From positions 1,798,660 through 1,862,659 of the forward strand of contig RPFO01000022.1 in assembly GCA_009746045.1 (NCBI GenBank): DNA of 64,000 bases, given 5' to 3'. The notes beneath the pieces were generated by a model. It did not search any database. It was not told the DNA's origin and saw nothing but the letters and a program-made list of their open reading frames with translations. The position numbers and the translations under genes are program-made. Positions 1-64,000 of this stretch are shown here, piece after piece. The stretch comes from Mesostigma viride. Lineage: Eukaryota; Streptophyta; Mesostigmatophyceae; Mesostigmatales; Mesostigmataceae. Numbering within the stretch: position 1 is the first letter of the stretch; every line of letters begins with the position of its first letter.

Positions 1-1825
1 GACGGCGGAATTAAGGTCTTGCCATAATTGGCCGGCCGGCCGCGGACACAAAACAGGCCGACATTCCCTTAATGTTTGGTTATGTCACGGCAGAATGTGG
101 CAAGATCTGCCAAATCAATACAAGAAATTGATGGGCAAGTGATCAATGAGAATTGACGAGCTTACGTGAATAAGAATGACTGCTTTGCAGATACTCACAC
201 AATAATTTCATCGCCTGCGCGTTCGAGTCGTTCACCAGGTGGAAACGGCATATTTTATCGCGATTGCTACGTCAATAGACCAGCTCTCTCATGAAAATTC
301 TTTGCCAGATAGTGACAGTATAAAATTTCCCTGCGAACCCTTCCTAAAGCCGGGGATTTTTAAGAATATTCAAGAAAAGCAGCTTACATTTGAGTGCTAC
401 AGTTGCTCGGCGATGATACGATATTTGGCGATGGAGAATTACGCTAATAATCATACCATCGCAGGCGGGGCTCAGAGATGCGCTTTCGCCACGCGGCAGC
501 AGGATCGCAAATTACCGTACTAAGGATTGAAGCGAAGTGCTTTGTAGGGACCAGCTGCGAACCTCCCGTTTTTCGCATCCGCCAAGTCAGCTGGCAGTCA
601 CAGCATCTAGGTATGAAAGGCTATCTCGCGCACCATCACGACAAGATCTTTGCCCCCGGGAGCCCCGAACCTCAATAACAAATTCCCGGTCGGTTTGCTC
701 GTGGAAGAGTCTGGGGCGAAGTGGACACCAGTTTCAAGGGATCCATAGTTTTCCAGTTGACAATGGCGACGCATGGCGTGCTGCCCTGTAATGCAGTTGC
801 TTTCTCGGGATTGGCCAGTAATCTGACGGTGACCAGCAGCCGGGTTCGCACACAAGCGAAGGCTGTTCTGAGAACTCCCTTCGCAGGCGTGCATGGCCCA
901 TCCGCAACCCCACAACATGTCGCAAGCTGCAATCCTCTTCGCTCCCTATTGCGACCCTCTCCGTCCCTAACCCGCGGAAGCCGCGTGGTGAGTCTTTGAG
1001 AAGAGATCGGGCATTCTGGGACAACGGTAATCGGCTTTTCTGAAGGAGAAATATCTAGTTTCACGGTGTGCACCACACGTCTGCTGTCCGGATGCCTCTT
1101 AGTTTGAATAATTAGTAAGGAAATCGACCGTATGCCTTGCCTGGAGGGGTGCAAAAGATAGTAAGCTTGAGGAGCCGTGTATTTTGCCGTGCAAATGCTC
1201 GCCTTCCTCGTGCATTCTTCCTACACCGGCTCGATGTTTACTTTCCGAGGGCGTGATAGTGCAGGCATTCATGAACTATTGTACGTGGCTTGCATGGAAC
1301 TTATCAATGTCTGGTGCCTGTTCTCGCGAGTATAGTTGATTCATTTTCTCCTGCATGAACAGTGTGTATTTACACAGGTTGCTTTACACAGGGTGGCGAC
1401 TACTGCTTTCCAAGGCAAGCCCTTTAAAGGGGGTTGGCTTGGGAAAATGTTGGAGGTCCAAATCCTAAGGAACCCAGTAGGTAGCATGCACGCCAGTCCA
1501 AAGGCAAAGCGCACTGGCACTTGGCTTGCTGCATTGACAGTCCAAGTGTTTGCGTGTGTTAGACATGCCAAACCGAGATCGACACGTGTATTTAGCCTGG
1601 GTACCCTTGGCAGGGAGAGTCATCATTAATTGATACGATTCCCTGTTCGAGTGCGATGGGAAAGGGTCTCATGCCATCACATCAATATGCGCTGTGAAGC
1701 TGCCGACTTTGATTGAACACTTTGATTGGCCAGACAATGCAGCAAATGTGCGGTAATGCAACAATGGGGGCCACCTCGGCATGCACCCATCTCATGGGAT
1801 TGCATCTTGTATGCCAGGGATTTTA
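1..1825. other. Intergenic stretch, no gene recognised
   Basis: Short overlapping open frames exist on both strands, but none has a recognisable motif, consistent coding bias or convincing splice context. It may be the distal flank of a gene to the left or old repeat sequence. Confidence 0.5.
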
Positions 1826-2112
1826 TTATATATTTACTATACTTATCAACTGAAACAGCTTTGCTCCTCTTCCACTTATATATTTACTATGCTTATCAAC
1901 TGAAACAGCTTTGCTCCTCTTCCACATATATATTTACTATACTTATCAACTGAAACAGCTTTGCTCCTCTTCCACTTATATATTTACTATACTTATCAAC
2001 TGAAACAGCTTTGCTCCTCTTCCACTTATATATTTACTAAACTTATAAATCCTCTTCCACTTATATATTTACTATACTTATCAACTGAAACAGCTTGGCT
2101 CCTCTTCCACTT
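1826..2112. repeat. 50-bp tandem minisatellite upstream of glucokinase
   Basis: About 5.5 copies of a 50-bp unit containing TATATATTTACTATACTTAT and ending CTCCTCTTCCAC. One copy, near 2035-2055, has an internal deletion. It lies a few hundred bases upstream of the first possible glucokinase exon. Confidence 0.9.
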
Positions 2113-2466
2113 GCCCATGAGTTCCGCTTCATGTTGAACTGGCCCCGGCCCCTCTGCCCAAGCCCCCCCCCCCCCCCCCCCCGTCTTCCCTCCCTCTCCC
2201 TTCCAACGCCCATCATTTTCTTCTCGCCCCCCCCTCAAGCATCTCCCCATGGCAACCCACCTATTGACACAACACCGCTCATAGTTACGGGAGCATCCCT
2301 CACGTTGCCTTTTTTAGCTTTCCACGCACACCCTGATCCCTGTAGGCCTGCATGCCCTCGAACCTTCCCGTTATTCCGCTACTATCGCAGCATGCTACTG
2401 TACTAACATCCCAGCATGCTCTGTACTAGTGTCCCATACATACCTGGACTAGACACGGGTGCTTTC

Positions 2467-5400
2467 ATGTCTATGGCGCGCTCAAGGCTTGTCCGTAGAC
2501 TTGCCTTGACGAGCTTTGGAGAATCAGGGAGAAAAGCTTTTGGTATCTGTCAAACGCGGACATGTCCTCCCCCCTTCCGCCCCTCCCTACCCTTCTACCC
2601 TCCAATCCTTCCCCTGACCTCCTACCCCCCACCTCACCACTTGGCTTCCTACCCTCAGGTGTCCGCGTCGGCCAAGGGCACCGTGGCCTCCTCCCAAGCG
2701 CTGGGTTTCGTTGCGGGGGACATCGGGGGGACGAACGCGAGGCTGCAGTTCTGGAAGACGACCGCGGAGGGGATGGAGAAGGGGGCGCCCTCCGAGCTGG
2801 TGTTTGAGAAGGTGCGGCACCCTACATCCTAACACCTTGAACATGTGTGGTGTTTACGAAGGTGCGCTGGTGGAGAGGAAGAGCTTGATAGAATTGTTTG
2901 AGAAGTTGCGTGGGGCGTTGAGGTCTTGATGAAGGTATGTTGGTGGAGGTGAAAGTTGGGGAGAAAAGGTAGCGGTCGATGAGAAAGTATGAAAGAAAGG
3001 GTGTCACCCCTCGACCCTCGGCCCTGACTTTTTTGAGGTGTCGTACCTGACTTTCAACCCCTTAAAGTTTTTGACAAGTACAGGGTGTTTGGGAGGGTGT
3101 GGCGAGGAAGTTTAAGAAGGTTCGCGAGGGGACTTCCTTTGCCCCCTTTCCTCTTTGCTGTGCCCCCGTTCTTGCCCCCTGCCCGCCTTCCTCCTGCGCG
3201 CCTTCCTTCTGCCCGCCTTCCTCCTGCGCGCCTTCCTTCTGCCCGCCTTCCTCCTGCCCGCCTTCCTCCTGCACGCCTTCCTCCTGCCCGCCTTCCTCCT
3301 GCCCGCCTTCCTTCTGCCCGCCTTCCTACTGCCTGCCTTGCTGCTGCCCGCCTTGCTACTGCCCACCTTGCTACTGCCCGCCTTGCTACTGCCCGCCTTG
3401 CTACTGCCCGCCTTGCTACTGCCCGCCTTGCTACTGCCCGCCTTCCTTCAGCCCGCCTTCCTTCTGCCCGCCTTCCTTCAGCCCGCCTTCCTTCTGCCCG
3501 CCTTCCTTCAGCCCGCCTTCCTTCTGCCCGCCTTGCTACTGTCCGCCTTGCTACTGCCCGCCTTGCTACTGCCCGCCTTGCTACTGCCCGCCTTGCTACT
3601 GCCCGCCTTGCTACTGCCCGCCTTCCTTCTGCCCGCCTTGCTGCTGCCCGCCTTGCTACTGCCCGCCTTGCCATTACTAGCCCTGGTCTACTCTTATGTC
3701 AGGCAGGATGCTTGCAGGCCGCACCATTGCTAGGCTTGGCTGAGTGCAACCCGTCATGTGAAGTATTTCGGTTCCATCGTCCTCATGGTAGGCTGTCATG
3801 CGGGTTGGTCCTGCGAGGCTGCCAACGATCCTGCCCTTGTTGATTGCATCCCCTAGTGCTGCCTCCCTCCCTCCCTTCCTCCCTCCCTCCCTCCCTCCCT
3901 CCCTCCCTCCCTCCCTCCCTCCCTCCCTCCCTCCCTCCCTCCCTCCCTCCCTCCCTCCCTCCCTCCCTCCCTCCCTCCCTCCCTCCCTCCCTCCCTCCCT
4001 CCCTCCCTCCCTCCCTCCCTCCCTCCCTCCCTCCCTCCCTCCCTCCCTCCCTCCCTCCCTCCCTCCCTCCCTCCCTCCCTCCCTCCCTCCCTCCCTCCCT
4101 CCCTCCCTCCCTCCCTCCCTCCTCCCTCCCTCCCTCCCTCCCTCCCTCCCTCCCTCCCTCCCTCCCTCCCTCCCTCCCTCCCTCCCTCCCTCCCTCCCTC
4201 CCTCCCTCCTCCCTCCCTCCCTCCCCCTCCCTCCCTCCCTCCCTCCCTCCCTCCCTCCCTCCCTCCCTCCCTCCCTCCCTCCCTCCCTCCCTCCCTCCCT
4301 CCCTCCCTCCCTCCCTCCCTCCCCTCCCTCCCTCCCTCCCTCCCTCCCTTGACACCGTACCTGCCTGTCTCTCGCATGGCTGTGCTTGCCTGCCTTCCTT
4401 GCCCCTGTGCTTCTCCGCAGATCTACCCTACCAGCCAGTACAAGACGGTCGTCGACGTGTTCCGCGCATTCCTGGACGTGAGTGCGAGAGGGTGACGTCA
4501 CCTGAATAGTTTAGCGATATCATTAAGTTGCTGCTCTCTCCACTCCAGACAGGGCATGCCGCATTCCATGCAGCACAGAGCTCCCGCGGTTGCTTGCTCC
4601 TCATTAAGGTTCTGAGCGGTGGTTGCCTTTCCCTCAGGGCCTGCGCCGCCCTATAAATATATACTTGTTATGGTGTCCAATTTGGCTTTGCAAGGCCGCC
4701 CCTATTCCTCTCCGCCCTCACGAGCTGCTTTCCTATTCATCTGCACCCTCACGAGCTGCTTTCCTATTCATCTGCACCCTCACGAGCTGCTTTCGCATTC
4801 ATCTGCACCCTCACGAGCTGATTTCTCATGCCATGGATTGCATGTGCACCTCCTATGTGTGGGTTCTGCCTGGGAAACAGTTACCCCCCCACAAGCACAA
4901 GGTCATGTCCTTGTGGTTACAATAGGCCATCGTATAGGCTGTGTTCCAGATCCAAATCTTCCGTACTATAATTTTATGAAACTTTTTGGGTCACCCCTTT
5001 GTGTCTCTGGCTCTCTGTCTCAGCTGGATGGCCATGCCTGCTCTGAGCCTCTGGCAACCCAAGCCAAAATGTTTGGTTTGCCTGGCATGAAGCCTTGCAG
5101 ACAGCGACACGTCTACCCCTCTTCCCCCATGACGAGTGCCTCCTTGGTCTGCCAGTGTAAGACACCTCTAATAAGATCAGTGCCAGTGTAAGACACCTGT
5201 GATAAAACCAGTGCCAGTGTAAGACACCTGTAATAAGACCAGTGCCAGTGTAAGACACCTGTGATAAAACCAGTGCCAGTGTAAGACACCTGTAATAAGA
5301 CCAGTGCCAGTGTAAGACACCTGTGATAAGACCAGTGCCAGTGTAAGACACCTGTAATAAGACCAGTGCCAGTGTAAGACACCTGTGATAAAACCAGTGC

Positions 5401-8400
5401 CAGTGTAAGACACCTGTAATAAGACCAGTACCAGTGTAAGACACCTGTAATAAGACCAGTGCCAGTGTAAGACACCTGTAATAAGACCAGTGCCAGTGTA
5501 AGACACATGTGATAAAACCAGTGCCCCTTTTTAAAAGTTCCAGTGCCTCCTGTAGTAAGACTTGACAATGGAAGACATCCTTGTCCCTTGCTGCATCAGC
5601 ATTGTCTGCTGTACCATGACGTGCCGTGGTAATCGTCATGCTTCATGGGTTTGATCCCCCTCATCCCTGCTATCCGTCCGCATCCCTCCTTATCCGTACC
5701 CACCGTCAACCATCGGCGGCCCAACGCAGGAGTCCAAGCGGGCTCTCGGGTCGGCCTCCGCCGGAGCGCTGCCCCCCAAGAACTGCTGCATCGCGGTGGC
5801 GGGGGTTTGCGAGAACGGGATCTGCAACATGACCAACCTGGGTAGGGGAATAGGACCAACCTGGGTAGGGGAATAGGACCAACCTGGGTAGGGGAATAGG
5901 ACTGACCTGGGTAGGGGAATAGGACTGACCTGGGTAGGGGAATAGGACCAACCTGGGTTGGGGAATAGGACCAACCTGGGTAGGGGACTAGGACCAACCT
6001 GGGCTGGGGAATATGACTGACCTGGGTAGGGGAATAGGACCAACCTGGGTTGGGGACTAGGACCAACCTGGGCTGGGGAATATGACTGACCTGGGTAGGG
6101 GAATAGGACCGACCTGGGTAGGGGAATAGGACCGACCTAGGTACGAGAACTACGTGGGGGCATCGTGCAGCAACGTGACCAACATAGGTAAGGAAATAGG
6201 CATGACCAGCCTAGATAGACAGGAACTTGACCAACGTAGATCGGGGTATTGTGCAGCAACATTACCAACCTGCGTAGGGCCGTAGGGGGACAGGCATGAC
6301 CAGCCTAGATAGGCAGGACCTCGACGAGATTTCATTTGGGGGGTAGATCGACTGATACTGCACCATGATGACAATGCTAGGCCATGGGCGTGGTGCAGCA
6401 ACATGCCCAAACGAGCCCCCCCCACCAAGGCCCTGCTGCCTCCTTGAATGCACTACACTACATAGTAGATGTTAGTATCCGCCTAGTGTTCTTATTGTCA
6501 AGGCTTTGTGGTGATCTATGGGATCCTATTCTCTTCTTTTGTTGACACTGTTCATTTCTGCTGGCGACCGGCAACCGCCACACAAAGAATCCCGTCTAGC
6601 GTCCATGCTTTCTTGCTAGTTTTTCTTGCGGGCAGTTTGTACCAGTGGTTCTTGCTGTCAGTACTTACTATTTTTTCTTGCGGGATTCTTGTGGGCACCC
6701 AGGCTGGGTGGTGAGCGAGGCGGAGCTCGAGGACACCTTCGGCATCGCCCAGGTGACCATCATCAACGACTTTGAGGCGGTCGGGTACGGCGTCGCGGCC
6801 GTGGGCCCTGAGGACAAGGTCATCATCAACGACGTCCCCGTGGTGGAGGGGTGCCCCGCCATCTGCGTCGGGCCGGGCACGGGTCTGGGCGAGGCTCTGA
6901 TGACGTGGGATGATGACAGGGGCCGCTACAAGGTGTGCGGGCGGCTTGTGTTTCCGCATGGCGATATGGATTGTATGTCGACAGAGTTGTAAATGTTCGG
7001 CGCAGTGCAGTACTGATTGATTAAATCCAGTGCCCGTTGATGGGGTGACCTGGCGGGGTAGAGATGGCATGGCACGGACACGGTCATCAGTTCTGCAGCA
7101 CCAGTAAGATCCCCCCATAAAACCCCTCACCCCCCCTAAACACCTGCATCCTATACCCCATCCTGTACCCCCATATCATAATCCATCCTATACTCGTCCA
7201 TTCCCTCCTTTGCAATACCCTTATCCTATACCCCGTCCCGTACCCCCATATCATTATCCATCCTATACTCGTCCATCCCCTCCTTTGCAATAACCTTATC
7301 CTATACCCCATCCTGTACCCCCATATCATTATCCATCCTATACTCGTCCATCCCCTCCTTTGCAATACCCTTATCCTATACCCCATCCCGTACCCCCATA
7401 TCATAATCCATCCTATACTCGTCCACCCCTCCTTTGCAATACCCTTATCCTATACCCCATCCCATACCCCCATATCATAATCCATCCTATACTCGTCCAT
7501 CCCCTCCTTTGCAATACCCTTACCGTATAATGCACCCCCAAATCTCATTCGCGGGGCCCATATTTCAGCCATCCTCCTATGGCAAATCCATCCATATCCC
7601 TACAAGCAAAGCCATCCATTCTCACTATGATCACAAAGCAACCCATCCTCCCCCGCCTGTCCACCTGCCTGCCCGCCTGGGTCCCCCCCCCCCCCCCAAC
7701 ACCATTCTCCAAAGAGCAAGACCACAATCCCCCTACTGCATCCCCCCTATAACAAACCAACCCAACCTCCCCCAAAAAACATCTGCCAGGTGTGGCCCTC
7801 GGAGGGCGGCCACGTTGACTTTGGCCCCCGCGGCGACCTCCAGCGCGAGCTCCAGGCATACGTCGAGCATGAGATGGGCAACTGCGAGCTGGAGTACCTC
7901 GCCTGCGGCTCTGGCCTCCAGCGCATCTACCGCTTCTTCCGCGACCGCGCGGGCAAGGGCGGCCCTGACCTGGCCGCGCCCGACATCAGCAAGGGCGCCG
8001 CGGCAGGGGACCCCATCTGTAATGACGCGGTCAACATGTTCCTGGCGATTCTGGCGGCCGAGGCGGGCAACCTGGGTCTCAAGTGCCTCGCGCAGGGAGG
8101 TGGGTGGGGGCTGGACGAGGGGAGGCTGGATCGGTTAAGGCAGGTGGTGGGTGAGGGGAGGCTGGTGGTGGGTGACAAAGAGAGTAGCCGGAAGGGTAGT
8201 AATTAGAGAGACTGCAACTGGAGAGGTGAAGGATGGATGCCTGCTTGCGGGAGGGGCAATGAGTGAAGTAAAATTTCCTGGTGTTTCACAGCTGGGCCAT
8301 TTGGCCCCATCGCTTGTGCGTCGGGCATCTATGACATGTATGCATCCATGTTTACTCTACCATCAAATCGTCTACCATGAAAGGTGTATTTGAGGCGGCA

Positions 8401-9642
8401 CCACCACCACCACCACCACCACCACCACCACCACCACCACCACCACCACCACCACCACCACCACCACCACCACCACCACCACCACCACCACCACCACCAC
8501 CACCACCACCACCACCACCACCACCACCACCACCACCACCACCACCACCACCACCACCACCACCATTCCTCGTCGGTTGCCCATAGCTTGGTTCCTCCGC
8601 TGACATTTGGTTCCTCAGCTGGTGATTCTTGTGCTTTCCTCTGCTTATGCTGGCATGCCCACCATGTACGCGTGCGCGCATGGCGCCCAGGCATCTACCT
8701 CGCTGGGGGCATCCTCCCGCGCTTTGTCGACCGCATCAAGTCCAAGGAGTTCAAGGAGGCCTTTCTGCACCCCAAGAGCCGGTTCACGTGAGTCTTGTGT
8801 ACTACTATGAACATGCTGCACAGGTACCTCTATTCAACCAATGCATGCACCACCATGTAAGTCTTCTCCACCCATGCATTATGCCATCACGTAGTTGCGC
8901 CCGAGCGAGACGAGCCACAGGGTGTGTGCTCAACGATTATGCGAGACCACACACAATCAATGACCTGTGTAGCTGGCTTAAGCTTACAACAACTGAAATT
9001 GGCATCTTGGTTTTATCGTATTGTTGGGTTGAATGGGGCGCCAGAATGTAATAGCAGGTGTCCACGGGGGAACTAACTGTAGTAGTAGATTTTAATTAGG
9101 GTTGAGAGGGGTGTGCAGCTGGATGTACGGAGGATAGTAGAAGACACATGGACCCGAGATGTAGTGGGGCAATGAGCAATGCTTTTCTTCCCGTGTGTCG
9201 TTGGGCTTCTGGCTACTCTAATCGAGTGTTAATTCAAGTGGAAACAGCATGTTACCGGCACGTGTGTCCACGTGGTATCATCAATCATGTCAGCAGAGGC
9301 GAGCTTGACAGGCGTAACTGACGTTGCAGGCATGCATGCACACGTTTTCAATGCTGCTGTGCCGGGATCTATGCTGCAGGTGCATGCACGCGGCCAAGCT
9401 CAGAAGTCGGGTTCCTAACGTGCCATTTGTTCACCCCCCCTCCCCGCAAACCCCATTGACCACTGTGTCTACTTGCCGCTTACAGGAAGGTTATCGAGAC
9501 GTTCCCCCTGTTCCTCGTCCTCAACACCAGCGTCGGGCTGCTGGGTGCCAAGGAGCTGGCCTACTATGACATGCGGACGGGCATGACCCCGAGGTCATCC
9601 CCCATCGAGGCAAAGTTCAGGACCAAGGAGTACCAGAAGTAG
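2467..9642 (+). CDS. Bacterial-type glucokinase, intron-rich (Glk family)
   Basis: Catalyses ATP-dependent phosphorylation of glucose to glucose-6-phosphate. Supported exons are 2659-2811, 4421-4477, 5730-5841, 6703-6932, 7790-8099, 8691-8787 and 9486-9642 (TAG). All have AG/GT borders and matching phases, giving about 371 residues; E. coli Glk has about 321. Visible motifs in order: GDIGGTNARLQFW (phosphate-binding), NMTNLGW, INDFEAVGYG (catalytic Asp), VGPGTGLGEA (nucleotide-binding), WPSEGGHVDFGP (sugar-binding Glu/His), GIYLAGGILPRF and a C-terminal VGLLGA. The first exon is unresolved. An in-frame ATG at 2467 opens an Arg/Ser-rich, acid-poor stretch resembling an organelle transit peptide, but a pyrimidine-rich tract just before 2659 implies an intron and no phase-matched donor is clear. 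An alternative acceptor near 2700 would fit the donor at 2543. Plastid targeting is inference. The family call is secure. Confidence 0.93.
2812..2945 (+). repeat. Degenerate copies of the exon end and donor in glucokinase intron
   Basis: The exon ends TTTGAGAAG followed by donor GTGCGG. Diverged copies follow within 130 bp: TTTACGAAG/GTGCGC, TTTGAGAAG/TTGCGT and TTGATGAAG/GTATG. This is one instance of the donor-anchored repetition described in the findings. Confidence 0.6.
3166..3680. repeat. 15-bp minisatellite in glucokinase intron
   Basis: About 34 copies of a 15-bp unit related to GCCCGCCTTGCTACT, with CCTCCT, CCTTCT and CCTTCA sub-variants in blocks. The period is a multiple of three, so all frames stay open and give meaningless repeated peptides. 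Confidence 0.95.
3855..4350. repeat. (CCCT)n tetranucleotide satellite
   Basis: About 500 bp of almost pure CCCT repeats with a few one-base slips. It ends about 70 bp before the 3' splice site at 4421, so it forms an enormous pyrimidine tract on the sense strand of the glucokinase intron. Confidence 0.98.
4715..4832. repeat. 31-bp tandem repeat in glucokinase intron
   Basis: About 3.7 copies of a 31-bp unit beginning CCCTCACGAGCTGCTTTCCT. Confidence 0.9.
5157..5523. repeat. 31-bp minisatellite in glucokinase intron
   Basis: About 12 copies of a 31-bp unit beginning TAAGACACCTGTAATAAGAC, alternating with a GTGATAAAAC variant. It has no relation to the neighbouring exon. Confidence 0.95.
5831..6146 (+). 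repeat. Donor-anchored 23-bp minisatellite at glucokinase exon end
   Basis: The exon ends ACCAACCTGG at 5841 and the intron starts GTAGGGG. The array repeats this junction: 13-14 units of 23 bp, each containing ACCAACCTGGGTAGGGG or a close variant. Longer degenerate copies that include GTGCAGCAAC from further inside the exon continue to about 6400. Confidence 0.93.
7110..7545. repeat. About 78-bp tandem repeat in glucokinase intron
   Basis: Roughly five copies of a C/T-rich unit containing ATCCATCCTATACTCGTCCA and CCTTTGCAATACCCTTATCC. Confidence 0.9.
8398..8564. repeat. (CCA)n trinucleotide tract
   Basis: About 54 uninterrupted CCA units in the glucokinase intron before the exon at 8691. 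The degenerate donor copies of the preceding exon (GTGGGTGGGGGCTGG and GTGGTGGGTGAGGGG) lie at 8100-8180. Confidence 0.98.
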
Positions 9643-10660
9643 ATGCCACTGCCGTATGATGCAGAAGTGGCTTCGGATGCCCAGGTGCCGGTTGACTTTT
9701 TCTAAACAGTAGGCCCAGGATTCTGTGTCAAAAGCTCGAGCCTGACTAGCTTGGAGTACGGTGCGATCAAAGGCCCTGAGCTTTCTTAATCCCTGATCGC
9801 TTTCATTGACGCTTGATGTTTAAATTAGCTTTCGTGGAGTTTGTTCCATACAAAACTTTTCAAACTATGTAGCAGTACGTGTACTGAGGGTGGATGTTTG
9901 AACGAATCATGGGCCATGCAGCATCAACTCGCGGCAGTGTAGGCACAACATAGTTGAGCAGCCCATGTGCATGCCTCAAGCTTTGATTCACCTACTTTCC
10001 TGACTTTGCTTCTTTCGGGCAATCATGCATGGCGGGGCTTGCCTAGTCACCCCGGGGTGCATGCATGCGCAGCTATAGTGCGTACAATTGTATATCAATT
10101 ACCAGCACAATACGTACCTGGCAGTGCGACAATCACTTCCCTACTACTGTTCGGACTGTCATAAATTATTTTGTCAAGCTAGCGTGCCGGCATAAATGTA
10201 TAACTTTTTGATATTGCAATAAATGCGATGTGCATGCGAACTTTGTGAGTTGCACGCCCATAATGTGGGCATGCACCTGTTTTGCAATCAGGAATTAATT
10301 TAATACAAGTGTATCCCGTAGGGCTCCGCCCCTAATGAAAAGGTCGCTTTATTGCAGGACATGAGACGTCGGTCCTATCTAAATTCGACCCCTACTGGCC
10401 TAGGCTATTCCCACCCTTTGATCTGCCATAGATGACTTCCACACGCTATATCAAGAGGTCGCAAATTCCCAGGTCGCCGGTCTTTGGATCCACTATTAAT
10501 AACCCTGTCGGACAACCGGCGCGGGAAACTCCACTCAACTCAACCTAAACGCCGCCGGTCGCATTTCCGCTCTCTACAACCTTTCCCGTCCCCCCATGCG
10601 GATCCCGTCAAGTAGAATCCCATGAAAAAGAATCCCGTGGAGTAGAGCCCTGTCAACTGT
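9643..10660. other. Intergenic region after glucokinase
   Basis: This holds the 3' flank of glucokinase, then sequence without a recognised gene. At 10503-10529 a 27-bp segment is nearly identical to one inside the HIRAN-encoding element (35808-35834). Nothing else is supported. Confidence 0.4.
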
Positions 10661-10669
10661 ATTCCGTCT

Positions 10670-10830
10670 AGCCGTCGTCAACCACTGAATCCTGTCAATC
10701 CCGTCAATACCGTCAATACCGTCAATCCCGTCAATGCCGTCAATCCCGTCCAGCGGCGGAGTTCAGTAAATCTTTCACGATCCTCGTGATCATGTCAGGT
10801 AAAACCCGTCAAGTTGCTCCCGTCAAATAG
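10670..10830. repeat. Short-period CCCGTCAA-type repeats
   Basis: Loosely tandem words CCCGTCAAT and ACCGTCAAT repeat with a period of about 10 bp at 10690-10750. Isolated CCCGTCAA words lie on either side. Confidence 0.7.
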
Positions 10831-11302
10831 GCCCAGCTGTAGTTGGATCCCATCACAATACCTTTTGCATATCCCAACTCCGATAACTACTTAAGTAGGT
10901 GCGAATGGCGAATTTTTTGACGAAATTTTTCGACGTAATTATTTGCCATGACCGTTGAGAAGCTCGGTTTATAAGGTAGGATTTACACCCACGCGCAATG
11001 AATAAACCAATGAGATATAACCAGCGGCCGGTGTGGTTGTCTCCTTGGTAGACATGCAGCAGGTAGACAGCAGGTAGACACATCAGATAGACTAGCTGGC
11101 ACCAAGCCCGGCCAGCCTGGCCGGACGTTTTGCCCTCACCTGGCGTGCCCCAAGCCGCGCGCGGCAGGGCGCCGCGCCACCGGCCCACAGACTTTCCGTG
11201 ATAGACTAGGCATGGACATGTGCTACCCTAGATGAGACGGGCTCACACCCGGGCAGCCTCCTGGTTCAGTGTCTGTAATATGGAGGCAGATGGTTCACAA
11301 GA

Positions 11303-11538
11303 AGAGGTGGCAGAAGACTGTCCAGGCTCACATGCCAGCCCCCGCTGGGCAAGCCACCCCCCCCCCAAGCGGAAGGGGCGTTTTGCTGAGTAGTGTAGTT
11401 AGGATTTTCTAGACTAGCTTAGAGTTAGGTTAGTTCGATTACGCGGCTTCTTCCACCTCCACCCATCCAGCAAGGAATATGTGCTACATGATCTCCCAAC
11501 GGAGGCATATGTTATAATTTAATTTAATTTAATTTTAA
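11303..11538 (+). mobile_element. SINE-like insert with (AATTT)n tail
   Basis: This insert splits the left member of the direct repeat pair. Flanking copies of ATGGTTC(A/G)CAAG at 11291-11302 and 11539-11550 look like an imperfect target-site duplication. Its 3' half (11376-11516) is homologous to 59827-59970, and both end with GTGCTACATGATCTCCCAAC followed by an AATTT-type tail. No ORF and no clear Pol III boxes are seen, so SINE is inferred from size, tail and duplication. Confidence 0.6.
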
Positions 11539-11633
11539 TGGTTCGCAAGGATCTAGATGGCAAGTAGTGATGAAGGAGACCAATCCCAAGTCTGCATGTG
11601 GGGCCGGGCTCCGCGTGTGACCGCGTATATATA

Positions 11634-12070
11634 TTAAAAGTATAATTACTTACAGCAGAGTGAAATCACTCAAACCAAAGCAAACGCCCAGCTATAAACC
11701 TATATATATTCCTGGAGGAGTTTGGGGCCATGGGGCCCCTGACCTCCGCCTTCTTCAAGGAGTGTTGCCGGCTCCGGGAGGACCGGCTGGACCTGGAGGG
11801 CCAGCGGGCCCCATGGTCGGCGCGGACCTGGACGTCATATTGGCGTCAGCGCTTGTCGGTGGCGCTGACTCGGGCCATGGCTGACATCATGCTCCGCCGT
11901 ACGCGGGCTGATTTTGCGGTGCAGCAGGGCTATTAGGTTCCTCCCGTTAGGCGTTTCCATTGGTCTTATCGTAGTATAGAGCTTTGACATGGCTCTGTAT
12001 ATAGGTTTATAGCTGGGCGTTTGCTTTGGTTTGAGTGATTTCACTCTGCTGTAAGTAATTATATTTTTAA
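11634..12070. mobile_element. Head-to-head pair of truncated non-LTR retrotransposon 3' ends
   Basis: 11709-12070 (plus) is virtually identical to the last 360 bp of the element at 13681-14674, including the coding end ending GCAGCAGGGCTATTAG. 11634-11706 is an inverted copy of only the terminal 73 bp. Both 3' ends therefore point outward, like terminal inverted repeats. A 9-bp ATATATATT flanks both sides (11627-11635 and 12072-12080). The low divergence suggests recent insertion. Confidence 0.8.
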
Positions 12071-12602
12071 CATATATATTCATTGAGGCGATATTAGGCA
12101 CAGGCGCCTGGGCCTAGCCGGGCACCTGGCCCGCACAGATCAGGTAGATACATCAGATAGACTAGCTGGCACCAAGCCCGCCCAGCCTGGGCGATATGTC
12201 CTCACCTAGCTGGCGTGCCCCCGGCCGCGCGCGGCAGGGCCGCCACCCGTGGACTTTTCGTGATAGACTCGGCATGGACATGTGCTACACTAGACGTGAC
12301 GGGCTCACCCCCGGGCAGCCTCCTGGTTTGTCTGTAATATGGAGGCAGATGGTGCGCAAGGATAGATGGCAAGTAGTGATGAAGGAGACCACCCCCAAGC
12401 CTGTGGGGGCTCCGCGTGTGACCAAGTATGGCATTCATAGCGATTCGGGCCGCGGTGCCCACACCCCTGTAACTAGGACCTAGATAGCTTATACCATCCA
12501 TTCCATCCCATGTTCCCCTCCCACTGAGGACTTATGCTCACGTGACGCAGTCACGTGTCTATTAATTAATTAATTAATATTCATTGAGAATGATAGATTA
12601 CG

Positions 12603-12735
12603 GAGGTGAGATAGGCATGCAACATAAGGAAAAACCCGATAAATGGGAGAAACCTATATCCCCGATTTCTGGCGTGCGCTGGTTGTCTCCTTGATATATG
12701 GCACTTTTCCTTATGTTGCATGCCAATCTCACCTC
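12603..12735. mobile_element. MITE-like palindromic element, 31-bp inverted repeats
   Basis: Left arm 12603-12633 begins GAGGTGAGATAGGCATGC. The right arm 12705-12735 is its reverse complement with one mismatch. The 71-bp centre carries a copy of the recurrent word GCGCTGGTTGTCTCCTTGAT. No target-site duplication is obvious. Confidence 0.7.
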
Positions 12736-13446
12736 GCCAGTATAATGATCCGTTACGGCTGAAACGCAGTATCGAAAGAGTTACGCATGTGACAAGCAGC
12801 TATGACGACTACGAAAGCTAGCAAAACGAGGTTTGGAAAAGGAGCTTTCCGGCTCCCAGCCCAACCCACTAGCTTGCCATCGTCCTTGCCCAGCTAGCCG
12901 TCTGGGCCCCCAAAACCATATCGTCAGCAAATCCATCGCCAAGCGCCTCGCCAGAGCCCATGCTAGAAACCCTGCTATACGACAAATGCAAATGGCGACA
13001 GTACCAGTAGCCTACGCAAGCTTTTCTTTCTGCGGCTGACTGCGACTGATCGACCAAGGAAGATCGAATGCACCGAGATATGCCAGTACTTCACACTGGA
13101 GCACAAGCTCCGTGGGCCCGATGGGCCCATCCCACCGACAACGTGGTGGAGTTCCTCGCCCCCAGAATTCAACCATCGCCTCGCTATCCTTTTCAGCTTC
13201 TTCCAGCTAACTGAACGCGACCCGTCCTCGCTAAGCTCCGCAACGGCGCAACCCAGCCCAGCCTAGCTGCGCAGCCGGCAGCCAGCACATCTACTCCCTC
13301 CCTCTGCAAGGATGACATCCAAGCAGTGCTGGAGGAGCACGTGACGGTCGTGACCTGGCCCGCCGCTGGCCGAGAAGATGACCTCGCTTATCACGACGCT
13401 CAACATGACGGTGGAGGCCACTTGAGGTCTCCAATACGGAAACCAT
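12731..13446 (+). repeat. Coding-like dispersed repeat, copy 1
   Basis: Homologous along its length to the reverse complement of 15840-16527. Shared stretches include GGAAAAGGAGCTTTCCGGCT and GCTGGAGGAGCACGTGAC. Frames are broken by many small indels, so any protein it encoded is dead here. The family is not recognised; a retroelement ORF1/gag-like origin is only a guess. Confidence 0.65.
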
Positions 13447-13680
13447 GTCACGTGACCATGATCATTTACGTCCGTGCACTCAAGAAACAGCTGTTCACCG
13501 AATCATTTACGTCCGGTTCAGTTCCGTTGGTTTGGTTTCATGGTAGCCGTTCAAATGGCTAATTGGATTTGTTCAAGTCTGGGTACCGGCCGGTGTGAAT
13601 CGCCGCGCCGGATGCTAGTATACCCAACTCTACGACGCTTGTGGCTGAATATTTACTTTTGTAGTATATGTTCAGTCTAC

Positions 13681-14540
13681 TACAACACCAGAAAACCTAC
13701 GCGGGTATTCTGCACACGGCTGATTGGATTGCTCTTTTCGCGGACCTCAACGCCCAGGGACGTGCGTGGCTGTTCTCGCTTTCCTTGCGGAGTGTGGGCT
13801 CGGCGTACCTTCGTGCTCTTCCCATGGCCCCCCCATTCGCCTTGGCTCCCAGCCACTACTCGGTGGCGCTCCGGCACCAGCTATTTGCCCCGCAGCCTCT
13901 TGTTCCGGCCGGGCGGCCTTGTGGTAGCTGTGGGCAGCCGCTGGATCCCACGGGGACTCACTACCTTGCCTGCATGGGGGGCCAACAGAATCAGAATTGG
14001 TATTTGTATTTGCACACTGTCCTCCTGACGGTGGTGCTCGCCATGATTCGGTCGGTTTTCCCCCACGCGAACATCCGGTCCGAGGATGCGGATGGCGCTG
14101 CCTTCTATTCCCCCAACCACCGGCCTGACATCGTGGTGCTGGACTTTGAGGGGGGTGGCCGGCATCTGCTTATTGACGTTTCGGTGGCGCGGCCCTTGGC
14201 TCTTAGCCACGTGGCTGGGGCCTCCCTCACGGCAGGTTACACGGCGGACCGGGCGGAGCGGGCCAAGCTCCTGGCCTACGGCGACGTCGGGCACCATCGT
14301 GTGGTGCCCTTTGTCCTGGAGGAGTTTGGGGCCATGGGGCCCCTGACCTCCGCCTTCTTCAAGGAGTGTTGCCGGCTCCGGGAGGACCGGCTGGACCTGG
14401 AGGGCCAGCGGGCCCCATGGTCGGCGCGGACCTGGACGTCATATTGGCGTCAGCGCTTGTCGGTGGCGCTGACTCGGGCCATGGCGGACATCATGCTCCG
14501 CCGTACGCGGGCTGATTTTGCGGTGCAGCAGGGCTATTAG
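13681..14540 (+). pseudogene. C-terminal zinc-knuckle/endonuclease part of a non-LTR element ORF
   Basis: An open frame of about 285 residues enters from the target-site duplication without its own start and ends TAG at 14540. A Cys/His cluster, CGSCGQPLDPTGTHYLAC, precedes RPDIVVLDFEGGGRHLLIDV and a following Ser-Val. This order, with a PD...D-type core, resembles the C-terminal zinc finger and restriction-like endonuclease of non-LTR retrotransposons. The reverse transcriptase domain is absent, so the fragment cannot be autonomous. Confidence 0.75.
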
Positions 14541-14674
14541 GTTCCTCCCGTTAGGCGTTTCCATTGGTCTTATCGTAGTATAGAGCTTTGACATGGCTCT
14601 GTATATAGGTTTATAGCTGGGCGTTTGCTTTGGTTTGAGTGATTTCACTCTGCTGTAAGTAATTATATTTTTAA
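13681..14674 (+). mobile_element. 5'-truncated non-LTR retrotransposon with 16-bp target-site duplication
   Basis: The perfect duplication TATATGTTCAGTCTAC lies at 13665-13680 and 14675-14690. The body carries the C-terminal part of a retrotransposon ORF and a 134-bp 3' UTR ending ATTATATTTTTAA. 5' truncation, long target duplication and absence of LTRs are typical of target-primed reverse transcription. A second near-identical 3' end sits at 11709-12070. Confidence 0.9.
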
Positions 14675-14690
14675 TATATGTTCAGTCTAC

Positions 14691-15039
14691 CGTTAATTGG
14701 TAGATATCGGACGGCACAGTCATTATGTCATGATGACTGAGCGTCGCGCGTAATCATTATTGTATTGCTGCCATGAAGACTGATTTGATTGATGCCGCAC
14801 ACGCGACGCTCATATAGCCTGATCGCGCCAAAGCCTGAAATGTGTTGTGACAAGCAGGCAGGATTGGCACTGTACAAGGACTAAGCTAAGGCTATGGCTG
14901 GTTGTGTGCCGTGTGTTAGCGGTGCACGTGACTAGGTATGGTGCCGGCACAGCAGTAGGCAAACATTTTAAGCATGGCTGCCATGACGGCAGTGATCGAC
15001 TACCAATGGATACAAGCTAGGGCTATTAGCTATTCTAGC
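14691..15039. other. Intergenic, nothing recognised
   Basis: Lies between the retrotransposon's right duplication and the second coding-like repeat. No ORF, repeat or RNA motif is supported. Confidence 0.4.
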
Positions 15040-16530
15040 CCGCAGGGGGCGTCCACATCTTGTGGTTGATCATCAGGTCCCCGCCCGGCTCCAATACACC
15101 TTGGCTTCTGGGGGTCTTGCTTGTGGCGGAGGTATTACTGACGGCGCCGGCCACAGGTCGCGTCGCTGCTGCTGCTGAGCGGGGGTCAGGTCGTCGTCCA
15201 GCGTCCTGGTGAGGTCGTGCAGCCGGCCTCTTGCGACGAGAATTTAAGGAACCACTGCTAATTGTCCTCACGGGAGCTAGGGAAGGTGAGCAGGACTGGT
15301 GGGGGAGCCGGCTTGTCCCGTACGTGAGTGGGGAAGGCGGTGCACATGTGGCACCCACGCATGCATTTCGATCCACCTCACCTAGTAACCAGCCGGGCCC
15401 ATGAACTCGGGTAAGGAGTTGGTCCTTGGGCTCGTCGGCAAGGGTCAGGTTGACGTCTCACCTGGCTAATCTGGGGGAAACGACGCAGCGCCACCCGGCA
15501 GTCGCGGCGGGCGCGGTCGGTGGCCTCCCGTTGTTGTGCCTGGCGAAGGTCTTCAAGCTCCTGGAGTTTCGTAGCGATGGCGTCGGTGATGGAGGCGGTC
15601 GCTGTCCGCAGCAGGTCCGCATATAGGCCGTGGCCGTCTGCTCGATCCGCATCTAATTGGGACCTGTGAGACCAGGGCCTCGGTGTGGGAGGTGATGGCT
15701 TCAAGCTTCTTCATGAGCACGCCCCACAACGTCTTCAGTAATTGCCCTCCACCTGGTTTAGGCGAGAGACAAGTGCAGCTAGCGTGTGTCTCAGATATGC
15801 CTGCGCCGCGGTGTGCAGTGCCGTGAACTGTAGTCGGAGCTTGTGGACGACCTTGGTTTCCACATTGGAGACCCGGGCCTCCACCAATGATGTTGAGCGT
15901 GGTGTTTGGCGAGGTCAGCTTCTCGGCCAACGGCCAGGTCACGTGCTCCTCCAGCACTGCTCGGAGGTCATCCTTGCAGAATGCAGAGGGAGGGAGCCGA
16001 TGTGGCTGCCGGCTGCGCAGGCTGGGCTGGGTATACGTAGCGGAGCTTTGCGTTGCATGATGCCCATAAGAGTTTGCCGGAAGGAGCTGCACAGGATAGC
16101 AAGGCGGTGGTGGATCTCTAGCTATAGCTTGGCGAGGAACCCCTCCAGGTCGGCGGCAAGGATGGGCCCACCGGGCCCAAGGAGCTTGCGTTCTTGCATG
16201 TGCTAAGAAATTAATGCACTATTTCGGCGCATTCTTCCGTGGTCAGCTGCAGCCAGCTGCTGAAAGAAAAGCGTTCGTAATCTGGTAGGTACTGTCGCCA
16301 TTTGTTTTGGTCGTAGCATGGGCTCTGCAAGGCGCTTGGCGATGGTTTTGCTGGCGGTGGGTTTGCGGGCCCAGTCGACTGGGCAAGGACGATGGCGAGT
16401 GGGTTGGGCTGGGAGCCGGAAAGCTCCTTTTCCAGCCCCCGTTTCAGTTGCTTTTGGAGTCGTCATAGCTGCTTGTCACGTGCGTAACTTCGATACTGTG
16501 TGTAAGCCGTAACCGATTATACTGGCGAGT
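15040..16530 (-). repeat. Coding-like dispersed repeat, copy 2 (minus orientation)
   Basis: 15840-16527 is the inverted counterpart of 12731-13446. The minus strand keeps longer open frames than copy 1, at 16466-16203, 16092-15553 and 15704-15378. Parts are Gln/Arg/Glu-rich and look helical (for example LQELEDLRQAQQREA). Frames change between segments, so this is probably a decayed element. No domain was recognised. The two copies form inverted repeats about 3 kb apart around the retrotransposon insert. Confidence 0.6.
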
Positions 16531-16842
16531 GCATCTTAAAAAGGCGCATCGAATGCAAGTGGTCTGACCGAATTTGGGGCTCAGACGAAAAAGATATGAA
16601 CTCCGTCAGCCATACCGCCGTTAGCCATGGCGTTCCGCGAGGGATCGTGCCCATGCAGGGAGTTACTCTCTGCTGAGATGCCATGCCCTAGCTAGCATTT
16701 GTATAGCCATGATGATCTTCCCCCAGTATGCCGGCGTCTTTAGGTAGGGGCCTGAATACATAGTGGTGTGCAGGTGCACTTTGTGCACCCAGAGCAGGTG
16801 TAGTTTACACCCTACCCTTGCAGGAAGTAGCCCAGAGCCATA

Positions 16843-18075
16843 TACCCCTTCTCAGGGATATGTGCTACATATACTCCCAACGGAGATATGTTCCAATTCA
16901 ATCCAATCCAATCCAATCCAATCCAATCCAATCCAATCCAATCCAATCCAATCCAATCCAATCCAATCCAATCCAATCCAATCCAATCCAATCCAATCCA
17001 ATCCAATCCAATCCAATCCAATCCAATCCAATCCAATCCAATCCAATCCAATCCAATCCAATCCAATCCAATCCAATCCAATGGCCAATCCAATCCAATG
17101 GCCAATCCAATCCAATCCAATCCAATCCAATCCAATCCAATCCAATCCAATCCAATCCAATCCAATCCAATCCAATCCAATCCAATCCAATCCAATCCAA
17201 TCCAATCCAATCCAATCCAATCCAATCCAATCCAATCCAATCCAATCCAATCCAATCCAATCCAATCCAATCCAATCCAATCCAATCCAATCCAATCCAA
17301 TCCAATCCAATTATCCAATCCAATCCAATCCAATCCAATCCAATCCAATCCAATCCAATCCAATCCAATCCAATCCAATCCAATCCAATCCAATCCAATT
17401 CTTTTCAATTCAATTCAATTCAATCCAATCCAATCCAATCCAATCCAATCCAATCCAATCCAATCCAATCCAATTCAATTCAATTCAATTCAATTCAATT
17501 CAATTCAATTCAATTCAATTCAATTCAATTCAATTCAATTTGAACAATTCAATTCAATTCAATTTGAACAATTCAATTCAATTCAATTCAATTCAATTCA
17601 ATTCAATTCAATTCAATTCAATTCAATTCAATTCAATTCAATTCAATTCAATTCAATTCAATTCAATTCAATTCAATTCAATTCAATTCAATTCAATTCA
17701 ATTCAATTCAATTCAATTCAGTTCAATTCAGTTCAATTCAATTCAATTCAATTCAATTCAATTCAATCCAATCCAATCCAATCCAATCCAATTCAATTCA
17801 ATTCAATTCAATTCAATTCAATTCAATTCAATTCAATTCAATTCAATTCAATTCAATTCAATTCAATTCAATTCAATTCAATTCAATTCAATTCAATTCA
17901 ATTCAATTCAATTCAATTCAATTCAATTCAATTCAATTCAATTCAATTCAATTCAATTCAATTCAATTCAATTCAATTCAATTCAATTCAATTCAATTCA
18001 ATTCAATTCAATTCAATTCAATTCAATTCAATTCAATTCAATTCAATTCAATTCAATTCAATGCAATTCAATGCA
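16843..18075 (+). repeat. 1.2-kb (CAATC/CAATT)n pentanucleotide satellite behind a SINE-type 3' end
   Basis: 16859-16892 carries ATGTGCTACATATACTCCCA, matching the 3' ends of the inserts at 11478 and 59936. From about 16893 the sequence is pure CAATC repeats to about 17400, mixed to 17560, then mostly CAATT to 18075, with a CAATC island near 17766-17790. The period of five keeps frames open and yields spurious NPIQS-type peptides. Confidence 0.95.
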
Positions 18076-19426
18076 ATGCCATGCCATGCCGTAACGTACA
18101 ATAAGGCATGTGAGAGGAAAGTCGAGCTAGGCCGAGCGCGGCCGGCCATGAGTAGCTCGATCTAGCTCTTATATACTGCTGCGGCATGTACGCCTCCAGG
18201 GCAGCGCCTGGCCATGCACGAACTCAGAGACCATGAGCTTATGTATATGGCCGCGAGGTCTTTCTAACTCAAAGTCATTCGTACTTGTTGATTCCTTCAT
18301 TAATTTGCTCATGCTTGCAGACGTACCCATTGGGGAGCCGCGGAGTGCTCGATCCCTTCTAGTGCTCGCATGTTTTCCTAGCGGTTTGTTGCACAATTAC
18401 GAGAGGGGTACTGGCACGGGGCGGGGATCTTTATGTCAACAACAATCTGTGGAAGTCCCCCCGGGCTCCCCCGGGATAGAGCATTCAAGCTAGTTGTCTA
18501 GATGGGGGCAATCGACAATAACGGGATAGTAGCTTAGGCATTACAGCACATGGAATGATATTTAAGCTCCTGAAGCGATATAGTACTGTAGATTAGCTTT
18601 GGCTCCTTGTGGCCATCGGCTTGCGCCTTAGGCAACGTCTTGAGCCCACCTTACCTTCGTATTGCATAAGCTATGCGTCTGAGCCTACAAATGGTATAGC
18701 AAGGTTGTATTGCACCCACAGTGTAGCGCCCCGGCACCATGCTGCGGATAGAGCGCTGTGTGGCCTGCCCACTTGTCGTAGTGAGAGAAGCTAGTAGGGC
18801 GCCCTCCCTCCTCGTTGTGTATGGGGGTTGAAGGTTTTTTTCCTCTGTATTGGCACTCAAGTGACGATCGAGCACAGCGACAAAGGGCTTGCACATGGTC
18901 GCAAGGGCATCGCCGAGATTGCGTTCACGCAAACATCTAGCCCGTGACCGTCTGCCCAGATGTTCACCGGCCGGATGGGGCCGCACAAGTAGCAGGGCTG
19001 GGGCCATATCCGCGGTGGCCATTCCCACCAGGGGGCTGCCCTGCGAGGCCATAGCATTCCCCCCCCCTCCCTTCCCCACCCCACATTTCGTTTGCACGGT
19101 TGGTGGAGTGTAGCCGTGATGCCGCTAGCATAACACCCAAAGCGTGGCCATCCTCCACCACACACACACACACCGGTCTGCCGCTGGGACATGTTCCTCC
19201 GCGGGGCATGGCGAGTGCATCATGGGTTCCCTGTCCCTCCCCACAATGCCCCGTCCGGCCAACCCCCCTCCTCCCCCTCATCAGCAATCCCCCCCTTTTT
19301 CTCCGCTCAAGAGCGATACCAAGCACCCCCATCCTCCTCCTTCGCCCCCCACCCCTCATTTGCCGCTGGTGAGTCATGCCCACCGCGGCTGTTTCCCAAG
19401 ACCTCCTACCCCCCCCCCCTTCCCCG
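18076..19426. other. Intergenic region downstream of the arabinosyltransferase
   Basis: No gene was recognised. It contains the dispersed repeat at 18716-18868 and C-rich tracts near 19260-19430 next to the stop codon of the minus-strand gene. Confidence 0.4.
18716..18868 (-). repeat. Dispersed repeat shared with 59364-59510
   Basis: Read on the minus strand this segment matches 59364-59510 with small indels. Shared words are GTGCCAATACAGAGGAAA, CTACTAGCTTCTCTCACTAC and ACAAGTGGGCAGGCCA. Confidence 0.7.
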
Positions 19427-20581
19427 CTAGTGAGCGATACCCAGGGCCGTCAGCGCCTCGTTTATCATGTCCACCAATCGGAAGATGGTCTCAGGGGACC
19501 CCTCCGGCGGCGGCGTGATCCGTCCGGGCGGCACCACCGTCGAGTCCCTCTTGTCCCAGTGCCACCACCCGTGCGTGCCGTACGTGACCCGCCCCTTGGC
19601 GTCCACGTCGTTCCCATACGTGTAGTGAATGATGTACGTGTGGCCCAGCCGATGGTCAAACGGTGGCTGCACCATGATGTGCTTGTCCGCGTGGACGCTG
19701 AGGCCGTGGACCGCGCACGCGAGCGCAAACCCGTACATCTCCAGCACCCACCCGAGCTCCTTGCGCGCGCTGGGGTCGGCGTACAAATGGAGTGACGCGT
19801 TGTGCCACGAGGGGCCCACGACCCGCAGGTCCTCCTTGCGCATGAGCACGGGGGAGTTGCCCACGGGGGCGATGCCCCTCGGGTCACCTGAATAAACGAT
19901 CTTCATGAAGTGGGGGTACGCCTGCGGGTTGATATAGAAGAAGGGGAACCCGACGGGGCCGCCATGGTTGTGCTTGAGGGCGAGGTTTGGCATCGGCCGC
20001 ACGAACAGGTGGTCTGGCTCGGCCATGAGCACGTATTTCTCAGGGATGGGGTTCATCTCGAGCCACTGGATGAAGGCCCAGGGGCGGTTGATGACGACGT
20101 ATCCCTCGTCGACACCTGGTGGGAGCGGGTACACGACGACGGAGGGGATCTCGGACATGTACTCGTCGGGCTTGCCATCGTGGAGGATGCGTGTGAAGCC
20201 GCCCATCGCGCTCCCTGGCTGGGACTTGGCCTTGAGGTACCAGTAGTACATGATGCGGCTCTGCCACTGAATATACTGCTGCGACGTCGCGCTCATCGCG
20301 ACGTGGAAGAGGGTGTCCGGGTCCGGGCCGGCGGGTTTGGGGTCGGGCCCGGCCCCGAGCGCCGCGACGGGCTGCGTCTCCGGCAACAGGGCCGCGTGCT
20401 GGACAGGTAGCGAGACTTGCTGCATCCTTTTCAAGGCAGGGGACGGGCCGACCGGGTTGCCGGCCATTCGGTACTGCTTGGCCATCACAGTTCTAGAGCC
20501 CATGTAGGAGACCACGGTCGCTGCTAGAGCAAGCAGGAGGACCGGGATCCATGACTTGCAAGTTCCTGTCATGGTGTTCAT
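19427..20581 (-). CDS. Hydroxyproline O-arabinosyltransferase, intronless
   Basis: A single open frame of 384 residues, close to the usual length of the plant HPAT/RDN1 family (GT95). These Golgi type II membrane enzymes add the first arabinofuranose to hydroxyproline in extensin-like wall proteins and signalling peptides, using UDP-arabinofuranose. A short cytoplasmic N-terminus precedes a single membrane anchor at about residues 12-30. The catalytic region follows from about 88, with YIQWQSRIMYYWYLK, the acidic AEPDH motif (probable metal/nucleotide-sugar site), GFPFFYINP, GNSPVLM and WHWDKRD. The first Met precedes the membrane anchor directly, supporting this start. It is divergently oriented from the coiled-coil gene. 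It has no introns although every neighbour does, so retrotransposition of a processed copy is possible but not shown. Confidence 0.93.
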   Translation of the reverse strand: MNTMTGTCKSWIPVLLLALAATVVSYMGSRTVMAKQYRMAGNPVGPSPALKRMQQVSLPVQHAALLPETQPVAALGAGPDPKPAGPDPDTLFHVAMSATSQQYIQWQSRIMYYWYLKAKSQPGSAMGGFTRILHDGKPDEYMSEIPSVVVYPLPPGVDEGYVVINRPWAFIQWLEMNPIPEKYVLMAEPDHLFVRPMPNLALKHNHGGPVGFPFFYINPQAYPHFMKIVYSGDPRGIAPVGNSPVLMRKEDLRVVGPSWHNASLHLYADPSARKELGWVLEMYGFALACAVHGLSVHADKHIMVQPPFDHRLGHTYIIHYTYGNDVDAKGRVTYGTHGWWHWDKRDSTVVPPGRITPPPEGSPETIFRLVDMINEALTALGIAH

Positions 20582-22210
20582 TGTGTTAACGGCGGGTCTC
20601 CGATCCGCAAGCCCACAAAAACTTTAGACAACCAGGTCGCATGGAATTCACCGTCATCCTTGGCGTGTTCTCATCAAAGGCAGCCTTCCAGTCGACGACG
20701 ACTCCACCACTGGACGGATAGGCAAGAAGGCCCACCTCAAACTAGTGCCAGGATTTTCCCCCGATGGCCCTCTGACGGGCATGTTGTCCCTCGGTATCGA
20801 ATTGCATGGCCGGAAACCAGGTTGCATCGACGTTAACCCTGCTGTTGAGCAATGTGCATTGTGCCATCAACCATGCTGAACTTGTATACATTCCCTAACA
20901 GTGCCTCAATGGTGGCGATAACCAGCAGCCGCGTGTTTCAGGCAGAATAGCATGGAACAATATGGTTCCGTAATTCCGTCATTACGCACTCGCCATGCCC
21001 TGCTTCACGGCGTCCATAGCCAACCTCATGCAAATTCCGGGCAGAATGTGATGCCGACATAAAGCTCATAACAGTTTGGCACTGTACTCTGTATTAACGC
21101 ACCGTCGTATTTACGCCACGGCTGCTATTAGCTTAACTGTATATAAGATACCGGTATTTGCGCGCTGGCCATTGGTATACGGTGCGACATGGGCACAGCG
21201 CAGCACTTTTGCCGACAGGACAGGCGCATAATAAAACTCGCGATTAATTCAACGATTGACATACATACCAAACCAAGTACCAAAACGGCAAACTCCACAA
21301 ATCACATTAGCCGCCCGTATACATAGGATCCGACCTAATTATTACATTCTGTCAGTCCAGCGACGGTGTGGCTGGAGCGCGGTAATCAAGATATTCCAGA
21401 ATCATGAGAGCTCCGGTGCGGCTGGCAGCAAAACCATGCGTGCATGTTTACCATTCCTTTCGAATCAACTCATCATTCAACTCTGAGTTACTGGAATCCA
21501 TATTTCTTACACGCAGGATCTGCAGGACAGTTCAGTCCAGTTCAGTTGGATCCCACGCCAGTCATAGCCCGACAGAGATATGCATGACGATTATTATTGA
21601 CAACCTGACAACAGGAACTAAGAACTTGCCTGCTCGATACTGAACCCTCGAGGCCACTCACCTTTGTACCTCACCCTGACTTCATGAAACTTTCCTCTTT
21701 TTGCTTTTTCCGGCCTACCACGTTGCTTTTCCGCCCAATCCACATCCGAAATCGGCGCGGCGCTACCTTTTGTAGGGTGAGCGGATGGTCAATAAGCTTC
21801 AAACGTGGCGAAGCTTTACGTTACAGTCCAGTTGCGCAGTACCCGGCAGGCCGGAACTACTGGTCGAGGAAGTCTCCGTGCGCTATCGACCAAAAGGCAG
21901 CGTACGTTCCTGGTACGTTATGCATTAAATTCACCACTTAGTGTACACAGCCGCTCGAGGGCAACCCTGAAGGCCAAATTGAAATTTGCGGGGTTCGATG
22001 GTGCTCGGCAAACTAGGACCACACAGACGCTATGGCTCCTAGCTTACACGGGTTGGATTAACAAACACATGTCGGGAAGTGGGCCTCTTTCCCCCCCCGG
22101 GACGCGTAAGATGTAGATTTAAGATTTTGTGATGATTGAGAATTAGGCAAAGAAGTTTGCCCCAAATTTGTATTGACAATTGAGGAATTTAAAAGACCCA
22201 GATTTCAACA
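20582..22210. other. Divergent intergenic region
   Basis: This 1.6 kb separates the start of the minus-strand arabinosyltransferase from the first Met of the plus-strand coiled-coil gene and should hold both promoters. No convincing TATA box or RNA gene was identified. Confidence 0.4.
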
Positions 22211-25200
22211 ATGACGAACCTAGGGCAGCCGGGGATGCCCGCCATTATTGGTGGGCTCTCTTTACCCCCACCTACCTCAATCGGTCAGTTTGCTCAGCTG
22301 ACACCCACTGCGGTAAAACTGTCGGTCTCTAGGGGATCATGCAGCCTTGGAACCATGTCCTGCCGAGCTACGTCTCTGCTTGCTACGCTTGGTTATCGCC
22401 GACGGGTAGTCACACCTGCCGCTGACGGTCGTCGACACCTCGGATTGGGAGAGTTTCTTGGGAATTCCCTTATCCCCATCGGTTCGTCCTCTGATAGACT
22501 CTCCCTCAGCAAAGCCCCAGCCCGCCACAAAGTACTCTGCCTCAGCGGGCCACGCCCGCTGCCTGGGCGGGCGCGCGAGGTACCCGACGAGGCGGATGCT
22601 GCAGACGATGGCGACATGAGGGGCAGCAATGGCTCCTCCTCCTCCGCGGCAATGCTGGAAGAGAATTTGCAGAAGGTCACGACGCAGGCGTGCCGGCTGT
22701 ACATTGCGGCGGTGAAAGAAACTTGCCAGAAGCTGCTCGCTTTGGAGAAGAGCCTCAGCGCCAAGTTCAACAAGATTGACCGTGTGCTGGCATACGCCAC
22801 TGAGCCCAGGGACATGGAGGAAGGTATGGGGGGCTCGGTGAAAGCCCTGGGCCTCTCTGACCCCCCCATGGGCCTCAAGTCCGTCATGGATTTCCTGACC
22901 AGGATCCAGGTGAGCTGGAGCATGAGCACTGCACTACCTTAGTTCTAGTAGCTTTAAGACAAACCACCGTTGATAGCATGCATGGTGTGGTAGCTGCCTG
23001 CAGGCAAAGTCTTTTCATAGCCTGCAGGCAGACATTCACTTCACTCGAATGCTTTATAGCCTAACAAAATGGTACGGGTGCATCGGAGCATATGTGGTGG
23101 CTGGCGTACCTGGTGCGTGGGCATGTTTAGGACTAGGGGCTGCCCTTGAAAAGGCTAGTTGCAGCCCACCCCTGTCTGTTGGGTGGTCCATCCATGTCGG
23201 CCAATGAAAGGTAAATAATTAGCACTGGTTTTCCTTGTTTGTCAGCACGTGGCATCACCTCGGTGTCTCATAGTCAAGTTGATCAACCGGTGACGGCTTG
23301 GTATAGCGCAGTGGGGAGAGAAGAGGAGGTGGAGGCTGGTGCCACCACATCACCATCATCAACCCTGTTCCTTTCAGGATGCCCTCCCCCACTGCACCGC
23401 CCCCCTCCCCAGCTCTCTCTTCCTGCATGCTCCCCACGCACTCTCTTGCAAGCATATACATTTTTAAAACCTCGTGCCCACCTAGCTCGCACCCCTGCAT
23501 GCTGCACTCCCATTGTCCATTCATTTTCCGTGTGTCACCCTCTGTGTGACTTCTGGGCGGTGCCTTCATCCCTGCACTGCTTTAGCGTGGCCTGGCCTTT
23601 TGGATGTTTAAGACCCGAATAACATGGTTGGAGAGGGAAGAGTGCAGGGGAGCATTCGCGGATATTGCATGCCCTCGTTTTCTTGTCACTGCCCCCAGGT
23701 CCCCACCCGTGCACGTTTCTCCCATGCAGTCCCCGCAAACAACCATAGACCCAACATCCTGCCACAGTTTTCTCTCCCTCTCCTCCCCCTACCCCCTGTC
23801 TCTCTCTGCCAACCATCTGATCACACCGCCACGCCCCCCCCACGCCCCCACCCCCTCCACCAGACGGGCCTGACAATGATCTCCCGCCTGATGACCACGG
23901 TGGAGGAGGAGCGGCGTCAGGTGGCGCTCTCCCGCGACTACATGTCGACGGCGGCGACCACCTCGGCGGACTCGCTCCAGCGGCTGCTTGCCCTCTCGTT
24001 GGACGGCCTCCTCCCCTATGGCGAGAAGCTGGTGGAGGGACACGACGCGACCACCGCAATTATGGTGCACCAGACTGCGGCTTTGGGGTCATGGATGGAG
24101 AAGGCGGAGGAGCGGGCGATTGCGCAGCTCAAGGCAGAGTCCGAGTACAGCAAGGTGGGTGGGATGGGGTACGAGTACAGCAAGGTGGGTGGGATGGGGT
24201 ACGAGTACAGCAAGGTGGGTGGCGGGTGGGGATTGTTTAATTTAGCAAACCTCAAATAAAATAAGAAATAAGTGGAGAAAGTGCTGCACAAGTGATAGTA
24301 CAGCAATGTGGGGGGGCAAGATGGTAGGGCTTTTTTTGTAATAACAGTTATGTTTTTCTGTAATAGCAGTTTTTCTGTAATAACAGTTATTGCGAGGTTA
24401 TCGTTTGCGTGGGGAGCTGCTCCGAGTGTATTGAGGGAAGGAAAGGGGGGGGGGGGCGGCCGGGGGTCCATGTGTGTGTGAGGGGGAAAAGGGGGATGTG
24501 GGGATCTCCCATAGGCCTCTGGGGTATGTATTTTGGTGATACAATGGATCCATGAGACAAGCAGCGCAGGCTATACCCATGTTAGATTGTAGCTGTACTA
24601 TATCCGTGTTAGATTGTAGCTGTACCCGAAGAAAATTTCATGGGCGTTGCTGCACGTGGTTTATCATGCAGGCGGAGGTGCACGTGCGTGAGCTGGAGGT
24701 GGTGATGCGGACGCAAGAAGCGGGCCAGGCCAGCGAGGCCACGCGGCGCGCGCTGGAGGAGGCGGAGGCCTCCGCCGACCATCTCGCGGAGGCGGCGTCC
24801 AACCTGGAGGCGCAGGTGGCCGAGGCGGAGCAGGTGAGAGGCGTGCTGTATGCGGTGCGGGGGCGTGGGGAGCAGGTGCAAGGGAGGGATGGTTACCAAG
24901 CTATGGGTTGGGCTGGTGGGTGCTGCATGCGGAGCAGGTCGGACGCACGCACACAACACAGCACCCCCTGGGTTTATTGTGAGGTCCGTCACAGCCCGTG
25001 CGACCACCTGCCATGGTACCCGCTATGCACGCAGAAAACCACCAGCATGGAGCCCGGGCAACTGGAACCACTATTGCTAGCACCGGCCACGCATCGTCCC
25101 CGATACGTGCATGTCATTGCTTATAGGTGCAGTTGGCGTGCTGAGTCACTGGTGCATGCCTGTGTAAAATCGAATCCCCGCCGTGCGAAGCTATAGCTCC

Positions 25201-28200
25201 CTCATTGTCTTATCAATCCCCTGCTCGGCACTGTGCCTCTCTTTCCTGCTCCCCCCCGCATTTGTCTTCCACACTCGGCCCTGTGCCTCTCTGTCCTGCT
25301 CGCCCCCACATTTGTCTTCCACGCTCGGCCATGTGCCTCTCTTTCCTGCTCGCCCCCGCATTTGTATTCCACACTCGGCCCTGTGCCTCTCTGTCCTGCT
25401 CGCCCCCGCATTTATCTTCCACGCTTGGCTCTGTGCCTTCCTGCCGCTCACACGGTTTCCCTGCTCACCCTCGCGCCGCCACCTGGCGTACACCCGCAGG
25501 AGATCATGCGTGTGACCACCGAGCTGGAAGACACGACCGTGCTGGGTGAGCGGCTGGCTGCGGACGTGGCGGAGTTTGAGCGCTACAAGAGCGCGGTGGA
25601 CAGCGGGGGCATGATGGAGACGATGTGGGTGTCGGCCGAGGAGGCAGGCAGCAAGCTGGCACTCGCGCTGGGCGAGGTGGAGTACGTGATGGCGCGCTTT
25701 GAGGCACTGCAGGCGCACGCGGCTGTGCTGGAGTCATCGCTCATGACGCAGATCAAAGGTGGGTGTGTTGTTGAAAAGCAGGTTGGTACTTTATTGTTGT
25801 CGCTCGAGTGGTCGCTCATGACGCAGATCAAAGGTGGGTTTTGTACCGTAACGGTTGGTGCAGAGGCAGGTCCATTTCCTGGCGTTGCTTGCTTGAGTCC
25901 ACGACTTCGTTCCTCGAGCGCCTCCAGCGGCGTGCCGCTCTCCCTTGCCGCATGCCCTTTGCCTGACATCATGGTGCGGCAGCCTTGTCCTACACACATG
26001 TCGCGTGGGAAGCCGGCATCGTGTGGAAACAAGTAGTAGTCCTTGCTCTGTACTCATCCCTTTGATGGGTATTGCTACTGCATCCCTGGTGTGGGCATTA
26101 CCCGTCGCGTGCGCCAGAGGAGGAGGGGGACTCGTCGATGCTGGAGGACTCGGGCGCGCGCATCATCGAGGAGGTGAAGGACATCCAGGCCAGCTTCGCC
26201 ATGCAGTTGGACGCGCTCAAGAGCGCGCAGGAGTGCCTCAACCGCCATGTGCTCGAGGTGGGGGGGTGGGCAGGTGTGCAGGCGGGCAGGCAGGTGGGCA
26301 GGCGGGCGGGCGGGCGGGCGGGCGGGCGGGCGGGCGGGCGGGCGGGCGGGCAGGCGGGCTGGCCGCACACACGTGGTGTCTGTCGGTGGAGCATAGAAGA
26401 TCCTGGGCAGCGACCCCGTTTTGTTTGCTAGCTCCGCCAGTAAGGCCACTCCCCGGCAGGTTGAGGCACGGGATCCCAAGTCAACTTTTAAGTCTCGAAA
26501 CCTTATCTGACAACTTCAAACTGGCACTGTGCCTCGCTCCCCGCCATCTGACTCTGCGCCGCTGTCACATTTCCATAGCAGCCCCCCACCTTCCCAAGCC
26601 CGCCTTCCTAAGCCCGCCTTATACCCCATCTTCCCCACCAGTGTGCACCTTTTACCCTGCTCCTTCCACATGACACCTGACACAACCGCTCTCCCCCTGC
26701 CACTTCCTCCCCTTCCCCCCCCCCACTTAATTGTTCGCCTCTTCGTCCCCCTTCCTGCTTCATCGCCTGCTTGTTCGCTCCCCCCGCTCGATTGTTAGCC
26801 TCTTCTTGACCCCCTGCTCAAATTTTTTATTTCTTCTCCCCTCCCCCCGCTGTATTGTGTGCCTCTTCTCCCCCCCCCCCCTCCCCCAGTGCGCCGAGGG
26901 CCTCAAGGTCGTCCTTGCCCACACGTCCAACGTGGCCCTCTTCAAGAAGCGTCTGCTTGCCTCCTTCCCCGACCTGCAGCGCATACAGCAGCTCGCGTCA
27001 CAGTACCCACCACTGCCACCCGGCACCGAGCTCGGCTCCTCCACCGCCGCCCTCAAGGCCGCCCCCTCCGGAGGCTTCAGCAGCGGCGGAAGCAGTAGCG
27101 AAACCATGACCGGCGCCCGCGGCGGCGGCGGCTGGTCGCCATCCATGCTGTCTTCTTCTGGCGCCGGCACGCGCAGCCCCTCGGGCAGCGAGCTGGCGCG
27201 GGAGCTGGCGGACCTCAAGTCCATGGTCAGCGAGGCAGGGTTCGTGACGGGTGGCAGCAGCAGCGACAGCGACTTGCCGCTAAGCAATTCGCAACCCAGT
27301 GGCGGCACGGCGGGGCGGGAGCGGAAGGACCGGTTCGCGGCGCTCCGCGATGAGAGCGAGGGCGTCAGCGCAGGCGGGAGGGGTTACAGTGACGAGAGGG
27401 AGTCGTCCCAGGGGGGCTGGGAGGGGGGCGGGTATGACCGTCGGCGCGAGCAGGAGGAAGGGATGATGATGGGAGAAGAACAGGACGAGGATGCGGCGAT
27501 TATCTCCGCGGAGCAGCGGCTGCTAGCATTACAAGACATCATTCGGCGCGCGCAGAGCGAGAGCGGGATTGAGAGGGGTGAGGGTGGAGACAGCGGGGAG
27601 GGGCGGAACGAGGCGGGGGGTGATCCGTACGCGAGGGGGGCGCAGGGGAGGGGCGGCGAGGAGTATGGGGAGGGGGATGGGGAGGACGAGGGCGAGGGCG
27701 CGCTGGATCTGTCGAACCTGCGCGACATTGTGTTGGACGATGGGGTAGAGGAGGACGTGCGCACGATGGAGGAGCAGGTGCTGATGCTGGGGGAGGAGGC
27801 GGCCGAGCTGAGGCACCTGCAGCAGGTGTGTGATTTTGTTTGATAACAACGGTGGTCTTTTAAATGCACGCTTTTTGCCCCCTTCTCTACATGCATGGCA
27901 ACAGCAATAACTAATAATAATAGTAATAATAATAATATAATTCTGCCCATCTTTCTTGTCCTCGTCCCTTTCCGCCTCTTTGATGTCGGCTTTATATGAT
28001 AGTACACAAGTCATCTTCATGATAAGCAAACAACTGCAATGATAACATAATTGTAACCAAAATAACTTCATGATCCTCAGTGAACTGACCCTTATAATTG
28101 CCCATCTGCCCTGCATGCCACCCTCTCCCCCGGCTCCGCTGTTCTCCGCCACCCCTTCCCCCACCCCCCCTCCGTGTCCCCCAGCTCCAAAAGGAGGCGG

Positions 28201-28740
28201 TGGTCATGGTGGAGGAGGCGAGGGACCGCGTGCTGCGCCTCTCGCAGGAGGTCTCGGCCAGCATCTCCAGCCTGCAGGAGCGAGAGATGGCCAAATCTTA
28301 TACGTCCGACACCAAGGGGGAGCTCAAGGCCGCGCTCGGGCAGGTCTTCCGCAGCGTGGCGCAGCTGGCCGATCAGGTGGCCGCGGGCGCCCAGGATGCG
28401 GTGCGTGACCGCAGCGCGCACATCAGTCGTTGCGCATATAGGTCAAGCGCGCATGTAGGTCGTTGCTGCTTGTTTGCTGCAGTTGTTGCTGCTTGCTTGC
28501 TGCAGCTGTTGCTGCTTGCTTGCTATCGTTGTTTCTGCTTGTCTGCTTGCTTCCTTGCTTTAGTTGTTTCTACTTGCTTGCTATAAGCTGTGCTGGGTTT
28601 TGGGGGTGGGGGCCGGGGGTGCAGGAGGCGGTGGGTGCGTGATCAAGTTATACCGCGCTTGTAGGTTCTTTCTGGTTGCGTGTGCGCGGGGGCGGGGGCG
28701 CGTGGTGGAGGGCGGTTGTGGTTGCAATGGATGTGGGGGT

Positions 28741-28808
<68 letters not shown>

Positions 28809-31800
28809 CCTATCAGGCGAGGCTCGCTGCTTGTGAACGGGGCATGCTTGTAGGTCCTTTTTTCTCTTTTTCCACATGTCTTCCCACCCTCTCTCCCATT
28901 CCTCTGCACTGACAGCTGCCTTGTTGCCACCCGGTGGGAGTGCCTCTCTCTATGGGATTCGTCGTGCAGGGCCCCGTGCCAATGGAGAGCAGCTCCTCCA
29001 TCCTGGACTCCGCGGCAAAGGTACGCGTTTTCGAGGTTGAAAGGTAACGGCAACCACAATGCAGTCCACAGGGAAAGGTAGGCATTTGGATGTTTGTGGT
29101 TTATGGTTAATGGCGCCCACTAACCACAGACCACCCCCCGGGAAGCGGAGGGCAAGGCTTTCTGTCCGCTGCCTTGAGGCGAGTAATCTCGGGACAATAT
29201 CCCGTAAAACCCTGTAGTTGAACAGCGTTAACACCACTGAGCAATGTCAATGTGGTCATTGTTTTTCTGTCCGACCTCCCATCGTCCATCCTTCCTGTCC
29301 ACCCCTCCCTCGCCATTTGTTCCCAACGTTTCGCAACCTGCTGTGGCCCCTCAGCCGCGCTTGACATGCCCACCCATGTCGGCCACATCTGCGCTTACCC
29401 CTCCACCCTTGTCCTTCCCCCCCTTGTAGCCACCGGTGCTGCCTTCCTCGCATCATCACCCCCTGTCTCACCGCTCCCATTGCCACGTGTTTCCCCCACA
29501 CCCTCTCTCACCTCATCTTTGCGCCTCATCGTCCGTTGCTCCTTTCCCCCTTCCCCCCTTCCCCCCTTCCCCCTTCCCCCTTCCCCCCTTCCCCCCTTCC
29601 CCCCTTCCCCCTTCCCCCTTCCCCCCTTCCCCCTTCCCCCCTTCCCCCTTCCCCCCTTCCCCCTTCCCCCTTCCCCCTTCCCCCCTTCCCCCTTCCCCCT
29701 TCCCCCTTCCCCCCTTCCCCCTTTCCCCCTTCCCCCTTCCCCCCTTCCCCCCTTCCCCTTCCCCCTTCCCCCCTTCCCCCTTCCCCCCTTCCCCCTTCCC
29801 CCTTCCCCCCTTCCCCCTTCCCCCTTCCCCCCTTCCCCCCTTCCCCCCTTCCCCCCTTCCCCCTTCCCCCTTCCCCCCTTCCCCCCTTTCCCCCTTCCCC
29901 CCTTCCCCCCTTCCCCCCTTCCCCCCTTCCCCCCTTCCCCCCTTCCCCCCTTCCCCCCTTCCCCCCTTCCCCCTTCCCCCTTCCCCCCTTCCCCCTTCCC
30001 CTTCCCCCCTTCCCCCTTCCCCCTTCCCCCTTCCCCCTTCCCCCCTTCCCCTTCCCCCTTCCCCCCTTCCCTTCCCCTTCCCCTTCCCCCTTCCCCCTTC
30101 CCCCTTCCCCCTTCCCCCCTTCCCCCTTCCCCCCTTCCCCCTTCCCCCTTCCCCCTTCCCCCTTCCCCCCTTCCCCCTTCCCCCCTTCCCCCCTTCCCCC
30201 CTTCCCCCTTCCCCCTTCCCCCCTTCCCCCTTCCCCCTTCCCCCCTTCCCCCTTCCCCCCTTCCCCCTTCCCCCCTTCCCCCCTTCCCCTTCCCCCCTTC
30301 CCCCCTTCCCCCTTCCCCCCTTCCCCCCTTCCCCCCTTCCCCCTTCCCCCCTTCCCCCCTTCCCCCCTTCCCCCTTCCCCCCTTCCCCCTTCCCCCCTTC
30401 CCCCCTTCCCCTTCCCCCTTCCCCCCTTCCCCCCTTCCCCCCTTCCCCCCTTCCCCCCTTCCCCCCTTCCCCCCTTCCCCCTTCCCCCTTCCCCCTTCCC
30501 CCTTCCCCCTTCCCCCCTTCCCCCTTCCCCCCTTCCCCCCTTCCCCCTTCCCCCTTCCCCCTTGCCCCTTGCCCCCTTGCCCCCTTGCCCCTTGCCCCTT
30601 GCCCCCTTGCCCCCTTGCCCCCTTGCCCCCTTGCCCCCTTGCCCCCTTGCCCCCTTGCCCCCTTGCCCCCTTGCCCCCTTGCCCCCTTGCCCCCTTGCCC
30701 CCTTGCCCCTTGCCCCCTTGCCCCCTTGCCCCCTTGCCCCCTTGCCCCCGTGCCCCCGTGCCCCCGTGCCCCCGTGCCCCCGTGCCCCCGTGCCCCCGTG
30801 CCCCCGTGCCCCCGTGCCCCCGTGCCCCCGTGCCCCGTGCCCCCGTGCCCCCGTGCCCCCGTGCCCCCTGCCCCCTGCCCCCTGCCCCCCTGCCCCCCTG
30901 CCCCCCTGCCCCCCTGCCCCCCTGCCCCCTTGCCCCCTTGCCCCCTGGCCCCCTGGCCCCCTGCCCCCCTGTTTGTTCCCTTCACCCCCTTGTTACCTCC
31001 CCACCCCCCTCCCGCCAGCTGGCGAACATCGACGTCCCCTCGGAGCTCAGGATGGCGGAGCAGGTCCTCCTGGCCACAAAGAAGGAGATGGCGGGGCTGA
31101 AGAAGGCGCTCGCCGTGCGCGACATGCTGGTGGAGCAGGCGCAGACGCGGCAGAAGGAGGCCGAGCACCGAACTGACCTAGAGCGCGCGCGCGCGAAGGA
31201 CCTGTCGCTCGAGATTGTGGCCCTCAAGGTGGGGGGTGGTAGAGTGGCCCTCAAGGTGGGGAGTGGTAGAACGGCGCTCAAGGTGGGGAGGAGTGGTACT
31301 GTGTATGGGTGGGGTCCGCCCACAAGATCACGAGCGTGGGCCTCCCTGGTATAATGGTGTCACCCCCTTGTCTCCCTCCCATTGCATGCAGGCAGGACCG
31401 GTCGCTCGAGACTGGAGCTCTTATGGTGGGGAGGGTTGGTGGAGCCTACGAGGTGGGGGAGGGTTGGTGGCGCACACAAGGTGGGGAAAGGGTGGTTTAG
31501 TTTACATGGGGGCCACTGGGGTGGGCAGAAATGGGTTGAGGCTCGCATAGTTTGTTGGTGGTGCTGAGGGGTCATGGTGCAGATGGAGGAAGGGAGTTTA
31601 AACATGGGGAACGAGGCAGGTATCTTGAACATTCCATTGACCCATACTGGCCACCGGGCTCTGCTCGCGCCATGCAGTCGCCTTTAGTCATGCCGTCCCT
31701 TTTTGTTATGCTTGCAGCATCGCTGTCACTGTCACTCACCTCGCATTGTCCCAGCTTGTCCTGGCGGTGGTGATGCTAACGCCTCCATGCTGTTGTGTGC

Positions 31801-34800
31801 CCTGCTTGCTGGTGTGTGGCCCCCCCTACACCCCTACCCCCCCCCCCGCGCGCAGGAGCAACTGAGCGAGCTGGAGTCGCAGCTGGAGGCCGCAAGTGGC
31901 ATGATCCAGAATCAGGCCAAGGAGGTGGAGGAGGTGCGTTAGGGGACAGGGGGCATGACCAGGCGATCAGCAGCAAGAGTAGCAAGAGTAGCTAGAGCGG
32001 TAGCAAGAGTTTTTACAGGAGCAGTAGCAAGATTTGCAAGAGCGGTAGCATGAGTTTTAACAGGAGCAGTAGCAAGAGTAGCAAGAGCGGTAGCAAGCCT
32101 TTTAACAGGAGCAGTAGCGAGAGTAGCAAGAGCGGTAGCAAGCCTTTTAACAGGAGCAGTAGCAAGAGTAGCGAGAGCAGTAGCAAGCCTTTTAACAGGA
32201 GCAGTAGCAAGAGTAGCAAGAGCGGTAGCAAGAGTTTTTACAGGAGCAGTAGCAAGAGTTGCAAGGGCGGTAGCAAGGGCAGTTGCAAGGGGGGTAGCAT
32301 GAGCGAGACCAGTAGCAACAGCAAACTTGTGTGGACATGGCTGAGTGGCCGATGCCAGCAGGTTGCATTCATAGACTGGCATGTAACCGCCAACTGCCAA
32401 GAATTGTATAGCTGAGAGTGTACATACATGCGCTCCTGGTTTCTAACCTGCGCTGGTTGTCTCCTGGATACACACACTCTTGTGACCGTTTGGCCACTTG
32501 CCATATCATCAGTAATTACCTGCCTGTGTGTGTTGGGGGGGGGGGGGGGCGAATAGGGGAAAATTAAGCTCTTACTCTTTTGTTGTCCCGTCACTGGTGT
32601 TACAGGGTAGCAACTTCTGCTTTGTGTGTTCACCCATGCCCCGTTGTGATGAGGTACACTGTACATTAAGCTTACATACGCCTACCGCTGCCCCTCCTTC
32701 CTCCTTTGCTTCGCATGTTCTCTCCGCCCCCCCCCCCCCGCCCTCGAACACGCTCACACACACGCATGCATGTTACACAACTAACCCCTGCGGCCGGCCA
32801 GGTGCGCGCCCGCCTGGCCGCGGAGGAAGTCAAGTCAGCAGAGCGAGTGGAGGCCGAGCGTGCGGAGCTGGCCGAGGCCAAGCAGGCGTTGCAGCGTGCA
32901 GAAGCAGCGCTGGCCGAAGAGGCGGCGCGCCGGCTGGAGGGTGACAAGAACGCCGAGGCCCGGTGGCGCGCGCAGCTGGCGCAGGGGGAGGCGGCGCTGG
33001 AGGCGTCACGCGATGAGCTCAAGGCCGTGCGCGCGCAGATGGCTGAGGTGGAGGCGCGCGCGGGGCAGGCGAGCAAGGAACGCAGCGAGGTGAGCGGGCG
33101 CCTTGACAGAAACTTGCAATAGACTTGGGAGTGTAAATAGGGTAGGAGTCGAGGGGCGCGTTGCCATACATTTAATGAAATATATAGATAGGGTTGGAGG
33201 TTGAGCGGCGCCGTGATGTAAAAAATATGCTGCCTTTGAATTTGTCTGTGTTTTTATTGGGGGTGGGGGAGCGGCATTGGGGGTGTGATATCAGAGTACT
33301 AACATGGTTTGTTCACGCAAGTCCTGACCCCTCCCTACCGGCGCCCACGCTCCCTGCCCCTTGCCCCCACCCACCCCACCCGACCCGCAGGTGAGCGCGC
33401 AGGTAGTGGCACTGAACGCGCAGCTGGCGTCTGTCACTGCCTCGCTGGAGGCGTCCACCCGCCAGCTGGACGACGCGGCGGCGCGTCTGTCGGCCGCCAA
33501 GGCGGAGCAGGAGCTGCTCCACGACAAGCTGATGGCGACGGAGACGCTGCTGGCGGACAAGGAGCGGCTGCTGCTGGACCAGGAGGCGCGATCGGCGGAG
33601 GTCAAGGAGGCGCTGCGCGTGGCCAAGGGACAGGTGGAGGCGCTCGAGCGTGCCAACCAGGTGCGTTATCTTTTAGTCTGGGAATAAGGAATAACCAGGT
33701 GAGTGTTTTGGGGCAGTACATGAGGTAAGAGTCGTGTGTTTACAAGCACGTCCACCAGGTGCGTGTGGTGGTGGCATGAACACAAATCGAAGTGCCAACC
33801 AGGTGGGTGGATGGGTGGAGCATATTGAAATGCCAACCAAATGTGTGTGTTTTGGGAAAGAAAATGTACGTCTTAGGCGCGGCATTGTGGAAGTAGAACC
33901 CCCCCAAAAGGTGTATGCATGAGAGTGGGCGGTGCTGTCCATTGCATGAGTGGCGCGCGTGGCGTCAATGGGTGTGCTGACCTCGTGCACGGAGCAAAGT
34001 AAAATCTAGTAGAGCAGGTGTCTGGCCCACGAGTGTGTGGCTACGGCGGGCGCAAGGCAATGGGGGGGATGAGAATATGGAGGGCAGCCGTCCAAGGCAT
34101 TGTGCTGCCCTTTGTATCGGCAGCAAGATTTCCTGCGACATTTTTTCCCGTGGCGGCGGCGACATGTGTGCCGTCCCCAGAGCTGGGCAGAGCCGTCTCT
34201 GCTTCATCCATGCCCCGCATATCGTGCTCCGTATTGATGCTCCGCTTCTCGTGCTGATCTTCATAGCCCGATGCAGAGCCCACCGGGTACCTGGCCAACC
34301 ATGCATGCGTGTGTGCTGTCCCCAAGATACCCATGCGTGCTATCTATGTTGCCGTTGTCTGTGTCATCGCGTTGCGCAGACCTTGAAGCAGGAGGTGTCG
34401 GCGCTGGAACAGAAGGTATGCGCGGGCAGCTGCTCATGAGAGGATGATAGGTCCCCCTTGTGTTTGACTTGGGTTTGAGCCTCCCCCCCCCCCCCCCCGA
34501 ACTTTTTGGTGGTTGAGTCCCCCCCTGTTCTGTTGCGACTTGTTTTTGTTGTACACTGCCAATCACAAGGGCCCCGGGGGGGACTCAAACAATAAGTTGA
34601 CCCTCGTCTCTTCCTGCGTCATGCCGTTGAGCTTACTCGGCGTAGGTCAGGGGCACGCTTGCGGGTGGCTCGTGCATCTACCCATACAGCCTGAGAAATG
34701 CGTCCAATAGGGTCAGGTGGTCCCTGGCTTCCCAGTCATTGCAGTCCCTTGCAACAGTACATGGCTGCAAAGCTTTGGTCGTCGTTCCACTACAGTCATT

Positions 34801-37800
34801 CACGCCTTAAGTTGGGTTCGAGGGTTTCTTGGGGTCAACCCAACTTAAGGCGTGAACCCAACTTAAGCCGTTAAGTTACCATAACTTGCGAGCCCCAGCC
34901 CTGCTGAAGGACTTCAGGGTGTCTTTTGATAGCTCTCGTCAAGGCCGATCGAACTGCACTGCAGTAAAGAATTCACCATCAAGGTCGTATTTCGGGTCGT
35001 AACTTGGATGCAAGTCCTCAAACCGGCTGTGGGCAGGTGAAGAACCCCACCGTGCTAGCCAAAACTTCGTGTGCTGCATAGGGCATGCGCGTTCTATGCG
35101 CGGTAATCGTGGCTATTTACCCTCTAGCCTCGTCTTCCCTAGAATCGACGCAAACAGTAATCCCGTCCATGGCCACTGTCACCAGGACTGGTCTAATAAC
35201 GGTGAACGGTTTGCACGTGAATGCCAACAACGTTGCTGATCCCGGCGAAATATGTCGCCATGTTAGAGAGCGCAGCAACCTTTACGACAAGAAGGCCATA
35301 GCCGTTCAAAAGGCTGACCACAGCCATATTGGCAGGGTGGCCAAACGGCAGGCCGCTGCCTTGAGCCCGTTCATAGACAACGGCGTCATGAAAGTTGCAG
35401 AGGTTGTCGCTACACACGACCATGAGGGCTATCGGTACCAAATGTTCAGATTTACTTTCATCATCACGGATGCCTTAGACCTGCCCTTTTCCAGGAGTTG
35501 GATGATGTCATAGCGTTGCTGGTTTGACCGCTTGCCCTTGCCACCTGCCTTCTCTCGCCTGTGGTGTCTCGTTTCTGCTTTTTGCTGGACGCTGCCCCGC
35601 TGCCCGAAAACAGTGCGTTCCATTGATTTGGCCTTATCAGTTTTGTCGGCCATTGTGTCGCATTTATGATGGGTTCTAATGTGACGAACGCGTTTGAACA
35701 GCAAGCCGTTTGCCCATGTATATAATACAATGATGACTGATTTCAGCGCCCAACTGACCAAGATCTGCAGTGAACTTTATAGATGCTTGGTGTTGGATGG
35801 CGCGGAAACCCTGTCGGACCACCGGCGCGGGAAAAAACTCAAAACCCTCAAGTCGCGGCAGTATAAAATCAGTGCCACACCGCGCTAGAAGCCCCTTCAC
35901 GCCTTAAGTTGGGTTTTTACTAGTACAGCCATCAGCCTTAAGTTGGGTTCGCCATGCAGCCAACTGCGACCCAACTTAAGGCGTGAACCCAACTTAAGCC
36001 AACCCAACTTAAGGCGTGAATGCCTGTACTTAAAGGCATGCAGTACTACCCGTCGCGTGCCAACCACCACGCTCTGGCCCACCTGGTCCGGAAGCATGCG
36101 GCGCTTTACCCTGACCTTTCTCTCTGTCCCCACAATGGACCCCCCACTGCCCCTCCCCCCCCCTCTTGCCAGCTGACGGCGATGCTGAATGAGCAGGCGG
36201 CTGCGCGGGCCTCTAGCGCGGACAGCGACGCCCGCCTGCGCAGCCGCGAGGCGTCCATCACCCGCCTGGAGGCCGAGCTGTCAACCATGGGCACCCAGTT
36301 CGCCGCCTTGAAGAAGGCGCTCGCCGCCCAGGAAGGGGAGCTGATGGCGCTGGCAGAGAAGTCGGAGGCGGCGGCCGCTGAGCACGCGGGCGCGCTGCGT
36401 GCGGTGCGCGCCGAGGTGGCGGAGGCGGAGCGGGTGGCGCGGGAGAAAGAGGAGGAGGCGCGGTACGCGACCGCGGCGCTGCAGGACGCGGTGGCGGACG
36501 CCAGGGGCAAGGAACGCGAGAAGGTGGTGATGGCGGAGCGCGTGCGGGCGGCCGAGGAGGCCAGCCTTGCGCTGCAGCAGCAGCTGAACGAGGTGAGGGG
36601 GGAGGGGGCGAGATGAACGAGGTGGTGGCGGTGGTGGTGTGGGAGGGTGATGTGAGGGAGAGGTGGTGATTGAGTGCTTGGGGGCATGGCGGCAGTAGTT
36701 ATTTGTGAAGCAAAAAGCTGCTGAACATGAAGTAGTATGTGGCTGAATATGAGATATGAATATGTGGCCGAGGTCTGGTGTGGTGGACATTTTCACGTTT
36801 GCTCAGATTTCGCGACGTTAATTGTGCCTTCTGGGTGCGGCTGGTTTCTAACTACCCATGCCGGCGCTAACGTTGCTCGAAGTGCCATGCCCAGTACCCA
36901 CCCCACTTCGCTCTAGCGCTTGGCAATGATATTTCTTCATGCAAGTTGTTTGCGTCATTCTAAACGGGTCGTATAACGTGGGGTTAGACAAAGGCAGAAT
37001 CGAGCCTGTATTGGCCGGCCCTTTGCGACTTCAGGTTTGTGCTGGTTGTCTACTTTATATATTCTATCATTCTCTTCTTTCTTGCCTATTTTCCTTGCCA
37101 GGCGGATGCACGGGCAGCCACTGGTGGTGATGTCATCTTCATTGTCCACGTTGCTATCGTTTCTACCCCTGCTTCCTATCGTTTCTACCCTTATTTGCTA
37201 TCCTTGCTATCCTTATTTGTTATCCTCGCTGTTGTTGCTTGCTATCCTTGCCAACCTTACTTGCCACCCTTACTTGCTATCCTTACTTGCTATCATTGCT
37301 ATCCTTACTTGCTATCCTTGCTATCCTTATTTGCTATCCTTGCCACCCTTACTTGCTGTCCTTACTTGCTATCATTGCTACCCTTATTTGCTATCGTTGC
37401 TATCCTTATTTGCTATCCTTGCCACCCTTACTTGCTGTCCTTGCTATCCTTGCTTGCTATCGTTGCTACCCTTATTTGCTATCGTTTCTATCCTTACTTT
37501 CTATTCTTGCTATCCTTACTCGCTATCCTTGCTTTTCACTTCTTATCCCCAGGCGGAGACGCGCGCGCAGTCGGCGGCGGACGAGGCGCGCCTGCTGGAG
37601 ACCCGCATCGCCTCCCTCTCCGAAACCCTCGAGCGCACGCAGCTTCTCTCGGCGGGGGCCGTCGATGAGGTGGCCTCTCGCCTGCAGGTGCGCGAACAAG
37701 AGCTCATGGCCACCGTGGCCTCCCTCAAGGCCTCCCTGGCCGCAAAGGAGGAAGAAGCTGCCGCGGCCGCCACGCGCGAGGCGGACCAGGCTATGCAGTC

Positions 37801-39169
37801 CGCCGCCGCCAACGAGTCGGCCATGGAGGACTTTGCGCGGCGCGCCAAGGAAGCCGCCGAGGGCGCCGAGGCCGAGGCAGCCAAGTGGTTTGCGATCCGC
37901 AAGGAGAGCGGGGACAGGATCGCATCGCTCGAGCGCCAGCTGGCGGCGGCGGAGGCCGCGCTGGGTGAGCGCGGTGCCCCCCCTGGGCAGGACTTCGGAG
38001 CGGCGGAGCTGGAGCTCATGCGGACAAGGGAGAAGGCGCTGGAGGCTGACGTGGCACGGCTCACGGCCGAGCTGACCGCTCTCTCGTCCTCCGCGGGGGC
38101 GGGGGGCAACGCTGCAGGGATGACAGCATTAATGGGGGACCCTGCCCAGGTGGCGGAGTTCTCGGCGCAGCTCATGGAGCTTGAGGCGAGCAAGTTGGAG
38201 GCGGAGCAGCGGGCGGCCAAGGCAGAGGAGAAGATGAGGGAGGTGCTGGCAAGCGCAGCGGCGGCAGAGGATCGGCTCTCCGAGGCGCTCCAGCGTGCGG
38301 AGGCCGCCGAGGCGAAGCTGACAGACGTCACATTACCGTTGGACGGGGTGGCGGCCGGCGGGTCGAAGCCGGCGGGGGGATCGGCCCGGGAAGCCGTGGC
38401 CGCGAAGCGCGCGGCGAGGGAGGGCAAGGCCTCCGGCTGGCAGGAGATGATGCGAAGCAGCATCCGCTGGGGGCGGGGCACCAGCAGGAGGGGCAAGAAG
38501 GGGCCCGCCATTTCGCTCCCGGGTAGCAAGCGGGTGCCTGCGGTCGGGGTCCCTCTGGGCGCGTCTGCTGGGAGCGGGGAAGGGGACAGTGCGGCAGCGG
38601 CGGCATCGCCGGAGGCCCGTACCGGTGACCTGTCGGCATCCGCCAGCGTGGTGGCGGAGGCGGAATTATCGGCGCGCCTTGACGAGCTGCGCCGCCAGCT
38701 CAAGCAGGAGATCGAGGCGCGTCTGCAGGTGGAGCAGGAGATGGAGGAGGTGAGGCAGCGCGCGCAGGAGCGAGCCGAGATGGCGGCGGCGGCCGCCGCC
38801 GCGCAAGCGGCCGCGGAGGTCGCGGCGGAGCTTGCGGCCGCCGAAGAGGAGCGGAAGCTCGCGGCGGCGGCGGCCGAAGAAGAGGAGAGGAACGCCACGC
38901 TGCTGGCATCCTCGGCGGCCGCCGAGGGGGTGAGCGTCAAGCAGGCAGAGAGCGCGCGGCTCGGTCGGAACTTGCAGCGCGCCTTGCTGGCGGTGAAGGA
39001 GCTTGCAGTGGAGGTGGAGGCGATGCGATCCGTGCGCGCACGGGGCCGGGCGACGGGGGGCGCGCCCAGCGCCGACAAGGGCGAGGGGGACGAGGGGGAT
39101 GATGATGGGGAGGAGGGGGATGGGGATAATGGCGATGACAAGGCGACCAAGGTGGTGGCCATGCGTTGA
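22211..39169 (+). CDS. Large coiled-coil protein, 15 exons, about 1,890 residues
   Basis: Exons: 22211-22909, 23864-24154, 24672-24833, 25500-25758, 26118-26257, 26890-27825, 28185-28400, 28970-29020, 31019-31228, 31856-31933, 32802-33089, 33391-33660, 34380-34415, 36173-36592, 37553-39169 (TGA). All have AG/GT borders; 13 of 14 introns are phase 0. The first 100 residues are Ser/Arg/Leu-rich and acid-poor, resembling a plastid transit peptide. The rest is mostly Ala/Glu/Arg/Lys/Leu heptad-like coiled coil, strongest from exon 9 onward. Exon 6 is a Gly/Ser/Glu-rich low-complexity insert. The C-terminus is acidic (Asp/Gly-rich). A basic, Ser/Arg-rich break (about residues 1650-1680) interrupts the coil. 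There is no motor head or enzymatic motif. It could be a structural, tethering or cytoskeletal-type protein; the function is not recognised. Confidence 0.85.
24143..24222 (+). repeat. Donor-anchored 30-bp repeat at coiled-coil exon 2
   Basis: Three copies of GAGTACAGCAAG followed by donor GTGGGTGG, period 30 bp. The first is the true exon end at 24154. The unit is a multiple of three without a stop, so use of the later donors would add ten residues each. Confidence 0.92.
25228..25440. repeat. 50-bp tandem repeat in coiled-coil intron 3
   Basis: About 4.3 copies of a C/T-rich 50-bp unit with TGTGCCTCTCTTTCCTGCTC. It ends about 60 bp before the 3' splice site at 25500. Confidence 0.93.
25741..25845 (+). 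repeat. Duplicated exon end and donor at coiled-coil exon 4
   Basis: The exon end TCGCTCATGACGCAGATCAAAG followed by GTGGGT recurs 78 bp downstream as the same bases plus GTGGGT. Two potential 5' splice sites result. Confidence 0.88.
26258..26362 (+). repeat. (GGGC)n-rich tract at coiled-coil intron 5 start
   Basis: Directly after the donor the intron has GTGGG and GCAGGCGGGCAGGCAGGT words, then about 16 uninterrupted GGGC units. It is strongly G-rich on the transcribed RNA. Confidence 0.9.
28747..28807. repeat. (GT)n dinucleotide tract
   Basis: About 30 GT units in coiled-coil intron 7. Confidence 0.97.
29541..30985. repeat. 1.4-kb C-rich satellite in coiled-coil intron 8
   Basis: Almost entirely C with TT, TTG, GTG or TG spacers, arranged in ordered blocks: CCCCCTT-type to about 30560, CCCCCTTG to about 30745, CCCCCGTG to about 30865, CCCCCTG to about 30960. 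It ends about 35 bp before the acceptor at 31019. The antisense strand is a near-continuous run of G tracts. Confidence 0.97.
31213..31305 (+). repeat. Donor-anchored 27-bp repeat at coiled-coil exon 9
   Basis: The exon end GTGGCCCTCAAG plus donor GTGGGG occurs three times with a period of 27-28 bp: the exon at 31228, then copies ending 31255 and 31282 (the last reads ACGGCGCTCAAG). The first unit step is in frame and free of stops. Confidence 0.9.
31968..32305. repeat. AGCAAGAGTAGC-type minisatellite, coiled-coil intron 10
   Basis: Roughly six copies of a 48-bp unit containing TTTTAACAGGAGCAGTAGCA and AGAGTAGCAAGAGCGGTAGC. Confidence 0.93.
33649..33850 (+). repeat. Degenerate donor copies after coiled-coil exon 12
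   Basis: The exon end GTGCCAACCAG/GTGCGT is echoed as AATAACCAG/GTGAGT, TCCACCAG/GTGCGT, GTGCCAACCAG/GTGGGT and ATGCCAACC within 190 bp. Confidence 0.7.
34797..36022. mobile_element. 1.2-kb element with perfect 22-bp terminal inverted repeats and a HIRAN ORF
   Basis: The ends 34797-34818 and 36001-36022 are exact reverse complements (CATTCACGCCTTAAGTTGGG plus TT). The 12-mer TTAAGTTGGGTT or its complement occurs about eight times, three near the left end and five near the right, in both orientations. This is like subterminal transposase-binding arrays of DNA transposons. No target-site duplication is evident. The insert lies in intron 13 of the coiled-coil gene. The only recognisable ORF is a HIRAN-domain protein; no transposase is seen, so it is presumably non-autonomous or uses an unrecognised mobilisation protein. 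Confidence 0.82.
35085..35513 (+). CDS. HIRAN-domain protein inside the terminal-inverted-repeat element
   Basis: An ORF of 142 residues from the ATG at 35085; an internal ATG at 35169 gives 114 residues and starts just before the domain. The HIRAN core spans about residues 32-95: a hydrophobic strand with GLHVNANNV, then [20 protein letters not shown], then [22 protein letters not shown] domains (from HIP116/HLTF and Rad5) bind DNA 3' ends and are associated with stalled-fork processing; they also occur as small stand-alone proteins. Here no SNF2 helicase or RING domain follows. The first 28 residues are hydrophobic and may be an artefact of the earlier ATG. An antisense ORF overlaps its 3' end but has no recognised motif. 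Either a cargo gene or a mobilisation factor; unproven. Confidence 0.75.
   Translation: MRVLCAVIVAIYPLASSSLESTQTVIPSMATVTRTGLITVNGLHVNANNVADPGEICRHVRERSNLYDKKAIAVQKADHSHIGRVAKRQAAALSPFIDNGVMKVAEVVATHDHEGYRYQMFRFTFIITDALDLPFSRSWMMS
36574..36640 (+). repeat. Duplicated exon end at coiled-coil exon 14
   Basis: The exon ends CTGAACGAG/GTGAGG at 36592. A second GATGAACGAG/GTGGTGG occurs 31 bp downstream. Confidence 0.7.
37170..37545. repeat. TTGCTATCCTTA-type minisatellite before the last coiled-coil exon
   Basis: About two dozen loosely 15-bp units (TTGCTATCCTTACTTGC and variants). They make a T/C-rich tract that runs into the 3' splice site at 37553. Confidence 0.93.
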
Positions 39170-40164
39170 GTGGAGCAGGTCCGGGGGGGATGCATGTGTC
39201 GCATGGCAGCTAGTGGGCGGGTGGCACAATATGGCAGCATGCATCTCAGGGCTAAGCGGCCGGTGAAGGAGAGAAGGGTTCATGTTCAGCGAGCGTGCAT
39301 GCTCGACGAGGACCCCCATGAGGGCCAGGGGGATGACCCCAGGGGTGTGGAAGACCCAGAGAATCTAGAATGATGGAGTGTCAAGCTGCGGGCGTTGTGC
39401 TTTAACAGAGGGGTACATTTTTTTTCTTCTCCTTCCGTTTGTACTCGCGCATGCTATGGCGATGGATTTGTGGGCATGTTTGCCGGCGATTCGAACACAT
39501 TTTTTTGATGTTGGTGTTGCGGGCCTTGTGGGGCCCGGGTGACAACATGGAGATACCATTCCGTGGCATGGGAATTGTTGGTTTGGTAGTTTGCTCCTCT
39601 TTAGTGGGACGATGTATGTTGCGCTTGGTTGAACGATTGGTAACAATTGCTATTTCTTTCTCGATGCCTCTCTATCTTTTTGAAAGCAGATACTGAATGC
39701 ATAGCCAGTGCTACTGTAGCTCTAAGTAAGTAAGTACTTGCGTGTCATGCGCATGGGCATGCCATGGAGTACTATGCTAATCTCATTAGGAAATAATATA
39801 CAACCACGCATTTAGCAGGCTTTTCAGCGTTCGACATGTGGTTTCCTGGCTAGTGCTCATTCACGTACATGCAAGTGAGCAAGCAACTGCATTAAGGGAG
39901 ACAACTAGAGACAGCATGCATACCGGCCACTCAAGGTTGCGTTAAAATTAAATAAATGAATTTAACGGACCGGCCCATATACGTGGGGCCCGGAATCGCG
40001 GATCTAGCTAAGGGCTGGCCAACAAGCTGATGCGCCGTAGTTTACCAAGTAATTTACATGAATGTCACTGACATCCCGTCCATGCAAGCAATAAGAGTAC
40101 CAGATTTAAAACCTAGGAAATCTAATTGATCGGCAAAAGCACTGGAGGGTCATTTGCTACACCA
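39170..40164. other. Convergent intergenic region
   Basis: 1 kb between the stop codons of two convergent genes. It should contain both 3' UTRs. No further gene was seen. Confidence 0.5.
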
Positions 40165-43100
40165 CTAAGCAACCACACAAACATCGAGCTCTTCATTGCA
40201 AACTTCCCCATATCGGCACATCAGCAGGTCCGCCTCGTTTATACACTTGCCATCACGGCACTTGTCCAGCGTGCAAAACTGGCCATCGTTGCAATCCGTG
40301 TCCAGCAAGCACGATGCCGCGGCTGGCAGTTGCAAGAAAACATCAAAGCGCAAGGCAATTGAAAGAGTCAGGCAGGACGGTGTTAAGAGGGAACAGGCAA
40401 GCAAATAGGCAAATTCTTGACAAGCATATGGTAGTAAGATCATAGTTCTACGATCAAGACATGGTTGCATTCCATTGGTGCGGTTCCATTGCCCAAGTCT
40501 TCCAGATCTCAGGCCTGCACTGGCCATCTCCGTGACAATACCAAAGTTTTCACGCCAAAACGCAGCACGCTTGCCGGCCAAGAAACCACAGGCGACCGCG
40601 TCGCAAGGCAGTGCCTGTACATACTACCTCACCTGCGCCTATGCATACTATGTATGCTCACCTGCGCCTATACATACTATACATGCTCACCTGCGCCTGT
40701 ACTTACTATACATGCTCACCTGCGCCTATACATACTATATATGCTCACCTGCGCCTGTACTTACTATATTGTACAGTGTGCGCTCACCTGCGCCTGTACA
40801 TACTATGTATGCTCACCTGCGCCTGCACACACTATACATGCTCACCTGCGCAGCCAGGGAAGCGCAACGCGGCGATGTACGTGGCCGACTTGGTGCCCTT
40901 CGTCTCCCAGGGACCCATGAAGTAGAACGTGCAGCCATCCATGGCGTCCACGGTCATGGAGCTGCGCCCGCCAAAGGTGGCCGTGGTGGACGACGCGGTG
41001 CCGTTGACCAGGGACGTCTCGGGGCTTGGCAGGGTCCCTGGTGGTGCGTGCGCGGTCCTGCCGGCGTAGTACAGGCTGGGGTAGACCTCCAAGTCCGCAT
41101 CCACTTTGGAGTAGCCCAGTACCATGTTGTTGGAGCGGTCGAGTGCCACACTTGGCAGCCATGCGTGCCCGCCCTGCGGGGAGACCCTGCCTTCCTGGCG
41201 CAGCGTCCAGGGTCCCGGGGTGCCCGACTGGACTGGCCGGCGCAGCTCCACCCACATGACCGCACCCTGGGAACCAGGAATACACACACACACACACGCC
41301 ATCCAATTCCGTCATGCACACACGCACAGGGCGTGCTATCACACATTCGTGAGAACGTAGCATGCAGTGGTCAGACTTCAGCTTCGAGGTGAATTGCAAC
41401 AACTTGTGGGGACACGCGAGAAATTTTTTATTGTGTGCGTCCTTTCAAGAAGGAAAACGGAGACAGGCGATTTGCCTAGAAAACAAACAGGATAGCGCGG
41501 TACAACGCCCTTGCAGACAACGTACCCAGAAATGTAGCCATAGATAGATAGAGCACGGGGACACATACATTATATTGGTTGTCTCTTTGGCCTCACCCAC
41601 CTTATCATTGCCACCGTCCACGGAGAAGCTAGCCACAAGCGCGTCGTGTCCTGCGTAGCTCCGCAGCAGCGCCTTGGAGACCATCCCGCGCTGGTACGAG
41701 TTGAGCAGCACCGACGACCTTGGCTGCGCAAAGCAGGGCACGTCCTCGGTGCTGCTGCACAGGCTGATGCTGAACTCGCTCACCCTCTCGTTGGCCACCC
41801 GCGTCAGGCTCGCGGACGCCGCGTTCTGGAAACTGGGACATAGCTCCCACAGCTCCAAGTAGTCCCCCCCCGCGTCCGGTGCACTCACACCCAGCTCATC
41901 GTCTACTGGGCGGAGGAACAGGCCGCACTGCATGCCCCCTCTGGGTGCCCCGCCCAGGGTGGCGGGGATGAGCCCCTGCAGGCCGAGCCCGGGCAGTGCG
42001 GGCGGGAGCAGGCGTGCCATTGGGCGCGGGGGCAGCGAGGCGATGAGGCGGGCGCGGTCGATGGCATAAACCGCGGGTGGGTCCTCGCTGGTGCCCAGGT
42101 AGTAGGCGTCCGGCATGATGGCGATGGCAAAGTTGCCGGGGTCCCCTGGGAGGGCGATTGTGTGCCCGCGGTAGAGCAGCCCGTAGGGGATGGGGGAGAG
42201 CGAGAGCAGCAGGCACAAAAAGTGGGCGCCGCTCGCGTTGCGCGCGGCCTCCATGATGAGCCAGCGGTCGGCCATGTGGTCGTATGCGGTGTAGGGCGTG
42301 TTGAGGAAGGGCCCCGTCCGGCAGACAGTGTTGGAGCGGTGGAACTGGGTCAAAAAGGACTGCTTGATTTGCTTCCAGGGACTCTTGGTGTACACGCGGT
42401 AGAGGGCCTTGTTAAAGTTGGTCTTGGTGATCGTCACGGCGTAGTCGGGGCCAACGGCGATGACGGGGCCTGAGGGCAGGCCGCTGAGGCCACGTTCGCT
42501 GAAGCTCAGGAGGGGGGCATCCAGCGCGCCGCCAGCTGTCATGCGGGGAGACATGGGGGAGTATTTCGGGAGGTATAGCGGGCATGGAGGTATTGCAAGA
42601 CATTCCAAAAGTTCATACACTACTGCACCTTGCAAGACTCCATGGACATTCCCGATGGCATACACTCCCCAAAGATACAGGACCAGAGTGCCGGGCTGGG
42701 ATTAATACTTCTAGATTTTCGATTTTCTTGATGGGCCAATCTTGTCTTCTGTCGCACGCAGCCTGACAAACAACTGGCTTTGACACGGCCCGATAAAAGA
42801 CCACAGGCCGTATGTTGCTTCTCAACGGTCGTTAACATGATTAAGTGATGTCCGTCGCACAGGTGCTCGCTGCCTGCTGGGTAAGGATCCGGCTGTGGAT
42901 ACTGCCGTGCAGCATGGCCCCATCGACAGACAAATAGGTTCCAGTCTTCTTTCCACTGCTGTCTGGTTGAGGGCTACCCCCCCCCCTTGTTCAGGTTTGC
43001 GTGACAGGGACACAAGTGCTAGGACGATAAAGGGCGTTCATCAACGAACACTGTATGTCAGGGTCGGTATCGAACACCTTCCAGGTTTCGGCTCATTAGT

Positions 43101-45126
43101 TCTTTAGGAAAGCGCCAGCGGAGATGGGGGACGATGATTCAGATTATGACTTATTTGCGCACAGAAAATTGGACAAGGGCTGGGATATCTGCTGGACAGA
43201 CGCTAGTAGTAAAAAACAAAACTGAAAGTAATTTGTGAAGGTAAGTGAAATTTAAGTGAAAGGTAATTTAAAAGGAAAGTAACTTCACCACAGCAAACAA
43301 ACTAGCAACAAACGACCTTACTTAATGCCAGCATTCAGGTAGCCACACCCCTGGCATGAGGATAGCCATCGTACACCAACGCACGGCAGCTACTTTGGCG
43401 TACGTCGGCTTCATCACTTTGGCTATTTTGGGGTATGCTAGCTATATCACATCCGATCAACCCACAATTTATATCTATAGACAAACAGTCTTATCAACCC
43501 ATGCATGACACCCCCGAGCTTTCCAGAATAGCCATGCAAGGGAGTCTTACAGATCTAGTCTTTACATTGAGTCTTACAGAGTATCTTGCAGAGAGTCTTA
43601 CAAGGGTCTAATAAGAGAGTAGTCAAGGGAGCCTTACAAGAGAGTTTTACAAGAGAGTCTTACAAGAGAGTCTTATAAGAGAGGTAAGGAGAGCCTCAAG
43701 GAGACTTACTCATCATCGCCCGCACGAGCGCTATGTCCGCAGTCAGATTGGGCGAGTTGGTCGCGTTGGTCCCCACGCACACGCTCATCGCCTCCAGGTA
43801 CCGCTCCAGGGGGCAACCCCCGACAGACACAAACTGGCAGCGGCCCGTCAGGATCTCCAGATTGGCCATGCTGGCGTTGATGCTGCTGCGGGAGGCCAGG
43901 AACGCCGTCAGCAGCGTCCCCAGGCACGCACAGCACGGCACGGAGGATGGGCTGACGCCACAGGTGGCGTGGGGGCAGTCGGTGTCCCCGTCTTGCAGGT
44001 ACGTGGGGAACTGGCAGCTGGGGGCTTGGGACATGGCCAGGAAGACCTCGAACGACAGCTCGCGGTCGGCCAGGTCGCACTCGGATGTGCCAGGTGGCGG
44101 GGTTGAGGAAGTGACGGGGGGGGGAGGGGATGTCAGAGGTGGTGGGGAATCTGGGGGGGGGGACGGGGAGGGAGGGAGGGGTGTCGGAGGTGGTGGGGAA
44201 TTTGGGGGGGGAGACGGGGATGGGGGGAGGGGTGTCGGAGGTGGTGGGGAATTTGGGGGGGGAGACGGGGATGGGGGGAGGGGTGTTGGAGGTGGTGGGG
44301 AATCTGGGGGGGGAGGCGGGGATGGGGGGAGGGGTGTCGGAGGTGGTGGGGAATCTGGGGGGGGAGAGGGGGATGGGGGCAGGGGAGACGGAGGTGGTGG
44401 GGAATCTGGGGGGGGAGGCTGCGGTACAGGAGGGAATGAAAAGTTCCCTGCCAGGGAGGAGTTCCACAGGGAGGGGTCCCTGCAGGCCCCGACTGTCTGC
44501 AGCGAGTCGCAATCGTAGCCGCATTGTGACGCGGCGCTGTAAAAGGCTTCGGTGTCGACCGCTTCGCAGCTGGGGTACAGCAGCGCGGCATCCTGAAGGG
44601 CCTCGTACGCTTCCTCCTGGAAAATTCTAATTATAGCCTCCCTGCCGCACGCCTCGGTCAGGTTGAAGAATGTCCAGTAGCTGATCTGGGCAAGTGCAAA
44701 GTGGGCGCGGATACACTCGCAATTAGGACTGGCGCCGGTGCCGTTCACGTCGTTACTGACGACATCAGGGCAGCGAATAGTCGATGAACCATTAGTGGCG
44801 GTGTACGACCGGAAGTCGGTGTCGTTGCATTGAGCTGCTACTTGGTCCGCTAGCGCTGCGGTATCGTTCAATGCCTCTGATAGGGCAATTAGCTGCAAGG
44901 TGCAGCCGGGGCTTTCCTGGAGCAACTGCCGACGGTTGGAGGCAATAGTATGGGAATGCAGGGATCCCTGCAGCTCGGACAGCCAGTGAGCCGCGGATAT
45001 CAACTGGACTGATAACTTCGTAAGCTCGTTTGACGAGACCGGGCTGGGTAATGCGCCGGTGGAAACTAACAGGAGAAAGATGGCAAGCTGCATGAAACGC
45101 AGCATCGTCGCCGGCAGATCAGTCAT
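40165..45126 (-). CDS. Secreted Pro-rich mosaic wall protein, about 976 residues
   Basis: Exons in gene order: 45126-43710, 42535-41601, 41266-40846 and 40322-40165, all with consistent phases. A signal peptide lies at residues 1-28 (the second Met at residue 8 may be the true start). A Cys-rich, N-glycosylation-site-rich region follows to about 235. Then comes a 17-residue Pro/Ser repeat of the SPSPPPNSPPPPTPLPP type, repeated about five to six times and a likely hydroxyproline glycosylation region. A second Cys-rich segment ends exon 1. Exons 2-3 encode about 450 residues resembling extracellular bacterial propeller-like proteins, with ASGAHFLC, ALPGDPGNFAIA, NNMVLGYSKV and a terminal SSMTVDAMDGCTFYF. 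Exon 4 adds a Cys-rich tail with DCNDGQFCTLDKC. It is probably an extracellular matrix or lectin-like protein; the substrate is unknown. Confidence 0.8.
40618..40858 (-). repeat. Donor-anchored 28-bp repeat after exon 3 of the secreted protein
   Basis: In gene orientation exon 3 ends GGCTGCGCAG followed by donor GTGAGC. Eight to nine units then follow, each with GGCGCAG followed by GTGAGC and a TATAGTATGTACA-type spacer, running from the junction into the intron. Confidence 0.92.
43535..43705 (-). repeat. GTAAGACTCTCTT repeats after exon 1 of the secreted protein
   Basis: The intron begins GTAAGTCTCC. In gene orientation a 13-16 bp word GTAAGACTCTCTT then recurs about nine times with variation, so each unit carries a donor-like GTAAG. 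Confidence 0.75.
44104..44430 (-). repeat. 51-bp in-frame coding repeat (Pro-rich)
   Basis: About five to six tandem 51-bp units encoding 17 residues of Ser/Pro/Thr/Leu with Asp or Asn. This is the wall-protein-like segment of the secreted mosaic protein. The plus strand is extremely G-rich. Confidence 0.95.
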
Positions 45127-46484
45127 GACGATGCTGGCTCCAAGTAAAGCCCGCGTCTACAGCTTGTAACCCCTGAACGGAGCAACCCCTCGAAGGTACC
45201 TGGCTCGGAGGCACTTGGCGTTTTATAAATAGCTAATGTTGTTTCCTTGACCCGGTGATGGCCGGTACGTAAAGACGCAAATTACCGCAGCAAATGGTTA
45301 CGTTTACAGGCGCAAAAGAAATGGTCACGCGCCAAAAGACGTTAGTTCGACATGTACGTTGAAAAACTACAGCAGCATTACCTAATCAGGAATGGCGTAG
45401 AGAGCTAGCGACGGCCAGGGCATGCTTCCGGGCGCGTCGATAAAGCATCAAATACATGTAGCCTCCGGCCAAATTCTCGTTTACCCAACACAGGAGATGA
45501 TTATCGAGATCGCTACGTATCAACTATCGCACGTGACTTGCATCGGGCAGAGCGCGTACAGAATCAGCTCAGCTCAGTAAATCAGTTAGCTCAACGTGAA
45601 CGCCATGCGTCGTGCCTAATAACTCCTTGCGCGGTTATCAAGTGTCGGTTACTATGAAGCTGACAAGTGACATCACCCGACGGCCGACGGGATGACGGGA
45701 TCTCGTACTGTACAGCAGTACTTTTTCCTCAAGGCGTGCTTCAGAGGTGCCCTACTGTACAGAGCTGCCCTTGGGCGGCGTGGGACACAACAACAACAAC
45801 AACAGTACAGACAAGGCTACTGTACAACCCCCCCACCACGTTGGTTCCGGCCTATCCAGGGTCTTAAAGTTGTGTCCAGGGCGGGAAATCTACATACGTC
45901 TGGGAACCTTTTTAACATATGGGGGGGGGCGTATTTAGTTCAGTTTACATACGATTGTGCCTGGGTACTCATTTTTTGCTTCCAGGAACCCTATTTTACA
46001 CCGAAGGTTCCCCACTGTACTGTACAGTACAACTAAGGAAATCAAACTACCGTACTGTGATATTCCAGGGTTAGCTCCTGGTTTTTCCTGGGTCCGGGAG
46101 TGAGGGCAATCAGCGTTGAAGGCGTTGAGCAACGCCAGGTAGCCAGGCTGAGGGGCGAAGGGGTCGTCGCCTCAACGTGCACAGACCCGAGGCTGCTTTT
46201 TCAGGCCTTGCCACCTTCAACCCTCAGCGGTGCGCACTACTGTACCTATTTTCCAGCTAATTACTGCTGGTTTCGTTCCATTGCTGGCGTGCTCGTTCGG
46301 AATATGGTTTAAGGGGATAACGGAGCCTGTACTATTATTGTCACATTCTTGAATGCTGACGGTTTGTTCCCCAGCTTTTTAGCGGTTGTTGTAATCGAAG
46401 ATGTCGGTGGCAATGCTTCAGCGGGTTGAAGCAAAATGACAACATTTGTCCTGGGTTAGAGGCGAAGAAGCCCGCTGGTACAAC
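45127..46484. other. Divergent intergenic region with TGTAC-type palindromic words
   Basis: Separates the secreted protein gene (minus) and NMT (plus). Between 45705 and 46245 the words ACTGTACAG, CTACTGTAC and TACTGTACAGTAC recur about seven times. They could be regulatory sites or an old repeat. No gene was recognised. Confidence 0.4.
45221..45234 (-). promoter_or_regulatory. Possible TATA box of the secreted protein gene
   Basis: On the minus strand CTATTTATAAAACG lies about 97 bp upstream of the first Met. Placement is plausible for a core promoter; the transcription start is unknown. Confidence 0.4.
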
Positions 46485-49400
46485 ATGTCGGATAAGAACG
46501 TCGCGGCGCCGCCTACTGGCGATGGCGGCGAGAAGCAAAGCAGCCATGACGAGCGTGCAGCAGCAGGGCCAGCCAATGACGTGGACTCGGTGGCTCACAA
46601 GGTGGGATGCCGTTTATTGTTTCGTGCTGGGAAGGGGTCCTGTTTCAGTCTGGCCTACACGACAATCAATCTATGCTCTGAGGGTACTGTCGCTGCAAGC
46701 CTGGCACTACTTTAGGATGCTGTCATGCAGATGTTTGCTCGGCTATTTGTAATGGCGTTCTCTTGTCTCGAGTTTTTGCCTTCATCCCGTATTATTGGCG
46801 CCTGATCCTTTATTTTGCCCCCCTCCCCCTCCCCCGCCCCCTCATCCCTCAATCTGGCCCGAATCGGCCCGTAGACGGTGCTTGGTTTTGATATCGACGC
46901 TGTTAGTGTCATATATTACACCTCATTTTGTCTTGTGACGTTGGGCCATGTTGTCGGGACCACGCGTTTGCCACATCAGCTATCCAAGGCTAACCTCGGA
47001 GCCCTCGTTGCCCGTGGGGCGGAGAGGAAGCGGCATCAATTTTGGGAGACGCAGCCAGTGGCTCAGTTCACGGACGACAAGGTGCGGATGACAGGTGCTG
47101 GTTGCGGATGACAGTAGTTGGTCGCGGATGACAGCTGTTGGTTATGGTTTACGGTTGTTGGTGACGGACGACATGTATTGACGCGGTGAATGCTTCATAT
47201 GCTACATTATTGGAAGCCGTAGAGTGTTGCATGCGGAGAAGGGGTCGCGTTTGCGAGGCCTGGTATTCGCTGGCTGATACTTTCACAGCCTCTTGTCTGA
47301 TAGATGCGTTGCACCGGTCACGGTGAATGCCCCTATGGAAGTGAAACTCATGCCCTGTCTCGCCCCACTCCTTCCTCCTGGAAGCGTATAGTGGTGGTTG
47401 GAGTCACAAGTCAAAAAGTAAATGCACAGAACCCAGCTAGCAACCTAGTAGGCAGTTGTTCTCACACAGCTAGTGGGGAAAGAACGGTTACGCACACGCG
47501 GACAACTGAGAATGGTGTTGCAGACGCGCCACACACTTGGCGTGCCGTCCCCAGCACAGTATCCTGGCAGGGTTTGGGCTTCTTGCGACGGTACTACGTT
47601 TGCATTTTGGCGTTGTGTATATTACACTATGCAGTATGATGTTATTCTGTACACTACTACACTAGGGAAAACCGCTTCTGTTTATCCTGGCAACGTCGAT
47701 GCATGCCTCATGTGGAAACAGGGGCATGTTAAAGGTCCCTATCGCCCCTAGCCACACTTTTTGTCGTGGGGTTGAAGCAAGGAAATTGTCCACCCCATAC
47801 ACCATGCCATGCCACACCACAGTGGCCACACTTCCAACCCCATCGCTTCAGCTTGCGCCCTTGGCACTAACCCCTATTGCTGGGAGAAGTTTCGTTGGCT
47901 TGGCAGATTTTGTTGGCTGGGCATGTTTTGTTGGCTGTCTGTTGCCTCTTCGCTCAGCTACACACACACACACACACACACGCCGCCCCCCCCCATCCAC
48001 CCTACCCCAAACCCCTCCACCCCACCCCACCCCACCCACACAGGAGGAGGGCCTTCCCGAGGGCCCCATTGAGCCCCCCCAGCGCGTGGAGGATGTGCGG
48101 CAAGAGCCCTACCCGCTGCCGCCTTCGTTTGACTGGTGTGTGTGCGACATGGGGGACCCCGGTGTCCTGGAGGAGGTGTACAGCCTGCTGACCAACAACT
48201 ATGTGGAGGACGACGACAACATGTTCCGCTTCGACTACTCGGCCGCGTTCATCATCTGGGCGCTGCAGCCGCACGGGTGAGTGGGATATAGGGGGCTGGA
48301 ATAGCTTGGGTGAGTGGGATATGGGGGCTGCAATAGCATGGGTGAGTGGGATATAGGGGGCTGCAATAGCATGGGTGAGTGGGATATAGGGGGCTGCAAT
48401 AGCATGGGTGAGTGGGATATAGGGGGCTGCAATAGCATGGGTGAGTGGGATATGGGGGCTGCAATAGCATGGGTGAGTGGGATATAGGGGGCTGCAATAG
48501 CTTGGGTGAGTGGGATATGGGGGCTGCAATAGCATGGGTGAGTGGGATATAGGGGGCTGCAATAGCATGGGTGAGTGGGATATAGGGGGCTGCAATAGCA
48601 TGGGTGAGTGGGATATAGGGCTCAGCACGCGCACGCTTGTGTACATTGTGGGGGCGCTGCACCCACAGAGGTGTGTGGCATGTTGGCCTAGTGCTTGCAC
48701 TCATTGGTAGAAAGGAATAGCAGGGTTACTCGTAGATGCAAGCATCAGCTGCCAGGACATGCCATGACGTGTCATGCACCGATCATATAGACCTCTGATA
48801 CCTATGTTACCGCAGTGGTCAAAATCACTTTGCGTCTAATTGTTTGCGAATCGACCTCGCAAACTGCTATTAATGGGCTTCATTTTGGGTCGCAAAGTTC
48901 AAATGTTACCGCGCCGCGCCTGCGCCGCGCCGCACAGCCCCAAGCCTAGCTATTTTAATCAGAGCTACCCAATGGATCAATCAAGTTTCTCAGTTGGGTA
49001 GTTGGGTTACATCGAAAGGGGGCCAAGGGATATGAAGTCGGTGAGACCCAAGCCACTGACCACAAACAAGTCGATCGGCTCGCAAACCTAAAACTTTGCC
49101 TTCGTTTTGGGTCGCAAACTATAAATTTCAAGTTGTTTTGGGGTCGCAAAGTAATTATTCGCAAAGTGCTTCTGACCACTATGGTAGTTATCATAGGTGA
49201 TAGGTATCCTATGTACCATCGGTAGACAAGTGTCTTACGGGATTGCGCATGGTGCAGGGTCATAAAAAGTATGTTCTTGCTGTCTGAAAAGTGCTCACTC
49301 CTTGTGTTGCTATCATGCAACAATGACATGCTCCAAGCATAGGCATTTGTTTCATTGTTTTTAAAAAATCAACCATGTCGCCGACAGTGTGCACCATTCT

Positions 49401-52400
49401 CCTTTCCATATGTGTTGGCTGCTGTCCCAAAATACTGACAACTTCATCTCTGCCCCTGAGGCGCGACCACGGCATTCCTGTCCCCTTGGCCTGTGCTTGC
49501 GCTGTCCCATCCGCGGTCATGCTGTGCCTTGGGCGGTGCCATCATGCGCCAATGCCACCCATGTCATGCCATCGCCACTGCCACCCATGGCATGCCGTCC
49601 TGTGCCATCTCCTGCCTTGGTGCTGGTTCTGCCGTGCCGTGCCATTCCTCGCATCGAGTCATTCAGTTGTGGCGGTGGCGTCACGCGCTGAGCCATGCCA
49701 TGCCCTGCCGTCCTGCATGGTTGGGGTGTGCCCTCCTGCGTGCTTGGGGTGTGCCGTCTGGCAGCTACTACCCTGACTGGCACATCGGCGTGCGCGTCAA
49801 GGCCACCAACAAGCTGGTTGCGCTCATCACGGGTGTGCCTGCTAGCATCCGCGTGGACGGCAACCTCGTGCGGATGGCAGAGATCAATTTCCTCTGCGTG
49901 CACAAGAAGCTGCGCTCCAAGAGACTCGCGCCCGTGCTCATCCGCGAGGTATGCCCGTTCATGCAACAGTAATAATGTACAGTATAATGGTATAATGTAT
50001 TCATTATTTGCTGTTATCTTGTTATGGTTGTAGCTCATGCGCGAGGTATGGCCGTTCATGCAACAGTAATAATGTACAGTATAATGTATTCATTATTTGC
50101 TGTTATCTTGTTATGGTTGTAGCTCATGCGCGAGGTATGGTCGTTCATGCAACAGTAATAATGTACAGTATAATGTATTCATTATTTGCTGTTATCTTGT
50201 TATGGTTGTAGCTCATGCGCGAGGTATGGCCGTTCATGCAACAGTAATAATGTACAGTATAATGTATTCATTATTTGCTGTTATCTTGTTATGGTTGTAG
50301 CTCATGCGCGAGGTATGGCCGTTCATGCAACAGTAATAATGTACAGTATAATGTATTCATTATTTGCTGTTATCTTGTTATGGTTGTAGCTCATGCGCGA
50401 GGTATGGCCGTTCATGCAACAGTAATAATGTACAGTATAATGTATTCATTATTTGCTGTTATCTTGTTATGGTTGTAGCTCATGCGCGAGGTATGGCCGT
50501 TCATGCAACAGTAATAATGTACAGTATAATGTATTCATTATTTGCTGTTATCTTGTTATGGTTGTAGCTCATGCGCGAGGTATGGCCGTGGGTATTGTTG
50601 CGTATACGTATTCAGAAGTTGCATCTGATGAATTCCGTGGCTCGAGCTCATTTGCGAAGTATTTTCCCTCATGCATCCTTCAAGGATGCCTCTCATTGAA
50701 AGGTGCGGCCCAGCCGCGCCCCCATTTCCTCCCGTGCCGCATCCCTGCGGTCATGTCTGCCCGCCTAACTCCTCATCTGAACCGCCCATGTGCTTCTCCG
50801 CCCGTGGTGGCTTCTCACGTCGCCACTTGTCATGTGCACGGCTTCTCGCGCCCAGATCACCCGCCGCGTGCACCTGCGCGACATCTGGCAGGCGTCCTAC
50901 ACCGCCGGCGTGGTGCTGCCGCGACCCATCACTAGCTGCAGGTGGGGACCCTAAAGTTAGCCTATGATTTCTCTTTGTGAGTTCAGTCGATAATATTGAT
51001 GCCTGACGTTGGAAGACAGCCAGTTCAAAGAGTTGTCGCCTTGCAAAGAAAAATTACCCTGGCAGGACAAGCCCCTCTGCTCAAAACTTTCGCGCAAGAG
51101 TGTGCACAGCTAGCCAAGGCTGGCACAGGAGGTGTGAAGTGGTGCGTATTGCAGTTATGATCACTACTGATGTGGGACTTTTGTGCAAGCGGCACAAGGC
51201 TTTTGCACAATATTTATCATGACTATTGCCTCTCTGGTCAGCTTGAAACTGGGTGCATGGGCATGAATGGGCATGAGTAGAAGGAAACTGCTGATTGCCG
51301 CGAAGGCAATGGCTTGCAGAAGCCAGTCACACTTCTGCCAGCCACACTTCTCTGTATAGGGTTTAAGATTCTACTTGCCATCCATGCTTCCTGTATAGGG
51401 TTTAGGATATCTTTGTAGGCCAGAGTCTCTTAGTCATTGACTAGCTACCGTGTGTGAATGTGGGTGCCCGTTGACGCCTGCCCTTTGGTCATGTGGTACT
51501 GCCTGGACACACCAGAAAAGCACTCGTGCATGGATTGTTAGTGGTGGTCCATCTAACCTACCCTACAATGGGTTTGCTTCCATGGAGGCCGGGGGTGCTT
51601 TGATGGAGTTCCTATTGCTTCCCTATCGCTTCCACTCTGCTCCAAGGATCGCCTTACATCTCTCGTCCATGGTTGGTGGTCTGTCTCCCGCATCGCTCAC
51701 CCATGGCCTGTGGTCTAGCTCCCGCATCGCTCACCCATGGCCTGTGGTCTAGCTCCCGCATCGCTCACCCATGGCCTGTGGTCTAGCTCCCGCATCGCTC
51801 ACCCATGGCCTGTGGTCTAGCTCCCGCATCGCTCACCCATGGCCTGTGGTCTAGCTCCCGCATCGCTCGTTTATGGCCTGTGGTCTAGCTCCCGCATCGC
51901 TCGAATATGGTCACATTTTTCCCCCACTTGCCAGTACTCACCTTTGTGCGTGTAGTCTCAGCTGCATAGCTTGCGCCCTGGTCTTTGTTATTTTTCGCGG
52001 AATAACGTCGCGGCTTACCTACTTTTATGTCGATGCTCATCCGTGGCGTGTCCGCGCCTGGCTGCCTGCCTCTCCCCCTTCCCCATGTGCAGGTACTGGC
52101 ATCGCTCGCTGCAGCCCAAGAAGCTGATCGACGTGGGCTTCTCGCACCTTGCGGTGAGACGCGATGGATCCGAGCACAGGGGGGGGGGGGGGGGGGAGTA
52201 GGCGGCGGTGGTGGTGGTGGTGAGTATCCAAGGGGGGATGTTTTGATACAAGCAAAGCGGGGTGGGGTGGGTGGGGGGGTTGGGTGGGGGGGTAGCGTAA
52301 TTTACGCTCAATGGTAAGGGCGTATTTAAGCATGTGATGCAGACAATCTTTGTTGTTAACTTTTGCGTTTTGATACTAATATTAGGTTGATTGGTGAGTA

Positions 52401-55022
52401 CTCCGCGATTGGCATAGTAATCCGCGGCATGCCTCTGCGCATGGCACACAAGTACCTACTCATGTGGTGGGGGTTTGGTCACGCGCTCGTGGGCCCTGGG
52501 TGAGACCAGTCTTCCATAAACAAGCCGAGCAATCCAATTATCGAGTATGCGCGTGCCTCGCATGCTGGATAGGGGCCAAGAGCCCCTGAGCTGGCTGGTA
52601 TAGTTGAATAGTTCGACCGTAAAACTATGCTTGCCATTGTGCAATGTGCGGGCGTGGAAGCCTGTTGGGAAATTGTATCCGGTATGGTACCAAACTATTT
52701 CACTGTTACTTGGTTGACATTCCGGTTACTAGGTGCTGGCTTGTGGAGGTCCAGAGTGCAGCGGTGGTCAACCAGGAGTCACCTTTGGCCGGCTTCTGCC
52801 GGCGTGACCCAGTGAGTAGTACTCCTACTCACATCCGCCCCCGCGGGGCCAGCAGTTAGATTCGATCCACTGGTTCATATTGGAGAATTTCGAACGCACT
52901 TGCACCGCTCACCGGTAAAGAGCTTTTTCGCAGTTGGGCTATGGCATGGGATGCCTTCGGATCAGGAGACCAATATAGCCGCGAAATCATGCAAGAGGTC
53001 CTGTGTTCGAATCCGGTACGGTACCAAAATATTTCCCTGTTGGGTAAGTTCCCAAGAGAATGCCCAGGCTGGTAGCTCTGTTGGGTATCCCACGGGTCCT
53101 CCGCTGGACTTGTAATCCTCTTACATGTGCGCAGGAAAGAAACAAAAAAAGGATGGGAGGGGGGCATTGTGTGTGTGTGTCTGTGTTTGGTGGACTGGTG
53201 GTGGTGGTCGTGGGGGTGGTGGGTGGGGTGGGGGATGGGGGGTGGGTGGGTTGGGGTGGGGGTGGGTGGGGTGAGGGGTGGCGGTGGCGGTGGCGGTGGC
53301 GGTGGCGGTGGGTGGGTGGGTGGGTGGGTGGGTGGGTGGGTGGGTAGGTGGGTGGGTGGGTGGGTGGGTGGGTGGGTGGGTGGGTGGGTGGGTGGGTGGG
53401 TGGGTGGGTGGGTGGGTGGGTGGGTGGGTGGGTGGGTGGGTGGGTGGGTGGGTGGGTGGGTGGGTGGGTGGGTGGGTGGGTGGGTGGGTGGGTGGGTGGG
53501 TGGGCCGGTGGGTGGGCCGGTGGGTGGGCCGGTGGGTGGGCCGGTGGGTGGGCCGGTGGGTGGGCCGGTGGGTGGGCCGGTGGGTGGGCCGGTGGGTGGG
53601 CCGGTGGGTGGGCCGGTGGGTGGGCCGGTGGGTGGGCCGGTGGGTGGGCCGGTGGGTGGGCCGGTGGGTGGGCCGGTGGGTGGGCCGGTGGGTGGGCCGG
53701 TGGGTGGGTCGGTGGGTGGGCCGGTGGGTGGGCCGGTGGGTGGGCCGGTGGGTGGGCCGGTGGGTGGGCCGGTGGGTGGGCCGGTGGGTGGGCCGGTGGG
53801 TGGGCCGGTGGGTGGGCCGGTGGGTGGGCCGGTGGGTGGGCCGGTGGGTGGGCCGGTGGGTGGGCCGGTGGGTGGGCCGGTGGGTGGGCCGGTGGGTGGG
53901 CCGGTGGGTGGGCCGGTGGGTGGGCCGGTGGGTGGGCCGGTGGGTGGGCCGGTGGGTGGGCCGGTGGGTGGGCCGGTGGGTGGGCCGGTGGGTGGGCCGG
54001 TGGGTGGGCCGGTGGGTGGGTGGGTGGGTGGGTGGGTGGGTGGGTGGGTGGGTGTGGGTGGGTGGGTGGGTGGGTGGGTGGTGGGGGTGGTGGGGGTGGG
54101 TGGGTGGGGGGGTGGGGGGGGGGGGGGAGGGGGGGGGGGGGGCGGGGGAGGGGGGCGGGGAGGGGGGGGGGGGGGGGGGGGAGGGGGGAGGGGGGGGGGG
54201 AGGGGGGGGGGGGGGAGGGGGGGGGGGGGGGGAGGGGGGAGGGGGGGGAGGGGGGGGGGGAGGGGGGGGAGGGGGGGGGGGGGGGGGAAGGGGGGGAAGG
54301 GGGAGGGGGGGAAGGGGGGGAAGGGGGAAGGGGGGGGAAGGGGGGGGGAAGGGGGGGGAAGGGGGGGGAAGGGGGGGAAGGGGGGGGAAGGGGGGGGAAG
54401 GGGGGGGAAGGGGGGGGAAGGGGGGGGAAGGGGGGGAAGGGGGAAGGGGGGGAGGGGGGGGAGGGGGGGAGGGGGGGGGAGGGGGGGAGGGGGGGGAGGG
54501 GGGGGAGGGGGGAGGGGGGGGAGGGGGGGAGGGGGGGAGGAGGGGGAGGGGGGGGGAGGGGGGGGGGAGGGGGGGGGAGGGGGGGGAGGGGGGGGGAGGG
54601 GGGGGGCAGGGGGGGAAGGGGGGAAGGGGGGGAAGGGGGGGAAGGGGGGGGGGGGGGGAAGGGGGGGAAGGGGGGGGAAGGGGGGGGATTTCTTGGCATG
54701 CACTTGACCTAGCGCCCAGTCCTGCATGGCGCTGGTCACTTCTCTCCAATTGTCGCTCCACACTTAACATTCCTTCCCATGTACCACTTTGACACTATCC
54801 GGAAAGCATCCCACTTTTCATGGCATTATCAAGTGACGAATGCCGTGCCACCACCCGCCACACACGTACGTACAACCGTCAGCCCTGCACGCACAAATAT
54901 TTTATTATCGCATGCGACCGCTGTCAACCCACCCATCCTCCTTGACCGCCACCGCCCCAAATTTTTATCATACAATTTTCCTCCATCCCTATCTCATCCT
55001 CCCCACCCCACCCCACCCCACC

Positions 55023-55072
<50 letters not shown>

Positions 55073-58029
55073 CACTCACCACTCACCACTCACCACCACG
55101 CCCCACCCCATCCCTCTCCCTTCCCCAGCCGCGCATGACCCTCAGCCGCACAGTTAAGCTCTACAAGCTGCCGGACGCGCCCGCCACCCCCGGCTTCCGC
55201 AAGATGCGCCCCGAAGATGTGCCACAGGTGGCCGCGCTGCTGACCGAGTACCTGCTGCGCTTCCGCCTTGCGCCGGTGCTCTCTGAGGACGAGGTGGCGC
55301 GCCAGCTGCTGCCGCGCGAGGACGTGGTCGACTGCTACGTGGTGGAGAACCTGGAGACCAAGCGCGTGACGGACTTCAGCAGCTTCTACACGCTGCCAAG
55401 CACGATCATCGGCAACGACACGTACAAGGCGATCAAGGCCGCCTACTCGTTCTATAACGTGGCCAAGGCGACGCCGCTCACGACGGTACGAGTGGGAGGG
55501 GAAGGGGGGGGGGGGAGGGAAAAAAGAGGTGCCCCATGTGTATGTATACAGTCTATGAACAGGTGATTGTTGCGATGTGGTCGATTGATGTGCTCTGCAT
55601 AGCTGTGCTTTCTTGGACCACACGGTGCGTCGGTGCCCGTGAACTGTCGTGTACCAACATCCGGCAGTTCATGACTGGGCGGGGTGGCCTTGGCGCGACT
55701 GCCATCATTGTCATATACTCACTAATCACTAGACTCTCGGCGCGGTCCATCCCTGTCTGCCTTTTCGCACAGCGAGTATGCGCTCTTTGCTGTTTTACTG
55801 TCAGAATTGTTCTCTCTTTGCTGTAAATGCTTTGCGTTTGGTATCTTTACTTCACATACATTTCCTGTTCGCTGTTTCCACCGCTAAGTACTCTTTCGCT
55901 CTGTCAATGCTCCATATACTCTCTCTCCCCCCCCCCCCATCACAGCTGATGAACGACACGCTGATCGTGGCCAAGAATGCGGGCTATGACGTCTTCAATG
56001 CGCTGGATGTGATGGACAATGTCGAGTTCCTGAAGGTGTGTAAACCTTTCCTAAAGCAGGGCCATCAAAGTGTGTGGCTATCTTGTTTGCATTGGTTTAT
56101 GCACTGATGCCATGCAAAACGTAGATGTGGAGTTCCTCGGTGGGCGGCGCAGATCGGTATAATTGTACTTAGTGGCGTCACTTGAAGCAGGGCCATCGAG
56201 TGTGTCGCTGTTTGGTTGGTGCTAGGTCTTGTGTATTAGATATGTTGAACAAGGCGGCGTTCCTCAAGGTGATTAGTACTTGTTGTCTCTAGAGCTTGCC
56301 ATCTCTAGAGCGAGCGGCATCTAGCCCTCGCAGTATCCAGAGCTTGCTGTATTGAGAGCTTGCCGCCTCTGGAGCTTGCAGTATTGAGAGCTTGGCGCAT
56401 CTAGAGCTTGCAGTATTGAGACCTTGCCGCGTCTAGAGCTTGCAGTATTGAGAGCTTGCCGCGTCTAGAGCTTGCAGTATTGAGAGCTTGCCGCGTCTAG
56501 AGTAACACACGTAGCTTTGCTGCCATCTGGATTACGTTGGCGCTGTTGCTTTAGACTTGTTGTGTGATTGGCGTGGCGGCCAGTTCCCTCCAGATAAACG
56601 CTTGTCGGTGTCAATAGTGCTGTCACGGTGCGTCATCCAGTGGCCGGCGTCAATTAAGTAGTCGGTTTGTTTGCGCCGGGTGTTCTGCATATGGTACGAT
56701 GGACAACATGCAGTCCAGCGAGGTGAGGTTGGTCAATAGGTGAGGGTGAGGGTGGCCAATAGGTGAGGGTGGTCATCCTGCAAGGTGAGGGTGGTCATCC
56801 AGCAAGGTGAGGGAATAGGTGAGGGTGAGGGTGGTCAATAGGTGAGGGTGAGGGTGAGGGTGGTCAGTGACAATGTAATCTCTGAGCCACTATGGAAATC
56901 TTAGCCGCTGGACACTCGTGGCCGCTAGAAAGATACAAACGGATCACGCGAGTTTGTTTTTGGCTAAACCGTCTAGGTCTCGCTCTGAACTGACTTGCCA
57001 GCCATAATTGAGGGTGATTCCTCGTGCTAAATGGGGTGTTTGTTTCCATCGAGGGTGATTCCTCGTGTTCAATGGCGGGAGAGCGATGGCAGCAGTGGTG
57101 CTTACAACTGGACACACCTGGCCGCTAGGAACACCTGCCCTGGTCACGCGAGATTGTTTTTAGCTAAGCCGTCTAGTTCTCGATGAGCGTTCCCCAGCCA
57201 TAATTTTTTATGCCCACGGCTACGCATATCGACCTCCATTCATTTCCATCATCCTGAACGACTCGACACATGCGGATAAGATAACAGCAGGTCGAGCTAC
57301 CATGGTCCAGATTCTTCCAGATTTCTGGCCTGCGCTGGTTGTCTCTTTGATGATTTCAACGAACATGGCTGCACGATATTTTTCCGTTCATTTCCGTCAT
57401 CCTGAACGACTCGACAAACGCGGATAAGACAATGGCAGGCTCGAGCTACCATGCTCCGGATTCTGGCCTGGGCTGGTTGTCTCATGGATATCCACTGCGC
57501 AGCACCCAAAGCATAGCAATAATCCGCCGAGCTGTCTGCTGTGCCATCTTTTGTACGGGTGTGATGTTATTGACGATGGCAGTCCCTCGGAACAGGCCTC
57601 TGTATTGTACGGTAGTCGGGCGGTGAGAAAGAGGCATGCTGTTGTTTGAGTAGGAAGCCCCCAAACGGGATGGAGGGGGGCTCCCTGGTGCAAAGTACCT
57701 GTGGGGTGGACGGTCTGTGGACTTGAGTGCCACAAGAACAGGGGAAACAAGCAAGTGTTTGTAGATTCTTGGAGGGTTATCAAGCAAGAGATGTGTTATG
57801 AGGAGGTCGATATTCATGGAGGGCTGAAGACCTGGAGTCCAGAGATGTTTGTGACGTGGGAATGACGTCTATTTTATGAGTGTTTCGGTGGCTATTCCTG
57901 TTCTTTTCTATTTGATATTCACAGGAACTCAAGTTTGGCATTGGAGACGGCCACCTGCAGTACTACTTGTACAACTACAGGGTGGCAAAGCCCATGACTC
58001 CGCAGGATGTGGGCCTGGTGCTTTTGTAA
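46485..58029 (+). CDS. NMT: Glycylpeptide N-tetradecanoyltransferase (N-myristoyltransferase)
   Basis: Transfers myristate from myristoyl-CoA to N-terminal glycine of proteins in the cytosol. Exons: 46485-46601, 46980-47081, 48044-48276, 49765-49948, 50856-50941, 52093-52153, 55129-55485, 55946-56035, 57925-58029 (TAA). Phases agree throughout, giving 444 residues against about 430 in Arabidopsis. Motifs: HQFWETQPV (residues ~60-68), [14 protein letters not shown] (~135-148), [18 protein letters not shown] (~189-206, the NMT signature with the CoA/catalytic core), [30 protein letters not shown] and C-terminal VGLVLL, whose terminal carboxylate acts as catalytic base in this family. The N-terminus is charged and low-complexity, as usual. 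Between exons 4 and 5 lie seven in-frame 12-nt potential micro-exons. The start is the ATG at 46485; nothing better is in frame. Confidence 0.95.
47076..47170 (+). repeat. Degenerate donor-proximal repeats in NMT intron 2
   Basis: After the donor GTGCGG, a word of about 20 bp (GCGGATGACAG plus TGTTGGT) recurs about four times, with GACGGACGACA echoing the exon end. Confidence 0.65.
48267..48625 (+). repeat. Donor-anchored 31-33-bp repeat at NMT exon 3
   Basis: The exon ends at 48276 and the donor is GTGAGTGGGATATAGGGGGC. Eleven copies of GGGTGAGTGGGATAT follow to about 48620, each unit giving a strong consensus donor GTGAGT. Spacers are CTGCAATAGCATG or TAGCTTG. Confidence 0.95.
48808..49187. 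mobile_element. MITE-like element in NMT intron 3
   Basis: About 50-bp imperfect terminal inverted repeats: the left arm contains AGTGGTCAAAATCACTTTGC; the right arm reads as complement AGTGGTCAGAAGCACTTTGC. Subterminal TCGCAAA words occur at least six times. There is no ORF. Target duplication is unclear because the flanks (ACCTATG and CATAGGT) are themselves inverted. Confidence 0.65.
49937..50579 (+). repeat. 89-bp tandem exon-intron units: seven potential micro-exons in NMT
   Basis: After exon 4 (ending CTCATCCGCGAG at 49948) come seven copies of CTCATGCGCGAG at 50034, 50123, 50212, 50301, 50390, 50479 and 50568. Each is preceded by GGTTGTAG and followed by GTATGG. The spacing is exactly 89 bp, so each 77-bp spacer is a complete GT-AG mini-intron. 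Each copy encodes Leu-Met-Arg-Glu in frame, against Leu-Ile-Arg-Glu in exon 4. Confidence 0.95.
51687..51905. repeat. 34-bp minisatellite in an NMT intron
   Basis: About 6.5 units beginning CTCACCCATGGCCTGTGGTC. It is not related to the flanking exon ends. Confidence 0.95.
52660..53060. repeat. Two copies of a tRNA-related SINE-like segment
   Basis: 52668-52725 and 53005-53060 share ATCCGGTA(C/T)GGTACCAAA and following bases. The second copy has TGTTCGAATCC immediately before, resembling a Pol III B box, and the match ends at a CCA. No intact tRNA fold is present. Low-resolution call. Confidence 0.45.
53296..54110 (+). repeat. TGGG and 12-bp GCCGGTGGGTGG satellite in NMT intron
   Basis: (TGGG)n to about 53505, then about 42 near-perfect 12-bp GCCGGTGGGTGG units to about 54012 with a single GTCGG variant, then TGGG repeats again. 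G-runs are on the transcribed-RNA strand. Confidence 0.97.
54111..54688 (+). repeat. G-rich homopurine tract in NMT intron
   Basis: About 580 bp of G runs interrupted by A or AA, with only a few C, directly following the TGGG satellite. It is likely prone to assembly errors. Confidence 0.97.
55024..55070. repeat. (CA)n dinucleotide tract
   Basis: About 23 CA units about 60 bp before the NMT 3' splice site at 55129. A shorter (CA)12 lies at 47959-47982 before exon 3. Confidence 0.97.
56030..56275 (+). repeat. Diverged exon-end copies after NMT exon 8
   Basis: The exon end GTCGAGTTCCTGAAG/GTGTGT is echoed by GTGGAGTTCCTCGGTGGGC (56126) and GGCGTTCCTCAAG/GTGATT (56255), and AAGCAGGGCCATC is repeated. 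Confidence 0.55.
56310..56505. repeat. About 32-bp minisatellite in the last NMT intron
   Basis: About six units of TCTAGAGCTTGCAGTATTGA followed by GAGCTTGCCGCG. Confidence 0.93.
56715..56870. repeat. GGTGAGGGTGGTCAATA repeats
   Basis: Irregular tandem GGTGAG/GGTGGTCA words, many of them donor-like GGTGAGGG, in the last NMT intron. Confidence 0.85.
56880..57490 (+). repeat. Dispersed repeat family A copies in NMT's last intron
   Basis: Overlapping homologous segments: 56890-57000, 57065-57345 and 57390-57490 share GGCCGCTAG, CACGCGAG, CATCATCCTGAACGACTC and end with GATTTCTGGCCTGCGCTGGT. Another copy lies at 58929-59215. No ORF was seen. Confidence 0.7.
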
Positions 58030-58928
58030 TGCGTTGGCTGGCTTATTTATTCTTCCCGGCCACCTAGTACTTCCTCGCCGTTTGCAAGGACGATCGGAGA
58101 GGAGATTTACCGGGGGGTCGTCAATGATAGCATCCTGTTATCCATTATCATTTTATGATGGGAGAGAACTATTCCTGGACGCATGGTGTTCGCATGGCGT
58201 CGTGGAAGGACTAGGGTAGTTGTCTGAGAGGAAATTCTGGATGCTGATGGAGGGTGTCCGGGAAATTATATTTGCTTATCAAGGGATTAGTAGTAGGGAA
58301 AATTCCTGTTTAATAATTTCAATCTGAACATGCATGCCCATTTCACAAGCAAGTTTTTTCCATGTTATTTCCTTGCACTAGAGCATTGCATGGTTCATCA
58401 ATTGATATCACGCATGAGCATATGCATCCCGCCTTTGTTCTTATCGTACGTGTCGATTTCATCACAACTCTTGTTGAACTCTTGCATCGTTTGTTGGACA
58501 AAGACTATGACCGAGACATTATGCTCCGTCAAGTCCGGTGTTTTTCGCAACGTCACCCACATCTGTTCGGTGCTGCCCCTTGGCACAAGCGCGCTACAAA
58601 CAGGTCGTGCATGGACCGGCTGGATCGCGTAGTATCTCGGCACATCTGACCCCTGTGATGCCATATCTCCTTTGCGGCCGTTCTGAGCTTGGCACTGGAT
58701 TCGTTGTCCACATCGTCGCGTCGCTGCAGCAACACGATGTTTAGCTGGCCGCATACGTGGGCTTTTGGTTCCCGCCGCACATTTGAAAGTGCTGTCCTCC
58801 GGATTTTTGCCTTTGCACCGTGTGCAGTTCTTGGATGTTTGGAATCATGGCATGGCTAACGTAATGACTGACTAGCTAGACCTTTTCAGGTACGTGGTTT
58901 TCCATTTGCGGGTATTTCCTAATAAATG
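58030..58928. other. Region after NMT with unassigned ORFs
   Basis: 58398-58754 stays open on both strands for about 95-118 residues. The minus-strand frame includes WVTLRKTPDLTEHNVSVIVF. No family was recognised. It could be a transposon-derived fragment or chance. Confidence 0.3.
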
Positions 58929-59215
58929 GTGGGAGAGCGATCGCAGCAATGGTGCTCACCACTAGACACTGCCGGCCAGTTAGGCTCGAAACACACGCCC
59001 TGATCAAGGAAGTTGTTTCCGTCCCCACCATCTAGGTCATCTAGTCGCTCTACACGTAAGCCAGCCATAATTTCAATGCACAAGGCTTCACATTTCCATC
59101 ACCATTCATATTCATCATCCTGAACGACTCAAACACGCGGACAAGATAACGGCAGGCTCGAGCTACCATGGTCCAGATTCTCCCGATTTCTGGTCTGCGC
59201 TGGTTGTCTCCTTGA
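58929..59215 (+). repeat. Dispersed repeat family A, third locus
   Basis: Matches 57065-57345 with moderate divergence: GGGAGAGCGAT, CAGCCATAATTT, CATCATCCTGAACGACTC and GGCAGGCTCGAGCTACCATG. It ends in GCGCTGGTTGTCTCCTTGAT. Confidence 0.7.
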
Positions 59216-59363
59216 TATGCATGCACACAGCGACGGGTTAATACTTCGTTACTCCCTGACGGGAGCACTAGCACGAGTTTAATCAATTAATTATGATGCA
59301 GACGGCCACGTATACCAACGCCTGACGATTAACTAATAAGCATGTGACTGCGTCACATGGGTG

Positions 59364-59510
59364 CCAATACAGAGGAAAGGAACCTTCAACCCTATACACG
59401 TACACAACGAGAAGTCCTGAGCGAGGGCGCCCTACTAGCTTCTCTCACTACGACAAGTGGGCAGGCCAGACAGCGCTCTATCCGGAGCATGGTGCCTGGG
59501 CTCCTGGCCT
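59364..59510 (+). repeat. Dispersed repeat shared with 18716-18868
   Basis: Plus-strand counterpart of the minus-strand copy at 18.7 kb, with similar length and small indels. Confidence 0.7.
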
Positions 59511-59826
59511 TGCTAGATACACTGCACACTTGGCATGTATCCGATGATGTGGGACTGTGATAGCAGCTGCTGAGTCCACATCGATAGCTCTGCCTGGACA
59601 GGCAGCTGATATCAAGTGCATGCCCTGTCCAGAGATGAGCCCACTGGATTATTTGCGCAGGCCCATAACGTTGTGTGGTTTGTTCAGCGAGTCGGTGAAC
59701 TCTCCTTTGACTTTGCGCCCAATTTGGGCTCTGTTACGTGGCCAAGGGGACAATAAATGCAGCACAACAGCATGGTGCCACGAGATATGGCAGGTAGACG
59801 AGGTCAGTGATAGAGAGTTCCAAGGA

Positions 59827-59995
59827 AAAAGGGGCGCTTTGCTGAGTAGAGTAGTTAGGGGTTTTCTAGATTAGCTTAGAGTTAGCTTAGTTCGGTTTTG
59901 CAGCTCCGCCCACCTCCATCCATCCAGCAAGGGAATACGTGCTACATGATCTCCCAACGGAGTCATGTTATAAATTAATTTTTAATTTAAGGAAA
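59827..59995 (+). mobile_element. SINE-like 3' end, second copy
   Basis: Homologous to 11376-11536: GCTTTGCTGAGTAGAGTAG, CTTAGAGTTAG, CATCCAGCAAGG and GTGCTACATGATCTCCCAAC, followed by an A/T-rich TTTAATTTAA tail. Confidence 0.6.
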
Positions 59996-62050
59996 AAGAA
60001 CCTCTGTGCACATGATACTTGCCATAGGAGGGGGGACATCACGGCAAAACTGCCCACTCCAAGTTTGGTCCGACAGGGCTCTGACAGACATGGAGCGAGC
60101 TCCAAAACCGCCCCGTCGCCAGAATAATTAAAAAGGAGTGCGCTCAAGTTGGCTTTTTGAGGAGGGCGCGAGGAAAATAGAACCGGAGAGCGCTCGGCAA
60201 ACACACCCGGCGCCTGGTTTTCAGGAAAGGTGCGCGCTCACCGTGAGACTAGATATTGGTCCGGCGCTTTGGCTTACATCCCGGAGTGAGGTACTCGTGG
60301 ACGTACTAACGCACATATTAAGTAGTTAGTTAGTTCAAGGAGACAACCAGCGCAGGCCAGAAATCGGGAGTTAGTTGGTTGTATCCCACACTGCACATAT
60401 ACGTACTACGGTATTTATACGGTCATAGCTTATAGGACACGTGGCGAAACTAGGAGTGATCTCGGTGGCGTCAGATACCAGTCCTGACTGTGCCGGTGGC
60501 GTCAGATACAAGTCCTGACTGTGCCGACTACCTCCCTAGCGTATAAATGCCACGTGTCACACGTCCAACGTGCACTCCAAACCGCCCCGACGAACCAAAT
60601 TTGGCAAAGGTGTGCGCTACACGATTTTTCACTTTGGCTGGTGACGGACGGCGCTGGACGGCAAAAAAGTGTGCGTGCTCAAGTAGGAAAATGCGGGGGT
60701 ATGTCCCCCCTCCTCTTGCCATTGTGGCTGCGTGTGGTGGAATAACATGGAACGCTGCCCAGCAAGACGACCGGGCAAGGCACCCTGGGCCTTACCAGCA
60801 GACCACTACCAGCGGATCCATACTATCTCCCCATAGGCTGGCATCCCCATCTTGTCTACCGAATAAGAAGCGTTGACATCCAGGGACACCATAAAGGGTG
60901 CCCACCATTACGCCCACCAGTCCCGACAGTTTGACGATTCACTAGCTCATGCACCTGCACACGCAGTGCTTTCGGAAAGCAAGATGTACCATAAGACCAC
61001 TCACACTAGGACGACTACAACGGTGCCCCCCAAAGGAACTGTGCTCGACTTGTGGTGCATGAGCTATAATCGACTAGCGTGTGACTTCACGGGGAATCAC
61101 AGCGCCAGCATATCCAGAGTGCGCCAGTACGGCAGTACGGCAATACGGCAAACCTCGGCGTATTGCCGTATTATACGCGTATTATACGCGTATTACACGC
61201 CAAAAGCTCAAAAGCTCAAAAAGGGCATTTTCGAGCCGCTATTCATGCTGGCAAGTCCTCTCAAGCACGATAACTTATGTCGCAGTCTTGACGGGGCGTA
61301 CATGCCATGCACGTAGCCTTTAAATGTCACTTGGTTGTCTCAGTGTATCAAGAGTGATACTCATCCACTGCATGCTATATAGATTGCTAAGTGGGCTAAT
61401 TCCTTATGACAACCATTAACTAATTGATAGGTTTACGATTCGACCCAAAAACTTGATACTGTATACAATAAACACGTGAACAGGATAGCACATACCAGAT
61501 CAAAACTGCAGATTAATGACGTATACCTTCCTTGCTGGAGCTAGCCGCATGCCCACCTCATGGACGTAGATGCGAGCCTCTCCTGGCCTTTGTCACGAAT
61601 TAATCATGTCAGCAACAACTTGACACATGTATCCGCGTACAAATGTATGGAATTATTTCCCGCCTAGCAACAGTTGGCACGTGCACGGCGACTGACCTGG
61701 TCGCTGATCAAACGAGGTTGCTGCACCGAGCATAGGGTCGAGACACATCTGCTTTCAACATTATTCTGGCGTGCTGTGGTGTGATGCGGCATCACATGAA
61801 GCCATGTGCATTCGATGATATCGGGCCATGCTCACACCTGCCAAACCGCCATGGGCCATGATCATCAGCCTCTATAGTGACAACAACAGACCGCTTGGTG
61901 TGATGCAGTGGTCACCAGATAGGATTGCCACAGGTATTGCCGTGATTGGCCGGTCTCGAAGGTGCATGGCCGCCCGACCATACCTCTGTAGACTTGTAAA
62001 AATTCAGAGCCTGATACTTGCAGGGCATTTTTAGACAAGGCAGGGAGAGC
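59996..62050. other. Repeat-like intergenic region, no gene supported
   Basis: Contains a minus-strand copy of the 36-bp core word (60335-60370), a tandem duplication of 31 bp (60464-60525, GGTGGCGTCAGATACCAGTC), an inverted 14-mer AGGAGGGGGGACAT (60027 and 60701) and a short imperfect repeat of TATTATACGCG near 61165-61200. A plus-strand ORF at 60873-61316 (147 residues) has no recognised domain. Confidence 0.4.
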
Positions 62051-62056
62051 ACTTAC

Positions 62057-62142
62057 TCCTGGCCGCCGTCACACTTGGGCAGGCACTTGGTGGTGCGCTC
62101 CATCGACTCGGATGCGGCGGCCAGCGCTTTCTTGGCCGCCTC
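62057..62142 (-). CDS. Isolated internal exon of an unidentified minus-strand gene
   Basis: On the minus strand GGCCCGCAG precedes 86 bases encoding an Ala/Lys-rich stretch with AAKKALAAASESMERTTKCL and CXXXC (CLPKC), then a donor GTAAGT after phase 2. Strong acceptor, strong donor and GC-rich coding bias support a real exon. I could not connect it to flanking exons, so the gene, its length and function are unknown. Confidence 0.5.
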
Positions 62143-64000
62143 CTGCGGGCCACAGAGGAGCAAACAACCAGGGGAGAGGGGACAGGGAGGCGGCGAGCGC
62201 AGGCATGAGGGGCTGACTAGGGCTTCGCAAGCCACCGCCCTAGTAGGGGGCTGGCTTGCCATAGTGTTGGACGTGCACACGCAAGGAAACGATGGTGAAG
62301 ACGAGATTGGATTGATGAACAGTTGAAAGAGTATCGAAGACAGATGCATGCAGCAGCCAGCAGCTTCAAGCCAAGCCAAGGACAAGGGAGAGCAAAACTC
62401 GCGAACCGCTGGATCGGTCAAGTGTGCGACAAGGGTTACCCCAGGGAGCAGCAACAGAGAGCAAACCGCGCGCAGCCAGGTCAGCGGTGGCCAGCCTCGG
62501 GGAATCTGCTGGCCACCGCCCCCAGTCAATGCCCTCTATGTCCCTTGCCCCTACCTTCCTCCCCCATGCATCCCCATTCCTCCATCTTCTGTGTACTAGT
62601 ATACGAGCATCCCCATTCCTCCATCTCCAGAACCTATGATTGATCCCATGGCCTCCCTTGCCATGCACGCACGTGACTTTCCAACTCGTTAGTCAGGACT
62701 GGATGCAGCTCATATAAAGTACGAAGAATGACAACGAATGGTCGTCCATCTAAGTACAGGGACGGTCATGCTCGGAACAACATCCCATCCCCCGAGGCAG
62801 CGAGCCAGTGACCTACGTCTGTTGACGTCGTGTAAGGACTCCGCTTTGCATCCTCCTCCCATTGCGCCTGCGGGCCAGTCGGCAGGGTGCGGTGGACGCA
62901 AGGAAATGAGGGCAGCCAGTAAGTGGTTGGGGGACGATGTGCTAGCGGGCATGCCACACGTACCAAACTGAATGCGGGCAGGATGACTCAGGGTGGAGCG
63001 GAGGAAAAGTATGCTGTGTTACGTCTTGCTTCTGTAACTTCCAACTTCCAACTCCCCAGAAATAGCACATGGTGCGAAGAAACTCCATGCCATGGGTGGC
63101 TAGCCTGTGGGGGATCCCATGGCCATTCCTGGCAGGAAAGGCTGCAGTTGCAGATACGATTCACCAAACCCTGACGGAGGACTGCCTTGCCAAATGCCAG
63201 CATCATGTGAGGCTGAGCTTAACATCCTATGTGGTAAGTACATCTCACATCTCATGTCTTACATCCCGCCAACTAGAAAAGGGCAGATCAGCCAGGCCTC
63301 TGTTGCCTGCTCTACAGGAGCAGCTCTATACACTGAGCTATCCAGGTCCCGCGTCCGTGCCCTAGCCCAAGCAGAATGGATGGCTCACTTGACTAGCCCA
63401 GCTTGTTCCAACTTTCACACGGACGACCGACAGGTGCTATACGGCGTACGATCCCCGCCCACGCCAGCCGGGCTGGCCTATGCCGAACGCATGGCAAAAC
63501 CCCAGGCGCCCGTCTGTATCGGAACGGGGGTACCCTTACAGCCATCACGCACAGTTTTCCATCGTCTTTGGCCATGGACACACAGGCATGGGCATGCACC
63601 GCGATGCATGAAACACAGGCATGGGCATGATGCATGAAACACAGGCATGGGCATGCACCAAGATACAGGCAAGGTAGTCCTCGCATCGAGGACCGAGGAC
63701 AGATAGCGCGGTGGGAATGCTCAACGCTGCAACACCACGGCCAGCCACATCGGCATGCCATCCGTGGGCTTTGACCAATCCTTTTTAGTTGAACCCTCTC
63801 CTTTCAAACGCACCATTTTCTTGGCTACCAGGCTGTTGGGGGAGTCGGAGCCCAGCGGCACTGTCAGCAATGCGCGCAGACACGGGCAGGAACGTCGGCC
63901 AACACGGGGGGCAAGAGCTGGATGATTAGGAATAGCCTAAGCAAGGAGCTCCACAGCCAACCTCGCACGTTATGTTGGACCAGCCCACGTCAGCAAGCAG
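62143..64000. other. Right end of window, mostly unassigned
   Basis: May hold upstream exons of the minus-strand gene above. A plus-strand segment 63053-63235 has acceptor-like TCCCCAG and donor-like GTAAGT borders but no recognised product. A tRNA-like half arm lies at 63305-63348 on the minus strand. Nothing else is supported. Confidence 0.35.
63578..63668. repeat. CACAGGCATGGGCATG tandem repeat
   Basis: Three units of 27-33 bp containing CACAGGCATGGGCATG and GATGCATGAAA. Confidence 0.85.

Follow-up and report, generated by a model that had tools for sequence, protein, structure and literature searches.

The locus described here raises the question of why minisatellites in the introns of several genes should contain the end of the preceding exon together with its 5' splice site (donor), and whether the exon-intron junction is itself the place where such arrays arise. 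The window, that is the whole stretch of DNA analysed, comprises 64,000 nt of Mesostigma viride (assembly GCA_009746045.1, contig RPFO01000022.1, positions 1,798,660 to 1,862,659 of the forward strand). Gene models based on open frames and GT-AG joins give four intron-containing genes, with 32 donors, 32 acceptors and 32 introns (31,066 nt together), encoding a bacterial-type glucokinase that matches Pfam PF02685, a coiled-coil protein, a secreted-type protein on the minus strand, whose three longest exons have no Pfam match, and an N-myristoyltransferase (NMT). The NMT model aligns with human NMT1 (3.7e-149) without gaps at the joins HG/YY, LIRE/ITRR and FLK/ELK, and the glucokinase model with E. 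coli glucokinase (1.4e-41) without gaps at EK/IY and NLG/W; because of these gap-free joins, the array-bearing donors 2811, 5841, 48276, 49948 and 56035 are supported by homology as exon ends. For the coiled-coil gene, which is modelled on open frames and GT-AG joins, each in-frame copy is a candidate for the true exon end. The 32 introns also show a strand asymmetry, with 38% G and 16% C in their first 50 nt and 19% G and 42% C in their last 50 nt.

The sequence-only reading had named seven clear cases of arrays that copy the donor, and in all of them the copies do include both the GT and the bases that end the exon. Arrays were called by Tandem Repeats Finder (TRF) with periods of 12 to 150, an entropy filter and the merging of overlapping rows, a procedure that is blind to splice sites. 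In the glucokinase gene, a 23-bp array of 13.6 units at 5831..6143 (+) is found both by TRF and as junction-aligned copies at the homology-backed donor 5841; its unit includes 11 exon nt and the GT, and decayed copies with up to 18 exon nt continue to about 6310. Three clear cases belong to the coiled-coil gene, all on the plus strand and all in frame and open: donor 24154, with a 30-bp unit repeated 2.7 times at 24142..24222 and carrying 13 exon nt; donor 25758, with two copies 75 nt apart at 25727..25840 and 32 exon nt; and donor 31228, with a 27-bp unit repeated 2.7 times at 31217..31290 and 12 exon nt. The first and the third of these are seen by TRF and by junction alignment, as is a second series at 31394..31486 (+), which also copies donor 31228 and whose first member carries about 32 exon nt before continuing as a 28-bp array of its own. 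On the minus strand, the secreted-type protein donor 40846 has 29-bp units at 40628..40851 (TRF and junction alignment); this is the thinnest of the clear cases, with only 6 exon nt, and four other introns outscore its own in one test. The NMT gene has two plus-strand arrays, the one at donor 48276 (48257..48620; TRF, homology-backed join) with about 11 copies of 32-33 bp, a diverged exon portion of about 19 nt and an extra copy at +394, and the one at donor 49948 (49936..50589; TRF, junction alignment) with a copy at +97 and then one every 89 nt up to +631, seven in all, each having 12-13 exon nt with an AG in front, and another copy at +710; the join LIRE/ITRR of this last donor is backed by NMT1 homology. 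The TRF array itself crosses the donor in five of the seven cases; at 49948 TRF has it begin 41 nt downstream of the junction, with an initial lag of 97 and later ones of 89, and for the two copies at 25758 TRF lists no array. Between 49990 and 50589 every 89-bp unit includes, in this order, an AG, 12 exon-like nt (LMRE) and a GT, a mini-exon layout repeated seven times, and the junction alignments give a hint that an AG often directly precedes the exon copy at 49948, 5841 and 40846.

The weaker cases proposed in the same reading fared unevenly, with five supported, all on the plus strand. Four of these stand in both the ranking and the ungapped test described below and in junction alignment: donor 2811 of the glucokinase gene (2798..3130, decayed copies at +50, +94, +285 and +308), donors 33660 (33650..33830, decayed copies at +98 and +142) and 36592 (36581..36640, a copy at +29) of the coiled-coil gene, and NMT donor 56035 (56006..56275, a decayed copy at +233 with about 30 exon nt). 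The copies at NMT donor 47081 (47070..47173) are found by gapped alignment only, and a TRF array begins there 2 nt into the intron; donors 8099 and 43710 dropped out, their own introns being outscored by 10 and 16 others, respectively. Among the donors outside that list, the coiled-coil donor 24833 (24824..24945, +) also scores, with a decayed copy at +104 that is recovered by own-intron ranking, the ungapped test and junction alignment, and, more doubtfully, so does 28400. In the intron after 56035, about 690 nt from the junction, short arrays at 56722-56862 carry AGGTGAGG donor-like motifs.

Arrays had been said to begin exactly at the junction and to have the breakpoint position in common; in fact, their starts are in the exon, about 6 to 32 nt before its end, and this extent differs by donor (2 to 32 nt in single copies). 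The donor-crossing units range from 23 to about 110 nt, carry sequence variants and have an average exon share of 0.34, as read by hand from the junction alignments of 12 donors. At three donors there are copies with clearly different exon extents: at 31228 the 27-nt series has 12 exon nt and another copy about 32, at 5841 the series has 11 and others up to 18, and at 48276 the array is diverged and the +394 copy agrees with the exon where the array disagrees. These differences within a donor are read as separate duplication events.

Such copies have to be compared with what repeat-rich introns offer by chance. A first lag test (at least 17/24) was passed by 9/32 donors and 0/32 acceptors, and 28.8% of 4172 intron positions scored equally high, which is why swapped-intron, positional and array-edge tests were used. 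In an ungapped test, segments of 14 exon and 6 intron nt were sought at a match of at least 14/20 in their own and in swapped introns; 58 junction copies were present in own introns, at 13 of the 32 donors, versus 2.3 expected from swapped ones, and the corresponding values for acceptors were 4 and 1.35. Since swapped introns give this background and each array is local, a single repeat family common to the introns of the window was rejected, and the claim that the arrays do not form one transposon family holds within the window. In a ranking test, segments of 20 exon nt with 8 or 2 intron nt, or of 15 exon nt alone, were scored in their own intron and in the 31 others; the own intron ranked first for 14, 13 and 12 of 32 donors with these three segments, where 1 would be expected, and for 3, 2 and 2 of 32 acceptors. 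For donors, z is 12.8 (20+8) and 10.1 (20+2), the observed sum being matched by 0 of 20,000 permutations, whereas for acceptors p is 0.035 (20+8), 0.069 (20+2) and 0.37 (15 exon nt alone); the difference between 14/32 top-ranked donors and 3/32 acceptors has a Fisher p of 0.004. The top-ranked donors are spread over all four genes (2/7, 7/14, 1/3 and 3/8), and when the coiled-coil gene is left out the observed value is still reached by 0/5000 permutations. Upstream and inverted copies of donor junctions show no excess (p=0.56 and p=0.24, respectively) and these two modes of copying were rejected; the acceptor control of this direction and orientation test is weakly positive (p=0.013, 3/32 top). 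The donor-crossing copies are a genuine observation.

Whether the junction is special was examined by displacing the segment along the intron. The own intron ranks first for 0/32 segments at -40 from the donor, 2/32 at -20, 12/32 at -10 and 15/32 at the junction, for 11 to 15 of 32 between +10 and +60, and for 8 to 10 between +100 and +250; around acceptors, the values are 7 at -100, 5 at -20, 1 at -10, 3 at 0 and 2 at +10. In a matched scheme, the junction gives 12/32 and +60 likewise 12/32, and the difference between the junction and the pooled positions from +100 to +400 (35/137, drawn from the same 32 introns and hence not independent) is not significant (p=0.19). Array edges were compared for the 39 arrays lying in or over introns among the 52 that TRF keeps in the window, the edge distances being entered by hand from the TRF positions; few arrays stand behind each figure. 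Five of the 39 extend over a donor into 5 or more exon nt, versus 1.15 expected on placement within the same intron (p=0.004) or 0.74 on placement in any intron (p=0.0006), and none crosses an acceptor, versus 1.17 expected, which is not significant alone (P=0.30). Array starts do cluster: 12/39 lie within -32 to +64 of donors, versus 3.7 expected (p=0.0002, about threefold), or 11/38 versus 3.6 without the second TRF row of the 49948 array (p=0.0006); array ends near acceptors number 6, versus 3.7 expected (p=0.17). The notion of a distinct, junction-derived class thus stands only in part, and its separation from other intronic minisatellites is weak: array starts are enriched near donors, but deeper intron is duplicated nearly as often. 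The introns are duplication-rich throughout, somewhat more at their 5' end, and the special point is that duplication is not halted by the donor and is nearly halted by the acceptor.

The arrays do offer decoy donors, as the sequence-only reading had stated: GT is retained in 51/58 copies, and most are no stronger than the first, since the donor score relative to the real donor is equal in 25, weaker in 21 and higher in 5, with 7 copies lacking GT. Special constraint on the GT is not supported, because copies keep it (0.96 and 0.99 as means over donors) about as well as the adjoining exon bases (0.91 to 0.95) and the search was centred on the junction. Ten of the 13 donors were checked for the effect of splicing at the next copy, and at 7 of them this would break the frame or run into a stop; the three open in-frame cases are all in the coiled-coil gene, in which five donors were checked, and have units of 30, 75 and 27 nt.

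The explanation preferred here, with a probability of about 60%, is a general growth of intronic minisatellites, biased to the 5' side and able to cross donors because the first of several equal donors is used. Introns would keep gaining local head-to-tail duplications, presumably by slippage or unequal exchange, more often near their 5' ends, and several of these would expand to minisatellites. A duplication straddling the donor and including exon bases would survive if splicing keeps the first of several equal donors; the messenger would remain unchanged and the surplus copies of exon tail and donor would become intron, leaving the protein intact. Duplications straddling the acceptor would not be neutral, and selection against them may be the cause of their near absence. 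In a designed splicing library studied in another system, the first of two consensus 5' splice sites is predominantly used, the stronger one wins when the two are unequal, and for tandem 3' splice sites no preference by order was seen (PMC6783452). If this rule is valid here, both the asymmetry between donors and acceptors and the rarity of stronger copies would follow from it. The first donor is probably the one used in this organism as well, and the NMT1 and glucokinase alignments, in which the joins that bear arrays are free of insertions, were counted for this reading. Neutral tolerance alone does not account for the surplus of array starts close to donors, which requires duplication to be mildly biased to the 5' side; the polypyrimidine tract may contribute to the sparing of acceptors. 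Further points weigh against this explanation: the acceptor tests are marginally positive in some settings (p=0.035, 0.069 and 0.013), and the repeat enrichment reported in the available text of a published survey covers both intron ends rather than just the 5' one (PMC3887541).

The enrichment of array starts (12/39 vs 3.7) and the five donor-crossing arrays (vs 0.74 to 1.15) could also be taken to mean that the donor itself is a hotspot of breakage or slippage, by an R-loop, a nick or G-rich slippage at AGGT, and that the arrays are born there, and the clearly different exon extents at 31228, 5841 and 48276 would fit with repeated events at such a site. This is rather unlikely, considering that the junction does not significantly exceed the deeper intron (p=0.19) and that the exon breakpoints vary between donors, from about 6 to 32 nt; furthermore, the R-loop or G-rich trigger suggested earlier found no support, as the first 40 intron nt are equally rich in G in the 13 introns with copies and the 19 without (p=0.97), and G content was rejected as a trigger. 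Even less probable is that the arrays are functional, their extra donors serving as alternative exon ends or as docking sites for U1 snRNP. For human IFI6, the part of the source available reports that downstream repeat units serve as donors (PMC4526556), and three of the five coiled-coil donors checked have in-frame, open units; against this, later units would lose the frame or run into a stop at the remaining 7 of the 10 donors checked, and the exon bases beside the GT are nearly as well kept as the GT.

The preferred reading of 5'-biased growth has two further competitors, both of them very improbable. Tandem duplication of an exonic AGGT segment is an established route of intron gain in the excerpts available (PMC3443670, PMC4974935) and could in principle account for intron birth or sliding at these junctions; the link to this route drawn in the sequence-only reading was abandoned and the candidate rejected, since donors are no more similar to their own acceptor than to swapped ones (p=0.16 locally, 0.59 in register), and the introns with junction copies are 359 to 1889 nt long. 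An artefact of assembly or of gene modelling might be suspected in a repeat-rich window, the more so for the coiled-coil gene with its in-frame copies, but the units carry variants, the pattern recurs in four genes and the NMT and glucokinase joins match solved homologs without gaps.

A wider claim is tentative and more doubtful than the local explanation: throughout the genome, introns of this lineage may grow longer on the 5' side, each repeatedly taking up copies of the end of its exon and of its donor, in a niche opened by splicing in which the first donor wins, so that many genes would have several to more than 10 near-equal donors and use only the first. If true genome-wide, this would be a natural experiment on the choice of the spliceosome among near-identical 5' splice sites, a case in which a splicing rule shapes where repeats may grow, a way for introns to grow by taking in sequence from exon ends, and a pitfall in annotating genes.

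The window contains further features. At 34791-36028, an intron of the coiled-coil gene contains an element of some 1.24 kb that has terminal inverted repeats of 28 nt (96%), and the element's open frame 35082-35510 matches the HIRAN domain (PF08797, 6.1e-13). An intronless open frame on the minus strand, 19430-20623, corresponds to a hydroxyproline O-arabinosyltransferase (HPAT; PF23452, 3e-101), an enzyme indicative of the green lineage. Two copies of a repeated element, at 11720-12060 and 13665-14660, have in common a coding 3' end. The element, which we take to resemble the C-terminal part of a reverse-transcriptase-type protein, has no match in Pfam. Very long low-complexity arrays are located in introns or between genes, namely a C-rich one of 1.4 kb at 29541-30970, a G-rich one of 1.5 kb at 53197-54687, a CAATT array of 1.2 kb at 16894-18077 and a CCTC array of 0.5 kb at 3862-4349.

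Rfam at gathering thresholds gave no match, and no relatives of the arrays were seen in other genomes; genome contigs returned 8 pattern matches, none confirmed, and among viral contigs one search was without matches and two others returned 15 and 2 pattern matches, again none confirmed. Among the matches listed from the open-licence literature, none describes a recurrent class of donor-crossing minisatellites; as far as the available text of the sources extends, the single-gene case of IFI6, AGGT intron gain and the repeats of green algae near intron ends are already in print. The arrays described here have the features of ordinary intronic minisatellites, being head-to-tail copies with variants, private to their locus. 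The repeat unit of human IFI6 is 12 bp long. Like the IFI6 minisatellite of a 1995 report, whose downstream units are reported to serve as donors in a passage of PMC4526556 that cites it, the present arrays lie over the exon-intron junction and their units offer donors; unlike in that account, which concerns one gene, many donors of four genes are involved here, with differing and mostly frame-breaking units, and a frame-keeping unit of the IFI6 type is found, in frame and open, at 3 of the 10 donors checked. In the fission-yeast arrays of Zhu and Niu (2013), as described in a passage of PMC4974935, a 24-bp AGGT segment is duplicated several times and the intron extends across the copies; the AGGT-type segment with several copies is common to both systems, but there the segment is exonic and spanned by the intron, whereas in the present introns the acceptor stands apart and does not belong to the copies. 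A 2013 survey of plants and two green algae found, in the excerpt at hand, that tandem repeats become more frequent near both ends of introns, above all in the green algae (PMC3887541); the concentration of intronic repeats toward intron ends is similar, but that distribution is U-shaped, whereas the present one is on the donor side, and the excerpt makes no mention of units that copy the exon end and the donor. Finally, Introners, intron-linked repeats over-represented in aquatic eukaryotes, are elements copied into many genes according to the available part of the source (PMC9860276), unlike the present arrays, which within the window are private to their own intron, with 2.3 matches in swapped introns versus 58 in own ones.
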